Origin: Tribonema minus
Lineage: Eukaryota; Sar; Xanthophyceae; Tribonematales; Tribonemataceae
Assembly (NCBI GenBank): GCA_017506865.1
Contig: JAFCMP010000268.1
Coordinates: 558,001-622,000, forward strand
Direction of reading: 5' to 3'
DNA length: 64,000 bases
Below the pieces are notes generated by a model. That model made no database searches. It saw only the letters and a list, made by a program, of their open reading frames with translations, and was not told where the DNA came from. Of this stretch, positions 1-64,000 are shown piece after piece; within the stretch, counting starts at the first letter, position 1, and every line of letters starts with the position of its first letter. The position numbers and the translations under genes were made by a program.

Positions 1-581
1 TAACTTGCGCACCGACAAGGTCCGCCAACAAGGGTGCGTGTCACTCCATGTATGCTCATTTTTCTGTCGTTGCCCTCAGCGGTACGTCTGGAATGCAGCT
101 TGACATGCAAAAAAAAGTAGATTTCCTGTCGGTGTTGCCATCTCGCGTTACACACGACGGCAAGGAGGGAGACCCCCCCTCTGCGCGATCAACTTAAGCA
201 CCAGTAACAATAATGTGCACAAAGCTGTTCACTGCACTCAAAGTAGATTTCCTGTCGGTGCTAGCGGCTTGCCTGACACATGGCAGCAAGAAGGGACAGA
301 CCCCCTCTACTGCGCGAGCAAATTGAGCACCAGTAACACCAACTTGTACGAAGCTGTGTACTGCACAAAGCTGTCTACTGTACACAAAGGATGCATATAT
401 CCCCAAATCCCATAAAATGCTCATTTGCTTGTCACCACTGGCACTTGAACATTTGAAGGCAGTTGCCCCTCTCTGCTCTCTGTTGGCACTGACTTCACTC
501 TCTGTAATGAGCGTGGCCATACCCTCTTGGCATTAGGTGTTTGCTGATGCCAGAAATCTCTCTGTGCTGCTTTTTACTCAG
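1..581. other. Presumed RPA2 intron, no exon recognised
   Basis: No exon could be identified here. The stretch holds a two-copy direct repeat, about 116-210 and 242-333, each unit starting AGTAGATTTCCTGTCGGTG and ending near CACCAGTAAC. By position it belongs to the intron before the first visible RPA2 exon. The repeat resembles the exon-boundary arrays seen later, but the parent exon, if there is one, is outside the window. Confidence 0.5.
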
Positions 582-3500
582 ACGGGGAAGCACAAGGAGA
601 GCGAGATGGCATATGTGGAGACGGTCCGTGCGGTTGGAGGGGCAGGCATCAACAAGGTGAGGCACTGTCAATTCAAGAATATCTGGAAATTTGCATGTCA
701 TAATGGTGGAATCTCATTTCAATGGAGACCAGGGGCAGATATCAACAAGGTGCGGCAACGGCAATTACAAAGTGTCTGGATATTTGCACGTCATGATGGT
801 GAAGCATAATTCATCAGAGACCATAAGTCACGAAGCGCTTGTGTGTCGCAGCGTGAATGTTGACTTGCTTGCTTCGTCGCTGTTGATGATGCCTTGGAAA
901 ACCCACCCCATCTCAATATGAAATTGCACGGAGCTGGTGTGCGGCAAGGTGCTACATGATAGCAATACCGCTCACAGCACCAGCGGAAGGTGGCAACGCT
1001 CGGGGGACGCTCCCCCCTTGAACGATGGCACTATAACCCTAGTTCTATTTGCTAACCCTAGCTCTAGCAGGGGGTTCAGCAGAGGAAACACCAGGGGCAA
1101 GGAGCTGCTCGCTCCTGGTATTCAAGGAGCACTACAACAACGGTTCCGCATGTGTTGTAGGCTACAGCTGCTCAAAGACGTGCACGCATAAGTTTGGTGT
1201 CGCGAACTACCCAGAAAAAGTGGTTTATCGCTGCAAATGCTGACAACACACGGCTCACGAGGGAGAATGCGCCGTCGCACTCAACAGAACTGCCAGGTGC
1301 ATCCCTCAGCTACTTGATCGCCTTGCGTACGCACATACACAACAGCCAGTCACTATGTGCCTGTGATTTGTTCGCTGCGCTAAGTTGTCACCTGCTCATA
1401 CAGTGTACAGTGCACTCACACAGTACTGTACCTGTGTACAGTACAGTACACACTCTACAGTACACTCACACTTTACAGTACAGTCACTCGCGCCCGGTAA
1501 GCTGTGGAATGAAGGCAGCCATCAAGGGTGCTTGCAAATCCTCTAGCCACATATCACGTGGCCACAGTCTCTGAACAATCAATAAGAGCTGTCTGTACAG
1601 GCGTTTGTGTGGATTACCAATCAAAAGTCGAATTGCAATTTGCCTTGCCGCCGCTAACCCTAATCCTAACCTATCGCTAAGCAGGAGGCGATGGCCAAGG
1701 CGAGCATGACTCTGCGCTTCCCCAGGAACCCCATCATCGGCGACAAGTTCTCCAGCCGCCACGGGCAGAAGGGCGTCATGAGTATACTCTGGCCACAGGT
1801 GTGTATGCTCCTGAAGTTGCGATGCCAGAAGTGTGGTATTAGGATGACATATCGGTGAAACGTTGTCAAGTCGCCAGGGGCAGAAGGGCGTTGTGAGTAT
1901 ACTCTGGCCGCAGGCATGTATGTATGCTCTTTGACATTTGGTTCCAGAAGTGCATCATTAGGATGACATACCAGTGAAACTTTTGTCAAGTCGCCATGGG
2001 CAGAAGGGCGTCATGAGTATACTCTGGCCACAGGTGTGTATGCTCCATGGTATGCAGTTCCAAAAGTGTATCATTAGGGTGACATATCAGTGAAACGTTG
2101 TTTAGTTGCCACGGGCAGAAGGGCTTCATTAGTATACTCTGGCCGCAGGCGAGTATGCTCCTGGTGATGCGGTTGCAGAAATGCAAAAACACTGCCAGAC
2201 CGCAGAGACTTCATTGGACCCTATTGTTGCCGCGATTCGAAACGCGTGGTGGAGTCGGGCATACTACACGTACTTGAAGTTCACGTTGTAGCTCAAAGCT
2301 GCTCAACATCAATGCCTCTTGTTGCCGCGATTTCGTGTCCGTTGTGCGGTCGGCCTTGCCCTTCAACGAGAGCGACGCAATGTATATAGACGGCTTTATA
2401 ACCTCAAGATATGCATACTTTCACAGCCACGCACTAACTGTGCAGCACGGCTTCACAAGTTTTCCACATCAGGTGTTCTCCATCCCACTTATCTCACTGC
2501 AAGTCTCGTGCCGCTGTGCAGTCTGACCCTAACCCTAACCCTGACCCTGACATGCCCTCCCCGGAGTGCGGCATGACTCCTGACATGCATCTAAATGTCC
2601 AAACCTAACCTTAAGAAATTCAAAGTCACACATCACACAGCACTGCAACAGCTTCAGGACGTCGTCATCTGACCCCTCCTTGCCGCAATTCGCCATGCGC
2701 TGTGCAGTCGGACATGCCCTTCACGGAGAGCGGCACGTAGATGGCTCATATCCTCAAGAAGCCAGACCTTCTTCAAAAGCCCATACATAGTAGCAAAACC
2801 CCATACTACCTGTGCAGCACTGCTCCAGAGCTCTATTTACACAGGATGTTATCCGCCCCAGTTGTCTCACTGCGATTCTCTTTCTCGCTGTGCAGTCTGA
2901 CATGCCCTTCACGGAGAGCGGCATGACCCCCGACATCATCATCAACCCGCACGCCTTCCCCAGTCGTATGACCATCGGCATGCTCATTGAGAGCATGGCA
3001 GGGAAGGCCGGCGCGCTGCACGGCCACTTCCAGGTATCAGTGCTCAGCATGTCATACTTCAAGTGCAAGTACGCCCTCACAGTGTAATGTCACACTTTAA
3101 AAGTGCAAGTACGCGCTGACGGCCACTTCCAGGTATCAGTGCTCACTTTGTCGTAATTCAAGTGCAAGTACGCACTGCACGGACACTTGCGCGCATTATG
3201 CCATGCTTCTTGAAGCATTTGAAACCCTGCACGGCCACTTCCAGTTGTCAGTGCTCATAATGTCATACTTCAAGTGCAAGTACACCCTAATGTTATGTCT
3301 TACTTCAAAAGTGCAAGTACGCTCTGCACGGCCACTTCCAGGTATCTGCTCACGATGTCATAATTCAAGGTGCAAGTACGCTCTGCACGTCCGCTTGCTT
3401 CCAAGTAGCTTAGGGTTAGGGTTAAGGTTAGGGTCAGGGTTAGTCCTAACCCCAACCCTGTGTGTCAGCGCTCGCCATCACCATAATTTTTTCTTGTTGC

Positions 3501-6500
3501 ACAAGAAGAACCGCCTGATGAACCACTTTACGCACAATTTTGACACATTTATAAATCCCACACTCAACGTGCATACGTTCATACTTGAAGTATGATCCAA
3601 AAAGTAAGCGTCTACCCGATCTACTTATGTACCGTATGCACAGGACGCAACGCCCTTCTCGTTCCACGAGAAGAACCGCGTGATAGACCACTTTGGGGAG
3701 CAGCTGAAGTCAGCCGGCTACGCGTACTACGGCAGCGAGCCGCTCTACAGTGGCATCAGCGGCACCGTCATGCATGCGGACATCTTCATCGGGCTCGTGT
3801 ACTACCAGCGCCTGCGGCATATGGTGTCCGACAAGAGTCAGGCAAGCGACTCCGCTTGCTGTGCTTTGCGCGCATGCTGCAGGAATGGCAGAAACGTGAA
3901 AACGATGTGAATATGCAATTTTCTGGCGAATCATCCACCTATATACACCACTAGGGGGGTCATGTCAATATTTGCTCCAGCGCCATGTCGGGTGGTACCT
4001 TTGGCTCAACGAAGAAACCAATTAGCATGCTGTTATGTACTAGCATACACGTTCCAAAAGTAGATGTATGTTAATGTCCCAGTGTCAGGTTGTGTGTGCA
4101 TATGAAAGCCTCTGCACTGTCTGTACCGCAGTAGATTGCACAAGCGGTACTGATCAGGCATGTAGCAGTGAAGTGTATTTTTGTACAGGAGAGCTCCTAC
4201 TGTGTGTGCCCTGTCGTCTTGTCCTTCCGTGCAAAATTGAAAGGCACATGACGCGTGTCTGTGGCTACCACCACAGTTTATCCTGTAAGGTCAACGTAGT
4301 GTCCCATCAGCATCACGAGGACATTGCATCTCTGCAAGAACTTGCAGATGGCAACAAAATGTCCCAGACACTTACTAAAAACTTCAAGTTTCTCAGCCTC
4401 AGGAGCGTCACCCTCTTCTCCGATCCGCAGGTTCGAGCGTCTGGCGCCGTGAACCCCCTCACACGCCAGCCCATCAAGGGCCGCAAGAACAAGGGTGGCA
4501 TCAGGTTTGGAGAGATGGAGCGCGACTCTCTGCTGTCGCATGGAGCGGTAAGTTCAACAAATATAGATGTACTTCAAGTATGGCACATGTTGAGTAAACG
4601 TGATTGGATGTACATACTGGTTTGTACACTGTCGCATGGAGCGGTAAGTTCAACAAATATACATATACTGCAAGTATCGTACACGTAGGCTGAGGGCACG
4701 GGGCTTGTTGTTGTGCAAACCTCATTGGATGTACTGCTTTGTACAATTTCACGACTCTCTGCTGGCGCGTGGAGCGGTAGGTTCAATAAACAAACTCAAT
4801 TTCAATGTATCGCATGGGCAACAGAGCCGCTGTGCCCAGCCCCCTTGCTTGCAACCCTGAACACTCCCATCCCCCTTGTCCCCCCGCTCCAAGCATTCCC
4901 TCTGCAGGATCGCCCCATTTATTGCAGCGACCGGCACCCGGCTCATGGTTCACAAGCTATCATACACGCATTCATAACGCTTGCATCCTCTATTGATTCC
5001 GCCGCAGGCGTTCCTCCTGCACAATCCTACATGTATTGTACGCATCCTACAAACATTCACAACACCTGCCTTCCATCCCCTATTGATTCCGCCACAGACC
5101 TTTCTCCTGCACGATCGCCTCATGAGCTGCAGCCAGCCCACAGTTCACAAGGCACCATACATACATACATAACGCCTGCCATCCAAATCCTCTATTGATT
5201 CCGCCGCAGGCCTTCCTCCTGCACGACCGGCTCATGAACTGCAGCGATAGGCACTCGGCGCACAGTTCACAAGCTCTCATACATGCATACATTATGCCGT
5301 CGATCCTCCATCAATTCCGCCGCAGGCATTTCGCTCTGCGCACTCAACCCATTTACCGCAATGACAGATAGCTCACAAGGCACCATACATACATACATAA
5401 CGCCTGCCGTCCAAATCCTCTATTGATTCCGCCGCAGGCGTTCCTCCTGCACGACCGGCTCATGAACTGCAGCGATAGGCATCTGGCGCACGTCTGCTGC
5501 ACGTGCGGCAGCATGCTGTCGCCGTGCCACCAGCGGAGCGCTGTCACATCTGCCGGGCGCTCGGAGGAGGAGGTCATACAGGCCAGCAGGTGCGCAAGTG
5601 CTGCTAGTTTCTATGCGGTGACAACCGGTTATCTTATCACTCCTTTTCACACCGTATCGTTGACATTGGTTGACATTGACATTTCGTAATGCTAGAACAC
5701 CAGCGGAGCGCTGTCACCTCCGCCTGACGCTCTGAGGAGGAGGCTTATTCAGGCCAGCAGGTGTGCGCAAGTGCTTCTTTTTTTGGTGAAGTAATGACCG
5801 GTTGCTTCACAGCTTCAAGGCTATTGACATGATCCATGACATGATCCATGTGAATGTGAAACCAGCGGAGCGCTGTCACCTCCGCCGGCCGCTTGGAGGA
5901 GGAGGTCGTTCAGGCCAGCAGGTGAAGGAATATGCTATATTCTATGCAAGACCGTATTTATTTCTGTGATTGTACTTCTGCTATCGACATTATTGGAATG
6001 TTCTAGCATGCATATGCTACCAGCGGAGCACGGTCACTCCGGCCGGGCGCTTGGAGGAGGAGGTCAAATAGGCCAGCAGGTGCAAAGAACATGCTTTATA
6101 CAGTGTGATAAAACGGTTATCATGTGATTGTACTACGGACATGATTGAAACGCTCAGCGTTACATCTGCCGGGCGCTAAAAAGTGAGACAGGCCAGAAGC
6201 AAGGTACCCTTTGTAGAAATATTTACCACTATCTGCTGCCCGATGTAAGCAGTACTTCCACCTCCTCTGTCTCAAATGTCTGTGCTGTGCAGTACGTTGA
6301 ACTACCATTGACGTCAAAAAGTCGATCTGTGCACGTCAACAAGCAAACTGGGTCCTTGACGTGAAACCAAAGCTCAAGTCTCAATTTCACTAGTGTTTTC
6401 TGCGGCACCAGCTGCTGCGACAGCAGCAGCAGCAGTTGAAGAGGTGGTTCACGTTTGCGTGTCACTTGCTGTTTGGGATATATCTGTGTGTGCACTGCAA

Positions 6501-7344
6501 CCACCTCACGGGCATTGAAGATCGGTACACATTTGTGTACCCCCCCTATCCCAACTGCCCATGCTCTCGAGACATCATTTCCACTACCTGCACTTATGAT
6601 TGACCTCAGTGTTGTGGATCTTGTGTGCGAATTGAGCAAAGGCACATTGGTGGAATGCTGCGCGGCCTCTGTGATGAGTGGCCTCTGTGATGAACAACCA
6701 GCACTTTGTCTGAGGCCTTGGCCCCAATGACTGAGGCAACCTGGCTAAGACGATCGATTCTGAGAGGTCGCACGCCTTTACGAGGTTGCTTTGCGTGCAC
6801 AACCGCTCAGCTCCATCGGTATTCTGCGGCATGACTTGTTGGGGAGATGGGGTGGGGGTGTTGTAATCTATGGGGCATTGTTGATTCGGGGCGCGTTTGA
6901 TGCAGGCTGTGGACTTTTGCTCAGATCACACCACGGGTTCTATAGAAGTATGAAGGCTTGGCATTCCGCATCAGTTTTACCGGGTGGTTGGCAAAGCTCC
7001 CTCGCCCATTGAAATGGCGGTGCCCTTTTCGTTCAGGGGAAAGGGCGAGCAGCTGCAACGGACTCTGTGCCCCTGCGATTTTGTGTCAGCAAGAAAACGA
7101 ATGCCGTATTCATGCCTGGCGCAATGGCGGTTTGGCGCTTGTGCAATGAGGTTTCAGCCATTTGCTCATGGAAAAACTGAACCGCCAACTTCTATGCGTT
7201 TCTGAATTGTGCAGGATGGAGCTCACATGTCGAGCCTGCCAGGACAAGGGCCAAATCGAGTCCGTCGCGATGCCCTACGTCTTCCGCTATCTGGCGAATG
7301 AGCTGGCGGGCATGGGCATCAAGCTCACGCTGACAGTCAAGTAA
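582..7344 (+). CDS. RPA2: RNA polymerase I second-largest subunit, C-terminal exons (partial)
   Basis: Catalytic beta-like subunit of RNA polymerase I, which transcribes pre-rRNA in the nucleolus. Seven exons with consistent phase give 308 residues and a stop: 582-656, 1682-1798, 2896-3033, 3644-3841, 4431-4547, 5438-5589, 7215-7344. Visible family hallmarks are [12 protein letters not shown] (exon 2), [12 protein letters not shown] and [15 protein letters not shown] (exon 3), [12 protein letters not shown] (exon 4), [18 protein letters not shown] (exon 5), [12 protein letters not shown] and the first CxxC (CCTC) in exon 6, and the second CxxC (CRAC) plus [16 protein letters not shown] in exon 7. 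Together the CxxC pairs form the C-terminal zinc ribbon. Ending soon after the ribbon fits Pol I RPA2 rather than Pol II RPB2. About two thirds of the protein lies left of the window. The intron after exon 4 begins GCAAGC (GC-AG). The exon 2 acceptor could be 3 nt later. Most introns carry degenerate copies of the neighbouring exon edges. Confidence 0.95.
640..802 (+). repeat. Donor-side exon echo, RPA2 exon ending 656
   Basis: The exon end (GGCATCAACAAG, then GTGAGG) and about 55 nt of following intron recur once at about 724-802 as GATATCAACAAG then GTGCGG. The shared intron text includes TATTTGCACGTCATGATGG against the first copy's ATTTGCATGTCATAATGG. The copy keeps a usable GT. Confidence 0.75.
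1747..2190 (+). repeat. Donor-side exon echo array, RPA2 exon 2 (4 units)
   Basis: Four tandem units of about 115-120 bp start near 1750, 1870, 1990 and 2104. Each contains the exon end GGGCAGAAGGGCGT, then AGTATACTCTGGCC, then the intron start. The first unit is the coding one. The echoed donors read GC, GT and GC after CAG, so two of three have lost canonical GT. Exon and intron parts diverge at a visibly similar rate. Confidence 0.9.
2315..2945 (+). repeat. Acceptor-side exon echo array, RPA2 exon 3 (4 units)
   Basis: Copies of the intron end and exon start (GTGCAGTCTGACATGCCC-like, then TTCACGGAGAGCGGCATG-like) lie near 2340, 2530 and 2700, before the coding copy at 2880-2945. The unit near 2530 is interrupted by three CCCTAA-type telomere-like repeats directly after GCAGTCTGA. 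All copies lie upstream of the coding acceptor. Confidence 0.85.
2521..2552 (+). repeat. Interstitial telomere-like repeat inside an exon echo
   Basis: CTGACCCTAACCCTAACC followed by CTGACCCTGACATG: three CCCTAA-type units merge into the echoed exon sequence TCTGACATGCCC. The repeat therefore sits inside a duplicated copy of the acceptor region. Confidence 0.7.
3005..3400 (+). repeat. Donor-side exon echo array, RPA2 exon 3 end
   Basis: The exon end GCACGGCCACTTCCAG with its donor GTATCAGTGCTCA and the following intron words (CATACTTCAAGTGCAAGTAC) recur near 3117, 3223 and 3328, with a further degenerate copy near 3175. Spacing is about 105 bp. Several copies retain CAG followed by GTATC. 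Confidence 0.85.
3410..3462 (+). repeat. Interstitial telomere-like repeats, both orientations
   Basis: Runs of TTAGGG and variants (TTAGGGTTAGGGTTAAGG, then GGTCAGGGTTAG) are followed immediately by the opposite orientation (CCTAACCCCAACCC). They lie in the intron between RPA2 exons 3 and 4. Confidence 0.75.
3478..3530 (+). repeat. Acceptor-side exon echo, RPA2 exon 4
   Basis: AAGAAGAACCGCCTGATG then AACCACTTT mimics the coding exon start at 3660-3695 (AAGAACCGCGTGATAGACC, then ACTTTGGG). It lies upstream of the coding copy and has no obvious conserved acceptor. Confidence 0.65.
4528..4775 (+). repeat. Donor-side exon echo array, RPA2 exon 5
   Basis: The exon end CTGTCGCATGGAGCG with donor GTAAGTTCAACAAATATA recurs near 4630 (same donor) and near 4755 (CTGGCGCGTGGAGCG, then GTAGGTTCAATAAA). 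Spacing is about 100-120 bp. Confidence 0.85.
4880..5465 (+). repeat. Acceptor-side exon echo array, RPA2 exon 6 (6 units)
   Basis: Units containing ATTGATTCCGCCGCAGG and then TTCCTCCTGCACGACCGG lie near 4890, 4995, 5085, 5195, 5305 and 5425; the last is the coding acceptor. The 5195 copy is almost identical to the coding one through CTCATGAACTGCAGCGATAG and keeps its AG. Between the units lie ACATACATACATAACGC-type spacers. Confidence 0.9.
5525..6190 (+). repeat. Donor-side exon echo array, RPA2 exon 6 end (5 units)
   Basis: The exon end (CACCAGCGGAGCGCTGTCAC, a GGAGGAGGAGGTC block, then GGCCAGCAG and GTGCGCAAG) recurs near 5700, 5863 and 6020, with a truncated copy near 6160. The period is about 160 bp. 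Three echoes keep CAGCAG before GTG, so they are credible decoy donors. Confidence 0.9.
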
Positions 7345-7640
7345 AAGCGCCGCAGCGGCGGCTGAGAGCGCTCCTAGCAGATCACATGCACACACCCCTG
7401 CTTAGCTGTTTGGGGCAGAGCTCAACCTGGGTTGCATGTGCCGCAGCGCTGGTCAAATTGCTGACGGGCATGGGTACCACGCTCACGCTGACTGTCAACC
7501 TGCACAGTGCAGCGGAGGGGCGAGGCGTGGTATTGGTTTGCACACCGCATGCGTCCGGCTCTGCTCTTTGGGGCAGTGCTCAACCTGGCTACACGTGCGG
7601 CAGCGCTGTTACATTAGGACACATAAAATGCCGCACGCAC
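7290..7640 (+). repeat. Echo of the RPA2 terminal exon beyond the stop codon
   Basis: The final coding stretch GGGCATGGGCATCAAGCTCA then CGCTGACAGTCAA is copied at about 7460-7500 as GGGCATGGGTACCACGCTCA then CGCTGACTGTCAA. The context AGCTCAACCTGG with GCCGCAGCGCTG occurs near 7420 and again near 7575. The duplication lies 3' of the stop at 7344, in presumed UTR or intergenic DNA. Confidence 0.75.
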
Positions 7641-8554
7641 GAAATGCGACTGGGGCCGCTGCAGTGCTCGCCCATAGTTAGGCTGCGCAACGCTGCTGTG
7701 TGGGAGCTCGCATGCACTAGGAACGCTCACATACAAGCCCCTGCTCCATTTGGTGAGCCGGAACCTGCGTCAGTGCAGCAGAAACGGCCCGTAAGGCAAG
7801 GATGTGCGGTGGTTCACATGCGCTCGTTACGTATTGCACTTGGTCAGGCCGTTGTGCAACTAGAGAGAATATGCAGGTAGGGCGGCGTCCCGCCACAAAT
7901 GAAACATTCCGACACGCTACATTCCTTGATTGTGCGCGTCGGTGTCTGCACCGCGGCTGTTTGAGCGTCGCGCCTGCACCTGCATTGCCTTGAACTTGTA
8001 GTAGTTGTCGATGCGTCTCTCGGGTGCAGCTCTGCTCTGGATTATGGAAAACACGAGTGAGCTGGTGGTGCTTGGCTGCATTGCTGTGCCATCTCTGCTG
8101 GAGCCTGCCCTGTCATGTTGCCAATGTCATTGCATATTCAAGACATGTCAAGGGCATGTGTCCTGCCATGGGATGTTCAAGATTGGCAACCTTGAAAGGG
8201 TTGCAAAGAAAGGTGACAAGATTTTTGTGGCAGTGTATTTTAGATGGTTGCACATGATTTGCAGAAGCATCAGATGCTGTGCGTCAAATGACTGGTGTCA
8301 TTTCAAGTGCGCACAACAACAGCAATCTTAACCACTTGACTTGCAGAAACTCATCTGACTTCATCAGATCTCCGGAGGCAACGCAATGCCTCCAATGCAT
8401 AAGAGCTCAAGGGTTGACCAGAGTTCAAAGTGTACCCAGAGATGAAGAGGAGGATGACGTTGGTCTATGTAACAGTTGCAGAAATGAACCAACATGATTT
8501 GCGATTGCGTTACCACGTACGGCTGCTCGGATTCACACTTGGCAATTGATCCTC
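7641..8554. other. Intergenic, no gene recognised
   Basis: Between the RPA2 3' end and the 5S rRNA gene I see no convincing coding exon, tRNA or transposon. Short open frames exist but show no family motif or splice context. Confidence 0.5.
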
Positions 8555-8672
8555 GGGTACGGCCATATCATGGTGACAGCACCAGCTCTCGTCCGATCGC
8601 TGAAGTTAAGCACCCTTGAGCGGAGCTAGTACTACGGTGCGGGACCACGTGGGAAGCCTCCGTGCTGTACTC
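8555..8672 (+). rRNA. 5S ribosomal RNA gene
   Basis: 118 nt with the standard 5S landmarks in order: GGGTACGGCCATA at the 5' end, GCACCAGCTCTCGTCCGATC, the box A region GAAGTTAAGCACCC, the box C region TAGTACTACGGTGCGGGACC, ACGTGGGAAGCC, and the 3' end GTGCTGTACTC. The ends pair through helix I (GGGTAC with GTACTC, one G-T wobble). It would be transcribed by RNA polymerase III from its internal promoter. Only one copy is seen, so it is either a dispersed functional gene or a recent orphan copy; no disabling change is obvious. Confidence 0.92.
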
Positions 8673-8680
8673 TCTTTTCC
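8673..8680 (+). terminator. Pol III T-run terminator of the 5S gene
   Basis: TCTTTTCC directly after the 5S 3' end gives the four-T run expected for Pol III termination. Confidence 0.7.
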
Positions 8681-9702
8681 CCAGTGTATGAAGCGTAAGC
8701 ATGTTTTTCCTGTCTAGGTGCTTGTCAAGCAGATGCAGTTCCATTGACGATCCAAATGGCAGCGAAGCGTCATCAGTGTCAGCAAGAAGAAGCATCACAC
8801 CGACCACGGATGCGAGATGGCAATGGTATTACAGCATTACGGCATCAACGCTCGCTCGCTCGCTCACTTGCACATGCCGGGCTGATGCAGGCGCAAAGAG
8901 AGCAGCCTTAGTTGTGAAGCAGTGCTCCACTTGTCCACATGAACATGACACGCATCTCACAATAATCCCGTAGCAGCTGAGACTCGCTCAGGAGGCAAAG
9001 CTCCGCCCTGCGCCCCATACCAACATACCCGCAGGCCGCGATCATGTGCACAAACACAATGCCCCGTTGTATTGGACAACACAGGGGGGCTCCCATGCCT
9101 TTAGAAAACGCCCGTTATAGCACCCTTCCACACCACATGCTTTCAATAACCCCCCTCCCCCTCGTCCAACCCCAGCACGTCCGTCCGGAACCTGAGAGAC
9201 TGCTCCAGGGGTACCTCCCCGCCGCAAGTATCCGTCGCACTGAAGCGATGCGCAGCGCTCCACAGGCGATGATCGCTGCTGCCGCCGTTGCCGCGGAAAT
9301 CATCAAACATGTGCGGCACCTCGTTTGTGGTCTGTAGCGCATGCCGGCCGAGGCCCGTGCATAGCTGCGCAGCAGAAAATCAACCGACATGGAGTCATTA
9401 CCAATGCACATCGATCACTGAATAAAATCAATCGACATGGAGTCATTACCAATGCACATTGATCACTGATCTGAATCGCAAGAAAGTAAGGAAAGGAGCT
9501 CAAAAGAAGAGTCTACAAAAAGAGATTTTCTTTGTACTTGAACAAGGGTCATGATGCTCTGAACAGACAGAATGCACGTTGCAGCAACGCTTGCAAGCAC
9601 TGGATTGCATGGGTGGCAGAGGTGGTGTCCGTTGTGGTAGATGAAGTGCAGGTGCATGCAGATGCCCGAACGATTGCATCTGAACGCCAACATCACTTAA
9701 AT
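8681..9702. other. Intergenic with one two-copy tandem repeat
   Basis: No coding exon is supported. A tandem pair of about 47 bp lies at about 9375-9420 and 9421-9469, sharing GACATGGAGTCATTACCAAT and GATCACTGA. The stretch contains the convergent 3' ends of the 5S gene and the minus-strand coiled-coil gene. Confidence 0.5.
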
Positions 9703-12700
9703 TCATGAGCGAGCGCAAGTTGCGGCACTGCTGCACGTTAGCCTGCCTGACTCTATATTTGAAGCGCGTGTTTCTTCAATGTCAGCTGGATATGACGCCT
9801 TGTAGCACCCCGGTAGCTTCTGCTGACGGCACCTTCGTTTCTTGAACCTCGTTGCTATCCATGCTGCGTGCACAACTTCAAACCCCAGTGCATCCCGTGT
9901 CTTTTCCAAGCACAAGGCATCCGGCCATTCACCCCGATTTAACAGCTGGCAGCAATGTTGAAGTCTTTGTTGAAGTTGGTGACTCACCTCGACCATGGGC
10001 TGCGTCGGCGCAGCCACGCGCGCGGCGCGCACCGCACTGCTCACCGCCGCCGCCACGTTGTAAGACCCCCCGCCCTCCGCACCGGCAGGCACAAACGGCG
10101 CCGCCGCCGCCGCCGCTGCGCCGCCTTTCTCCCGCTTTCGGGCGCCGCCAGAAGCGGTGCTGGCGCGGCTTTCTCGCAATCGCAGTGTAGCAGCGCCTGT
10201 TGTTGTTGCTGGGGGGCCTGTTGAGCGTGACCCCCGCGCGGCAGGTCGCTGCTGAGCCGCTGATGACTTTGTGGCGCGGCGCGCCGCTGCTGCAGCAGGT
10301 GGGGCGCTGCCACCGGCGCCTACACTGCTGCTGCTGCTGCGTTTCGCCGCACCGTTTGAAGTTGCGGTTTTCTTCTTCTTGAGCTTTGGCTTGGGCTTGT
10401 CGACAGCGGCGGCGGCAGCGGTGCCTGCCGCCTGTTGAACGAGGGCTTCGTTGACTTGCAGCACCCCGGAGAGGAAGGTGTCGCTCTGCAGCAAGAGGGA
10501 GGTATGTATGTATGGGTCGTCACGCATGCCCTATGTAGGGTCAGGGTCAGGTTTGGCTAGAGGACTAGGCTAGGGTTGGGGCTGTGGTAGGGTCAGGCCC
10601 TGTTGAACGAGAGCTTCATTGACTTGCAGCACCCCGGAGAGGAAGGTATCGCTCTGCGGCACAGCGAGAGGCAGTCATGATTAGATCATGAGGCATGCCC
10701 TAGAAGGGTTAGGTTTGGCTACAGGATTAGGATTAGGGCTAGGGTTGGGGCTGTGAAAGGGTAGGTTCAGGGTCAGCCCCGTATCCTAACCTTAACTCAA
10801 GGTCAGCCCCTTAACCCTAACTTCAACTACATGCTAATGCAGGTGTGTCATGTCATGGCCACAATGGAGCTGCTGCCGCGTTGGAACCACTGTTTGAGCA
10901 CACACAATGTTGGTGTCTGCAGTGGCATATAGTTAAGGTGTCACTGCCTGGTCTGAAATCGATGAATCAGAAGTGATTCCGTGGTGTCTGCTTGAACAGC
11001 GCAGTTTTGCCTACCCAGGAGTGGCCTGTTGTCCATTTTTTTGTTGATAGGTTAATCACCAAAGTGCACAAGACATAGCGTATCAGACCCACAAAAAGCA
11101 TCATATGGTACCTGTGCTTTGGCAGCTCTCAGCGCCTCTAGCTGAGCCTCCGCGCCGCGCCGTTCGGCCTGCTCTGCCGCCGCCGCCGCCTCCGCCTGCG
11201 CTATCCTGATGCGCAGCGCTTCCACCGCTTGCACCTGCAAGGGTTGAGCGATGATGGCTCAGTGAGCAGTACATACCTACATACCCAAGGGGAGGTGTCA
11301 GCGCTCAACAGCAGAACGCTCAGCTAGACTGATGCGCAGTGCTTCCACCGCTTGCACCTGCCATGTGCAAGATTGAGCGATGATGGCTCAGTGAGCAGTA
11401 CATACCTACATACCCAAGGGCAGGTGTCAGCGCTCAACAGCAGAACGCTCAGCTTTCCTTATGCGCAGCGCTTCCACCGCTTGCACCTGCAATTTACAAA
11501 GTTGAGCAACGATGGCTCTGTGAGCAGTACATACCTACATACGCACGGGCAGAGGGTACAGCGCTCGACAGCAGAACATTCCGGGACAGGGTGATGAAGA
11601 ACAAAGAGTATTGACCGTGCACAGTTTATGTTGAAAAGTGGGCCCTGTTGGGGCACTGAAGGGGCTGTTTGTGTTTTTGCGTCCTGGTGCTCAACTGGTT
11701 CTCCCTCATTACATCTAGCGACACATGCACTAGCCGCGAGTCTTGTGTCTGCTTGGGTCCCTTAGTTGTCCATCTCTGGCACAGTGATTGGCTTGCAACG
11801 CTCAGCAAGGTTTCAGCAATGCTCAACAATGTTCACGTGCAGCGCCTCCACCACGTGCACCTGCTGTTTACAAGGATGAGCAACGATGTTGAGCAAGCCA
11901 TGCATGCCTACCTTAGCTTGGGCGTCAGCGCTCCACAACTGACTGTCATTGCCACCAGCTTGATTGCAGCATTGGAGCATATGGCAGTTACATGCTCATT
12001 GTTGACATGACTGGCGTTGGTGTTCTGTTGCATTGGTCGCTTTGATGTCTACCTCTGTCGGTTGGAAGCAACAGACTAGTGAGCAGCAGCTATCTACGTC
12101 GCAACATGAAGAAGTACACACGCCTTTGCAGCAGTCCTCTCACCTCACCTAGTCCCCCACCTCCGCCATGAATGTCACTCAGTGCTGAGCACTGCTGCTC
12201 CTGCGCTGCCAATACGCTTCTGACGTGGCCATCATGTCAGCAGTCCCATCATCACGTCAACGATTAAAGAGTCACCTACTTCAATAAGTTCTTGAAGTAC
12301 ACCTTCAGATAAAGCTCCGTTCACCTCCTCCTGCTGCGTTACGAGCGCCCTCAGCGCTGAGCCCCTGCAGCTCCTGCGCTGCCACTATGCCTCTGACGCG
12401 GTCATCGTGTGCACGGTCCCATACTTCAAGCAACACTTGAAGTACACCTTCAGGTGACGTTCCGCTCACCTGGTCCTCCCTCTGCGCTGCGAGCGCCCTC
12501 AGCGCTGAGCCCTGCTGCTCCTGCGCTCTCGCCAGCTCCTCCTGCAGCGCTGCCGCCTGCGCTTGCATCGCGGCCGCACGCGCTTCCGCTGCGCATGAAA
12601 CAGTAGGCAGGGTTGGAAGTGAGGGTGGGGGAATAGCACCAGAGTTGCCTGTGCCTCCGCTGAGCGTAGATCAAAGACCATTGGGTCGCTTAACAACTTG

Positions 12701-15700
12701 AAGTTGTCAGCTCCCCTGCAGCGCTGCCGCCTGCGCTTGAATCGCGGCCGCCCGCGCTTCCGCTGCGCGCGCATCAATACATAGGAAAACGAATCAAAAG
12801 ATCGTAGAGCTCTCGGTGACAAGGTGTGGTTAGCCGCCAAAATGCAATCCACAAATAAATGTGGTCGCCGCGGCCGCGGCAATTGGCCACGAGTCACCCA
12901 GTGCCACCATCTATTGTTGGAAGAGGTCGGGGAATAAGCACGAGAGTTGCCTGTGCCACCGCTGAGTGTAGATCGAAGACCATTGCGTAGGTCATAAACT
13001 TGAAGTTGCTAGCGGAAACTGCAAAAGCAGTGCTCAGTGTGAATCGCGGCCACCAGTGCCTCCGCTGCGCATGAAACAGCAGGTATAGTTGGAAGGGAGG
13101 TTGAGGGAATAGCACTAGACTTGCCTGTACTGGGGGAGGTAGACCTGAGTTACCATCAGAGATACTGCGAATGCGCACCCTGTCAGCGTGGCCAGTCTGC
13201 ACTGGCTCATACGTGCACAGCATCTGCAGGTGCAGCTAGCGCGTAGTCTCATACCGCCGGCATGTGACGGTCCCGCGGTGCTACGTTCGAACTAAGGCGA
13301 CCTGGGCGCCACATTTTGTTGTTTGTTTGCCTGCGGTTGAGCACTGATGACCACGGACTCAGCACGTGGCAACTGCTGAGCACTGCTGACCCTGACCACG
13401 GCGAGGTGACAGGCGCACCCGCGCGTCCGCCCCCACCCCCAGTATAGCAATGGTGAATGTGGCTAGGCGACGTGATCAATGCATGAGCACCAGTCTGAGT
13501 TGAGCACTGATGACGACAGTGGGCGGTTGAGCACTCGTGCAACTACGCCCCGCATCAGCACTTGAGCAGAGATGAGCGCGGCGAGCGACATGGCAACTGC
13601 TGAGAACTGCGCGCCTGCGCCTCTACGGTTGAGCACTGCACATCTGCAGTTGACCACTGATACCAAATGGCAACTGCGGAGCGCGCTGCGCACGTGCACA
13701 CTTGCGATCGAGCACTGGTGACCACGCGGCTGCTGAGAACTGTGCACGTGCGCCTCTAGCTGGGCACTGCTGCTACTGCTGAGCACTGGTGATGGTGTAG
13801 CAGTTGCTGAGCGCTGCTTGCCTGCGTGTCGCCCCGCCTCCGCCTCCACAATTCAGCACTGTTACCACTATGGCTACTGCTGAGCACTGACATGTGGCTG
13901 AGCGCTGATTACCTGCGTGTCGGCCCGCCTCCGCCTCCCTGGCGCGTGCATGCGCTGCCTCACGCTCCCTCACCAGTGCCTCCTGCGGGAACGACAAATG
14001 TCCAGTTGGGAGGCCAATGGCATGAGTCGCAAACAGGTACATGCATACATTTAAAAAAACATCAAGTGACTAGTTGCTCTGTGCGTTCGCCTTTTCCATG
14101 TGTCTGACCTGCTTGCAAAGTCCCGCTGTGCGATCATCCACCGCTTGCATTCATTCGTGGAAGTCACTATTCATGGGCTGTGTTCACTTACGGCCATTTG
14201 CAGCGAGTGCATTTTGCAGGTTCGCGCTATCTCACCAGACCTACCCGTAACAGACCCTTACCGTAACACTAACCCTGATTTTGACTGACCCTACGATCAG
14301 AACCCCATAACCGTGTTATCCTCCGTTCGAAGAGTACAGTATGCTTGAATCAGCACCTCATTGCCCTCTGTTTAGCACATCATCACGCTGGCATACACGG
14401 TCATGACAAACCTCACCTTTTCTGCTCTGCCTTGTCACCGTCATTCTGGTCGCGCTTGATGCACCTCACTTGCCTGTGTCTTCTGTTCTGGCGACATGCT
14501 GCGGTTTCAAATGCACGCAGGTGCCTACGTCCCTCCACTATCGACAGTTTCGTTTTTCACATCCTCCGAGGGCCCCTTGCAGCCCCCACCGGAGTCGTGG
14601 GGGCCACATATCAGCAACAAGGCCTGCAACAGCAATGAATACTCAAAAAATGGTATATTGGTATTCAACGTACGCACACCTTTTTCTCCTCCGCTTTTGA
14701 CAGTTTCACATCGTCCGCGGCCCTGTCCGCCACCAGTCGCTCAAACGCCAGGCGCTGCGTCGTCAGCCGCTCCTGAGCAGCTGCTGACGCCAAGCGCTGC
14801 AGCGCTCAGCAACAAGAAACAGAACGCATGGCAGAGCAGCACAGCAGCCATTTAATCACATAAATCACTGACACTGCCAATGACAATCATCACCTATGCC
14901 AAGCGCTGCAACGCCCAGCCGCAGCAGCAGCGGCATCAAGTTTAACTGCAGCAGCCCTTCCATCCCAATCACCAACACTACTAACGCCGCCAGGTACCAG
15001 CATCATCAATGGCAAGCGCTGCAATGCTCAGCAACAAGCAATCCAACAAGCAGATCAGCACAGCAGCCATGCTGCAATCACAGAAATCAGTGACGCGCCG
15101 CAGTCACCAACATCCCTTCTGCCAAATGCCTGAACTTTCAGCAATGGCAGAACAGCAGCAGCAGCAGCAGCAGCAGCATTGGCTCACCATTGCTGCAGCC
15201 AGTCCATCGCAGACATCACTGATGCCGCGAATCACCATCATCGATTGTGCCAAGTGCAGCGATGCTTGCCAGCAGCACCAGCATTGCATACCATTCAACA
15301 GCCACTTCATCAGCGAAATCACTGGCGCCGCGCGTGGCAGCGGCCAACGCCACCCTGACAGGCCATTGCAGCAGTCAGTTTCGCACCTAAGATCACTACT
15401 TCAACACACTACCTCAAGCCTGTATACTTGAAGGATTTTGTTGAGTGCACCTGCGCCTGCAAGCGCGCCGGGTTGCGTCGGCGCACTCAGCGACGCTGGC
15501 GCCATGCACGCTCACGTTTCCTCCTACATGTGAGAGACCACTTGTCTAGTATTCGACTCTCCGCTGGGCCATGACTCCAACACTTTACGTGATTCTCAAC
15601 ATCCACAACTGCTTCACAGTAAACTGCAAATTGTCCGGCAAGTTCTCAAACGGTGGACACACTTCAGGTGCTTCTTGAAGTCCACAACTACTTCTGATGG

Positions 15701-17312
15701 AGCTTCATAGCGACACTTCAAGTTTTCGAATCCACCTGCCACGTTGAATTCACAACTACATACAGTAACACTTCAAATTAAACTTCAAGTTCTCAAACCC
15801 ACCTGCGCCTGCTCATGCTCCGCCTGCTGGCGCGATAGCTGCGCGCGCGTGTCCGCCGCTTCCTCCAGCGCCGCATCCCTGTCAGCCTGCGTAACAGTCA
15901 ACAGCAAAACGGTACGACATAATGTGCGTACGCATATACAAATACTTTGTATGTATATCATTGTATATAGCTTCCTCCAGCGCCGCATCCCTGTCAGCCT
16001 GCGCATCAGTCAACAGCAAAAGAGTGTGACATTATGTGTGTACGCATGTACAGATAGGTATGTAATGTGTATTGCTGCAGATCAGCGCCTTCAGCGCCGC
16101 ATCCCTGTCAGCCTGCGCATTAGTCAACAGCGAAACAGTATGACATCATGTGCGTACTTATGTACAACTTTAGGGCATGTATGTATGGGTATCACTGCAC
16201 ATCGCTTCCTCCAGCGCCGCATCCCTGTCAGCCTGCGCAACGTCAACAGCGAAACCATATGACATTATGTGCGTACGCATGAACAAGTACTTGAGGGGTA
16301 TGTACGTAAATTACTGCGTATCCGCCGCTTCCTCCAGCGCCGCAACCCTGTCGGCCTGCGCTACAGTCAACAGCAGAATAGTGTGACACTACGTGTGTAC
16401 GCATGTACAACATACTGTAGGGCATGTATGTGTAATGCTACGTATCCGCCGCTTCCTCCAGCGCCGCACCGCTGTCAGCCTGCGAATCAGTCAACAGTGA
16501 ATCAGTATGACATGTATGTACATACACCTCAAGGTATGAATGAACATGAATTACAGCATATCGGCTCCTCCTGCGCTGTGTCCCTGTCAGCCTGCACAGC
16601 GGGGGACACGAAAACTCATGACATAATTGCCGTAACTGACCTCTAGGCGCCTGATCTTCTCCTGCAGCGAGCGCAGCGCCGACAGCACCGCCTGGCTGCT
16701 GCTGCTCCCCGCAAACCCCCCCATCGCCGCGCCGCCGCGCGTCGGAGACGCCGCCTTCGCCGCCGTCGCATCCCGCAGACAGCTGTGCCCGTACGCAGCT
16801 GCCGAATAGCCGTAGGCATAGGAGCTGGTGCCGGAGGTGGCATCAATGCTGGTGCGCAGCGGCGCCGATTTCTCCTGCCTCCCGCTGCTGCTGCGCAGCG
16901 GCGATGCGGCGGCGCCCTGCTCCGCACCCGAGATGCTGATGTGCCGCATGGCAGCGCGGATTTCCCGCAGCTCCGCATCTGCGTGGGAAGGTTGCTCTCC
17001 GGTTTTCGCAGCTACGCCGTTGCTGGCGTCGGCATAGCGTGAGCTAGTGTACATGTAATCATTTGCGACCAGTCCCTGGGCTGCCTCGACCACCACACTG
17101 CCGCTGCGGTGGAGTGTTATGCGTGTTGGCGACGCTGGTGCGTTGAAGTAGCCGTTGGTGTCGCCTTCCTTGAAAGCTCGCTTCGATGGCGAGAATGTAT
17201 AGGAGCGCAAGACAGACGGAGAGTGGATGCTTCCGCCATCAGCCGTGTGCGCTGCATCGTCTCGTCTCCACTCTGATCTCCACTCGTCGCCTTCTTTGTC
17301 GGTTCCCTCCAT
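9703..17312 (-). CDS. Coiled-coil protein, multi-exon, function unknown
   Basis: Minus-strand exons, 5' to 3': 17312-16641, 15886-15803, 14796-14680, 13982-13913, 12588-12470, 11234-11112, 10485-9988. Phases agree throughout. If the last donor (GTGAGT at 9987) is ignored, the frame runs to a stop at 9703, about 655 residues; a further spliced terminal exon is possible. Residues 1-224 begin MEGTDKEGDEW and are polar and Ser/Ala-rich, ending in SLQEKIRRLE. Exons 2-6 are short, heptad-like coiled coil (DAALEEAADTRAQLSRQQAE; LASAAAQERLTTQRLAFERL; LQEELARAQEQQGSALRAL; AEAAAAAEQAERRGAEAQL). Residues 396-561 carry a Lys/Ala/Ser-rich tail. It could be a cytoskeletal, centrosomal or vesicle-tether-like protein; nothing visible decides between these. 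Every short exon is flanked by its own echo array. Confidence 0.75.
10485..10840 (-). repeat. Acceptor-side echo of exon 7 plus degenerate telomere-like tract
   Basis: TTCATTGACTTGCAGCACCC then CGGAGAGGAAGG at about 10600-10655 copies the exon start at 10446-10485 (read on the plus strand). Around it are degenerate GGTTAGG/GGTCAGG and CCCTAAC runs from 10535 to 10830. The copy lies upstream in the gene's direction. Confidence 0.75.
11112..11880 (-). repeat. Acceptor-side exon echo array, exon 6 (4 units)
   Basis: Plus-strand words GATGCGCAGCGCTTCCACCG then CTTGCACCTGC mark the exon start at 11234. Copies lie near 11330-11362 and 11460-11492, with a weaker one near 11840-11872. Each is followed by GAGCGATGATGGCTC-like and CAGTACATACCTACATAC spacers. 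On the minus strand each strong copy keeps GCAG, so several decoy acceptors precede the used one. Confidence 0.88.
12165..13100 (-). repeat. Exon 5 echoes on both sides
   Basis: Donor-side copies of CGCCCTCAGCGCTGAGCCC then CTGCTCCTGCGCT lie near 12335-12385 and 12180-12215. Acceptor-side copies of GCGCTTGAATCGCGGCCGCC then CGCGCTTCCGCTGCGC lie near 12735-12770 and 13038-13078. The coding exon is 12470-12588. Confidence 0.85.
12785..12903 (+). repeat. Dispersed repeat, copy 1 of 3
   Basis: GAAAACGAATCAAAAGATCG then TAGAGCTCTCGGTGACAAGG and TGTGGTTAGCCGCC, followed by TGGTCGCCGC and TTGGCCACGAGTC. It lies in an intron of the minus-strand coiled-coil gene, antisense to it. Confidence 0.8.
13490..13982 (-). 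repeat. Donor-side exon echo array, exon 4
   Basis: The exon end on the plus strand, ACCTGCGTGTCGGCCCGCCT then CCGCCTCC at 13912-13938, is repeated near 13825-13855 as GCCTGCGTGTCGCCCCGCCT then CCGCCTCC. Beyond it is a long decayed tract of GAGCACTG(A/C)TGA-type words to about 13490, probably older copies of the intron part. Confidence 0.75.
14500..15270 (-). repeat. Exon 3 echoes on both sides
   Basis: Acceptor-side copies of GCCAAGCGCTGCA appear near 14898, 15011 and 15247, each in a spacer with ATCAC/CAGCAG words. A donor-side copy near 14535-14575 (GACAGTTTC, ATCCTCCGAGGGCC) mimics 14700-14735 (GACAGTTTC, ATCGTCCGCGGCCC). The coding exon is 14680-14796. Confidence 0.75.
15803..16605 (-). 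repeat. Acceptor-side exon echo array, exon 2 (7 units)
   Basis: The cleanest array in the window. The plus-strand core CTCCAGCGCCGCATCCCTGT then CAGCCTGCGC ends the coding exon at 15886 and recurs at about 15971-16011, 16088-16125, 16203-16240, 16325-16362, 16448-16487 and 16563-16598. The period is about 115-121 bp. On the minus strand all six echoes keep an AG at the acceptor position, yet none has the exon's 3' half or its donor. The transcript meets these echoes before it reaches the coding acceptor. Confidence 0.93.
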
Positions 17313-17881
17313 CTGTCGGTGCAGTCACCACTTGGTGCAGCACAAATTGACAGTTGAGCAATCGACAAATCGGTGCTGAAGGCGTTGACCACTGACCGTG
17401 TGCAATCCAAGATTGTGTCGGCGCACAGGTTTCAATAAAACTGTGCTGTCGGCGCCACGCAGGCAACCCTCGGTGTGCAGTACTACTCGCTGCTTTTGAG
17501 AGCGAGATTTTTCGTTTCGTCGCCAACCTATGTTGAAGTTTTGGTGGTTGAACTTGTGGCGATTGTACATGATTGCGCAGACTTGAAGCTACTACTTGCG
17601 GTCCGGCTGTTATCCGCATGGGACAGGGGGTTCTTCTATAAATTTCACACATCAAGCATCAGAATGTCAGATTGAAAGTCCAGGCTTTAAAAAAAAAAAA
17701 AGGCCAGCTAGGAATATCGCCTGCAAGTTGGCTATGCAATGACAGTAGGTGAAGACACTGGTGGCAGAAGGAAGTCATCAGGCGTTTTGTCGTTGACAAA
17801 AAATATGCATTGAGTTGTAATTGAAAGTTGTGGGGGCTAAGGGCAATGCCTTCCTGCTAAGTCAGTCATGCGCCTGCAAAG
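17313..17881. other. Spacer between two co-directional minus-strand genes
   Basis: This contains the 5' flank of the 17312 start and the 3' flank of the gene ending at 17882. An A14 run lies near 17687-17700. A short direct repeat, GCAAAGTCAGTCATC-type, abuts the stop codon at 17863-17890. I see no TATA-like element I would defend. Confidence 0.45.
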
Positions 17882-20102
17882 TCAGTCATCGGGCCCTGCA
17901 TCCGATGCGCTCAGCACCAGGCTGCCATCGCTAGCAAAGTCGTCTTCATATGCGTCACTGCCGCGGCGCGCGGCAGCAGCAGCCGCCATGAGCGCTGCCG
18001 TTGCTGACATCGCTTTCGATGGGGGCGCTGCCGCTGGCACTGCCACCGAAGCCGCTGCTGCCGCCACCCCCTTTGACGCGAACACCTCGTGCGCTGGCTC
18101 TGAGCCAGCCTGCGGCGTCAGTTGAGGCTGCGGCGCTTGGAAACTTGAAGTTGGGGGTGATGTTGACGCACCATCTTCAGGTGGTGACGCCCCTGTTACT
18201 GCAGGCATGACACCCTTCTCGGGTATGTAGGCTGTCCTGCCGCCAGCCGGCACGAGTGCGACAGTGCACAGGGGGGTCCTGAAACTTACTCTGGTCGGCG
18301 TGGATGGGGGCGGATTTGAGGGAGGCTGCGGGAAGGCTCTGTGCAGCTGCGGGCTGAAGGACGGAGCGTCTGCACCGGAAGTTGCCTGCGTTGAAGTTAG
18401 GAAGCGCAGCGATGTCAGCATACCTGATGGCCGCAACCTGTCAGACTTAACCTGCTGCCTGACACTGTGTGCCATCGCGCTTTTCAGCATTCGTGGGGAA
18501 GAAACGCTCGGCTTTTCTAAAGCAAGCTTTCGTGCCAAGCATCTCAAAAGGTGCACGTCCATGGCATACCACACCTTCAACACGTAGGCAGTAGCGTGCA
18601 AGGGCTACAACAGGGCAACCCAGTGCATGCTCTACACTCACTTAGCCCTGGAAAGCTCTCACAAAGCTTCTTTGTCGGCACTTGCTTCAGCTTGCATTCA
18701 CGGATGCGACAGCAGGTGAATGCAGTGCGGCGGTACTACAATGCAAATTTCATGTGGAAACCTGCTTATCGCAACGTGCCTGAGCATGTTCGCTCAAACG
18801 AAGTCAAGCCCCTTCACGCTCAACACCAGCCACCTGACTTGCTCAAGTACAGGCAGTGAAACAGGGGGGTGGGGGGGGGGGTGATGGTTGCATCACGGCT
18901 CAACACCGCCTGGGCACGCACCTGCGCGTTTAACCCTAGCATCAGATCGTGAAGTTCAGCATCGCTGGGCGTCTGCACACGCTCCGCGCTAGCCCTTGTC
19001 TCGTGCTCGGCGGGCTGCCGAGCATCGCGCACAACAACAGGTGCTGCCACTGGCTGCAGCTCCGGAGCTGGCGCAGCGCTCCTGCTGTCTTCGCGCGCGC
19101 AGGCGGCAGCAGGCGCACGAGCGGCAGCATCCGCAGCAGCGCTCCGTGCTGAGGCGTGCTGCGGCCTTCCGCGCTGCTGCTGCTGCTGCTGCTGCTGCTG
19201 CCGCTGCTGCTGGCGCTGCTGCGGCCGCAGCGGCGGCGGCGACGACACCGACGACCACGAGCCGCCGCTGGAGCGCGGCGATGGCGGCGCCTGAGCACCG
19301 TGGCCATCGCTGTGCGCAAAATTGCTGTCTGCAGCAGCAGCAGCAGCAGCAGCAGGCGCTGAGCGCTGCTGCGCGGCCGCGGCATTAGACAGCGCCGTGG
19401 CGCTGGAGCTGGCGCGCGAGCTTGACGGCGACGGCTCCTGAGCGCTGCCGTAAACGCCATCCACAGCAGCAGCGGCAGCAGTGCTCAGCAGCTGCGGCGA
19501 GGAGAGCGCGTCGTCCGACACGGACGAGAACGAGCTGCTGCTGCTGCTGCGGCTGCTGCTAGACTGCGGCGGCGACGGCGGCGGTGACGGCGGAGGCGAC
19601 GGCGGCGGCGACGGCAGCGGCGACCTCAGCTGAGAGTTGTGCGCGTGCTCTACAACAGCGGCATCTACCGGCAGCACTCGCTGCGGCGGGTGCGAGGCTC
19701 GCTTCGCCGGCGCTGCTGCCGCCGGCGCCGGCGCCGCCGCTCTCGATGACGGCGGCGGCAGCGGCTCCGCCTCCGCCGCCACCGCCACCGCCACCGCCAC
19801 CGCTGCCGCCGCCGCCACCAGCGGATACGGCAGCGACTCGCGCTGCGCGGCAGCGGCGGCGCGACGGTCCGAGTCTGACTCGTGCGTAGCCTCTGAGTCA
19901 CTCTCGGTGCTGCTCTCGTAGGGTGGGTCCGCCTCGTACTCCTCGACGGTTCCCCACGATACGCTGCGCTGCGTGCGGGAGCGCACCTCCTCTGCGTCGT
20001 CGTTGTTGCCGCCGCTGCCTCTGGTGCGGCGCCCGCCGCGCCCCCCCTTGCGCGCCCCCTTGCGTATCACGAGGATGCCCTTGAGCGGCGTCGCGGCGCG
20101 GC

Positions 20103-20133
<31 letters not shown>

Positions 20134-20274
20134 ACGCTGCAGTGGCAGCAGCGGCTTGCGGATGAACGATGGGCGCGCATTCGCCAGCAACGATGTGCGA
20201 TTCGGGGCATCCGGTTGTTGTTGCTGTTGCTGCTGCTGCGGCTGCTGCTGCTGCTGCTGTTGCGGCCGCTGCTC

Positions 20275-20307
<33 letters not shown>

Positions 20308-23300
20308 CAGCTGCTGCTGCGGCAGCGGCTGCGTGCTACTTGGAAGCCCATCGGCAGTCTGCGCAAGCGCCACTGCCGTCTGTTGGCCGTTCGGTGTCCG
20401 CTTAGCCGGTTGATCGCCTGAAGCTGGTAAAGCCGGCTGCGACGCTGACGGCGCAGCAGGCGCAGCAATGGGGTATGTTTTGCCTTCAAGGTATGTATTG
20501 GCAGCGCGCGCCGTGCTTGCCTCAGAGGGCCGCGATGCCGTTGAAGCTGCGGCTGAAGCGTGCTGCGGGTGGTGGTGATGGTGGTGGTGGTGGTTGTGGG
20601 GCGCAGACGCTCGCCGATAGTGTGGCTGTTATCAGTCAGAACACAGAGAAAAAGGGGTCATCTCTATGAGGATACAGTATCATTTAAAGACGAGTACAAA
20701 CAGAGAAAGGGGGTTATATTATCACTGACGTTGTGAGGTATGCATCAGTCTTGCCAGCAACCGTGCGCAAACACATGCGCAAACACAATGACAGAGTCAT
20801 CTTCATATGTACTTTGCGCGCTGCTGGCAGTCCTGCGGCTGTCGGAGGACGAAGTATCACAGAAGGAACAAAACATATATATATATGCATGCTTTGAAGT
20901 ATACACATTGGAGTGGTCGTCAATGCGCATTGAGACACTTTTGAAGCTGTACACAGAGATGCATGTAGATTCTGTTTGCAAGCGGGACATCCACCATCTG
21001 GACTCTTTTGCGCCCTAAGCAAGAGCTGATAACAAGTCCATCCACACTTGAAGCACACTTCAACTTGAAGTAAACTCAAGTTTACTTGCCTCAGGCGGCT
21101 CATCGATGACCGCGTCGTAGCCATTCGTCCCCAGCCACGGCGGGTGACAGATCATCTCGTCATCCGACTGAGCGCTGCCGCACGTAGAAACAGCAGCGGC
21201 AGCAGGGTCGCCAAAACCGCACCAGCCATCGTCAAAGTCAAAGCCGAAACCGGCAAGGTCCATGGAGTGCACAGAGAGGGTCTGCTTGCTGGAGGCGGAG
21301 CCAGATGTGGCGGCGCTCCGGTCCTGGACCTGCGTCACCAGTTGAAGAAGTGGTCGCCAGTTGAAGAAGTAGGGATGAGCAGCAGCACCTTATATCTTTT
21401 GCAATCAAGTCGGCGAGTGACTGCACCGAGACTTTTATCAGCAAGGCTTGCGCAAGTCAGAGATGGAAGAATGCAGCCAGTGCCTGGCTCAGCCAGCCAC
21501 TACAACTGGTCTGGCGCTGGTGTATGGTTGAACTGATCTGTGATGAGTGTATGCAAAATTTGTTGCAATGCTGAACGTCAGCACGCTCAATCAAATCTGA
21601 GATCAACAATTTCACCTCTCGAGGACATGGTGGTGGAGGTTTTGGGAAAAGCATGCCATTGAAGCCCCAAACACTACCTGCAACGCAGCACACGACAACA
21701 AAAACAATGACCACAATCGGCATACTCACTGATCTTCATTAGCGCACCCAGGCACATGTTCACGTTACTTTCTGACACCGCTGCTGCTCTTGTTGCACAG
21801 AGGGTTTGCGGTACTTTTGTCTTGCACGACACTTACGGTGCGTTCCGGCAGAGGTTTCTGCAATTCGGCGGGTGGATGGGATTTCTCCTCTGCAGGTGCG
21901 TGAACCAGCTTGCCGGTCTGAGAAAAGCTCTGCACAAGCAAGGAGAGCAGTTTCAACTGTTGGGGAGCTTGTAATGAGTTTATTTCTCTGTGAGAATGAC
22001 GCATGCCCCATGCTGTACAGAGAATGACCCTGGCATATGCGCGATAGGTACAAAACGCACAGCTCATAACTGCGTCAATACCGCATTGATTAGGATCTGA
22101 AGTGCATGCACCTGGGAGGTGGCACGACCTGTTCCGTCCATGTGGCCATGAAACGTCTCTTTCCATAACCACAACACTGTAGCCAATCAAAAGCGGGGGC
22201 TGCACACACCATGAGCATTTTGGTCACTCGAGGGCATGTCAAGTCTCATCATGAGTCATACAAGCTGGGATGTGAGAGTGCTTAAGGCTCGTCAATATGT
22301 TGAAGTTTGAAACTCAAGCCTCACCCACCGTTTGCAGCCTATTGTGCTCCTGTCCCAAGTGATGAGCTCACTGCTTGCTGTCAACGCGAGCATGCACATC
22401 TTTGATCTGCCAATTGAAAGGCACACACTCATACCAATGGCGATGTCTGTGCCATGCCCACCAAAGCATCGCGACGCTCACCTGTATCACATTTGAAGGC
22501 ACTGAATTTGATCAATGTCCAGCGTCGCATCACATTTGAAGGCACTGAATTTGGTGAATGTCGAGCGTCTGTGTATTGCCATGAGCACATTGCGCCTGTA
22601 TCGTACTTCAAGCATCGCATTTGAAGGCATTGAACTTAATGAATGTCGAGCGTCTGTGCATCGATCGGCGCCAAAGCATCGCGCGAAGCCCACCTGTATC
22701 ATGGCGTCCACCTCGTGGTCACTCATGTCGCAGATGTCTTGGAAGGTGGTGGTGGACGGCTCCTTACCGCTGCTGCAGTCTAAATCTGCAGCACAGCGTT
22801 CAGCAACGCCGCTTTGCAATGCAACCGGGTGCTGGGCGCTGCCACCTGCATCCTGCAGACAGGCAAGAGAGGCACACACGCAGCGTGGCCTTGAAATGTG
22901 AGCCACGGATCTGTAGTCTATCTGTAAAGGTTGTGAGGCAGGCTGGGTGTCTGGCACGTCCCTGCAGTTCATATCCTACGCAGCATTGTAGCCTGCACTG
23001 CGTCCCAAGGGCACTTACGGTAACTTCAAGTTGATGAACCACCATCCGTCTCTCCGATGTGCAGTGCCCCATGTGAGTCCCCGAATGCAGAGTCGACGTT
23101 GAACAACAGCAAGTCACATCGTTACTCTTTGAGGCTCGTGGCATCCGCCGACGGCAGGAGCCAACTTCAAATTGGCCTTCACAACACTTCAATGGTGGCT
23201 TCGGTGGGAGTGATATTGCCTGCGCAACATGTGCTCGCCATGCGTGCAGGCCCGAATCAGACTAGTGCATATATACTATGCACTGTAAGCCTGTAGAAGC

Positions 23301-26300
23301 ACTGGTTGCAAAACTAGCATCGATGCAGTGCGTGTGCATCACCGTATTACCTTCGTCTTCTCACAGCCAAAGCACCAAGAGCAGACGCTGGCTTCTGACA
23401 CCTTACCAGACTAGCCTATTAGAAACTTGCGTACATTATTTACTTCAGCTTGAGGGGCGGAAACCCGTGGGCTATTGTGCACCACGTTGTATACTACACC
23501 TATGCTCTTGTTGAGCTTGTGCACGCTCCCCCGCTGGGATACCTCGAGCTTGCACGAGTACTTACAAAACTATATACAGATGAACTCAGAGTTCCGCGTT
23601 TCCGTCATCTTCTCCTGGATGCAATACGGACCTGGCCTCGCGATGTATCATTGCCGCAAAGCCAACCTAAGCACAAGCAATGACGCGGCAACCTTGCGCA
23701 ACTTCAACTTCAAGCAGCGTGACGTGCCTGCGCCTCCGCGCGCGTCTGCAGCTGCGCGCCGCGCCCCCCCCCCGGCCGCCCCCCCCCTGCCGGGCCTGTC
23801 GTCGCCGGCCGCTTCGGCACGAAGATGACAATGCCGCCGCCCCCGTCCATGCTCAGCGGGGACGGCGCGGAGCACTGCAGCCGCTGCTGCTGCTGAGCAC
23901 TGCCATCATGCTGAACCTGACGCTCCGGGGTCACCACCGCCCCCCGCTTCTGCGGCCCCCACACCTCGTCCATCGACGCGGTGTAAGGAGGGGTCATGGG
24001 GGGGGTGCCGAGCTCGGAGGCCCCGCGCGGGCTGGTCGGCGGTTTTATGGAGGAGGGGGTCCTGCTGCCCCCGCGGGGGGTCAGGGGGGCCGACCGCGGC
24101 CGCCGCCGCGCCCTGAAGCCCAGCATTTCGCGGCAGTGGCGCTCTTCTGCAACCTTGCGACACTCCACGCGAACCTGGCGGCGGCGGCGGCGGCGGCAGC
24201 GGCGGCAGCAGCAGCGCAAGCAGTGGCATGGTACTGTTGGTAATTGGACATGAGGAACATCTCTGAAGGTATACATGACGCTGTACGTGCAGCCGAGTTT
24301 GCAGCCAGGTATACAGCAGCACAAAAGCAATGTATGCTCATGATGGCAAACTGAGGAGCTACGTGAAACGTGTTTGCAAAGATAGCCGCTCTGGCAAATC
24401 ATACATAGCGTGTAGGGGTGGCAACACCACCAAACGACGATGCAGAATGCGACATTTGTCTGCTACTTGTGTTCCGCATTGCTATCCTTGCAGCACTGCA
24501 CACATGCCCGTTGACACCAGGTGCAGGTGCCACATTTCACGAAGGAAGCACTTCACAAAGCTGTGGCTGCAACGGTCACATCAATACGCTCACCTTTATT
24601 ACCGCACCTACTGAACATAGTCGAAGACGACCTGCGGCGGCAGGTGCGTCACCAACTTCACCTCCAACTTCACCAACTTCACCTTCAACTCACCTTCTTC
24701 ACCTCCACGGCCATCGTGTTGCCCAGGTTGCGGCGCAGCACGGCGTGGTGCATGGTCATGAGGCGCCACCGGTTGGACTGCCCAACTTCAAGTTGTTCCA
24801 GCTCGTGCTGGTGACGCTCCCCGAGATGGTCCAGAGCGCTGCCACGCGACGAGGTGCACAGGCAGGCATTAAAACATTAGCGTCATACTATAGTAATTCT
24901 TGTATGCTGGCACTGCAGAAAGTGACGGGTACCCTGCTGAGTGTGCACAAGTTTTGCTCAGTGGTCAAGCCAGAGTCGTCACATACTTCAAAGTATAATG
25001 GTTTAAGCGCAGACATTGGGACAGGGTCATGGCTGTTTGTTTCTGCTCGGAAACTTACGAGGAAACTTCTGCAACTGCTTCCGACTCCTGAACAAGCAGT
25101 TGCTGATGGCGCTCCCAAACCGTGCTGGGCAACGCCACCCAACTGCACTGCACATCACACCGCGAATGTTGATTCAGATACGACTGGGGTGAGCACATTT
25201 GTGTTGCATACCGCCTGCTGCCGCCCCAGGCACTGGCGATGCTGGCTGTGCAACCCTGCAAGTGAACAAGGGCCTTCCTCTCATAGGTACTTCAAGTTGA
25301 GGTATCGCCTACAAGCGCCAAAACAGCCTTTTCAAATTACGGCCCGAGTGAGCACTGCTTGCTGCGTACCTGCTGCTGCCGCCCCAGGCACTGGCGGCCA
25401 GCGAGCGCGCGACGTGCTCGCGCCACTGCTCCAGGTGCCGCGCATCCAATTCCGCAGCCTTCTCTTCCCAGGCCTGCAATTGGCACAGAGCTGCGATGTT
25501 GGTTCTGCTACAGAGTCGCTGCAGCCTCATGGAGGGCATAAGTCACTGCCGTGCATTCCACGCCTCTTTTTTTCTTTCTTCTCACAGCAACAGAAGGCAG
25601 AGACCACAGGAGTTCTGGACTGTTGCTTGTGCGGTGGAGAGGCTGCAGCCTGCCTAGGTTGCGGGTAATTGGTTAGATGTGCATACCTGAGGACACCTGA
25701 AAAGAAACTCGGGCATACATACCCTTTCAAAGCACTGCAAGTCCATCGCCCTGTACTTTCATTTACTTCTGGTCGAGGGGCAGTGGCCCTATTCTGCACT
25801 TGTATACAGCACGTATGCTCCCATTGAGCTTGTGCACGCTTTCCTTGCTGATGGCATACAGAACAGCCACTACAACATAAAGCTATCTGCAGATGGGGTG
25901 TACATGAGACTCCTGTGCTACAAGATTGCAGTTGTGATACCGGTACACGTTGCCAAGCGCCGACCTACGTACATACATACCTTAGCCTCCTCTAATCTGC
26001 CACCGTGCTTCAGCCGTGACGCGTTGCGCCGGTAGTGGATGACATCCTTCTTGGGCCGACGCGTGTTGCTGCATGCGCAAAAACAGAAGAGTAATGCTTA
26101 CATGCAACTGTCCTCAAGCGGGTACAGAGGCGGAGTACACGAGCGCATGCAGCCCACAGTTCACCGCTGTACCCCAAAAGCCACCGCAACCCGTCTCATT
26201 CACTCACAGAAGTACATATGATGGCGCCCTCCTTGGGGTGTCGGGCGTTGCTGAGCGCACCACAAGTATGGTGATGCTCAGATGTAACTGCCATGAAGCA

Positions 26301-29300
26301 GGTGCAGAGGCGAAGTACACATACGCGCGCAGTGCAGAGTTCAATGCTGTGCCCCAACATTGATGCGCCAGGCCATTGCTCGCATACATGCTGTCTCATA
26401 TGTACACGCAAGCGCAGAATGGCCGTTGTGCAGTTTCCAGAGGTCAGTCACATTGATACAGTGCGCACTGACCACGTCTCAGGCGTCGGTGGTTGAGAGG
26501 CCAACTCTCGCCAATTCCACGAGTGCATGCACGCAAACGCCCTGGCAGCTCGCACCGGCATTCACCTCAACTGACTGTATGGACCAGCTTCTCAGGCTAC
26601 CTTACACAGTGCCTAGATACTATGGTCCAAATTGTGCACAGGCTGCACTCACTAGCTGGCGGTCTTGTTGTGCGTGCAGAGGTACTTCTTGGTGCAGGAG
26701 CACGATTTGCTTCTGCCAATGGCGCGCTTGGTAGCTGCGGTCACCAGGTCCAAGAACTCGGAATCGTGCTTTTTCCGCAACCGGCGCTGCTCTTCGCAGA
26801 ACTTTCCCCGCATCTGCTGCTCTTCCTCCTGCGGGCGCGAGGAATGAGTACGTTTATTCAGTAAGAGTGCAACAGAGGTGCTGAGTTTGTCTCCTGTTGC
26901 GTCAACATCTTGAGCTCCCTCGTGCCGCGCAACTTTTTTAATAAACGTAACAGTATTTCGGGGTTGAGCAGTGACCGCGGTGCGCTGCTCCAATGCCTCG
27001 GCGCGTGCGGCATGCGACATACATAGTTGATCAAAAGTAGGGGCAACATACCCATCGGACGGAGGAAGTGCCTGCTAAGGTTGAAGAAACACTTCTTGTT
27101 GTGCGCAAAACCTAATATTCTGTTTAAGCAGCAACAACAGTATTATGGGGTTCTTGTTTTACGCAAAACATAACATTCTGTTTAAGCAGTAATAACAGTA
27201 TTATGGGGTTGAGCACTGACCCCGATGCGCTGCTCCAGTGCCTCCGCGCGCGCCGCGTGCGCCTCCTGCAGCCTCTCCAGCTCCACCATGAGCACCCTCT
27301 CATCCTCCGCGGCGCGCTCCGTTTTGAGATCGTCACGGATCTTCTGCACCATTTCTGCGGCGGACGAAGGCGGTGGTGTAAGATGGCAGCTGGCGCACTG
27401 TACATGCATATTATCACAATCTTCTGCAGCAATTGTGCGGTGCGCAAGCACGTACAAGGGCGTTATTGAGGCGATACTGAGGCGGCAGCTGACGCACTAC
27501 ATGCACGTATATTTGACACAAATATCAGAGCTCATGCTGAGGTTGCATCAGAAGGCGGACCTTCTGCACCACTTTGGCGGTGTGCAAGCACGTACGAAGG
27601 CGATGCTCAGGTGGCAGCTGGCGCACTGCATATACATGTATTTGACACAATCATGAGTGTTTATGCTGTGAGCATGCGTCAGAAGGCAGATCTACTGCCA
27701 CATTGCTGCGGTATGCGAGCAGGTAGACAAGGCGCTGTTGAGATGGTAGTCGGTGCGCTGTACATACATAGAATCGACACGTTCATTAGTGCTCATGCTG
27801 TGAGCATGCGTAAAAAGGCGGGTCTACTGCACAACCGCTATGCAGCGTCACGAGAATGGTGACATCAGGGCCACAGTGAGCCCCAATAAAGACTTTACAG
27901 CAGTGACCGTGCAAAGTTGAGCACTGCGAATGCAGGGTCACATCCCACTCTGATTATGACCCTTTCTACCCCTGATCATGGCATTACTGGCTTCAAAAGC
28001 GTTCAGCATTACGTGGTGAAAACGGCCACGAGTTGAGTGCGCATGAGAAGTGCAGCCTTGGGTGAAGTGTACAGGTTGAGCCCAGTCTGCTCACGTATTG
28101 GACCGCTGGATAGGACGGAAAAGGCAGGTATGCACAGGCTAACGGCTTGTATCCGTGTTCAAGGTAGCATATGTCCTTATGTATGAGCCCAACAGTCACT
28201 GCGGTGCTGACCTCCACAGAGGTACATTGATCCTGATGAAACATCAACCACGATCATCATGCCACCATTGCAGCGCTTGTGCCTTCACTGTCATATGTAC
28301 ATACACTCATGTAAAGTAGTGTTTGTCCTCATGTATGCACAACGAGACTTCAGTCATGATCATCATGCCACCATTGCAGCACCTCTGCCTTTACTGCCAG
28401 ATGCAGATACATATACGTTGAAGTAGTATTCGTCCTCATGCATGCACAAAGCGTACACTCAAACTCCATGACCTTCTCGCGGAACCCCAGGCGCATCAGC
28501 CATGATAAATCCTACGCCATCGCCGCACTTGTGCTTTTACTGGGAATGTAGGAATACATTTGTCATAGCAGCAGTACTATCCTCATGTAGCACAAAGCGC
28601 ACCGTCGATTTCCATGGCTTTCACGGGTGCCTCTACTGCCAGATGTGCACTCATGTTAAAACAGTATTCGTGCTCATGTATGCACCAAGCGAGCATACCG
28701 TCAATCTCCATGGCTTTCTCGGGAAACCCTAGGCGCGCCACAATGAGCCGCTCCTTCTGCAGCTTCTTGAGTTTGCTCATGTTGGAGTCGTTGGCGTGTA
28801 TGTTGGCCGTGCTGCTCACCGCGGAGCTCACCGCAGAGTACGAGTACTTGCGCTTCATCTGCAGGGGAGCAGTGAGGTATGTATGTATGCTTTGAATTAC
28901 TTTGAAGGGGTAGTTGAAGGGGCGCATTCAGCTGCACAGAAGTGGCAGGATAGGTTGATAATTGTGTATGTTGGCCGTGCTGCTCACTGCGGAGCTCACT
29001 GTGGAGTACGAGTAGGTGCGCTTCATCTGCAGAGGAGCAGTACGGTAGGTATGTATGCTATGAAGTATGTGTGAAGGGGACCTTAAACGGCCACATCCCT
29101 AGGGTACGAGATGTGAAGTTTCATCGGAATGAATTGGAAATGTGTGTGTTGGCCGTGCTGCTCACCGCGGAGCTCACCGCAGAGTACGAGTACCTGCGTT
29201 TCATCTGCAGATAAGCAGCGGGGCAGGTACGTATGCCTCAACGTATCTGGTGTTGAAATGTGACATTCCCGGAATTGCAAGCCCTGCGCAGTGTTTGGGC

Positions 29301-31600
29301 TGGCTAGTTTCTACCCTGGCCTTGTTCGGACCACAGCTTTTGTATCCAGTGCCTTTCGCAAGCCACTGCTGCTGAGCTGCACACTGCACGGCAAACCACT
29401 TGACACAGATGCTTAGCTCTTTTCAGACCACGTGCATGCATGCTGATGTTGAGACACTGTCAAATAAATACTCACAAGATACATCCAGTCTCTGGCAGCA
29501 AGCTTGACATCCATCATCTGTGCTTCTTGCACCCTCAGCACGGATTCATGGGAAGTACGCTACCGCTGCTGAGCCGTTGCGCACCTGGTCGCGATGACAC
29601 CAGCAACGCCTGCCCAAATATTGTTACGTGCGGATTCGGGGTAGGGTCGGGGTTAGGTCAACCCTAACCATAGGTAAACCCCAACCTTACCTCAAGTCTG
29701 GAGGCACTCTAACTCTATGTACCTGCCCTACCGCTGCTGAGCCGCTGTTCGCCTGTCGCGACGACTCCAGCACCGCCTGCCGATTAGGTAAACCCTAACC
29801 CTAACCCCAAACTGTGGAGGTACTCCAGCGCTAACTCTACTACCTACCCTACCGCTGCTGAGCCGCTGCGCACCTGTCGCGACGACTCCAGCACCGCCTG
29901 CCGGAATGCCGCGCGCAGCATCCCGCGCGTCTGTCGCTCCTGAATCGCGCGCTCGTACTGCATCCGCTGGTCCTGTAGCCGTGCGTACGGGCAACGTGCG
30001 CAGGCATTTTCAATAGACGGCATTGGTGACTGGTGCAGAGAAGTTGAGCGGTTGGTTGTGAAAGACTCTGTGGCGAGCTCGCACCAGCTTACTGCGACGG
30101 TGTCGAGTGGTCACACAAGTTTATCACAGAGTTGGCGGGGGGGATCGCGTTGCTGAGTCAAGTTGAGGTTACAAACCAGCATTGTGCGAAATGTCTTCAA
30201 CAAACATCAGGTGCCAGTTTGGTGTGTCAACACAGTCATAGTGAGAGTTGTCGGCAGCTGTGAGAGCGGAGGTGCACAATCTCAATGTCCATGAGAAGGG
30301 TCTCCACGAAATACTTCTGTGCATTTATATTGCACATCACGCATGTCACACACGTCAACTTATGCTGGTTGGTATGCTCAAGCTCCACACGCAACTTGTC
30401 AACGTACTCACAACAAAGCCGCGCTCATTTCAAGAATCTACATGCATGCAAACTGCTTGGAGGCATCTGTGTTGCGTCCCTGGCCCATGATGTGAGTGTA
30501 TACTTCAACTTGCACATCATGGACATCAACAGCAGGTGGTATCTATAATCAGCAGAATGTACACAGAATGCCATCATTGGCAACAGTAAATGCACTAGGG
30601 TCAGGACCGCTGCAAAGGTTGCTTGCCGCTCGTACTTGAATGAATCAAAATTTGTTGCGCCACATTGATGAAAAGTATTCAAATATTCTGATCATAGCAA
30701 AATAAGGAGTGCAGATTCAGCTAATTTTCTGAAAGTCGGCATTGCTTTGTTGCTTGCATTAGTCCCAATACTTTGAGACGTACAGCAAAGTCTTGCTTGC
30801 AGAGTCATTCGTTTGTGCAAAGGTTTTGCCAGTTTCTCAATGGTTCGAGCATGTCACTGGCAAAAGAGCTGGTGGATAGCATCATGGCGTATACGTGGGA
30901 GCGCGTACACTGTGCCATGTAACAAAATCAGTGTCTAAGCTGTCGCTGTGCCAGCACAGAGCCAGTTGCTGCAAACGTTTAAGTCACGCATATGACTTGG
31001 CTACAGGCACACATCAGACTGCCAGCCCCTCTCGCAGCCTTGCTAGCTGCAAGCTGGTGAGTGCAGCCATGAAATCTCACGATAAGGCAGCTGATGGCGC
31101 GTTCAATGGCGGCACTTCAGTTAACCTCCAGTTACATCAGTGGTATACCATAAATGCCTCTGTAAAGTCATGAGCGATCGTGAAAGGCTCAACCAGTGGC
31201 CAAAACATGTGTGAAAAATGGGCAGTGTCGGCTTTTATGCATCGGTGGCTACAATTGCCAGCGAACCACGTCAGGCTGTGCATGCTGCAATGCTGCAGCG
31301 CAACTGGCCAGGGATGACAACTGCCTAGTCTACACGCCTGTGGTTGCATGTCGATGTGCAAGTGTCTTGTGCCGTTGGAGTGATGGTGTTGACGAAAATA
31401 TTGAAATAACGACCAAATAACAGCTGCATGACTAAGCAATGCCTGCGGCGACGACAGAGACGATAAGCAGTTCTTACCTCTCGATACACCTGGAGCGCAG
31501 CTTCCTTAAGTGACGCATTGGCAGCTGCATAATCCAGCCCTAACAGTCCCACCCCCCCACCGTTCTCATCTCGCTGACTCAGGTACCGCAGCGAGGACAT
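17882..31600 (-). CDS. Conserved coiled-coil protein with Cys/His block and long disordered tail
   Basis: Thirteen minus-strand exons, all phases consistent, 1335 residues: 31600-31478, 29972-29874, 28858-28699, 27354-27221, 26828-26653, 26068-25981, 25473-25370, 24838-24694, 24174-23728, 22852-22694, 21329-21086, 20546-18922, 18385-17882. It starts MSSLRYLSQRDENG at the first ATG of the exon. Residues about 75-390 are charged helix: KLKKLQKERLIVARLGFPEK, a block with SCSC, YLC and THNKTASYNTRRPKKDV at about 211-240, then HYRRNASRLKHGGRLEEAK and LEQWREHVARSLAASAWGG. That block looks like a conserved eukaryotic family that I cannot name. The 542-residue exon 12 is poly-Gln, poly-Ala, Ser/Pro repeats with long CAG runs, likely disordered. 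The exon 9 donor reads GCACGT (GC-AG). It is divergent from the PWWP gene. No function is claimed. Confidence 0.85.
18922..20546 (-). repeat. Coding trinucleotide-repeat region (poly-Gln/Ala/Ser-Pro)
   Basis: Within exon 12 of the minus-strand gene, CTG/CAG-type runs at about 19165-19225, 19328-19355, 20105-20150 and 20215-20330 encode Gln-rich blocks. A GGCGACGGC repeat near 19566-19620 encodes Ser-Pro-Pro repeats. Frame is kept through the whole exon, so the repeats are tolerated as coding sequence. Confidence 0.85.
22430..22705 (-). repeat. Donor-side exon echo array, exon 10 intron
   Basis: Short copies of CACCTGTATC and AAAGCATCGCG around the donor at 22693 recur near 22450-22490 and 22585-22625. 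They are joined by intron words CATTTGAAGGCACTGAATTT and AATGTCGAGCGTCTGTG (three to four copies). These units are shorter and more decayed than most. Confidence 0.65.
25195..25400 (-). repeat. Donor-side exon echo, exon 7
   Basis: CCTGCTGCCGCCCCAGGCAC then TGGCG at about 25212-25240 copies the exon end at 25370-25395 on the plus strand. It is preceded by similar intron text (GAGTGAGCACTGCTTGCTGC against GGGTGAGCACATTTGTGTTG). Confidence 0.7.
26965..27850 (-). repeat. Exon 4 echoes on both sides
   Basis: The donor-side copy at about 26968-27012 (TGAGCAGTGACCGCGGTGCG, then CTGCTCCAATGCCTCGGCGC) mirrors 27210-27255. Acceptor-side copies near 27555-27640, 27685-27770 and 27815-27845 share CTTCTGCACCA-type exon start, a GCGGTGTGCAAGCACGTAC-type intron end and CAGCTGGCGCACTGCAT. 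The period is about 125 bp. Confidence 0.85.
28205..29230 (-). repeat. Exon 3 echoes on both sides
   Basis: Acceptor-side copies of ATGTTGGCCGTGCTGCTCAC then CGCGGAGCTCACC through GCGCTTCATCTGCAG lie near 28966-29040 and 29140-29215, before the coding copy at 28797-28860. Donor-side copies of CTCCATG, TTCTCG and AACCCCAGGCGC type lie near 28463-28500 and 28598-28625. The two acceptor-side copies keep intact CTGCAG acceptors and long exon stretches. Confidence 0.88.
29540..29972 (-). repeat. Donor-side exon echo array, exon 2, with telomere-like spacers
   Basis: CTGTCGCGACGACTCCAGCA then CCGCCTGCCG at the coding exon end (29874-29902) recurs at about 29752-29783 and, more decayed, 29585-29612. 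Each copy is preceded by CCGCTGCTGAGCCG. The spacers contain CCCTAACCCTAACC-type sequence at 29635-29700 and 29785-29810. Confidence 0.88.
30000..31477. other. Long first intron of the minus-strand coiled-coil gene
   Basis: About 1.5 kb between exon 1 and exon 2 of the minus-strand gene. I see no exon, RNA gene or clear transposon. Unlike other introns here, I could not recognise echoes of the exon 1 end. Confidence 0.45.
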
Positions 31601-31942
31601 ATGGGCCTTTGCTGTCACACCCGGCAACAGCCAGCCAGCTTCTGCTTTGTACAATTAATTCCAGCTGCAGAATCCGTCGTTCAGAACATGCAGTTTAGCC
31701 GCCGTGTGTCGGTGCTGCATGCTTGATTTGGCAATCATACGCCCAGAGCCCGGTTGGTGACACTACTAGAGCAGCACCTCGTCGTAAAACCTCGCGAGAC
31801 CTTGCAACATGTGCGCGTACCAGCGGGGGCACACACAACACATAGTTTGACAGTTTTACGGTTTCGCCTGCACCCCTGGTATGTATGTATGCCTTTCCTA
31901 AAAACCTGCTCTTGAGGATCGACCACTCGAGCAGCTGCAGGG
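31601..31942. promoter_or_regulatory. Shared divergent 5' region
   Basis: 342 bp separate the start codons of the minus-strand coiled-coil gene (31600) and the plus-strand PWWP gene (31943), so this interval must hold both proximal promoters unless untranslated exons lie elsewhere. No TATA box or other named element is convincing. A GTATGTATGTATG run lies at about 31880. Confidence 0.5.
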
Positions 31943-34900
31943 ATGGAGCGCAGGAGGTCCAGCAGGCTGGTTTCTGCTCCTGAGGCAGCAGAGGAGGCTG
32001 CAGCAGCGGCGGCGGAGGAGCCACAGGCAGCAGATGCCGCATCACCATCTCCTCAACATGTCATCGGCGAGCCTCAACCCATGGAAGAAGACGACGGCTC
32101 GTCCGATGCGGCGCCATCGCCCGGAGACGATGGCGATGTCGATAACGGCGAATCATCAGAGGACGAAGTCAGCCTGATGCCGCAGGAGTACAAGGATAAG
32201 TTTGGGGACCTGGTCTGGGCGAAGATGGGACGGTATCCGCCATGGCCTGCCTTGATTTGGGACCCCAGATATGCGCCAGCGGGATCGCGCAAGCAGGCCT
32301 ACCTCAGCTTGCGGAAGAAGTTTTTCACGGTATGGTTCTACGGCAACAATCAGTACGGCTTCATCAGCCCAAAGTGAGTTTCGGCAGCCTCGCTGGCAAG
32401 CAGCACTTATTCGAGTGGCCTCATGCGACTCAAGTGCCCTTGGGCCTCTGCCAGCTATATGATTATTGAGTGCTGAACTGCCGCATGCGTGCTTGCCTGT
32501 GACAGGGGCATCACTGACTTTGACAAAGGCAAGGAGGAGGGCGCATGGCGCAAGCTCAAAGGCAAGCAGCTGAAGGAAATCGAGGAAGCGCTGGCGTTGG
32601 CCAATGCAGCCAGCGAGATGGTGAGTCATCACTAGTTGGCGCTCTGAACAACACATGCGGAAACCGCATGCTGCACTGTTCAGCATGTTGCACGCAGCAG
32701 CTCAGGCCGAGGTCATGCGCACATAAATCACCAACTGCCAAATTGAGCTTGCTGCCGAGCAGCTGTGATGGCCCTCGCGTGGCATCGCTTGGTGTATAAA
32801 ACGTTCAACCAGTCAAGTAGGTGCAATGAGTGGGCAGTGCAGTGCCAATCGCAGGAATCCATCAGAGCAGCGATGTCCAGTTGGTGATCAGCCTACGTGC
32901 GTCGACTGGCGTGGCAATAAGCCACATCAAGCGAGCTACAGCATATCAGCTGCCTCAAGGGCACAGCAGCCATTGCACCAGCGGCTGCTCTGGCACGTTG
33001 CCAAAACGTCGGGCACCATTGCCTGCAGATGTGTTCGCACACGCCTGTGTATTGCTTCTCGTATACATGAACAATGCAGCAACGCGAGTGTGCGCACGCC
33101 TCCTACGGAGCCGTCCCCTCCCCCTCACGACCCCCCCTCCGCTCCCGCACCGCACGCCAGCCCAAGTCGGAGCGCGTCGCGTGGATGCGCTCAACCAGCG
33201 TAAAAGCCGAGGAACCGGCGCCCAAGCGCGCGCCAAAGAAGGCGCCGGGAAAGGCGCCGAAACCCGCCAAAAGCGATGCGAGAAAGGCCAAGGAGGCAGC
33301 GCTCGATGGGGACAGGCCGTCGCCGCCGTCATCCCCCGAGCGCCCCCCTCTTCCCGCTTCTGACAGCGACGGGGGGAGCGATGAGGAACCTTCCGAGGGA
33401 CAGTCCGATGTGGGTGTTTGGTCGGGGTTGCGCTTGGGGGGTGTTTGCTGCGTGGTTGTGCATTTTGCGCACAGTAGTCGGTTGACTCAGCGGCCTCCGC
33501 ACGAGCTGTGTGTGCTGCAGTTGCGCTTTGCAGCGTGCCGAGGCATGCCACGTGAACAAATGCTGAGGCGACAGCCACTGGCCGACCTACTTGGTGCCTG
33601 CACGGGGCGTGTATCTGTCAGGCCGCATGCACCGCCACAGAGCCCTCACCTGCAGCCCACAACACAGCGCCGCTGTGCCGTCAAATCTGATTGGCCTCCC
33701 CCCCCCCCCCCCCCCCCCAACCCCAACACCACTCTCCTTTGCATTTGAGCAGGAGGCCGCATCTGAAGCAGCCCCCTCGGAGCCCTCCTCCGCAGAGGAG
33801 GACGTAGCGGACAACGACTTTGCAGGGAAGGCAGGGGGGCGAAAACGGGCGGGAGGTGGGGAAAAGGGTGGGGGGGCGCGGAAACGCGCGCGAACGGCGG
33901 CCACGCCGCGCGCGAAGCCGGCGGCGCCGCGGCGGCGGGCGCGCGTTGTGGAGAGTGAGGAGGAGGAGGAGGGGGAGGGCGAGGGGGGGGAGAAGGGGGC
34001 GGCGGAGGCGAGGAAGGGGGGGGAGAAGCCGGGGGTGAAGCGCGCGCGGGCGCTGGCGCAGGTCAAGGCGCTGTGCGAGCAGGTACGCGCTAGAGGACTC
34101 ATTCACTCACTCACTCACTCACTCACTCACTCACTCACTCACTCACTCACTCACTCACACATTCATCACTTGTTCAGGTTAAGGCGCTGTGCGAGCAGGT
34201 GCGCGGCGCAGGTGCAAAGAACTCATTCACTCACTCACTCTCTCATCACTCGTTTACTCACCCGCCTCCTCAGTCAGTGCGTCAGAAAACAGGCCAGGGG
34301 CGCTGCGCGAGCGGGTGCACGCGAACATGTCAGCAACGTGCAGTGTGCAACGACTCAGGCACTGAGTGACTGATTGAATTAGTCACTCACTCACTCACTC
34401 ACTCACTCGCTCAGTGTGCGCGCATGAGTAGAGGATGTGCTGCCTGCTGGTAAAAACCGCTGGGCTGTCTGTAATGTGCTCAGCGATAGTTGGCAGTGCC
34501 ACAATGACTCACTGACTCACTCACTCACTCAGACGATCGTTGAGAGTGTACGAGCAGTGTGTACGCAGTGCGTCTGGCAGCACACATGAGAACTGCACGA
34601 AGGAATGGGAATGCTGACAAGAGTTCAAGCCTAAGCTCTTTGAAGGTGCAACCAAGCTGGCCGGCTGTTGCCCAATGGTGGTTCTTACATGGGTGTGTGT
34701 GGGGCAGTATTTCATTTGCTGATGCGAAGGTTCAAGGGGTGCTCAGGGGGTGTTTAATGGTATGGTGCTGGTGGGAAGTTCAAGTTGTCCTACATATGAT
34801 TCAGTCGTACTCATAGCTGACGGCGTCCTTTAAAGAGATACAGCATTGCTGCCATCTGTTAATAGTGCTCGTGTGTGTACGCATGGATCGGCGCTGGTTC

Positions 34901-37900
34901 AAGACATCTCCACACCCACCGCCATCCTCAACCACTCTGCACCCTCTGCAGTCGTCACCGCCGGACAAACTTAATACGGCGATGCAGATACTGTTTGTAA
35001 TGTGCATGTCGACTATCTTGGGCATAGATTCTGCAAGCTTCAGAGTATCACGCTTGTACACATAAGAAGTGCTCTCTCACCCACAGTACCTCATCCTTGA
35101 AGTATATATGTGTGCTGATGCCTTTGATTTTCGCTGCTTCGCTGCTCATGAAGGTCATGGCCATTATCCTCGAGCGCCTGTGCCGCTTGCAGTTGCTGTC
35201 ACCAGTCTATTACGCTTGTGCACTGCACTGGTTTTCACCGACAATCCTGTGCCATCTGCAGTTACTGCCTCTGGAGGAGTATCGGCAGCAGGCGCGGGAG
35301 ATGACCATAATTCCGCCATCAGGGCCCAAGCTTGACAGGAAGAAGCGACAACGTGATGACGGCGCAGGAGGCTCTAAGCGCCTGAGAAAGGATGGCGATG
35401 AGGCGCGGAAAAGGTGCGCTCAACGTCTGAACTTCAACTTTACACTTCAACAGTGGTTGAAGTGGGTTATTCTTATTGTTGTACCAACACCAGCCCGGCT
35501 TATAGACGCGATGACGGCGCAGGAGGCTCTAAGCGCCTGAGAAAGGACGGCGATGAGGCGCGGAAAAGGTGCGTTTGCGTTGCGCTTCATGTATGAACTT
35601 CAACTTTCACTTCAACTGTGGTCAAAGTGGGTTATTATTAACACAAGCTCACAGACGCGATGACGGTGCAGGAGGTTCAAAGACCTGAGAAAGGACAGCG
35701 ATGAGGCGCGGAAAAGGTGCGCTCCGCTCCACGTATGCACTTCAACTTGCACTTCGACTGTGGTCGAAGTGGGTTCAATGTACCAATATCAGCTTGTAGA
35801 CGCGATGCCGACGCAGGAGGCTCTAAGCGCCTGCGAAAGGATGGCGATGAGGCGCGGAAAAAGGTGTGCTACACGTCTGCACTTGAACTCTGCACTTCAA
35901 TTGTCCCTGTGGTGGAAGTAGGTTCTGTGTACCAACGCACACCAGCTTCTATTAGATTTGAATCGGCTTGTGTGCTTGCAGTATCAAAAAGCCTTACAGA
36001 AACTGAAAGGAGCTGATAGACCTTCCTGCAAGCTCTGCTGCTCGCTTGTTAGTTACGCGGCCAGCAAGAAGCAGGCGGCTGTGGGGCGCCAGCTGCTGAT
36101 CAAAGCTGAGGTTCTCCATCCAAATCGCCCCTTTATCTGTTGAACTATCGTCGTTTGCGCGCGCCGTTTGCGCATTAGCAGGGCGTCTGCAGTTGATCAA
36201 CTTGAAGTTTCCATCAATGGTTACCCATATTTCCTGGAACCATTGTGCGCTGTGTGCGCAAGAGCAAGCCAACAAGGCGCAAGCGGAGGCGGAACGTCTG
36301 CAGCTGCTGACCGAAGTGGACTTTTACACTAAAAACGCATACACTTGTTGTTCGCGTACTCTCTGTGCAGTAGCAAGGCAAACAAGAAGCAGGCGGAGGC
36401 GGAGCGCCTGCAGCTGCTGCAGAAGATGCGCACCAGCAGCAGCGAGCCGATATGGAAGCAAATGCGCGATCAGGCGGCCAAGGGCGGCAAGGCGGAGCCA
36501 GAAAAGGGCCCCAAAAAGGTACTTCAAAGCAGATGTCTTCAAGCAATCTCTTGAAGTATGGACATGATCAAGAAATAGCAGGGTGCCGCGTTTCACCACT
36601 GCAGCCCTGGAAGGCTGCCGAAGGCACTGAGTGTATTACTTTGAGTACGCGCATCACCTTAGGGTTAGGGGGGTTAGGGTTAGGGTTAGGTTAGGGTTAG
36701 GGTTAGGGTTAGATTTATACATACAGCAGACAATGCGCACTTCGTCGAGCCACGAGGGCAGCAGTTGAGTAAGAGGCGCGATGTGTGTGAAGTAATGCTA
36801 CACGTGATCAGCAGGCGTGGGTGGAAACATACAGCCATGATTCCGATCCGCCAGGCAACAGACATGCGGCAGCGGAGGATGAAGGCACAGCAGCAGCGTG
36901 CACTCAATGCACCAATACTCAACTACAAGGTGCAAGCGAATGAGTTCAGCGGTACGTGGGTGCACGTCACATCACAGATCTCACGCATGATGAATCCTGC
37001 ATGACAACAAGAAGTCGCGAGTAAACATAGGCAGGTTCAGCGCGTGATTCGCAACGGCGCACTGTGTTATCGTACATGTGCGCTTTCAGAGGCACAGGCG
37101 CGCTGCGCAGCGCTCAGCGTGCCTGCCGGTTCAGCGCTCAGCTATATAATGCGGCACAAGCGCTCGGCATGCCCAACATGTCAGTGCGCAGCAGCGCACA
37201 CATCGCAGCGTGCCCGCCATCTCAGTGCTCAGCAAGCGTGTGCCGTGCACCGCTCAACGTGCCCCGCCAGTCGTTGCTCAGCGGCGCGCTCGATGTCAGT
37301 GCTGAGCAGCGCGCTGCGCAGCGCTCAACGCGTCCCACCATCTCAGTGCTCAGCAGCGCGCTGCGCAGCGCTCAACGTACACGCCATGTCAGTGCTCAGC
37401 AGCAGCAGCGTATCAACGCGCTCTTTGTCAATGCTCTGCTGCTGCTGCTCGCTGCCACACACCAGTCTCAGTTATCCGCGCAGAAGGTTGAGCGCCGCCC
37501 GTGCGCCATGCCAGTGCTCAGCAGCGCGCTGTGCAGCGCTCCAATGTAGCCCGTCAAGTCAGCGCTCAACGGTTCCATTGCTACTGCTCGCTGCCACGCG
37601 CCAGGCTCAGGCGCCGTCTCAGCGCTCCGCAGCAGCGCTCAACACACCCTGCATCTCAGTGCTCAACGTGCTGCTGCTGCTGCTCGCCGCCACACACCCT
37701 GCGTATCAGTGCTCAGTCTTGCTGCTGCTGCTCGCTGCCACACACCAGGCTCAGGCGCCGCCGCAGAAGGCAGCGCCGCCGCCCGCCAACATCAGCAGCG
37801 AGGCGGAGGTGGCGCGCGCGGTGAAACTGTCGGAGCGGCTCAAGGCGGCGCTTGCGCAGCAGCCGCCGGATGCGCAAACAGGTGCATTCGAAGTTTATAG

Positions 37901-40435
37901 TTGAAGTTTAGAGCACCACCAGTTGAAGAACTTGCGATGCAGCCGCCGGATGCGCAAACAGGTGCGTTGAAGTTGAGGGTGCGCAAACAGGGTGTTGAAG
38001 TTCAGAGCACCAGTAGTTGAACTCTGGTAGAGTGGCGGTGGGTGACATTGCGCTCGCGCGGCAGCCGCCGGACGCGCAAACAGGCGCGTTGGAGTTTAGA
38101 GCGGCGCTGATGTTAAGTTGATGTGTGTACACAAAGCCGCTGTGTTTGCCGCCGCCTCCCCCACCCCCCACACCATTGCCATCGCGCAGCGCTGCGCGGC
38201 GCGCGCCCTGGTGACACTGGCAGTGCTGCCGCGCAGCTTTGATCTCGCTGACCTGCTGCGGCGCTCGCACGCCATAGATGCTACAGATGTACTTCAACAT
38301 TGATGTGTTTGCTTGAAGTTCAAGATTGTGCCTCACTGTCGCCCTCGCCGCAGCGCTGCGCGCCCTGGAGAAGCTGGCGGCGCTGCCATGCAGCTTTGGT
38401 CTCGCCGACCTGCCGCAGCTCTCGCGCGCCATGGACGCTGCTGATGTACTTCAACACATTGATGCATGTACTTGAAGTTAAAGTTTGTGACTCCTTTTCC
38501 ATTGTGTCATTGCCGCAGCGCTGCGCGCCCTGGAGAAGCTGGCGGCGCTGCCGCGTGGGCCAGGCCTGGCCGATCTGCTGCAGCGCTCACACGCCATAGA
38601 TGCCGTTAAAATCGCGCGCGATGACAAGGCTGTGGAGACTGCGGAGGCGCGCGCAGCAGCCAAGGTATGTATGTACCAATGCCAGGGGGGAGTTCTGGTA
38701 CTCAGCTGAAACTGCTGGAATGGTGACGCTTGCTGTGCGTCCTTGACCTGAGCGCACCGGGGCACAAAGGGATGCTTTATTCGGCAGCGCAGCGAGAGAT
38801 ACATGCAGCTCTTGGACCCTAGAATGGGGCCACCGGTTCTGGGAGGGTCTACCGCAGGAATGATGCTCTTGGTGCATCCTCATGCTTTCTGCGGCCAAGC
38901 ACGGCAACGTAAGGCATACAGCTTCGACACCAGTACAAGACGCTGGACTCAGGTACCAATGCTGTCAGAGGTCACTTGGCAAGGCCGGTTTGAGCATGCT
39001 GCGGACATGATTTGCAGCAGTGCTTTGTGCGCCATTTGCTCGGGTCAACTCCTTCGTAGCTAAGCACAGAGTCCGCACATTGATTGAGCTGACGAGCGGT
39101 TTATGCGCGTCTACTTGGTGCTCCGAATCCGCTGGGATTCGACAGTTAGCGCATTGCCCCGATTATTGGCGCTCAGGTTGCCTGGTTTAGCCAAGTCACA
39201 AGAGCTCTCGTCAGTGGCTCACCAGTTGAGAAGCACATTTTCTGCTGCTGCTGCTGCAGGCATTGTACAAGGATTGGAAGGCAGCTGTGAGGGAGATCCT
39301 GGAAACGGAGGAGAAAGCAGCAGCGGCGGCGGCAGCGGCGGCGGCAGCAAAGAAGGCAGCAAAAGAGGCTGCAAAGGCCGAAGCTGCAGCAGCAGGCGCA
39401 AAGCAGCCGGCAAAACCAGCATTGCCAACATCCAAGTTGCCCAAGCAACCGAAGCCTGAGGCGAATGCGGAGGTGAAGCCGGAGGTGAAGGCTGAGGCTA
39501 AGCCGGAGGTGAAGGCAGAGGCGGGTGCTGCTGCCAAGAGCGCAGATGCACCTGCTGCAGCAGCAGCGCCCGCTGCTATTGAGCCTGTAGTCAAGGCTGA
39601 ACCTGTTGTCAAGCCTGAGCCAGATGCCGCAGCGGCGGCGCTGGCGGCAGATGTCGAGGGCGCAGCAGCAGCCCCAGATGCGGCGGCGGCGGCAGCAGCG
39701 GAAGCTGCGCCTACAGAAGCAGCGTCAGCAGCAGCAGCGGCGGCAGCAGCCGCAGCGGCGGTGAAAGCGGCGGCGGAGGCGAATGGCGAGCACAAGCAGC
39801 CGACGCCGCCGCATGCGGCGGAGCAGAACGGCGCTGCTGCCGCTGCTGCTGCTGCTGCATCACCAAAGCCTGTCACAAGTACCGCGCCGCCGCTGCCACC
39901 CGCAACAGTTGCCATCACCAATGGAATGGCACCAGCAGCAGCAGCAGCAGCAGAGCCGCTAGCAGCGTCTGCAGAAGCAGCCGCAGCAGCGGCGACAGCA
40001 GCGGACGCTGCCCTGGCGGCGGCGGCAGCGGCAGCACCTGCGGCAGCGGCATTGCCGGCGGCGGCGGGTCCCGCAGCAGCTGCTGCGAAGGGGGCCGCCT
40101 GGCCGCCGCCGCACATAGCGGACGAGTCGCGGCGGCGCACGCTAGAGATGCTGGCAGCAGCGCTCGGCGGCACGGCAGTGGAGCGCACGCGGCGTCTCGC
40201 GGAGGCCATCGAGGAGCAGCTGTTTGCTGCTCACTGCTGCGGGGCGGGGAGCGACGGCGGCGGCGTGTCGCAGGCGTACCGGACGGGCGCGAGAACGGCC
40301 GTGTTTCTTATGGATGCCGAAGTTAGCGGGCCCGTGGGGCGCAAGCTGAGGGATAAGGTGTGCGCGGGGCTGGTGACACCTGGCGATATCGCGGGCAAGA
40401 CGCCGGAGGCCCTCAGGCTGTCGGCCATGGTCTGA
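31943..40435 (+). CDS. PWWP, TFIIS-N and TFIIS-middle-like domain protein
   Basis: Nine exons give 986 residues with consistent phase: 31943-32373, 32506-32620, 33080-33409, 33753-34082, 35262-35413, 36371-36518, 37749-37881, 38519-38664, 39260-40435. Residues about 87-155 are a PWWP domain (KFGDLVWAKMGRYPPWPALI, FTVWFYGNNQYGFISPKGI), known to read methylated histone H3 on nucleosomes. A Lys/Pro and acidic, NLS-like linker follows (APKRAPKKAPGKAPKPAK; KRAGG; ARKRARTAATPRAKP). Residues about 547-610 match the TFIIS N-terminal (LW) domain (ALRALEKLAALP, then ALYKDWKAAVREIL). A long Ala/Glu/Lys low-complexity stretch precedes about residues 884-986, which resemble the TFIIS central domain (SRRRTLEMLAAAL, YRTGARTAVFLM, GPVGRKLRDKVCAGLVTPGD). 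The likely role is chromatin-linked Pol II elongation. The exon 3 acceptor is the least certain junction. Confidence 0.88.
32621..33079. other. Intron 2 of the PWWP gene
   Basis: No gene seen. Alternative acceptors for the next exon occur at several CAGs; 33079/33080 is chosen because it preserves frame and gives the longest open exon into the Lys/Pro-rich block. Confidence 0.45.
33698..33718. repeat. C21 homopolymer
   Basis: Uninterrupted run of 21 C in intron 3 of the PWWP gene, 34 bp before the exon 4 acceptor, so it forms part of the polypyrimidine tract. Confidence 0.9.
34060..34560 (+). repeat. Donor-side exon echoes plus ACTC microsatellite, PWWP exon 4
   Basis: The exon end CAGGTCAAGGCGCTGTGCGA then GCAG recurs at about 34177-34199 as CAGGTTAAGGCGCTGTGCGA, GCAG, with GTGCGC after it. 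A weaker copy lies near 34299-34318. Between them is an ACTC tetranucleotide array at about 34104-34165, with smaller ones near 34228, 34383 and 34507. Confidence 0.88.
35160..35870 (+). repeat. Exon 5 echoes on both sides, PWWP gene
   Basis: An acceptor-side copy near 35175-35210 (GCCTGTGCCGCTTGCAGTTG then CTG) mimics the coding acceptor at 35250-35270. Donor-side copies of the exon 3' half (CGATGACGGCGCAGGAGGCT, then CTAAGCGCCTGAGAAAGG through GAGGCGCGGAAAAG, then GTGCG) lie at about 35508-35571, 35655-35717 and 35801-35865. The period is about 147 bp. All three keep a donor GT, and each is preceded by a TAGA or CAGA that could act as an acceptor. Confidence 0.93.
36050..36425 (+). repeat. 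Acceptor-side exon echo array, PWWP gene exon 6
   Basis: Copies of AGCAAG, AACAAGAAGCAGGCGGAGGC and GGAGCGCCTGCAGCTGCTG lie near 36060-36105 and 36262-36318, before the coding exon start at 36371. The second copy preserves most of the exon start. Confidence 0.85.
36658..36712 (+). repeat. Interstitial TTAGGG array
   Basis: The longest telomere-like tract in the window: about eight TTAGGG-type units with minor variants (one with extra G, one TTAGG). It lies in an intron of the PWWP gene, far from any chromosome end. Confidence 0.9.
37085..38100 (+). repeat. Exon 7 echoes on both sides, PWWP gene
   Basis: Upstream is a dense tract of short units (TCAGTGCTCAGCAGCGCGCT, GCGCAGCGCTCAACG, CGCTGCCACACACCAG) from 37090 to 37748, ending at the coding acceptor. 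The copy near 37580-37612 reads CGCTGCCACGCGCCAGGCTC then AGGCGCC. Downstream, the exon end GCAGCCGCCGGATGCGCAAA then CAG with GTGC recurs near 37935-37965 and 38058-38090. Confidence 0.85.
38170..38600 (+). repeat. Near-complete echoes of the TFIIS-N exon (exon 8)
   Basis: Two copies precede the coding exon. That at about 38345-38445 keeps the acceptor GCCGCAG, the full first half of the exon (CGCTGCGCGCCCTGGAGAAG, CTGGCGGCGCTGCC) and the region encoding GLADLPQLSRAMDA, then runs into intron. That at about 38187-38290 is more diverged. The downstream half of the exon is absent from both. Confidence 0.9.
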
Positions 40436-41354
40436 CGCGCGGCGTCTGCTGCGAAGTGATAGGATAGCGGTGGCCTGTGCCGAAATGAACTACACTGCGC
40501 GCCGCTGTGCCCGTCTTGGTCCGTTTCGCCGCAAGTGTACGACTGGTGTGCTTGCCAGTGATAGAACAGCGGTGGCGCGCGCCATGCCATGCTCCCCGTG
40601 TCCCCCCCCCCCCCCCCCCCCCCCCCAAACCCTCCCCCCCCTCCGTACTGCAGCGTGTACGTACGTACACCCCATGTTGCAGTATTTTTGACTTCCGCGT
40701 CGTTTCACCTTGGTGTTGCTGTGGGTGAGCGAGGCCGCAGGCCTGCACAGGGGCGTCAGGCGCGGCTGTGGCAAATCGCTGTCGCTCTATCGTCAACAGT
40801 ACCCTCGCCGCTCCAGGAACCGACCGGTGTAGCTGCACACACCTGCGAGGTACGTCATGCTCTCCGGGCACGATGGTGGTATTCACTTCTTTGCTGTTGC
40901 TTCTAGCGTGGTACCTGCAGCAGCTGCCGAAAATCGTTGATTTCCTTGAATATTGCAAGGAGTGTCGACTAGTACGCTCTAGCGCGCTCCGAGCCCACAG
41001 AACGCCGTTTTTTATGCCCTCAACATGCGAAACCATCCCCCTGCGTCTCGCGGCGCGCTCGGCTCGGAAACATGGCCGCCCTTGCGCTTGATACCACAAA
41101 TAGTACAGTGCTCATCAGGGGCAGCCAACGCGTCAAGCAGAGCTGTGAGTCCAGGCAAACATGCGCATCACCAAGTTGCAGTTGAACAGAAAACCTCCCA
41201 GGGATACGCAGGAGTACAAATCACCGAGCGCATGCGCATGCGCCGCCGCACTGGTCTGTCGAGCGTTGCTTCTCGCAGAAGCTGGTGCCTGCTTAGCACT
41301 TGCTGCATCGCAGGCTCACCCAGCTCCCGCTCATGCGGCAGGCACACACCGCAT
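40436..41354. other. Intergenic region with a C25 run
   Basis: Between the PWWP gene stop and the U-box-like gene start. It contains a run of 25 C at 40602-40626 and CGTACGTACAC nearby. The reading frame of the next gene is open back to an ATG at 41025, so its first exon may begin earlier than I place it. Confidence 0.5.
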
Positions 41355-42651
41355 ATGATGGCCACGCGGCACCCCCCACGGCCTCGCGATGGGCCCTCCA
41401 CCCCCACCAAAGAACTAACGGTCATGGCCAAGGAGGCAGCAGCCATGGAGGCGGCGGACGCGGCGACGGGCAACGCGCGCCGCGGCACCAAGCGCCTCAA
41501 GAAGAGCCTGAGCATGAGGGGCATGGTGTGCGCGCCGTGGTGCGGCGGCGGCAGCAGCGGCGGCAGCGCCAACACTCGCTGCTCGTGCAGCAGTGCATCA
41601 GCGACGCCGACCACCGACGCCGCCTCCAGCGACTCCAGCGATGATGATGGACGGGACGGCAGCGACGCCCCCCGATCCCTTGCGCTGCTGCCTCAGGAGG
41701 TGCCGCCGTCGCCAGTGTCCAGCCGCACGCGCGCCGCGCTCGCCGCCGCCGCCGCGAGAGCTGCTACTGGCAGCCGCCGCGGCCGCAGCAGCGGCGGCAG
41801 CAGCAGCAGCAGCAGCGGCGGCAGCACGTGCGCAGCAGCGCTTGCCGCTGCCGCCAGAGGCGCGGATGGCGGCAGCGGCAGCGGCAGCGGCGGCAGCAGC
41901 GGCGGCAGCAGCAGCGGCAGCGGCGGCAGCAGCGGCGGCAGCAGCGGTGGCAGCAGCAGCGCTCAGGATGCGCAAGTGCGCGACCCCATTACGCTGGAGG
42001 AGCTGGGAAGCTGCACCTGGGCGTTTGTGCACGGCGGCGGCGGCGGTATGGGCAGCAGCGTTGGCGGCAGCGGCGGCGGCGGCGGCGATGGAGGCAACGG
42101 CGCTGGCGGCAGTGTGACAACGACACCACGGAATGGCAAGAACGGTGAGATGTTGTTCTTGTGCTGCATGTGTTGAGCGTTGATGCTCAGCTTTGCTGTG
42201 AACTGGGTGCTGGTGCTGCTTAAGGTTAGGACTAGGGTAAGGGTTAGTCAGGGTTTGGGTTAGGGTAGCTGCTGCTGGCGCCGCTTGGAGCGTCACTTTA
42301 GCACAACATGCGACTGCTCAGAGGATTACAGCTGTCTCATACTTCTACTTGATGCATGGTGCATCTTCACAATGCGAGTGCTCGCTGCCTTGATCACGAA
42401 ATGTTGCGGGTAATGAAAGCTTTCCGTACGGCCACAATCTGTGAGTGAGTGACCCATGCAAAGAGCGTAGTGTTGCCCAATGAAGCGTCTTCGAGTCAGG
42501 TTTGTAATATAGCACCGTGCCTATCAAACTGTTATGTTGGAATGGCAGCAGCTCGCAGTTAATGAAGTTAGCAGTTGATGCCACTTCAACTTGATACAAG
42601 CTGTGCTGCGCTGCCGCTGCTGCCGGTGCAGCAGCGGCAGCACAGCAGCGG

Positions 42652-42683
<32 letters not shown>

Positions 42684-45600
42684 TCAGGCAGCCATTGCTC
42701 GCAGAATGCGGCACAGCAATAATTCCCTCAGCTGCAATACCTCAAACGCAAATGCTGCATTCTGTCAGTGCTTGCCCACACACAGAAAAGCGCTTGTACG
42801 GGCTAGCACGAGCTGCTGTGCTTTGTGCGATTGCACCAACGGGGCAGCACACGTTAGGCGCGTGTCCTTTAAATTGATTGTGGGTACTGCACTACTTGAA
42901 GTACAACAGAGCTGTCAATGGTGCGGCACGTCTACTTAGTCCGGGGGCCTTGTATATACTTGCCTTTCATGAGGAAGTATGAAGCACCCGCATCTTGAAT
43001 CACAATGCTTGCATTCGTAGTTCTATGGCACAAATGGCCGTAGATGTCCACCTGTGCATCAGCTCTTCACTAATCCAGTCTACGCAACAGCTGCACGCCG
43101 CGTCGATGAAACGGTTCTCAACGAAACGTAATCCTCATCGTGGCGTCCTACTGCAGGCGGCAGAGTAGCGCAGCATCAGCGGAAGCCGCAGCAGCAGCGG
43201 CAGCAACAGCAGCAGCAGCAGCAGCGGCGGCAGAAGGGCGGCAGTAACACGCACACGACGCTGTACAACGTGGACTCACTGGTGCAGTACCTGCTGCACA
43301 CGGGCGATTTCTGCGAGCCCATTACGCGCATACCGTTCTCCTTGCAACAGGTACGGGCCGCCATTATCTGAGAGTTTCGAAGTAGCTCTTGTTTAAAATT
43401 GGGTTGAGGCTAGGGCTTGAAGTGAGTGGGGGGGGGAACCTCCGACAGTATTGCGTCAGTTCTCAGCGGTAGGCGCACTGGTGGCGTTTGAAGTATGCCG
43501 CACCCCTCAAAGCAGCTACGCACACCTGAGTTGCGCATTGACACAAGCAAAGTCCCCCCCCCCCCCCCCCCCGGAGTGCTAGTTCACCTTCAGTGCTGCC
43601 ACATGTGAGTCGCCGTGCATGCTACTCACCAGCTCTGACGTACCACTCTTGTGAATGCTTTGCGCGCTGTGATTCGGCCACAGGTGTCCGAGCTGCAGGA
43701 GCTGGCCGTGCACGCAGGTCAGTACACAAGAAGTACACTGCATCAAGAGTTCATCAGCAGTTCACGCCTGCACTATACTAGGCGTACTGGAGTGCCTTTG
43801 AGTTGAAGGCCTGAATCATGAAAGCTTAGCATTCGCGCCTGATACACGCGCTAGTGTTGCAGCAATTTGCCGCAGTTTCAGTGGCCCTCGTTTCACCATA
43901 CCACACAGCACACCCAAACACTCCGCTCTGATGCGTCATTTGCTTTGATGCGTCGTTTGCACAGCGCTCGTTGCGACAGGAGAGCACAGTGCTCAGCACA
44001 TTTTGCCTGAAAGAACAGGGCTTCTGCTCTCTGCGTGGCAGTGCTCTGCAGCGTCTTGGCAGCACACCAAGCGAGGCTTGCACCATGTCAGTGCTCAACC
44101 GCGCCGGTCCAATGTAGGCCACAGGCGTATGCTGCAGCAGCGAACTTTCCGAAATGTGCGCCCAGGTTTTGTAGATGCAGCGCATCTGTGTATATGTACA
44201 ACACTTTTGTACAAAGCACAGTGCCGCACAGGCACAGAACGACACGGTGTCGTACAGGTACCGAGATGTGTCATATAGTGTCGTACAGCTACGTATATGC
44301 GTTGAATCGACAACACCTGTCATACAGTGACATACACACACGGTATGCGTTTCATGGGCAACACATAGGCGCACAACGAGTCTGATGAGTTGTGCATACG
44401 CGCATATGGTCGCAGGCGTCACGATGGGAGGGAGCAAGGCGCTGGTGGAGGCTTTCCGCGTGCGCAACACGCCAAAATGCCCGTACAAGCAGGACAAAGA
44501 GCGCAGGTACGTCAGTGTAAACGCAAGAGCGTGTGCAACTCGCATTTCTGCATATCATGCATCTGCAGTTTCTGACGTTTTCAAAGTGCAACATGTGCCT
44601 CTGCGTAACCTGGTGTGATTGCTGACAACAGGTTTTGATCCACTGAGGTTAGGGTAACTGACCCTAATCCTACCAATCGATGCTCGCCACGCCTGCCTGG
44701 CTGTGATAGCATGCACCATCCGCAGTTGCACATGCGCGGCTCATACTGCAAGCATAAATGTGTGCCATGCGCGCAGCTATCCTTCACAAGCACATGCATT
44801 GTCACAAAATGACATATTCAAGTACCCAGTCTCATTGTGATATCATACTTCAAAGTTGAAGTAATGAAGTTATTTGCCTGTGCAGGGAGATGCTTCTGGG
44901 CTGCGACCGCTGCCTGGGCGACATTGTGAGCGAAATCCTGGCGGCAGTGGAGTGCGACGACCCAGAAGAGGGAGAGGTGCGTCGCACTTGAAGTATGACA
45001 TATTTGAACATTGTCCTCTGCACTTTCCTCCACTAGAAGTACTGTCTTTACCATCGTCTGAGTCATTGTTTCATCGCGTACACTGTACCCCTTTCGCACT
45101 CATAAGCACAGCGCGCGATCGCCCACGTTTGCAGGCATGCATTGCGCTGCTGCGATGGATTGCAGTGATCCACAGCTCGCCTATTGCAGACCTAGTGCCC
45201 TTAGGGTGGCGTACACAGTGTACTCGGCTGCTTGCTCACACGTGGGCGCTGCATTTGGTGTGGCTGGCTCCCCCACTTTGACAGACAAAACACTGAGATC
45301 AGTGGTGGCACCTGATATCATGAAGCAGCGCCTTGTGCTGTAGGCACTCTCAGATTTGGTCGAGGTTCCTGGCAAGAAGCAGCGCTCCGAATGTTGAAGT
45401 TCTCCTGATGTCAGGAAGGAGTGCCTTCATGCTGTAGGCACGGTCACATTTGCATGAGGTTGTTGGCAGCGCTGTGCGCATGTTGAAGTTATCGCCGCCA
45501 TCACTCCTGGCACCGCTGCTGCCGCAGGCAGTCAGCAGACGTTGAGAGCGCTGCCGTGGCGTTGGTGCCAGGGTTTACCGGCACTTCACATTTAACTTCA

Positions 45601-47437
45601 ACACCGTGCTCAGCACTCCACACTTAGTTCATGTCTATACATATTGACCGTGCCCCGGCTTTTAATGCGCTTTCGCGCTACAGCCGCAGCAGCTGGCCAA
45701 TGCTGCTGCGGCATTTGCCCACAGGGCATGTGTCCTCACACGGCATTTGGCACCCCGAGCATTGCCTTCAAACCACATCTGGCTTCAACACAATGCTCAA
45801 GATCGACTCTGTTTCTCGCCCCCGATGCGTCACAGAACCAGCCGAATCACATCTGGCTTCACCACTGTGCTGAGCACTGCCTTAGGGTTAGGGTTGCTGT
45901 GCGGAGCTGAGCACTGCACTGCCTGAGGGTTACTGTGCTCAGCACTGCCCCTGTTTCTCGCCCCCTTCTGTGCATCACAGATCCAGCTGGTGATGCTGTT
46001 CCCGCAGTTCACCCAGATGTTCTCAGAGCTGTGGAGCGCTGATACGCCCTTCGCGCGCCAATGCCTGTCGCACTACGTGGAGTCCCTGGTGGGACCGCCC
46101 AATAGACCGACGCGCGACTTGACAGGTATGCATACACACACACGTGGAACTTTGAAGTAGGTATCTATGTATACACGTGTACGCAAACCTTGAAGTAGAC
46201 TGAATATTGTGAGCCGTTCGCGCGCCAGTGCCTGTCGCACTACGTCGAGTCTCTGGTGGGAACGCCCAATAGTCCGACGTGCGACTTGACAGGTATGTAT
46301 GCATATGTATGGAAACGAATCAAAAGATGGTAGAGCTCTAGGTGACAAGGTGTGGTTAGCCGCCAGTGCCTTCCACCAATATGTATACTTAGCCGCCAGT
46401 GCCTTCCACCAATATGTATACGTGAACTTTGAAGTAGGCTGTGTATGTAGGTATGTCAGGGTATGCTTGACAGGTACGCATACATTGTACGTGGATTTGA
46501 AGTAGGCTGAGTATGTAGGTATGCGAGGGCATGCCGGAGGCCTTGGTCAGCGCTCTTTGCGACATCAATAACCTGATGTGGAAACCGTGCATGCCAAGAC
46601 ACAAAACACCAATTTATTTCACGAGTTCAAGAAGCCGTGTGTGCAAGTGGTGCTTGCTGGTTCAGCGTGTGCCTCTCCTTCTATGTAGAGTACGATCCGG
46701 TGTGCCCAATGTGTACCGCGCCTGTACTTCACCTCAATCGTGCATGCTAGATACTTTAGGCATTCTCCCTCGTCAAGACCTGCGCACTGGCTTGGTTGCG
46801 CACATCAAGTGCTTCCTGCTTAAAGGCCATTGATTGACGTGCACTCTGACGTCTATTGCTGACACTTTTGTGCCCTGCTTTTACGCGCCCACTCTTCAGG
46901 CCTGCTCCCAGTTGCGATATCCTTTCTGCGAGAGGCTGCACAAGGGTCCGGCGATGCAGCGCACTGACAACAGGGGACAGCGGGGGCTGCGGCTAAATAA
47001 CTGACAAGTAGCGGAAACAAGCAGCCACGGAGGGCTGGGTAAACGGGCAATCCACGCGTACATAAGGATGCCAAATGTGTACTGCTACGTGGCAGGAGGA
47101 TTGCAATGTCTAAAGTGCATATGGGGGGAGGGGAGAGTTGGGGGGATGGAAGAATGCCACAACTTGCTTGTGTATATCAGTGCGGTTGGCAGCATGACAT
47201 GTGTATATAGCTGCTTGCGCAACGGCGGGCGCAAAACGGCGTGTGCAGTTCAGGTTGGCAGATAAGGCATTCACTGCCCGCGGGCACGCATGAACCGCTG
47301 CCTGCGATGCGCAACGGACGGTGTCCTGGGCATGCAAACTTCAAGTTGTCAATACCACCATCATGCAGTTTGCAGAGGTTCTGCTGCGGTCTGGCAGCAG
47401 CCTTCGCACAGACGATGATCCGCCGCTGAGCCTGTGA
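41355..47437 (+). CDS. Modified RING/U-box-like protein
   Basis: Proposed exons: 41355-42144, 43157-43350, 43684-43717, 44416-44506, 44886-44976, 45981-46125 and tentatively 47376-47437; phases agree and give about 468 residues. ATG choices at 41025 and 41424 are also open. The N-terminal part is Ala/Ser/Gly-rich. DPITLEELGSCTWAFVHGGG (exon 1) and TLYNVDSLVQYLLHTGDF then CEPITRIPFSLQQ (exon 2) look like the two halves of a U-box-type fold, split by a Gly/Ser/Asn and poly-Gln insertion and an intron. The C-terminal part is helical: EMLLGCDRCLGDIVSEILAA, QLVMLFPQFTQMFSELW, CLSHYVESLVGPPNRPTRD. If the U-box reading is right, it would be an E3 ubiquitin ligase-type adaptor; catalytic function is not shown. 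The last exon is the weakest: another candidate coding stretch begins at 46900 (LLPVAISFLREAAQ). Confidence 0.65.
42145..43156. other. Intron 1 of the U-box-like gene
   Basis: It contains TTAGGG-like words at 42222-42267, a CAG/GCA run at about 42640-42690 with no supported frame, and otherwise no recognised feature. Confidence 0.5.
43554..43572. repeat. C19 homopolymer
   Basis: Run of 19 C in the intron before the 34-nt exon 3 of the U-box-like gene. Confidence 0.9.
45440..46300 (+). repeat. Exon 6 echoes on both sides, U-box-like gene
   Basis: The donor-side copy at about 46206-46293 reproduces CCCTTCGCGCGCCA, TGCCTGTCGCACTACGT, GAGTC-CTGGTGGGA, CGCCCAATAG and GCGACTTGACAG with GTATG, against the coding 46048-46130. 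Upstream, decayed copies of CAGCTGGCCAATGCTGCTG and GTTTCTCGCCCCC then GATGCGTCACAGA lie at 45540-45960. The TTAGGG word at 45882 lies among them. Confidence 0.85.
46311..46425 (+). repeat. Dispersed repeat, copy 2 of 3
   Basis: GGAAACGAATCAAAAGAT, GGTAGAGCTCTAGGTGACAA and GGTGTGGTTAGCCGCC match 12785-12840 and 55025-55080. Here a sub-block AGCCGCCAGTGCCTTCCACC then AATATGTATAC is tandemly doubled. It lies 185 bp downstream of the exon 6 donor. Confidence 0.8.
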
Positions 47438-48198
47438 GGCGTGTGCTGGGTGATGTTTGGGTATCATGCGTACCTACGGTACTCTGGCGGCACGCACGAG
47501 GTGTTTGCGTGGCCGCATACCTCTCAACTCAATACGGTGTGGCTACGCACCATTTCTGCGCAGAGCATGGAGCACCAGCCTCTACGCGTGTACATGTATA
47601 CACTCGTCGTTTGCAGGGCTCGTCGACCTAGGGTTTGGCGTTCTTCACGTGCTGTTGCCTCTTCTCACTTTTGCAGTACGTGCATGTATGGAGGGACTGC
47701 ACGATGGTATACCCTCATGTTTGCGTTTGCCTGCGCGTTTTAACACTTGGATGCCTCCACAAGAGTGTGCTGCATGTACTGCAGTTCCAGCTGGCTTCAT
47801 TCACCCCGCTACTTCGCCCATGCTCGGCTCTGCATGGACTTGATGATACAAGCAAGTTGCGAGGCATTACTTAGTTGTAACAAGTCTAAATGCCGCAGAT
47901 ACTACAGGCACTTAAAACAGCTCGCCCTTGCCAAAATCGTCATGTACTCTGATGAATTCATCCGTCTTGATTTAAGCTAAGACATAGTGTGCAGATTCAA
48001 GAGCGTCAAATGTTGACAGACTCACATGAGCGTATGACATCTGCATGTTAGCCGTAGTGATTGAACATCATATAACGCATACCACGAGCGTCATGAAATC
48101 AGGCAATGCGCATGCGGCCATTGCTGCCAGCCCTGACTGAGCCGGATGCTAAAGCGAATGCATGAGATTAATCGGTTTCAGCGTCAAATCAAATTGGT
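47438..48198. other. Gene-poor interval
   Basis: No exon or RNA gene is supported. Open frames of up to 128 codons overlap each other with no motif or splice context. Confidence 0.45.
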
Positions 48199-48215
48199 AC
48201 GTATGGACTTGTATT
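48199..48215. repeat. Left terminal inverted repeat
   Basis: ACGTATGGACTTGTATT. The same sequence ends the larger element at 60593-60609, which places it at a true element boundary. Confidence 0.8.
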
Positions 48216-48864
48216 TATAAAGGCCCAAGGGAGGCCGGGTTGCCTATGCAATCGAAAAGCTTGCGTCAACGCAGCAGCCTAGTCTGCGCTGTGCCCTAGG
48301 AGCTTGGATACCGGCGCCGGAACACAGCCCAGCATTCGCGCTCCACGTGTGTACGCCATGACGCGCTCCGCCAACTCCCGCGCCAGCGATATGCTCAGCT
48401 CAATGAGGATCTGACGCTTAGCTAACCCGGCCTTGCGTAACACATCTGCCTTCCCCCCCCCTGAGCACAGTGCTGAGTGCATTGCCAACTCCTTAACAAA
48501 AAGGCTTGTCTGCTTGCCCAGTCGTCCGTACGACTCCTGCACGAATGGCACAAAAGCCCAAGATGACGTCAAGGTGCCGGTGTGGTGCTTGACCTTCGCG
48601 TCCTCCCCCACCCCAGCAGCATAGCCGTCCGTGTTCGAGGCATTTGTTTTGCCTGTCAGGTACGAGCTCGCTGTGGGCGCGCGCACACTTGTGTCTAGCA
48701 CTATTCCCTTGTTACGGTATGCACTGCTAAAGTGCAGACACCCTGGGTCAATGACTGTGTCCGCCCGATACCCGGTACCTTGAAGACGCTAGCGTCCTCA
48801 TTGCGGACAATAGAGACATGGTGCTGTCTCAAGATGGTACCTATAGGGGTTGTGCAGGCATTAT

Positions 48865-48881
48865 AATACAAGTCCATACGT
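48865..48881. repeat. Right terminal inverted repeat
   Basis: AATACAAGTCCATACGT, a perfect 17-bp reverse complement of the left end. Confidence 0.8.
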
Positions 48882-51772
48882 GCAGGCATGCGGCATGGGG
48901 CAATCAGATTCGCTATTCAACAACAATGCTGCTTGTTGATGGTTAGAAATTTTGAAAGCTTGCAGGGCAGCATTTGAGAAACTGTGGAGCCCATCGCGAA
49001 CAGAGCACAAATATATTTTTTAATACTGATCCCCCCCCCCCCCCCTTTTTTTCGCCCCCCCAAAGTGTAACCGCCGTCTGCGTGTGCAAACTGTTTCACA
49101 CCCAGCACGACCGCCTGGGATAGTCAGGAGGCTAGGAGGACGCTGAGCTTGCCGTCTCAGAGCCTATTCGGCCCACCTCGTCTGCCTGCTGCGCGCAGCG
49201 AGGCCCGTGCCGTGTGCTGGGCGCAAACAAGCCTGTCATTCTCAAATGGCGCACACAGCACGGTGGTGGTGTGGGTGGCAACCACTGGCAGCGTGGTCGC
49301 AGGGGCCGTTAAACGCCCTCCCCCGAGCCAGTTGCGTGTCTTGTACGCGCTGCTGTCTCAACACCATCACTGACTTTCTTGGCGCGGCGCGGCTGGTGTC
49401 AGCGGGGCTCGGACCCTGCGTCGGCGGAGTCTCGGCTCAGAGGTCCCATTGCGTCTGCTGCTGCAGATGCCTTGGCCTGGGTTTCTGGAAAGGTACGACA
49501 AGGTCAGTCAACATTGGCTTGCTGTGGACTCCAAGGCCCGAGCCGGACAGCAGGAGGGCTGTTGCACCTGCCCACAGCGCTGGTAAGCGACATGTAGTAT
49601 GGCAGGCACTTGTGGCTATGCAGCATTTCATTGAGACTGCTAGCATTGAGATTCCTAGCATTCAGCTGGACACCTGGTGACAATGATTATGATTTCTATC
49701 AGCCACAACAGCTGCTGCAGTCCCTGTAGCACAGTGTGGTCACAAAGTGACACCGGCGGTCGCAGCAGCACTACGAATGTACTGGTATGTCATCATAGCT
49801 GTATCTGCTGTCCATATACCAGCAAGCCCCATATGAGCAGCGTTTGAAGAGGTGGCTATACCAGTACGTTTGTAGTGCTTCTGCGTCGGGCTGTTGGCTG
49901 GTGTCGCCAGCGATTGCATTGGCTGCGATTGCTCAACTGCTGTGGCTGTAGATTCCGCTTTCGTTGCCACAAAGGAGCCAACTGGCCACTGCTATGTTTC
50001 TCAAGCCTAGTCTCAGGCAGTGCGGCACAGCTTCACAAGACTGGCCATGCGACATGTGGTTACCTAGCGTAGTGGGCAGCAGAATTGACCCAAATGTAGC
50101 CTAGGTTGCTCCGCCGTATATCCCAGCATGTCTTTGCTGATGAACGTTCGCAATTGTGCATGGGCATTCGGACACAGGGTCCAGGCATTCCTTAATGTCT
50201 GGGCTCGGCAGTTGCAGTGCTGAAAGCTGACAAATAGCTGACGCACAGCGTAGCACACTGCCTGCGCCTACGGTTTCGTGACTGCCTTGAGTCGGGCTGG
50301 GGCACTATCGGTGGCTGGCGACCAAAGCAGTTGTGGTTGCAGGAGGGCGTGATGCACACATGGCCTTTTCTGGGGGGTTGGGGAACTCCGTCGCCCCCTG
50401 CCTTCCCGGGACCATCACCTATGTCTGAATGCCCTTTGACCATCAGGGTGAGTGCAAGTGATGCAACCGAATTCTTAAGGTGTGGCACATAAGCGTACTG
50501 CAATTTATCAACATTTCTGGTGTCTTGTTGCGTCAGTGAAACGTTACAATTAGCCGAGAAGGCTTTTGTTCCTTCAAAGTTTAGACGTCGTACCTCATGC
50601 CATCCAAATTACTCCAACATCCAGCCCAAGTATCGACTTTTAACAGCGTGCTGTGGATCACCTGCTTCTCAAGTACTCCTGAAGTCATCTAATGTCGAGT
50701 TTACGTACTTCGAAGTATGTTTCTCTTGCATTCTGACGTTCCAAATGTATCGGCCTTTTAGTCATTTTCACTTTAACTTCTTTCAGTTATCCACCAATTA
50801 AAAATTACTGATGGCATGAAGTCTTTGTAGGTGTTGTTAGTGTAGTTCCCCTGCGAATGGTCTGCACCTTGGCGCGGTGTGGGGGCCTCGGCACACAGAT
50901 TGAGATTGCAAGTGCCCAACCAAGACAGACCACAAATTCACTGGTTGGAAATTGATTTATTTATAAACAAAGAAATAGGTTCAATGTTTACCGGGGACAG
51001 CTCAATCATCTTTTGCCCTGTACACAGCTCCCAGCGAACAGGGCTCGTTTGTCAAAACTTGAAGTATCATGTTGCAACATTACATGTACTGCAGTTGGAA
51101 TCCCTGCTGCATTCACTCATTGACACCAGCCAATAAGTTGTGGCAAAACCATCTGCAGCGCAGATCCAGGTTGCCTTTGATTGCCATATTTTTTAATTAT
51201 TCTTGCAGTGTTCCCCCCTGTGAAGCTCTGCAGCCTGCTGATGATGAAGCCATCTTCCACTGCACATGATATTTGCGTCGTCTGTTCAGTTTCTGTAGCT
51301 GCCCCTATGATAGTGCTTTCTTCATTGCAGGCTGCAGCGCTGGTGATGACTGTCTGACACCTTCTGTGTGTGTGTGTTTGTGTGTGTGTGCTTGTGCAGG
51401 GTGTTTGCTGCTGCCAAGCTTCAACCATGAGCGCACACCGTGTCTTCTGGTGCATCTTTTACGATGCAGCAGGAGTCATTTTCTATAAACAGTTCAGTTT
51501 TTGAGGACAATTTCATAAATAAAACCTCTTTCATCATACATCACAGACTTGCTTGGATCAAGTGGCTCCAACTTGAATGGTTCTTAACTGTGCCCTGCAA
51601 GGTTGCAAACTTCCTACCTATCGACTAGCAGCGTTGTTCAATGGCAAATCTGACTGCCTCATGCCGCATGCCTGAAACCGGTTTCAAATTGCTTGACCAG
51701 TTGCATCCAGCTTAGTCAGGGCTGGCACGTATGATGAGCGCACTGCCTGATTTTATGGCGTTCATGGCATGA
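48882..51772. other. Gene-poor interval
   Basis: About 2.9 kb with no supported gene. It has a C15 then T7 run at 49031-49052 and a TG-rich tract near 51365-51395. GT/AG words are common but no coherent exon chain emerges. Confidence 0.5.
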
Positions 51773-51988
51773 TGTCAGGTGGTAATACTAAGTACATGTG
51801 CGTAAAGCTCCAGAGAGTACATGTGCGTAAAGCTCCAGAGATTCTCATGTCAGGTGGTAATACTAAGTACATGTGCGTAAAGCTCCAGAGAGTACATGTG
51901 CGTAAAGCTCCAGAGAGAATCTCTGGAGCTTTACGCACATGTACTCTCTGGAGCTTTACGCACATGTACTTAGTATTACCACCTGACA
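51773..51988. repeat. Direct repeat followed by a perfect 69-bp-arm hairpin
   Basis: Arms 51848-51916 and 51920-51988 are perfect reverse complements with a 3-nt loop (GAA). The unit starts TGTCAGGTGGTAATACTAAG and contains ACATGTGCGTAAAGCTCCAG twice. A direct copy of the arm lies immediately before it at 51773-51842, joined by TTCTCA. Copy identity looks complete by eye, so it is recent. Transcription would give a strong RNA hairpin. Confidence 0.93.
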
Positions 51989-52559
51989 GTGTCAGCATAG
52001 AGGTATTTGTCATGCGAAGCGGAAGCATTATAATGCTATTATGTTTGATATGCAGATGTCATACATTATGCCAATTCATCTAGTCAACATTTGACGCTTT
52101 TGAATCGGCACACAATTTTTCAGCCCAAACAAGACCGTTGTGTGACACTGTCTGATTAAATTATCTGAACAAACAGGACAGCACACATATATCCACCCCA
52201 AGAGTGCGGCATTGTGCACAGCACCAACCCACTGGCAGGGTCAATATGCAGGATACTTACATCCACCCCAGAGTGCACAGCACCATCCCATCGTGACTGG
52301 CAGGGTCATAAGCTAGACTGGTTACTGTAGCAGCATCACCACGCCTGCAGATTGCCAGTGTTGGTGCCTGCGTTGGCAGGGCTAGCGCTCAAACGAAACA
52401 TTTGCGCCGAACACGTCGCCCCAGTGAGTTGCGCCAGTTGCGCCAGCTGGTGGATCAAGTGACTCGTGGCGCAACTGGCGATACTCACAAGTTTACTCAC
52501 GATTATTACTCATTACTCACAAATGAACTCGTGAGTCTTGCTGACAACCCCTCGGAGAA
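51989..52559. other. Spacer with short repeats before the chromovirus remnant
   Basis: Two related blocks near 52190-52240 and 52258-52306 share ACATCCACCCC, GTGCACAGCACCA and CTGGCAGGGTCA. A local inverted repeat around GTTGCGCCAG and CTGGCGCAAC lies at 52432-52480. No gene is seen. Confidence 0.5.
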
Positions 52560-53608
52560 CCTGCGACCGCCACGCGCTTCAAGGTCTGCGGCACCCTCAA
52601 GCACAAGTCTGCAGAGGAGGTCGCCCAGTTCATCGCCGACCGCATCGTCGGCGTGTTGCCGTCCCGCGCTCCGTCCACACCAAGGTGACGAGTTCACGAA
52701 TGCGGTCGTACGCGAGCTGCTCAAGCTGTTGGGAGCCAAGAAGACGCAGACCGCGCCATATCGGCCGCAGAGCAGCAGCATTACCCACATGATGCGCGTA
52801 CACGCCGCAAGTCACCCGCGCCATTGGGATATGCTGCTGTTTGCGCACGCCTTTGCGGCAAACTGTAGTGCGCATACCAGCGCAGCATCAAGGAGCAGCC
52901 ATTTCACCTCATGTTTGGCCACGCGCCGGAGCTGCCGATCAACCAAATACTTGGCGTACCGGAGCCCGCAGCCACGGAGCAGCAGCGGGAGCAGCAGCTG
53001 GCGCTACAATGGGCTTTTGAGGCGGCAAGGCTCAAGGGGGAGGCGGTACATGAGGCGGCTGAGGCGGCCAACGCGCAGCTGCGCGACCCTCAGGCGTACA
53101 ACGTGGGTGATCTGGTGTGGGTGGCTTGCAAGCCCGACACCAGTTTGGAGCTGGCGCCTAAGTTACAGGCGCCATTTGAGGGTCCCCACCAGGTGGTCAG
53201 GGTACCGGGGTCCGCCTGTGTCGAGATCAAGCATTCCGACACAGGTGCAATACAGCGCTTACATGTTGCCCTAGTCAAGCCATTCACGGCTCAGCAGAAG
53301 CAAGACCCCCTGCTAGTGGCAGACTGCGTGTTTCTGGGGCGGCCGCTGTTCAACTTGCACGAACGCGGCGCGCTTCAGCCTGAGGGCGGAGCGATGGGGG
53401 GGCCTGTTCGGGCCTGATGGGCATTGAAGAAATTTGTGAGCGCAAGCGCGGCCGGGGGCGACACAGCGCCATTAACTATGCGTTCCGTGTGCGTAGGTTC
53501 GGCGAGTTGGAGCCATCGCCGGAGTGGTATAGTTGGAGGCAGTTGGCTGACATGGGCCTCATGGACATGATCCAGGACTATGGTCGCCGCTTCCCCACAG
53601 TTCAGTAG
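52560..53608 (+). pseudogene. Ty3/Gypsy chromovirus integrase-chromodomain remnant
   Basis: Three successive frames give parts of one retrotransposon integrase, so the gene is broken. About 52579-52680: HKSAEEVAQFIADRIVGVLP, typical of the integrase core before the second catalytic Asp. About 52684-52800: GDEFTNAVVRELLKLLGAKK then TQTAPYRPQS. From 52911: MFGHAPELPI, then AYNVGDLVWVACKPD, LAPKLQAPFEGPHQVVRV, as in the C-terminal GPY/F-like region. From 53417: IEEICERKRGRGRHSAINYA, EPSPEWYSWRQLADMGLMD, chromodomain-like with the expected W and acidic spacing, ending at 53608. No LTRs or upstream RT/gag were recognised in the window. Confidence 0.8.
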
Positions 53609-53974
53609 GCAACCACACACACACACTGTGCCACACGCGCACTATGAGACGCAATGCTTGTGTTGACGTCCCCTGTGCGATGCTGGCTCATTGCTAGCAG
53701 CCGGCGGGGGGGTAGCATTGCCTGTTGCCCTAGGGTTAGGGTTAGGAGTGAAGATGGAGTGTCACTGCATTCCTGTTTCACGCATGAATGGATCATTCTT
53801 GCATAGTTCTGGTGGTGTGTGGTGTGCTGCTGCTTGCACAGAGCAGTTCTGCTGGCCCAGAGAGGCCCTGTTTCAACACAAATTGCGAGCCGCACTTGGC
53901 ACTTGGCGGCCCCGCCACTTGTCGCACGAAACGAAACCGCCCATAACGTTTTTGTTTTTTTTCAAAACGCACAG
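53609..53974. other. Spacer after the chromovirus remnant
   Basis: It contains TAGGGTTAGGGTTAGG at 53731-53746 and a T-rich polypyrimidine tract (GTTTTTGTTTTTTTT) at 53949-53963 that leads into a good 3' splice site (CGCACAG) at 53974. Confidence 0.5.
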
Positions 53975-54496
53975 AAAAAGATGCGAAGGGGAGAGAGCAT
54001 GCGGCCATCTAAGGATGTTGATGACGCTGACGGGCCTTGGCAGCAGATCCACGCTCACACGACCACTCAGCCGCATGCCGGAGCAGACAATCCAAGCAAC
54101 GGGTTTTTGATGGCGGCTAGGGACGCAGCTTTGGTTCTGCGAACTGTATCAGTACGTAATTTATGGCGCGATGGCCTGGCTTGGGGCAGCATCGCCGACG
54201 CAGACACGCTCGAAGGGCTCCCCACCGAAGGCCGGACCGTCAAACACATGATTCAGCGCTCGCCAAGGACAAGCTTAACACGCGTCAACTCTATACAGTT
54301 GGATCTACGTCGATCGATGCCTGCCAGCGTGAGGGGTGGCTAGACCGCAGCCTCCGCATCGACATGGACACTGTTCTTGGCGAAGCGCAAACGCGAGCCT
54401 TCATCAAGGGTTTTGCCACCATCTCTGCTCTAGTATTTGACTCGCTGGAGCGTGATAGAACCGCGGAGGCTGCAACGCCAGGTGGTCAAGCTCAGG
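53975..54496 (+). CDS. Putative exon(s), unknown protein, one frame shift
   Basis: After a strong polypyrimidine tract and CACAG, the frame reads KKMRRGESMRPSKDVDDADG, then GFLMAARDAALVLRTVSVRN, LWRDGLAWGSIADADTLEGL to about 54250. From about 54245 a different frame continues sensibly: ALAKDKLNTRQLYTVGSTSI, DACQREGWLDRS, TRAFIKGFATISALVFDSLE, ending at CAG before GTACGCG at 54497. A one-base indel or an unrecognised short intron must separate them. The phase at 54496 fits the next exon at 54884, so this may be the 5' part of the following gene. A gag-like origin from the adjacent retroelement cannot be excluded. No family recognised. Confidence 0.4.
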
Positions 54497-54883
54497 TACG
54501 CGTACGCCTCGATACAGAGTCAAGTGTATCTCGAAGGGGTAATTAGTCTTCCGTGTTTGAATTTGATTTTGATGCACTTCCAAAGATCATCATAGCTTGA
54601 GATGTGCAAGTGCAGGACAGTAGAGGTTGACTTCATAGGGTAAGTATGAGGTACTGGTTGCATCATGCGCGGCTTGATGTTGCTTGCAAGCATGCTCACC
54701 ATCTACAGGTGTGCAGCAAGAGTGTACATGCCGTATGTGGATGCGATGAAGCAGTCGTAGCAGCGTCTAGCCATCCACTGTGCTCTTTCATATTCTGCAG
54801 ACCATGCGTCACCGTGCATGCAGCAGCCCCATTTTGCACATGGCCGCATCCTTACACACGACTGGTCTGCGTGCATGCATCAG

Positions 54884-56501
54884 GATGGCATGAGCACGGC
54901 AGCTGGCACAGGGTACCAGCACGGCGCTCCCGAGAAAGCATCCGCACAGGCGCCCAAGAAGAAGATCAAGTTGCGCTACAGCGGTGCGCCTGACGACGTG
55001 GCTGCAGCGCCATCTGAGGTACATGAAAACGAATCAAAAGACCGTAGAGCTATAGGTGACAAGGAGTGGTTAGCCGCAAATGCCTTCCACCAATAACCGT
55101 GGTTGCCGCTGTTGCAGTCATTGGTCACGAGTCTAACAGAACCATCATATCCTGTTGCAGTCATTGGCCACGAGTCAAACAGAGCCATCATATCCACAGT
55201 AGTCAAAAGACTTCTGTGTGCAAGCGTTTTAGCATCAGGTATATTTTTTCCAGAACAGATTCAATTGTTGTGCAGATGTCATGACCTCAGCGCTTCTCTC
55301 AGTGAGCAGTGCAGGGACATAGGTTTGCGTATGTAAAATGCAGCGGAAATTGGGATTTGTGTGTCTTGTTGAGTTGTCTCCATGAGCAGTGCAATGACAT
55401 AGCTATGCGTATGTGCATTTCTGCAGAAACTGGGTTTCGTATGTCTTGTTGCATTATCACTAAATAGTAGTTCAAGCACTACTTGAGAGTATAATGTTTT
55501 GGGGCGGGCGTGCAGCTTAGAAGTATGGAGTACCTGTGGATGAAGAAAAAATACACTGGTCCTTGACTGAGTCTTGTAATTTCTAAGTAACTGTGTAACC
55601 CCAACTCACCCAGCGAAACAAGTTTAACTTGCTGTAGCATCATTGTTCACACCTCTACAGTGCAGAGGTAGAGATATGAGTGCTGCTGAGTCACCAGCAG
55701 AGTTGATGGGCAGTAAACAGACGCAAATGCCCAAAAGATGACTTCGGCTGTTGCAGCCGGTCCGAACATCAACATCAAAACACGCTCACGCAGCTGTAAA
55801 CCCCTTGTGTCTGCTCATTGGAACAGGTTGAGAACGGGCGGAAGCCTGCCGCACCCGTCACTCCACCGAGTGTTGAAGACCTAATGAGAGGGCAAGAACG
55901 ATGCGTGCAGCAGAAGAGGGCGGCGGACGCTGCAGCAGCGGCAGCAACGGCAGGCCTGATGCTGCAGGGTACGGCCTCCGCCAGAGAATTGCGTATGCCG
56001 CCGCGGCCGCCGCCAGCTGCTACGATGGCACCTGCGCATGCCTTCGCGTCAGCACCTGCGCAGCCACTGCAGCTGCGCCTGCAAGCCGCTGCTGTCGCTG
56101 AGCCGATGCCGCTGCTTCCCGCTGCGGCGTGGGGACCTGCGCTTGCAGCAGTTGCTCAGGCTGCTGCGCCGGCGACGCTGCCTGTGCGCGCTGCAGTTTC
56201 ACCTGATCAACGCGCGGCTGCTGCAGCTGCGCCGCCGCCGCTTGCTGCGGCGTGGGGATCCAGGCACGCTGCTGCTGCTGCGCCGGTGGCGCTGCCTTTC
56301 GGTGCTCCCAACGGTCAACTCGCTAGTGCTGCTGCGCCGCTGCTGCCGCCGCTTGCTGCGGCATGGGGGCCTGCGCACACTGCTACTGCTGCTGCGTCAA
56401 CAACGGCCCTGCCTGCGCCCCCCGCAGTGGCACCTGATCAAGGTGCTGCTGCTGCCGCTGCGCCGCTGCTGCCGCCCCCTGCCACGGCATCGGGATCTGC
56501 G

Positions 56502-56552
<51 letters not shown>

Positions 56553-56824
56553 CCAGCGGCGCTGCACACACGCGCCACAGTGGCACATGACGCACGCGCA
56601 GCTGCTGCCGCTGCTGCATCGACGGCGCTGCCGCCTGCTGCAGCATGGCGCACTGCAAACGCTGCTGCTGCTGCCGCTGTTGCGTCAGTGGCTCCGCCGC
56701 CTGACGTGATGACACGTGCGGGTATCGCTGCGGCCCAGCTTGTGGTGCCGCTAGTGCCGTCAGCAGCAACGCATGCCATCTTGGAGGCGGGAGCGCCGGG
56801 CGGCACTGAGGTGGCGGGCGCTGA

Positions 56825-56862
<38 letters not shown>

Positions 56863-58152
56863 GTACGCTTCATGAAGGCAAGGACGCGGTTGACGAGCAC
56901 AAGGAGGTTCTGAGGGCGGCAATCAGGCGCGCCAAAGCGCGGGAGGAGCTGCGGCACGACACGGAACTGTACGCCGTGGAGCTCACGCAGCGGTTCGAGC
57001 GCGAGCGCAGCGCGCTGCAGCGGGGCATTGCTGCATGCCTGGAGATGCTGCGCAAGTACGACGAGCTGCGCAGCGGAGCGTCACCGGACCTCATCGCCTA
57101 TCTGACGACGCTCGAAGCTGCGCAGCACGAGCGTCTGGAGGAGTTTAGGCGGGTGGCGCAGGGAGCGCACGGAGTGGCAGGCGCTTTGCGCGGTCCGCGC
57201 CCTCAGGTGCTGAGGGACAGGAAGCTGCTGCAAGTGCTGCAGGACGCGGAGGCGCACGTGCTGAAGTCCGCGAGCGAGCAGAGGCGCCAGAGCCTGGAGG
57301 CGCAGAAGCAGCGGCAGGCGGCGCACATGCAGCAGCTGCAGCAGCAGCAGCAGCAGGGGACGGAGGGCGGTGCGGCTCAGCCTCCGCAGCAGCATGGACC
57401 CAGGCCTCAGGCGCATGAACTGCCGGAGTCTGAGTCGGACCTCGAAGATGAGACGGTGAGTGTGAGTGCTCAACGATGTGTTGAGTGTTGGTGAAAGCCG
57501 CAGTGGAGCATCAGACGCTATCCTTGATTCTAGTAGCTTGGGCAGTAGGGTGGGTTTTGTCTGGCGTACACAAGAAAGTGTACATCAGTATGCAGTCGTA
57601 TTCATTAATTCTCGTATGCAGTACTTTGGAGGATGCAGCTGCGCGCGCGCCGCAAGCTGCATGGCAGCATTTTCGGGCGCACACAGTCTTGTTGCTTCTG
57701 TGGAGCTAGCGCTGACGCTGCAACATCTCGCACCGCATACAAAGGTTCTGACCAGATGAATGTACCAGAAACGTCTGTTGCATGCGAGAACGAAGTGAAC
57801 TGCTTCAAGGAATTTGAGTGTATGAACTAGTACCCTCACTCTGGCCCCAATCCCGAACCTTCAGGTGGAGGAAGAGGAGGAGGACGAGGAGGATAGGGGC
57901 GAAGACGGGGAGAAATGGGAGGAGGAGAGTGAGGGGGGGAAGGGGAAGGAGTGGGAGGACAAGGGGGGTGAGGGGGAGGAGGAAGAAGAAGGGGACAAGG
58001 AAGGGAGGGGGGGGCGAAGAAGGGGGAGGGCGGGGGGAAGAAGGGGGAGGAGAGGGAGAGTGCCTTGCAGCCTCCGCAGCACAGCTACACGCAGCGTGGC
58101 GCGCCATTCCTTGCGCACGAGCTGCGGGACGCTGACTCAGCACTCGAGATGG
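54884..58152 (+). CDS. Low-complexity and coiled-coil protein, probably nuclear, function unknown
   Basis: Exons 54884-55018, 55827-57455 and 57865-58152. The first carries APKKKIKLRYSGAPDDVA, including an NLS-like KKKIK. The second (543 residues) opens VENGRKPAAPVTPPSVEDLM, has about 300 residues of Ala/Pro/Gln low complexity with CTG and CAG runs, then a helical region: EHKEVLRAAIRRAKAREEL, YAVELTQRFERERSALQRGI, LRKYDELRSGASPDLIAYL, and QQ-rich helices ending ESESDLEDET. The third is an extreme Glu/Gly/Lys block. To reach the plausible ending ALQPPQHSYTQRGAPFLAHE, LRDADSALEM before GTGAGT at 58153, the frame must shift near the G8 run at about 58010, so a base-count error or polymorphism there is likely. 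The gene may continue to the right and may start at 53975. Confidence 0.6.
55025..55170 (+). repeat. Dispersed repeat, copy 3 of 3
   Basis: GAAAACGAATCAAAAGACCG then TAGAGCTATAGGTGACAAGG and AGTGGTTAGCCGC, followed by TGGTTGCCGC and TTGGTCACGAGTC. It begins 7 bp after the donor at 55018. The final part (CAGTCATTGGYCACGAGTC) is tandemly doubled. Confidence 0.8.
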
Positions 58153-59943
58153 TGAGTCTGGGAGTCTAATTGCCGTGGATGATGTGATGGCGTGTCCCCA
58201 AGTGGAGCGCAAGGCATTGGTGGTGCGTTCAGTCTTGCCATTGATCAAGTGTGTGCTTCTGCGCCGTTTTACAAGTTATATAGCAGCAGCCAATCTAAAC
58301 CTGCACGCATGATTGAACCTGACACACTAGCAATCTGACGACTCAATAGTACTGCAGACTACATGCTTGTGTAGCATCTCCGCGCTTTACAGCGACTATA
58401 ACCCTATAGCGAAGCCCAATGCTGGGTCTAATCCAGCATCTCGCCCTGCTCCCACCACTTTGTCACATTTGAAGCAGCTACATGGTGTGAATGAAGCCTG
58501 AGGGTTGTGGTCAGGGGTGGAATAACGATGCCGATTACACTGAGGAAGTGGGTTAGATCGGGATCACCTGTTTGTGTCACGCTTCTTGATGAGTGTCACA
58601 TGAAGGCGATATTGCATCTGCAGAATTATATGTTCATCACAGGGTGCTGATCTCGCCCACGTGCCACTGTCTCTGCATCGCACATGATCCCAAACAGGCC
58701 TAGGCGCCGCTGCTGCCCCGAATTCGTGCGGAGATGACTGAGCGCATAACTTCAACGTTGAGCGCTGCCACGGCATCGGTCCCAGGCGCAACAAGGTTTG
58801 CCCTCATACCAGCTGCTGCGCATGCGCGGCTCTCTCATGCTCACGCGGGCTGGTGGCGGGTATCATGCGGTTTCACAAGGTTACATACATCAGCACAACA
58901 CCACAGTACACAGTGCACAGCAGTACACGTTCCGGCCATTTCACCGACGCTGGGAGGCCAGGGGGTGAACGACAAACAGGCAGCGCCGACGTGATGAAGT
59001 TTACAATTGGCGACATAGCGATGAGGGGGGCACAGCAACAACAAATTGCAGCAGCGCTCTCTGTGGCAAGGCGCACTGGTACGTCCACGTCCTAAAAAAG
59101 CACGGAGTACAGGTTCGAAAGCATGAGGAGTTGAGTGTATGAGCACCTTTGTTGGCCATCACATAGCGCCAGCAGTGTGTTGCAGGGAGAAGGGGGGGGG
59201 GGGGGGGGGGTATGTCTTGTCTGTTTCTGCGCCGTGTAGCGTATACCTGAGAGATTGGCATCGAAAACAGCCCAATCATAGGGCACACAGGACCTTCGGA
59301 CATTGGCACTGACGGGACTGCCCGCAGCGCCAGACATGGCACAAACAACGCACAATGAAAACGCGCATGGAAGCATGTTATCGTTTGGTTCCGGCCAAGC
59401 GCATGCAAAGAGCAAAATCATTCATCGCCAACATGTCATCATATTTGCCTTGTCGCTTAAGCATTCGGTGGACCCTGCGCTGGCTGCATGTTGCTTTTCT
59501 TACACCTTAGCTTCAGATGGCCCAAGTCCATGTGTTGTGAGTGCACAACTCAATGTTCATGCATATTGCAGCGTGGAAGGCTGCCATTGTGCACCTCACT
59601 GCAGTGAGAGCGCATGTTACACGGTATACCACATGTTGGCGTAGCCACTGAAAGTCAGTCAAGCTACTCGGCTACTTAGAGCTGCTGCACAGGGTTCGAT
59701 CACAATGATGACATGAACCATGACATGTGCCTTCAGTTGCATATGGCCACTGCAATTGGGCTTTCAGGTAAGGTAGCAGCATACAGTGATACAATGCTGA
59801 CAGCCATGGGGGCCTATTAGTAGGACTCTATAGCTACCAGAGTCCTCATGTACCTTGTGTCTAGTTGTTTCAATACGCATGTATCTAAGGCGACTGGGAC
59901 ACGTCTCACTGCCTCCTGCTGTGGAGTACACATCCCGCGTCAG
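58153..59943. other. Intergenic or intronic, no gene supported
   Basis: A G19 run lies at 59192-59210. An open frame at about 58985-59095 (MKFTIGDIAMRGAQQQQIA) faintly recalls a helix-turn-helix but is too short to call. The last 8 bp are the left target-site duplication of the following MITE. Confidence 0.45.
59936..59943. repeat. Left target-site duplication CGCGTCAG
   Basis: CGCGTCAG directly before the MITE; it is repeated exactly at 60434-60441. Confidence 0.9.
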
Positions 59944-60433
59944 CAGCGTTGTTAATCCCGTGCCCCCCGGGGGGGAAGTGAGCTACCGGGAGTAAGGGAG
60001 CGACCAGTATCTGAAGGGTGCTCCCGGCACTCCCGGCTAACCCTAGTTGAAGTTGGACAAACCGTAGTTTAAGTTGGACAAGCCCTAGTTGAAGTTCAGC
60101 TCATTGTTGTGGCACACATGGCACTCTCTCCTCATCTATAAGCATGCTGCCACACCGCCTCACCGCCTCACACCGTCTGACAACACTCAGGCTGTCTCAA
60201 AACACACGCGTGGCGACTGTGAAGTTCAACGGTGAAGTAAGATAACTGTTTTTCAAAAATGTAAAAAAATAGCAGGAGCAGCGCAGCAGCGACCACGCCA
60301 GCGCAGAACTTCAATTACTTCATAACCAACTTCAAGATCCCTGAGCCGGGAGTGCCGGGAGCGAGCCAGATCCTGGCTACTCCCGCGGGAGCACGGGCGT
60401 GAGTGCCTCAAAGTGCCGGAACTAACAACGCTG
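59944..60433. mobile_element. hAT-type MITE with 8-bp target-site duplication
   Basis: 490 bp. The left end CAGCGTTGTTAATCCCG and the right end, read inverted, CAGCGTTGTTAGTTCCG, share the 11-bp CAGCGTTGTTA; hAT elements typically begin CAGNG. The arms stay related for about 110 bp, both containing GGGAGTA, GGGAGCG or its inverse, GGCACTCCCGGCT and TTGAAGTTGG. The flanks are identical: CGCGTCAG at 59936-59943 and 60434-60441, the 8-bp duplication that hAT transposases make. There is no coding capacity, so it is a non-autonomous derivative. Confidence 0.93.
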
Positions 60434-60441
60434 CGCGTCAG
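60434..60441. repeat. Right target-site duplication CGCGTCAG
   Basis: Exact second copy of the 8-bp duplication, directly after the MITE. Confidence 0.9.
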
Positions 60442-60592
60442 CACCATACACCGCATGTTCGCTTGTTAGGGTTAGCACCTAACCCCACCCAACCGCACTC
60501 ACATAGGCCACGCCCCGGAATTACGGTACAGGTCCTTAACCACGGCGCAACTGGCGCAACTCTTATAAAGGCTTCTAGTGCTTGTACAGTGT
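60442..60592. other. Short spacer between MITE and RT element
   Basis: 151 bp with GTTAGGGTTAGCACCTAACC near 60465-60485, an imperfect telomere-word palindrome. No gene. Confidence 0.5.
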
Positions 60593-63500
60593 ACGTATGG
60601 ACTTGTATTTATAAAGGCCCAAGGGAGGCCGGGTTGCCTATGCAATCGAAAAGCTTGCGTCAACGCAGCAGCCTAGTCTGCGCTGTGCCCTAGGAGTTTG
60701 GATACCGGCGCCGCAACACAGCCCAGCATTCGCGCTCCACGTGTGTATGCCATGACGCGCTCCGCCAACTCCCGCGCCAGCGATATGCTCAGCTCAATGT
60801 GGATCTGACGCTTAGCTAACCCGGCCTTGCGTAACACATCTGCCTTCCCCCCCCCTGAGCACAGTGCTGAGTGCATTGCCAACTCCTTAACAAAAAGGCT
60901 TGTCTGCTTGCCCAGCCGTCCGTACGACTCCTGCACGAATGGCACAAAAGCCCAAGATGACGTCAAGGTGCCGGTGTGGTGCTTGACCTTCGCGTCCTCC
61001 CCCACCCCAGCAGCATAGCCGTCCGTGTTCGAGGCATTTGTTTTGCCTGTCAGGTACGAGCTCGCTGTGGGCGCGCGCACACTTGTGTCTAGCACTATTC
61101 CCTTGTTACGGTATGCACTGCTAAAGTGCAGACACCCTGGGTCAATGACTGTGTCCGCCCGATACCCCGGTACCTTGAAGACGCTAGCGTCCTCATTGCG
61201 GACAATAGAGACATGGTGCTGTCTCAAGATGCGCTGTAGGCACCGCTTTTGGGCAGTGTGTGTCGCGTTGTGCCCCCGTATGTGCTGGCTGGGGCAGCTG
61301 ATCGCATGCGTGGAGGTGGGGCTCACGTCACTGCACCGCCATGGGCACACCTCGCCCTGTATGCCCCACCCGTCTATAAAGATCGCAACCATAATCATCG
61401 TGGCTGCTGCCATACTGGACATGGGCGCCGCACCCGGGCGGTCATTGGCAGCGGGTGGCACGCTCATCCACGCCATTGCCCCGGACGCACGCTGGCTGCG
61501 CAGCTGCGCCAGGACCCGCGCGCTAGCCTGTTGGCGGCGGCGGCTGGTGTCACGCAAGTCACCAATAAGTGTAGCCTGCGTCGGCTTGCCCACGGCACCA
61601 GCCGAGGCAGCCTCTAGGTCCTCCACCAGGCAGTCCTCGTATTGACGTCGAAGAACATTTGAAAGGCCGGCTTGTAGTCCGTGCGTGAAGTGACCGCGCC
61701 GGCGGCGGGGCACTACCTTTCTGCAGATCTCGTCAGCATAGGCCTCCCAGTCGTCGTCGTCGTCCTCCTGCCCGCCGCTGCAGCTGCTTTCTTCCGCGCT
61801 AGTTTGTGTTTTAGCGGGCGTGGAAGAGGCAGCCGCGGCAGCGGCTTGAGGGCCAGGTACGGTCGCCGCCGCAGCGGCCGCCTCGGCGCCAGGCACAATG
61901 CCGTGGGTGTGTGGGGCTGGCTCAGTGGTCCCCGTCTCCGTGACGGCAGTTGCGGCGTAGATCGCTTGCACCGCAGTGGGGAGCGTCGACGCTGCGGCCG
62001 TTGTATCCGCTGCCCACCGTAGCAACGATGCTGGGAGCTGCTCGGCCACAGCTGTGCGTGATTTTTCGCCGCCATCAGCTGTCAGCGCTCGCGTAGAGCG
62101 TCGCACGGCCTCGATGATTGGCGGCAGTCCCTGGTCCTCGCGTATTGCGCATGAGTGCTGCGCGAACCAGGTGACTGCGCCGTGTTCGTCAGTGCCGAGC
62201 CTCAGGGCCCCTGCTGCCACAGTGGCATGAATTATTGCAGGCCGCAGTGTTGTGCATGCCTGGGCCGTGTATGCGGCTGGTGCCAGTAGCCCCAAAAGCG
62301 GCATGCCCAGACCGCCTCGTCGCTCCGGCAACCGTGACGCCCGCAGTGGCACTGCGATGTCCGTGAGTTCTGGCGGGCCCAAGCGCGGCAATACCAGCAC
62401 GCTGCCACTGCTGGCTACCTCATTGTCACCAGCAGTGCAGGCGGCCAGCAGGTGTGACTTCATGACTGCCGCGGTAGCGCAGCCGTGCAGGTGCAGCATG
62501 CGTTCAAGCGTCCATGCACAGAACCCGTCAAATGCGTGCAGCCATGTCTCACTCAAAGCCGTGTCAACGACCCGAGCTAAGAAGCCCATGCGCTTCGTCA
62601 GTGACCTGCGCAGAATGAACTGTGCTGCCTGTAGGTGATGCCGCGCCATCCCAGCTAGCTGCCACGACAATCGCCATGTCCCTGCGTCAACAAGATGCTT
62701 GCTCATGGCAGCATGCACATAGGCTGGGTGCCCTACCGGTACCCCGACCGACGTAAAGCCCTGACTGGATTCTGGCATGGTGGCGTCCACAAACGGTATG
62801 TCAAGGGCGCGCAGGCGTGCTCTGGCCGCTTCATCAAACACTGTGCCGCGCATGGCAATGGCCAGCGACTTGTCTGGTCGAACGCGTAGGCCCCCTGCCG
62901 CAAGCCGACGGATCACCTCTGCCACCCCAGCGGCCGCTGCATCGTCGAAGTAGGCAGCTTGCAGCACGTTGAGGTCATCCAGGAAAGCGCAGTGCGGGGC
63001 TGGCGGTTCCGCTGTGCTGTGGCCGTAGGCCGGCATACTGCCGGGCGTCGCATTCACTCCATCAGGGTAGAAGAGTAGGAATGCCGCTGCCACTGCAAAG
63101 TACAGCGGCCCTAGAGGGTCCCCTTGCTGGCACCCTAGGTGGGAGCAGATAATGCGAGCTTCACCGTTCACCTCCACTCGCATCTCTGGGGCAGTGTCAC
63201 CACAGTATACGGACTCAAAGTGCGGGAGCAGCTCCGGACAGAAGAGCATAAGTCCCCGCACAATGGCGGCGCGATCCACACTGTTAAATGCGTTCTCACA
63301 GTCCAGCTGGATTGTGGTGCCATACAGCTCGTGCCACACGCGCGCGCGCGCTGCCACATGCTCGACGCCAGACCGGTATCCTACGCCAAACTGCGACATG
63401 GAGGCCAGCAGCCCCGATATTTTGCCCTTGACACCCCGTGCCGCTGTGGACCCGAGGAGTCTGCGCCAGACACTGGAGCAGGCGATCGGACGCCGCTTCT

Positions 63501-64000
63501 GTCCTATGCCTGAGAGGGCCGCGGCGCGGAGAAGCCGTTGCGATTGCTCCGGCAGCAGTTCGGGCTCAACAAGCAGCGTCGTGAACACCTTGGCCAGGTG
63601 ATGGGCGAATGCCGGTTCCATCACATCCGATTCTGAATCACCAGCTAGTCCTGGCGAGGCACTGCCCACGGGGCGGGTGGCTGCTTTCACTGGTGCACCA
63701 GGCCCAGCGGCCATCAAGAGGTGTTCATAGCGTAGGCCGTCCAGCCCTCCTGCCTTCCCCGCCCCTGCTGCGGACAAGGTCGACAGTATGTCTGTCGCCT
63801 CCACCTCGAGGCGCCGTCCGGCTGCGCTGGCAGCATCCTCAGGCCTATCGCTGCGATCATGCGCCTGACCCGATTCGAAGACGGGACTGCCGCTGCCAGC
63901 GGGCCCGGCGGTCGTTGCCACCCCTGCGCCGTGCAAGCAGTGCCGCCGGGCGTCGCGTACCAGGCCGCGCACTTGCTCCATTGGCGTATCGACTACCCCG
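60593..64000 (-). mobile_element. Reverse-transcriptase element, one end in window, other end beyond
   Basis: The element end is placed at 60593 because homology with the 48.2-kb copy starts there and the sequence ACGTATGGACTTGTATT matches its terminal inverted repeat. About 80 bp of 3' non-coding DNA separates it from the ORF stop. The element continues past 64000. No poly-A tail is seen at this end. Confidence 0.8.
60673..64000 (-). CDS. Reverse transcriptase with C-terminal zinc finger and nuclease-like region (partial)
   Basis: The open frame runs from the window edge to a stop at 60673, at least 1108 codons; the internal ATG at 63981 need not be the start. Counting from that ATG, RT motifs are: GQKRRPIACSSVWRRLLG (about 160-177), motif A IQLDCENAFNSVDR (about 224-237), motif B LGCQQGDPLGPLYFA (about 282-296), motif C CAFLDDLNVL (about 331-340; FLDD instead of the usual FADD/YADD) and a GGLRVRPDKS block. 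Near residue 890-910 is a Cys/His cluster (CPWRC, HAISCPSQH, RGHN) of the kind that precedes the restriction-like endonuclease of R2-type non-LTR elements. After it come DTVIDPG, VLDTSVRAP, EDAKVKHHT and FVPFVQESYGR, compatible with a PD-(D/E)XK nuclease. No frame break is seen, so it may be active. The truncated relative at 48.2 kb retains part of this C-terminal region. Confidence 0.88.
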   Translation of the reverse strand, partial: GVVDTPMEQVRGLVRDARRHCLHGAGVATTAGPAGSGSPVFESGQAHDRSDRPEDAASAAGRRLEVEATDILSTLSAAGAGKAGGLDGLRYEHLLMAAGPGAPVKAATRPVGSASPGLAGDSESDVMEPAFAHHLAKVFTTLLVEPELLPEQSQRLLRAAALSGIGQKRRPIACSSVWRRLLGSTAARGVKGKISGLLASMSQFGVGYRSGVEHVAARARVWHELYGTTIQLDCENAFNSVDRAAIVRGLMLFCPELLPHFESVYCGDTAPEMRVEVNGEARIICSHLGCQQGDPLGPLYFAVAAAFLLFYPDGVNATPGSMPAYGHSTAEPPAPHCAFLDDLNVLQAAYFDDAAAAGVAEVIRRLAAGGLRVRPDKSLAIAMRGTVFDEAARARLRALDIPFVDATMPESSQGFTSVGVPVGHPAYVHAAMSKHLVDAGTWRLSWQLAGMARHHLQAAQFILRRSLTKRMGFLARVVDTALSETWLHAFDGFCAWTLERMLHLHGCATAAVMKSHLLAACTAGDNEVASSGSVLVLPRLGPPELTDIAVPLRASRLPERRGGLGMPLLGLLAPAAYTAQACTTLRPAIIHATVAAGALRLGTDEHGAVTWFAQHSCAIREDQGLPPIIEAVRRSTRALTADGGEKSRTAVAEQLPASLLRWAADTTAAASTLPTAVQAIYAATAVTETGTTEPAPHTHGIVPGAEAAAAAATVPGPQAAAAAASSTPAKTQTSAEESSCSGGQEDDDDDWEAYADEICRKVVPRRRRGHFTHGLQAGLSNVLRRQYEDCLVEDLEAASAGAVGKPTQATLIGDLRDTSRRRQQASARVLAQLRSQRASGAMAWMSVPPAANDRPGAAPMSSMAAATMIMVAIFIDGWGIQGEVCPWRCSDVSPTSTHAISCPSQHIRGHNATHTAQKRCLQRILRQHHVSIVRNEDASVFKVPGYRADTVIDPGCLHFSSAYRNKGIVLDTSVRAPTASSYLTGKTNASNTDGYAAGVGEDAKVKHHTGTLTSSWAFVPFVQESYGRLGKQTSLFVKELAMHSALCSGGGKADVLRKAGLAKRQIHIELSISLARELAERVMAYTRGARMLGCVAAPVSKLLGHSAD

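What the first reader, a model, noticed from the sequence alone, without database searches (positions are those of the whole stretch)
582..46300. Exon echoes: introns built from tandem copies of their own exon boundaries
In five independent genes on both strands (RPA2, two coiled-coil genes, PWWP gene, U-box-like gene), at least 20 exons have degenerate tandem copies of their edge in the adjacent intron. After a donor, the exon 3' end plus intron start is repeated downstream; before an acceptor, the intron end plus exon start is repeated upstream. Units are about 60-190 bp, with 1-6 extra copies. Seen directly: repeats at 1747-2190, 4880-5465, 5525-6190, 15803-16605, 28205-29230, 35160-35870 and others. 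Inference: a local duplication process is centred on splice junctions, with the spliced copy kept by selection while the others decay. Intron gain by duplication of AGGT-containing exon segments is known, but a systematic, gene-after-gene, two-sided pattern like this is not something I know as described.
Basis: partly seen in the sequence, partly recalled or inferred. Interest (0 to 1): 0.88.

Follow-up and report, generated by a model that had tools for sequence, protein, structure and literature searches.

The report
Introns built from exon-edge tandem copies
In this yellow-green alga, stretches of roughly 140 bases seem to be copied again and again next door inside genes, and because splicing skips the extra copies, many introns have filled up with decaying copies of the ends of their own exons.

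Summary
The genome is Tribonema minus. In four window genes, 20 of 46 donors and 16 of 46 acceptors have tandem "echoes" in the intron. The public RPA2 protein maps exactly with 27 introns; 16 of 27 donors and 13 of 27 acceptors carry echoes. Other contigs show them too, for example a chaperonin gene.

The process is not aimed at splice sites. Repeats with similar period (medians 136 and 156 bp) and equal divergence fill intron interiors. Donor breakpoints are evenly spread once about 40 nt of intron is spared. The exon part of donor echoes has diverged 13%, the intron part 22.5%, as expected if the exon copy is conserved.

Best reading: frequent small tandem duplication filtered by selection; a copy crossing one splice site leaves the mRNA intact. 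Unexplained: unbiased simulations give too few junction-crossing copies and need a 3-5-fold boost, and a 56-intron gene has none.

Single events are known (potato RdRp); a pervasive version did not appear in my searches.

The parts
582..7344 (+). 3' part of the RPA2 gene (RNA polymerase I second-largest subunit); the gene starts about 23.5 kb upstream of the window
   Evidence: PDB 7aoc_B E 7e-273; public Tribonema minus Rpa2 protein P0001 on a contig of the same length, 1059158; exact spliced map, 27 introns
731..779 (+). echo of the donor at 657 (1 copy)
1884..2178 (+). three echoes of the exon end and intron start at donor 1799
   Evidence: stretch 1757-2160 matches only itself in the genome
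2327..2735 (+). four echoes of the intron end and exon start at acceptor 2896
3112..3369 (+). three echoes of donor 3034
4629..4805 (+). two echoes of donor 4548
4985..5339 (+). four echoes of acceptor 5438
5734..6083 (+). three echoes of donor 5594 (public model; the gene finder places it at 5590)
9143..17312 (-). predicted gene, coiled-coil-like by eye; 4 of 9 donors and 7 of 9 acceptors have echoes
   Evidence: gene finder
15970..16595 (-). six echoes of the acceptor at 15878
11329..11888 (-). three echoes of the acceptor at 11234
12733..13094 (-). two echoes of the acceptor at 12588
17882..29963 (-). second predicted minus-strand gene; 6 of 12 donors and 3 of 12 acceptors have echoes
   Evidence: gene finder
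28325..28627 (-). three echoes of the donor at 28698
28986..29193 (-). echoes of the acceptor at 28858 and the donor at 29193
31943..47437 (+). PWWP-domain gene model; 5 of 18 donors and 4 of 18 acceptors have echoes; may be more than one gene
   Evidence: PF00855 E 1.3e-11
35539..35889 (+). three echoes of the donor at 35414
37932..38101 (+). two echoes of the donor at 37882
46263..46500 (+). two echoes of the donor at 46126

Best explanation
Genes of this alga undergo frequent small tandem duplications of roughly 80-280 bp (medians 136-156) at more or less random places. Duplications inside an exon are removed by selection. Those inside an intron, or across only one splice site, are tolerated: splicing uses the first donor and the last acceptor, so the extra exon edge falls into the intron and the mRNA is unchanged. 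The exon copy is then conserved while the echo drifts, so introns lengthen and fill with decaying copies of their own edges. SHOWN: the copies, their direction, scattered breakpoints with a spared margin at the splice site, lower divergence in the exon part, echoes lying inside introns of the public RPA2 model, and similar period and equal divergence for interior repeats. INFERRED: neutrality, outer-site splicing in other genes, and the duplication chemistry (perhaps fill-in and end joining of breaks with 3' overhangs, as described in mouse cells). NOT EXPLAINED: more junction-crossing copies than unbiased simulations give, and genes with no copies.
For: Repeat frequency is flat through the intron. 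Period and identity are alike for junction-crossing and intron-only pairs (156 vs 136, p=0.07; 80.6 vs 81.0%, p=0.91; 108 and 124 pairs in ten genes). The exon share of the donor unit is uniform once 40 nt of intron is spared (47 of 51 units inside that range, KS p=0.66; margin 30 nt p=0.19, no margin p<0.001); the 51 are those of 64 with period 60-260 and exon room. Among units with at least 40 nt of exon, echoes begin under 30 nt from the donor in 2 of 30 (10.1 expected) and from the acceptor in 1 of 25 (7.5 expected). Divergence: 13.0% exon part vs 22.5% intron part at donors, 14.2% vs 19.6% at acceptors. In the public protein, echoes at 16 donors and 13 acceptors are left in introns. Stretches tested match their own locus (one search adds two 60-bp matches). 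Echoes keep GT in 102 of 126 and AG in 74 of 98, close to neighbouring sites. Of 18 pairs with identity of at least 92%, 6 are head to tail within -5 to +4 bp; not all lie in introns.
Against: Unbiased simulations give 0.45-0.54 crossing pairs per intron-only pair against 0.87 observed, and 42-53% of repeat-bearing introns with no anchored copy against 17% (22% in all non-C112 introns); crossing events must be boosted 3-5-fold to match. In the earlier simulation, in the runs nearest to the observed interior levels, exon ends had a copy in 18-23% against 39% (donor) and 28% (acceptor) seen. The acceptor side is not uniform even with a 40-nt margin (KS p=0.004). Rates are very uneven: 10 of 13 genes with at least 8 tested introns have echoes, a gene on C112 with 56 tested introns has none. 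Twelve of the 18 young pairs are not clean head-to-tail. Junctions outside RPA2 come from my own gene finder.
Confidence: 0.68

Rival explanations
1. Junction-biased duplication: the duplication machinery acts preferentially around exon-intron junctions (for example through transcription, R-loops or exon nucleosomes), so that edges are copied more than introns at large.
For: A 3-5-fold boost of crossing events is needed in simulation. In RPA2, 31 crossing to 43 intron-only pairs in 25 introns with checked exons, against a ratio of 0.22 from start positions alone, detection bias not included. Few repeats in intergenic windows of two blocks: 5 of 226 against 383 of 1136 intron windows in B0, 2 of 147 against 66 of 449 in B3.
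Against: Breakpoints do not cluster at the junction; interior repeats are about as frequent, with similar period and equal divergence. Other blocks show a weaker intergenic contrast or the reverse (20 of 129 against 86 of 280 in B2, 5 of 27 against 204 of 561 in B4, 7 of 18 against 3 of 401 in B1), and intergenic sequence in B0 is rich in transposons. The simulation leaves out indel-rich decay and rate variation along introns.
Confidence: 0.22
2. The echoes are alternative exons or splice regulators kept by selection.
For: 81% of donor echoes keep GT and 76% of acceptor echoes keep AG. The public RPA2 model includes one acceptor echo as a 60-nt in-frame exon.
Against: Copies hold part of an exon (median 51.5 nt at donors, 44 at acceptors; a whole exon in 8 of 64 and 3 of 52). 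Intron and exon parts diverge as if only the exon copy were constrained. The RPA2 reading without echoes aligns along nearly the whole S. pombe chain (alignment printed in part), and the brown-alga homologue P0002 lacks the 20 residues of the annotated echo exon.
Confidence: 0.04
3. Intron birth by tandem duplication of an AGGT-containing exon segment (the Rogers model).
For: Same mutation type. Of 230 predicted introns, 8 start like the downstream exon start and 8 end like the upstream exon end (null 0.24%), so a few may be of this kind.
Against: Each end fits 3.5% of introns, and 0 and 1 of 27 in RPA2 (null 1.7%). Most echoes carry the existing junction with its intron part, often several copies.
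Confidence: 0.03
4. Assembly artefact or a dispersed repeat such as an introner.
For: Tandem arrays are a common place for assembly errors.
Against: Pair identities run from 70 to 95% (5th to 95th percentile); stretches tested match their own locus (two further 60-bp matches); the pattern recurs on eight contigs.
Confidence: 0.02

Closest known systems
Intron gain by tandem duplication across an intron-exon boundary, potato RdRp (PMC4974935; abstract and Introduction read)
   Same: A tandem duplication crosses one intron-exon boundary and splicing absorbs it
   Different: One event creating one new intron; here many copies lengthen existing introns, on both sides, often several per junction
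Rogers AGGT duplication model; ATP2A1; fission yeast 24-bp repeats (as described in the Introduction of PMC4974935)
   Same: Tandem duplication of exon sequence gives intron sequence with an unchanged peptide
   Different: There the new intron arises from exon sequence; here most units contain a pre-existing splice junction plus intron
Small tandem duplications by CST-Pol alpha fill-in and end joining (PMC8355091; abstract and passages seen)
   Same: Small tandem duplications at breaks; [quoted passage not shown]
   Different: Shown in mouse ES cells with induced breaks with 43-bp overhangs; units here are longer and no repair pathway was tested
Introners (PMC9860276; search listing only)
   Same: Large-scale production of intron sequence
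   Different: Introners are dispersed element copies; these units are local

Membership tests
Tandem duplication across a splice site | Nearby direct copies that contain both exon and intron sequence of the same junction | tested here: met
Tandem duplication across a splice site | The mRNA is unchanged because the outer splice site is used | tested here: inconclusive
   The public RPA2 model agrees except for one annotated echo exon; homologues agree; no RNA reads at hand
Rogers-type intron gain | Intron start copies the downstream exon start, intron end copies the upstream exon end | tested here: not met
   8 and 8 of 230 introns, 0 and 1 of 27 in RPA2; not met for the bulk, a few exceptions possible
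Introner or dispersed element | Similar copies at many unlinked introns | tested here: not met
   three stretches searched: own locus only; own locus plus two 60-bp matches
Fill-in type small tandem duplication | Head to tail, little microhomology at the joint | tested here: inconclusive
   6 of 18 young pairs within -5 to +4 bp; the other 12 are shorter than, or not in register with, their period
Fill-in type small tandem duplication | Dependence on Ku80, CST and Pol alpha-primase | not testable with these tools
   needs mutants

The most novel reading that the evidence does not exclude
In Tribonema minus a transcription- or splicing-linked tandem duplication process, biased to the surroundings of exon-intron junctions and varying greatly between genes, is the main builder of intron sequence. 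Introns here are largely layered fossil copies of their own exon edges, and the spared margin of the echoes reads out the length of the functional splice signals.
Probability: 0.3. Interest if true: 0.82.

Novelty: new variant of a known kind. Interest (0 to 1): 0.62.

Why it matters
Where intron sequence comes from, and why introns grow, has mostly been inferred from few traced cases. Here one genome holds many datable events, with several nearly identical donors or acceptors in a row. That makes three things testable: the rate and origin of small tandem duplications in a natural genome, the rule by which the spliceosome picks the outermost of similar sites, and the length of intron needed at each end (about 40 nt at donors, seemingly more at acceptors). 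It also warns annotators: my gene finder called 79 echo-like exons among 468 (13 of the 79 in three repeat-protein genes), and the public RPA2 model includes one.

Tried and rejected
Dispersed element: rejected by genome searches with three stretches. Assembly artefact: rejected by divergence. Rogers-type origin: tested, fits few introns. A first simulation used rates far too high and no splice margin and was dropped; a second had the margin and already gave too few exon-edge copies. A geometry script matched introns to themselves and was redone. One script stopped on a file name after giving the real-data rows; its simulations were rerun. The ten genes used for ratios ('host10'; nine of them plus RPA2's public model) were chosen, as host genes with echoes, so their absolute rates are inflated. 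All non-C112 introns (231): donor 27.3%, acceptor 20.3%; of 116 with any repeat, 22% have neither edge anchored. The 40-nt margin was one of three tried (0, 30, 40). Dropped before counting: four B2 genes with repeat-like proteins, introns under 120 nt, exons judged echo-like. Haplotype comparison was considered; none of three stretches has a second full copy. My guess of a green alga and of Haematococcus (search) was wrong; one search showed Tribonema. The report was returned once for its format.
Full report
WHAT AND WHERE. The window is part of a 1,059,158-base contig (C268) of a 158-Mb assembly in 554 contigs. The RPA2 protein read from it is 93% identical to the protein named DNA-directed RNA polymerase I complex subunit Rpa2p of Tribonema minus, whose contig has exactly that length, so the organism is very probably this yellow-green alga. 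I read DNA from five blocks: B0 (window plus 30 kb upstream and 20 kb downstream, 114 kb) and four 50-kb blocks, B1-B4, on C112, C511, C544 and C334, placed by round coordinates on long contigs, plus 6 kb of C51 and 8 kb more of C112.

Local direct repeats (under 1.5 kb apart) number 160, 1, 71, 35 and 142 in B0-B4 and 0 in one order-2 shuffle of each. For exact junctions I mapped the public RPA2 protein to the DNA: it fits with 27 introns; 16 of 27 donors and 13 of 27 acceptors have echoes, 43 and 27 copies in all. An exon set judged by homology gave 17 of 26 and 11 of 25 (S. pombe RPA2, alignment printed in part). For the other genes I trained a simple gene finder on kinase and RPA2 exons and then on its own output. 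In four window genes this gives 20 of 46 donors and 16 of 46 acceptors; the transposon-like models 5-7, the last of which runs beyond the window, give 1 of 11 and 0 of 11.

HOW WIDESPREAD. Over all blocks, 70 of 297 donors and 63 of 297 acceptors score above the 99th percentile of a cross-gene null (null rate 0.7 and 1.1%); intron interiors give 76 of 532 and exon interiors 25 of 259 (null 0.3 and 2.2%). By block the donors are 41/107, 0/66, 3/15, 6/45 and 20/64. Of 13 predicted genes with at least 8 tested introns, 10 have echoes; the exceptions are both C112 models and one on C544 (four repeat-protein genes of B2 were left out). Pfam searches, which use no gene model of mine, show overlapping hits to the same profile stretch within about 420 bases in chaperonin genes on C51, C5 and C135 (56 hits read by eye) and in kinesin genes on C246 and C511 (132 hits read by eye). 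On C51, 61 of 99 windows are repeated, and a chaperonin exon start is present three times in under 700 bases.

NOT AIMED AT THE JUNCTION. In 161 introns of at least 360 nt (C112 block left out), the share of 60-nt windows with a local copy is 0.28-0.44 in the intron bins on the donor side and 0.28-0.32 on the acceptor side; the last 60 exon nt give 0.41 and the first 60 give 0.34; exon windows further in give 0.35-0.38 on the donor side and 0.27-0.29 on the acceptor side. Junction-crossing and intron-only pairs have similar period (medians 156 and 136, p=0.07) and equal identity (80.6 and 81.0%, p=0.91; 108 and 124 pairs in ten genes). In donor echoes the exon share ranges from 8 to 127 nt apart from one outlier of 275 (64 units) and is uniform once 40 nt of intron are spared (KS p=0.66, 47 of 51 units kept); without the margin uniformity fails. 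This is what random duplication filtered by the need to keep splice signals would leave. At acceptors a 40-nt margin is not enough (p=0.004), perhaps because branch point and pyrimidine tract reach further; that is inference.

SELECTION KEEPS THE SPLICED COPY. Matches between junction and echo are 0.870 in the exon part and 0.775 in the intron part at donors, 0.858 and 0.804 at acceptors, that is divergence ratios of 0.58 and 0.73. One conserved and one drifting copy would give about half. In 51 pairs with both parts the exon part is more alike (0.878 vs 0.831, Wilcoxon p=0.006; exon higher in 32 of 51). Echoes keep GT in 102 of 126 and AG in 74 of 98 copies, so many decoy sites persist, unused if the public model is right.

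WHAT REMAINS. Simulations with exon constraint, splice margins, deletions and, in two of three unbiased runs, rate variation give 0.45-0.54 crossing pairs per intron-only pair and 42-53% of repeat-bearing introns with no anchored copy; the ten-gene set shows 0.87 and 17%, all non-C112 introns 22%. A boost of crossing events between 3 and 5 fits. The ten genes were picked after seeing which had echoes, so I trust the ratio more than the rates. With one-sided targets, junction windows beat interior windows about two-fold. Intergenic windows have few copies in B0 (5/226) and B3 (2/147), but 20/129 in B2, 5/27 in B4 and 7/18 in B1, and B0's are transposon-rich. A 63-exon gene on C112 with a ZZ zinc finger (it resembles UBR4 from recall) has 0 of 56 donors and 0 of 56 acceptors, though its block's codon use and splice motifs match the rest. 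So rate differs strongly between genes, and I cannot say why.

PRECEDENT. The event type is in print: a duplication across an intron-exon boundary in potato RdRp (PMC4974935, abstract and Introduction). A mechanism for small tandem duplications is in print (PMC8355091, abstract and passages). A systematic pattern like this did not appear in the listings of my ten paper searches, which cover open-licence papers only; I did not find the T. minus genome paper there. I therefore call it a new variant of a known kind.

Noticed in passing
L015-L019 (C112:400001-450000), L036 (C112:1000001-1008000): C112 shows no echoes in a 63-exon gene and, about 0.55 Mb on, intron-poor predicted genes, one with an OTU-protease-like look (by eye, untested); this contig may have a different history.
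   Followed up: partly
window 60676-63999 and 48279-48670; L012:4245-4502: A reverse-transcriptase ORF (PF00078) and near-identical protein pieces in three predicted models suggest a dispersed retroelement.
   Followed up: no
window 3842, 5594; L011:4517: The exact map of the public RPA2 protein implies GC donors at three introns; at 5594 a GT four bases upstream is an alternative.
   Followed up: partly
window 3410-3443, 36659-36712; L030-L034: Telomere-like TTAGGG runs lie inside predicted introns; TTAGGG/CCCTAA is 18.8 per 10 kb in the C334 block against 0.6-6.8 in the others. May mark repaired breaks.
   Followed up: partly
L010:1223-1282; protein P0001: The public RPA2 model contains a 60-nt in-frame exon that is an acceptor echo: a likely annotation error or a newborn exon.
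   Followed up: partly
C90 and C179; C144, C223 and C278: Kinase hits with equal or nearly equal scores at matching spacing suggest haplotigs or duplicated contigs; useful for seeing duplication polymorphism.
   Followed up: no
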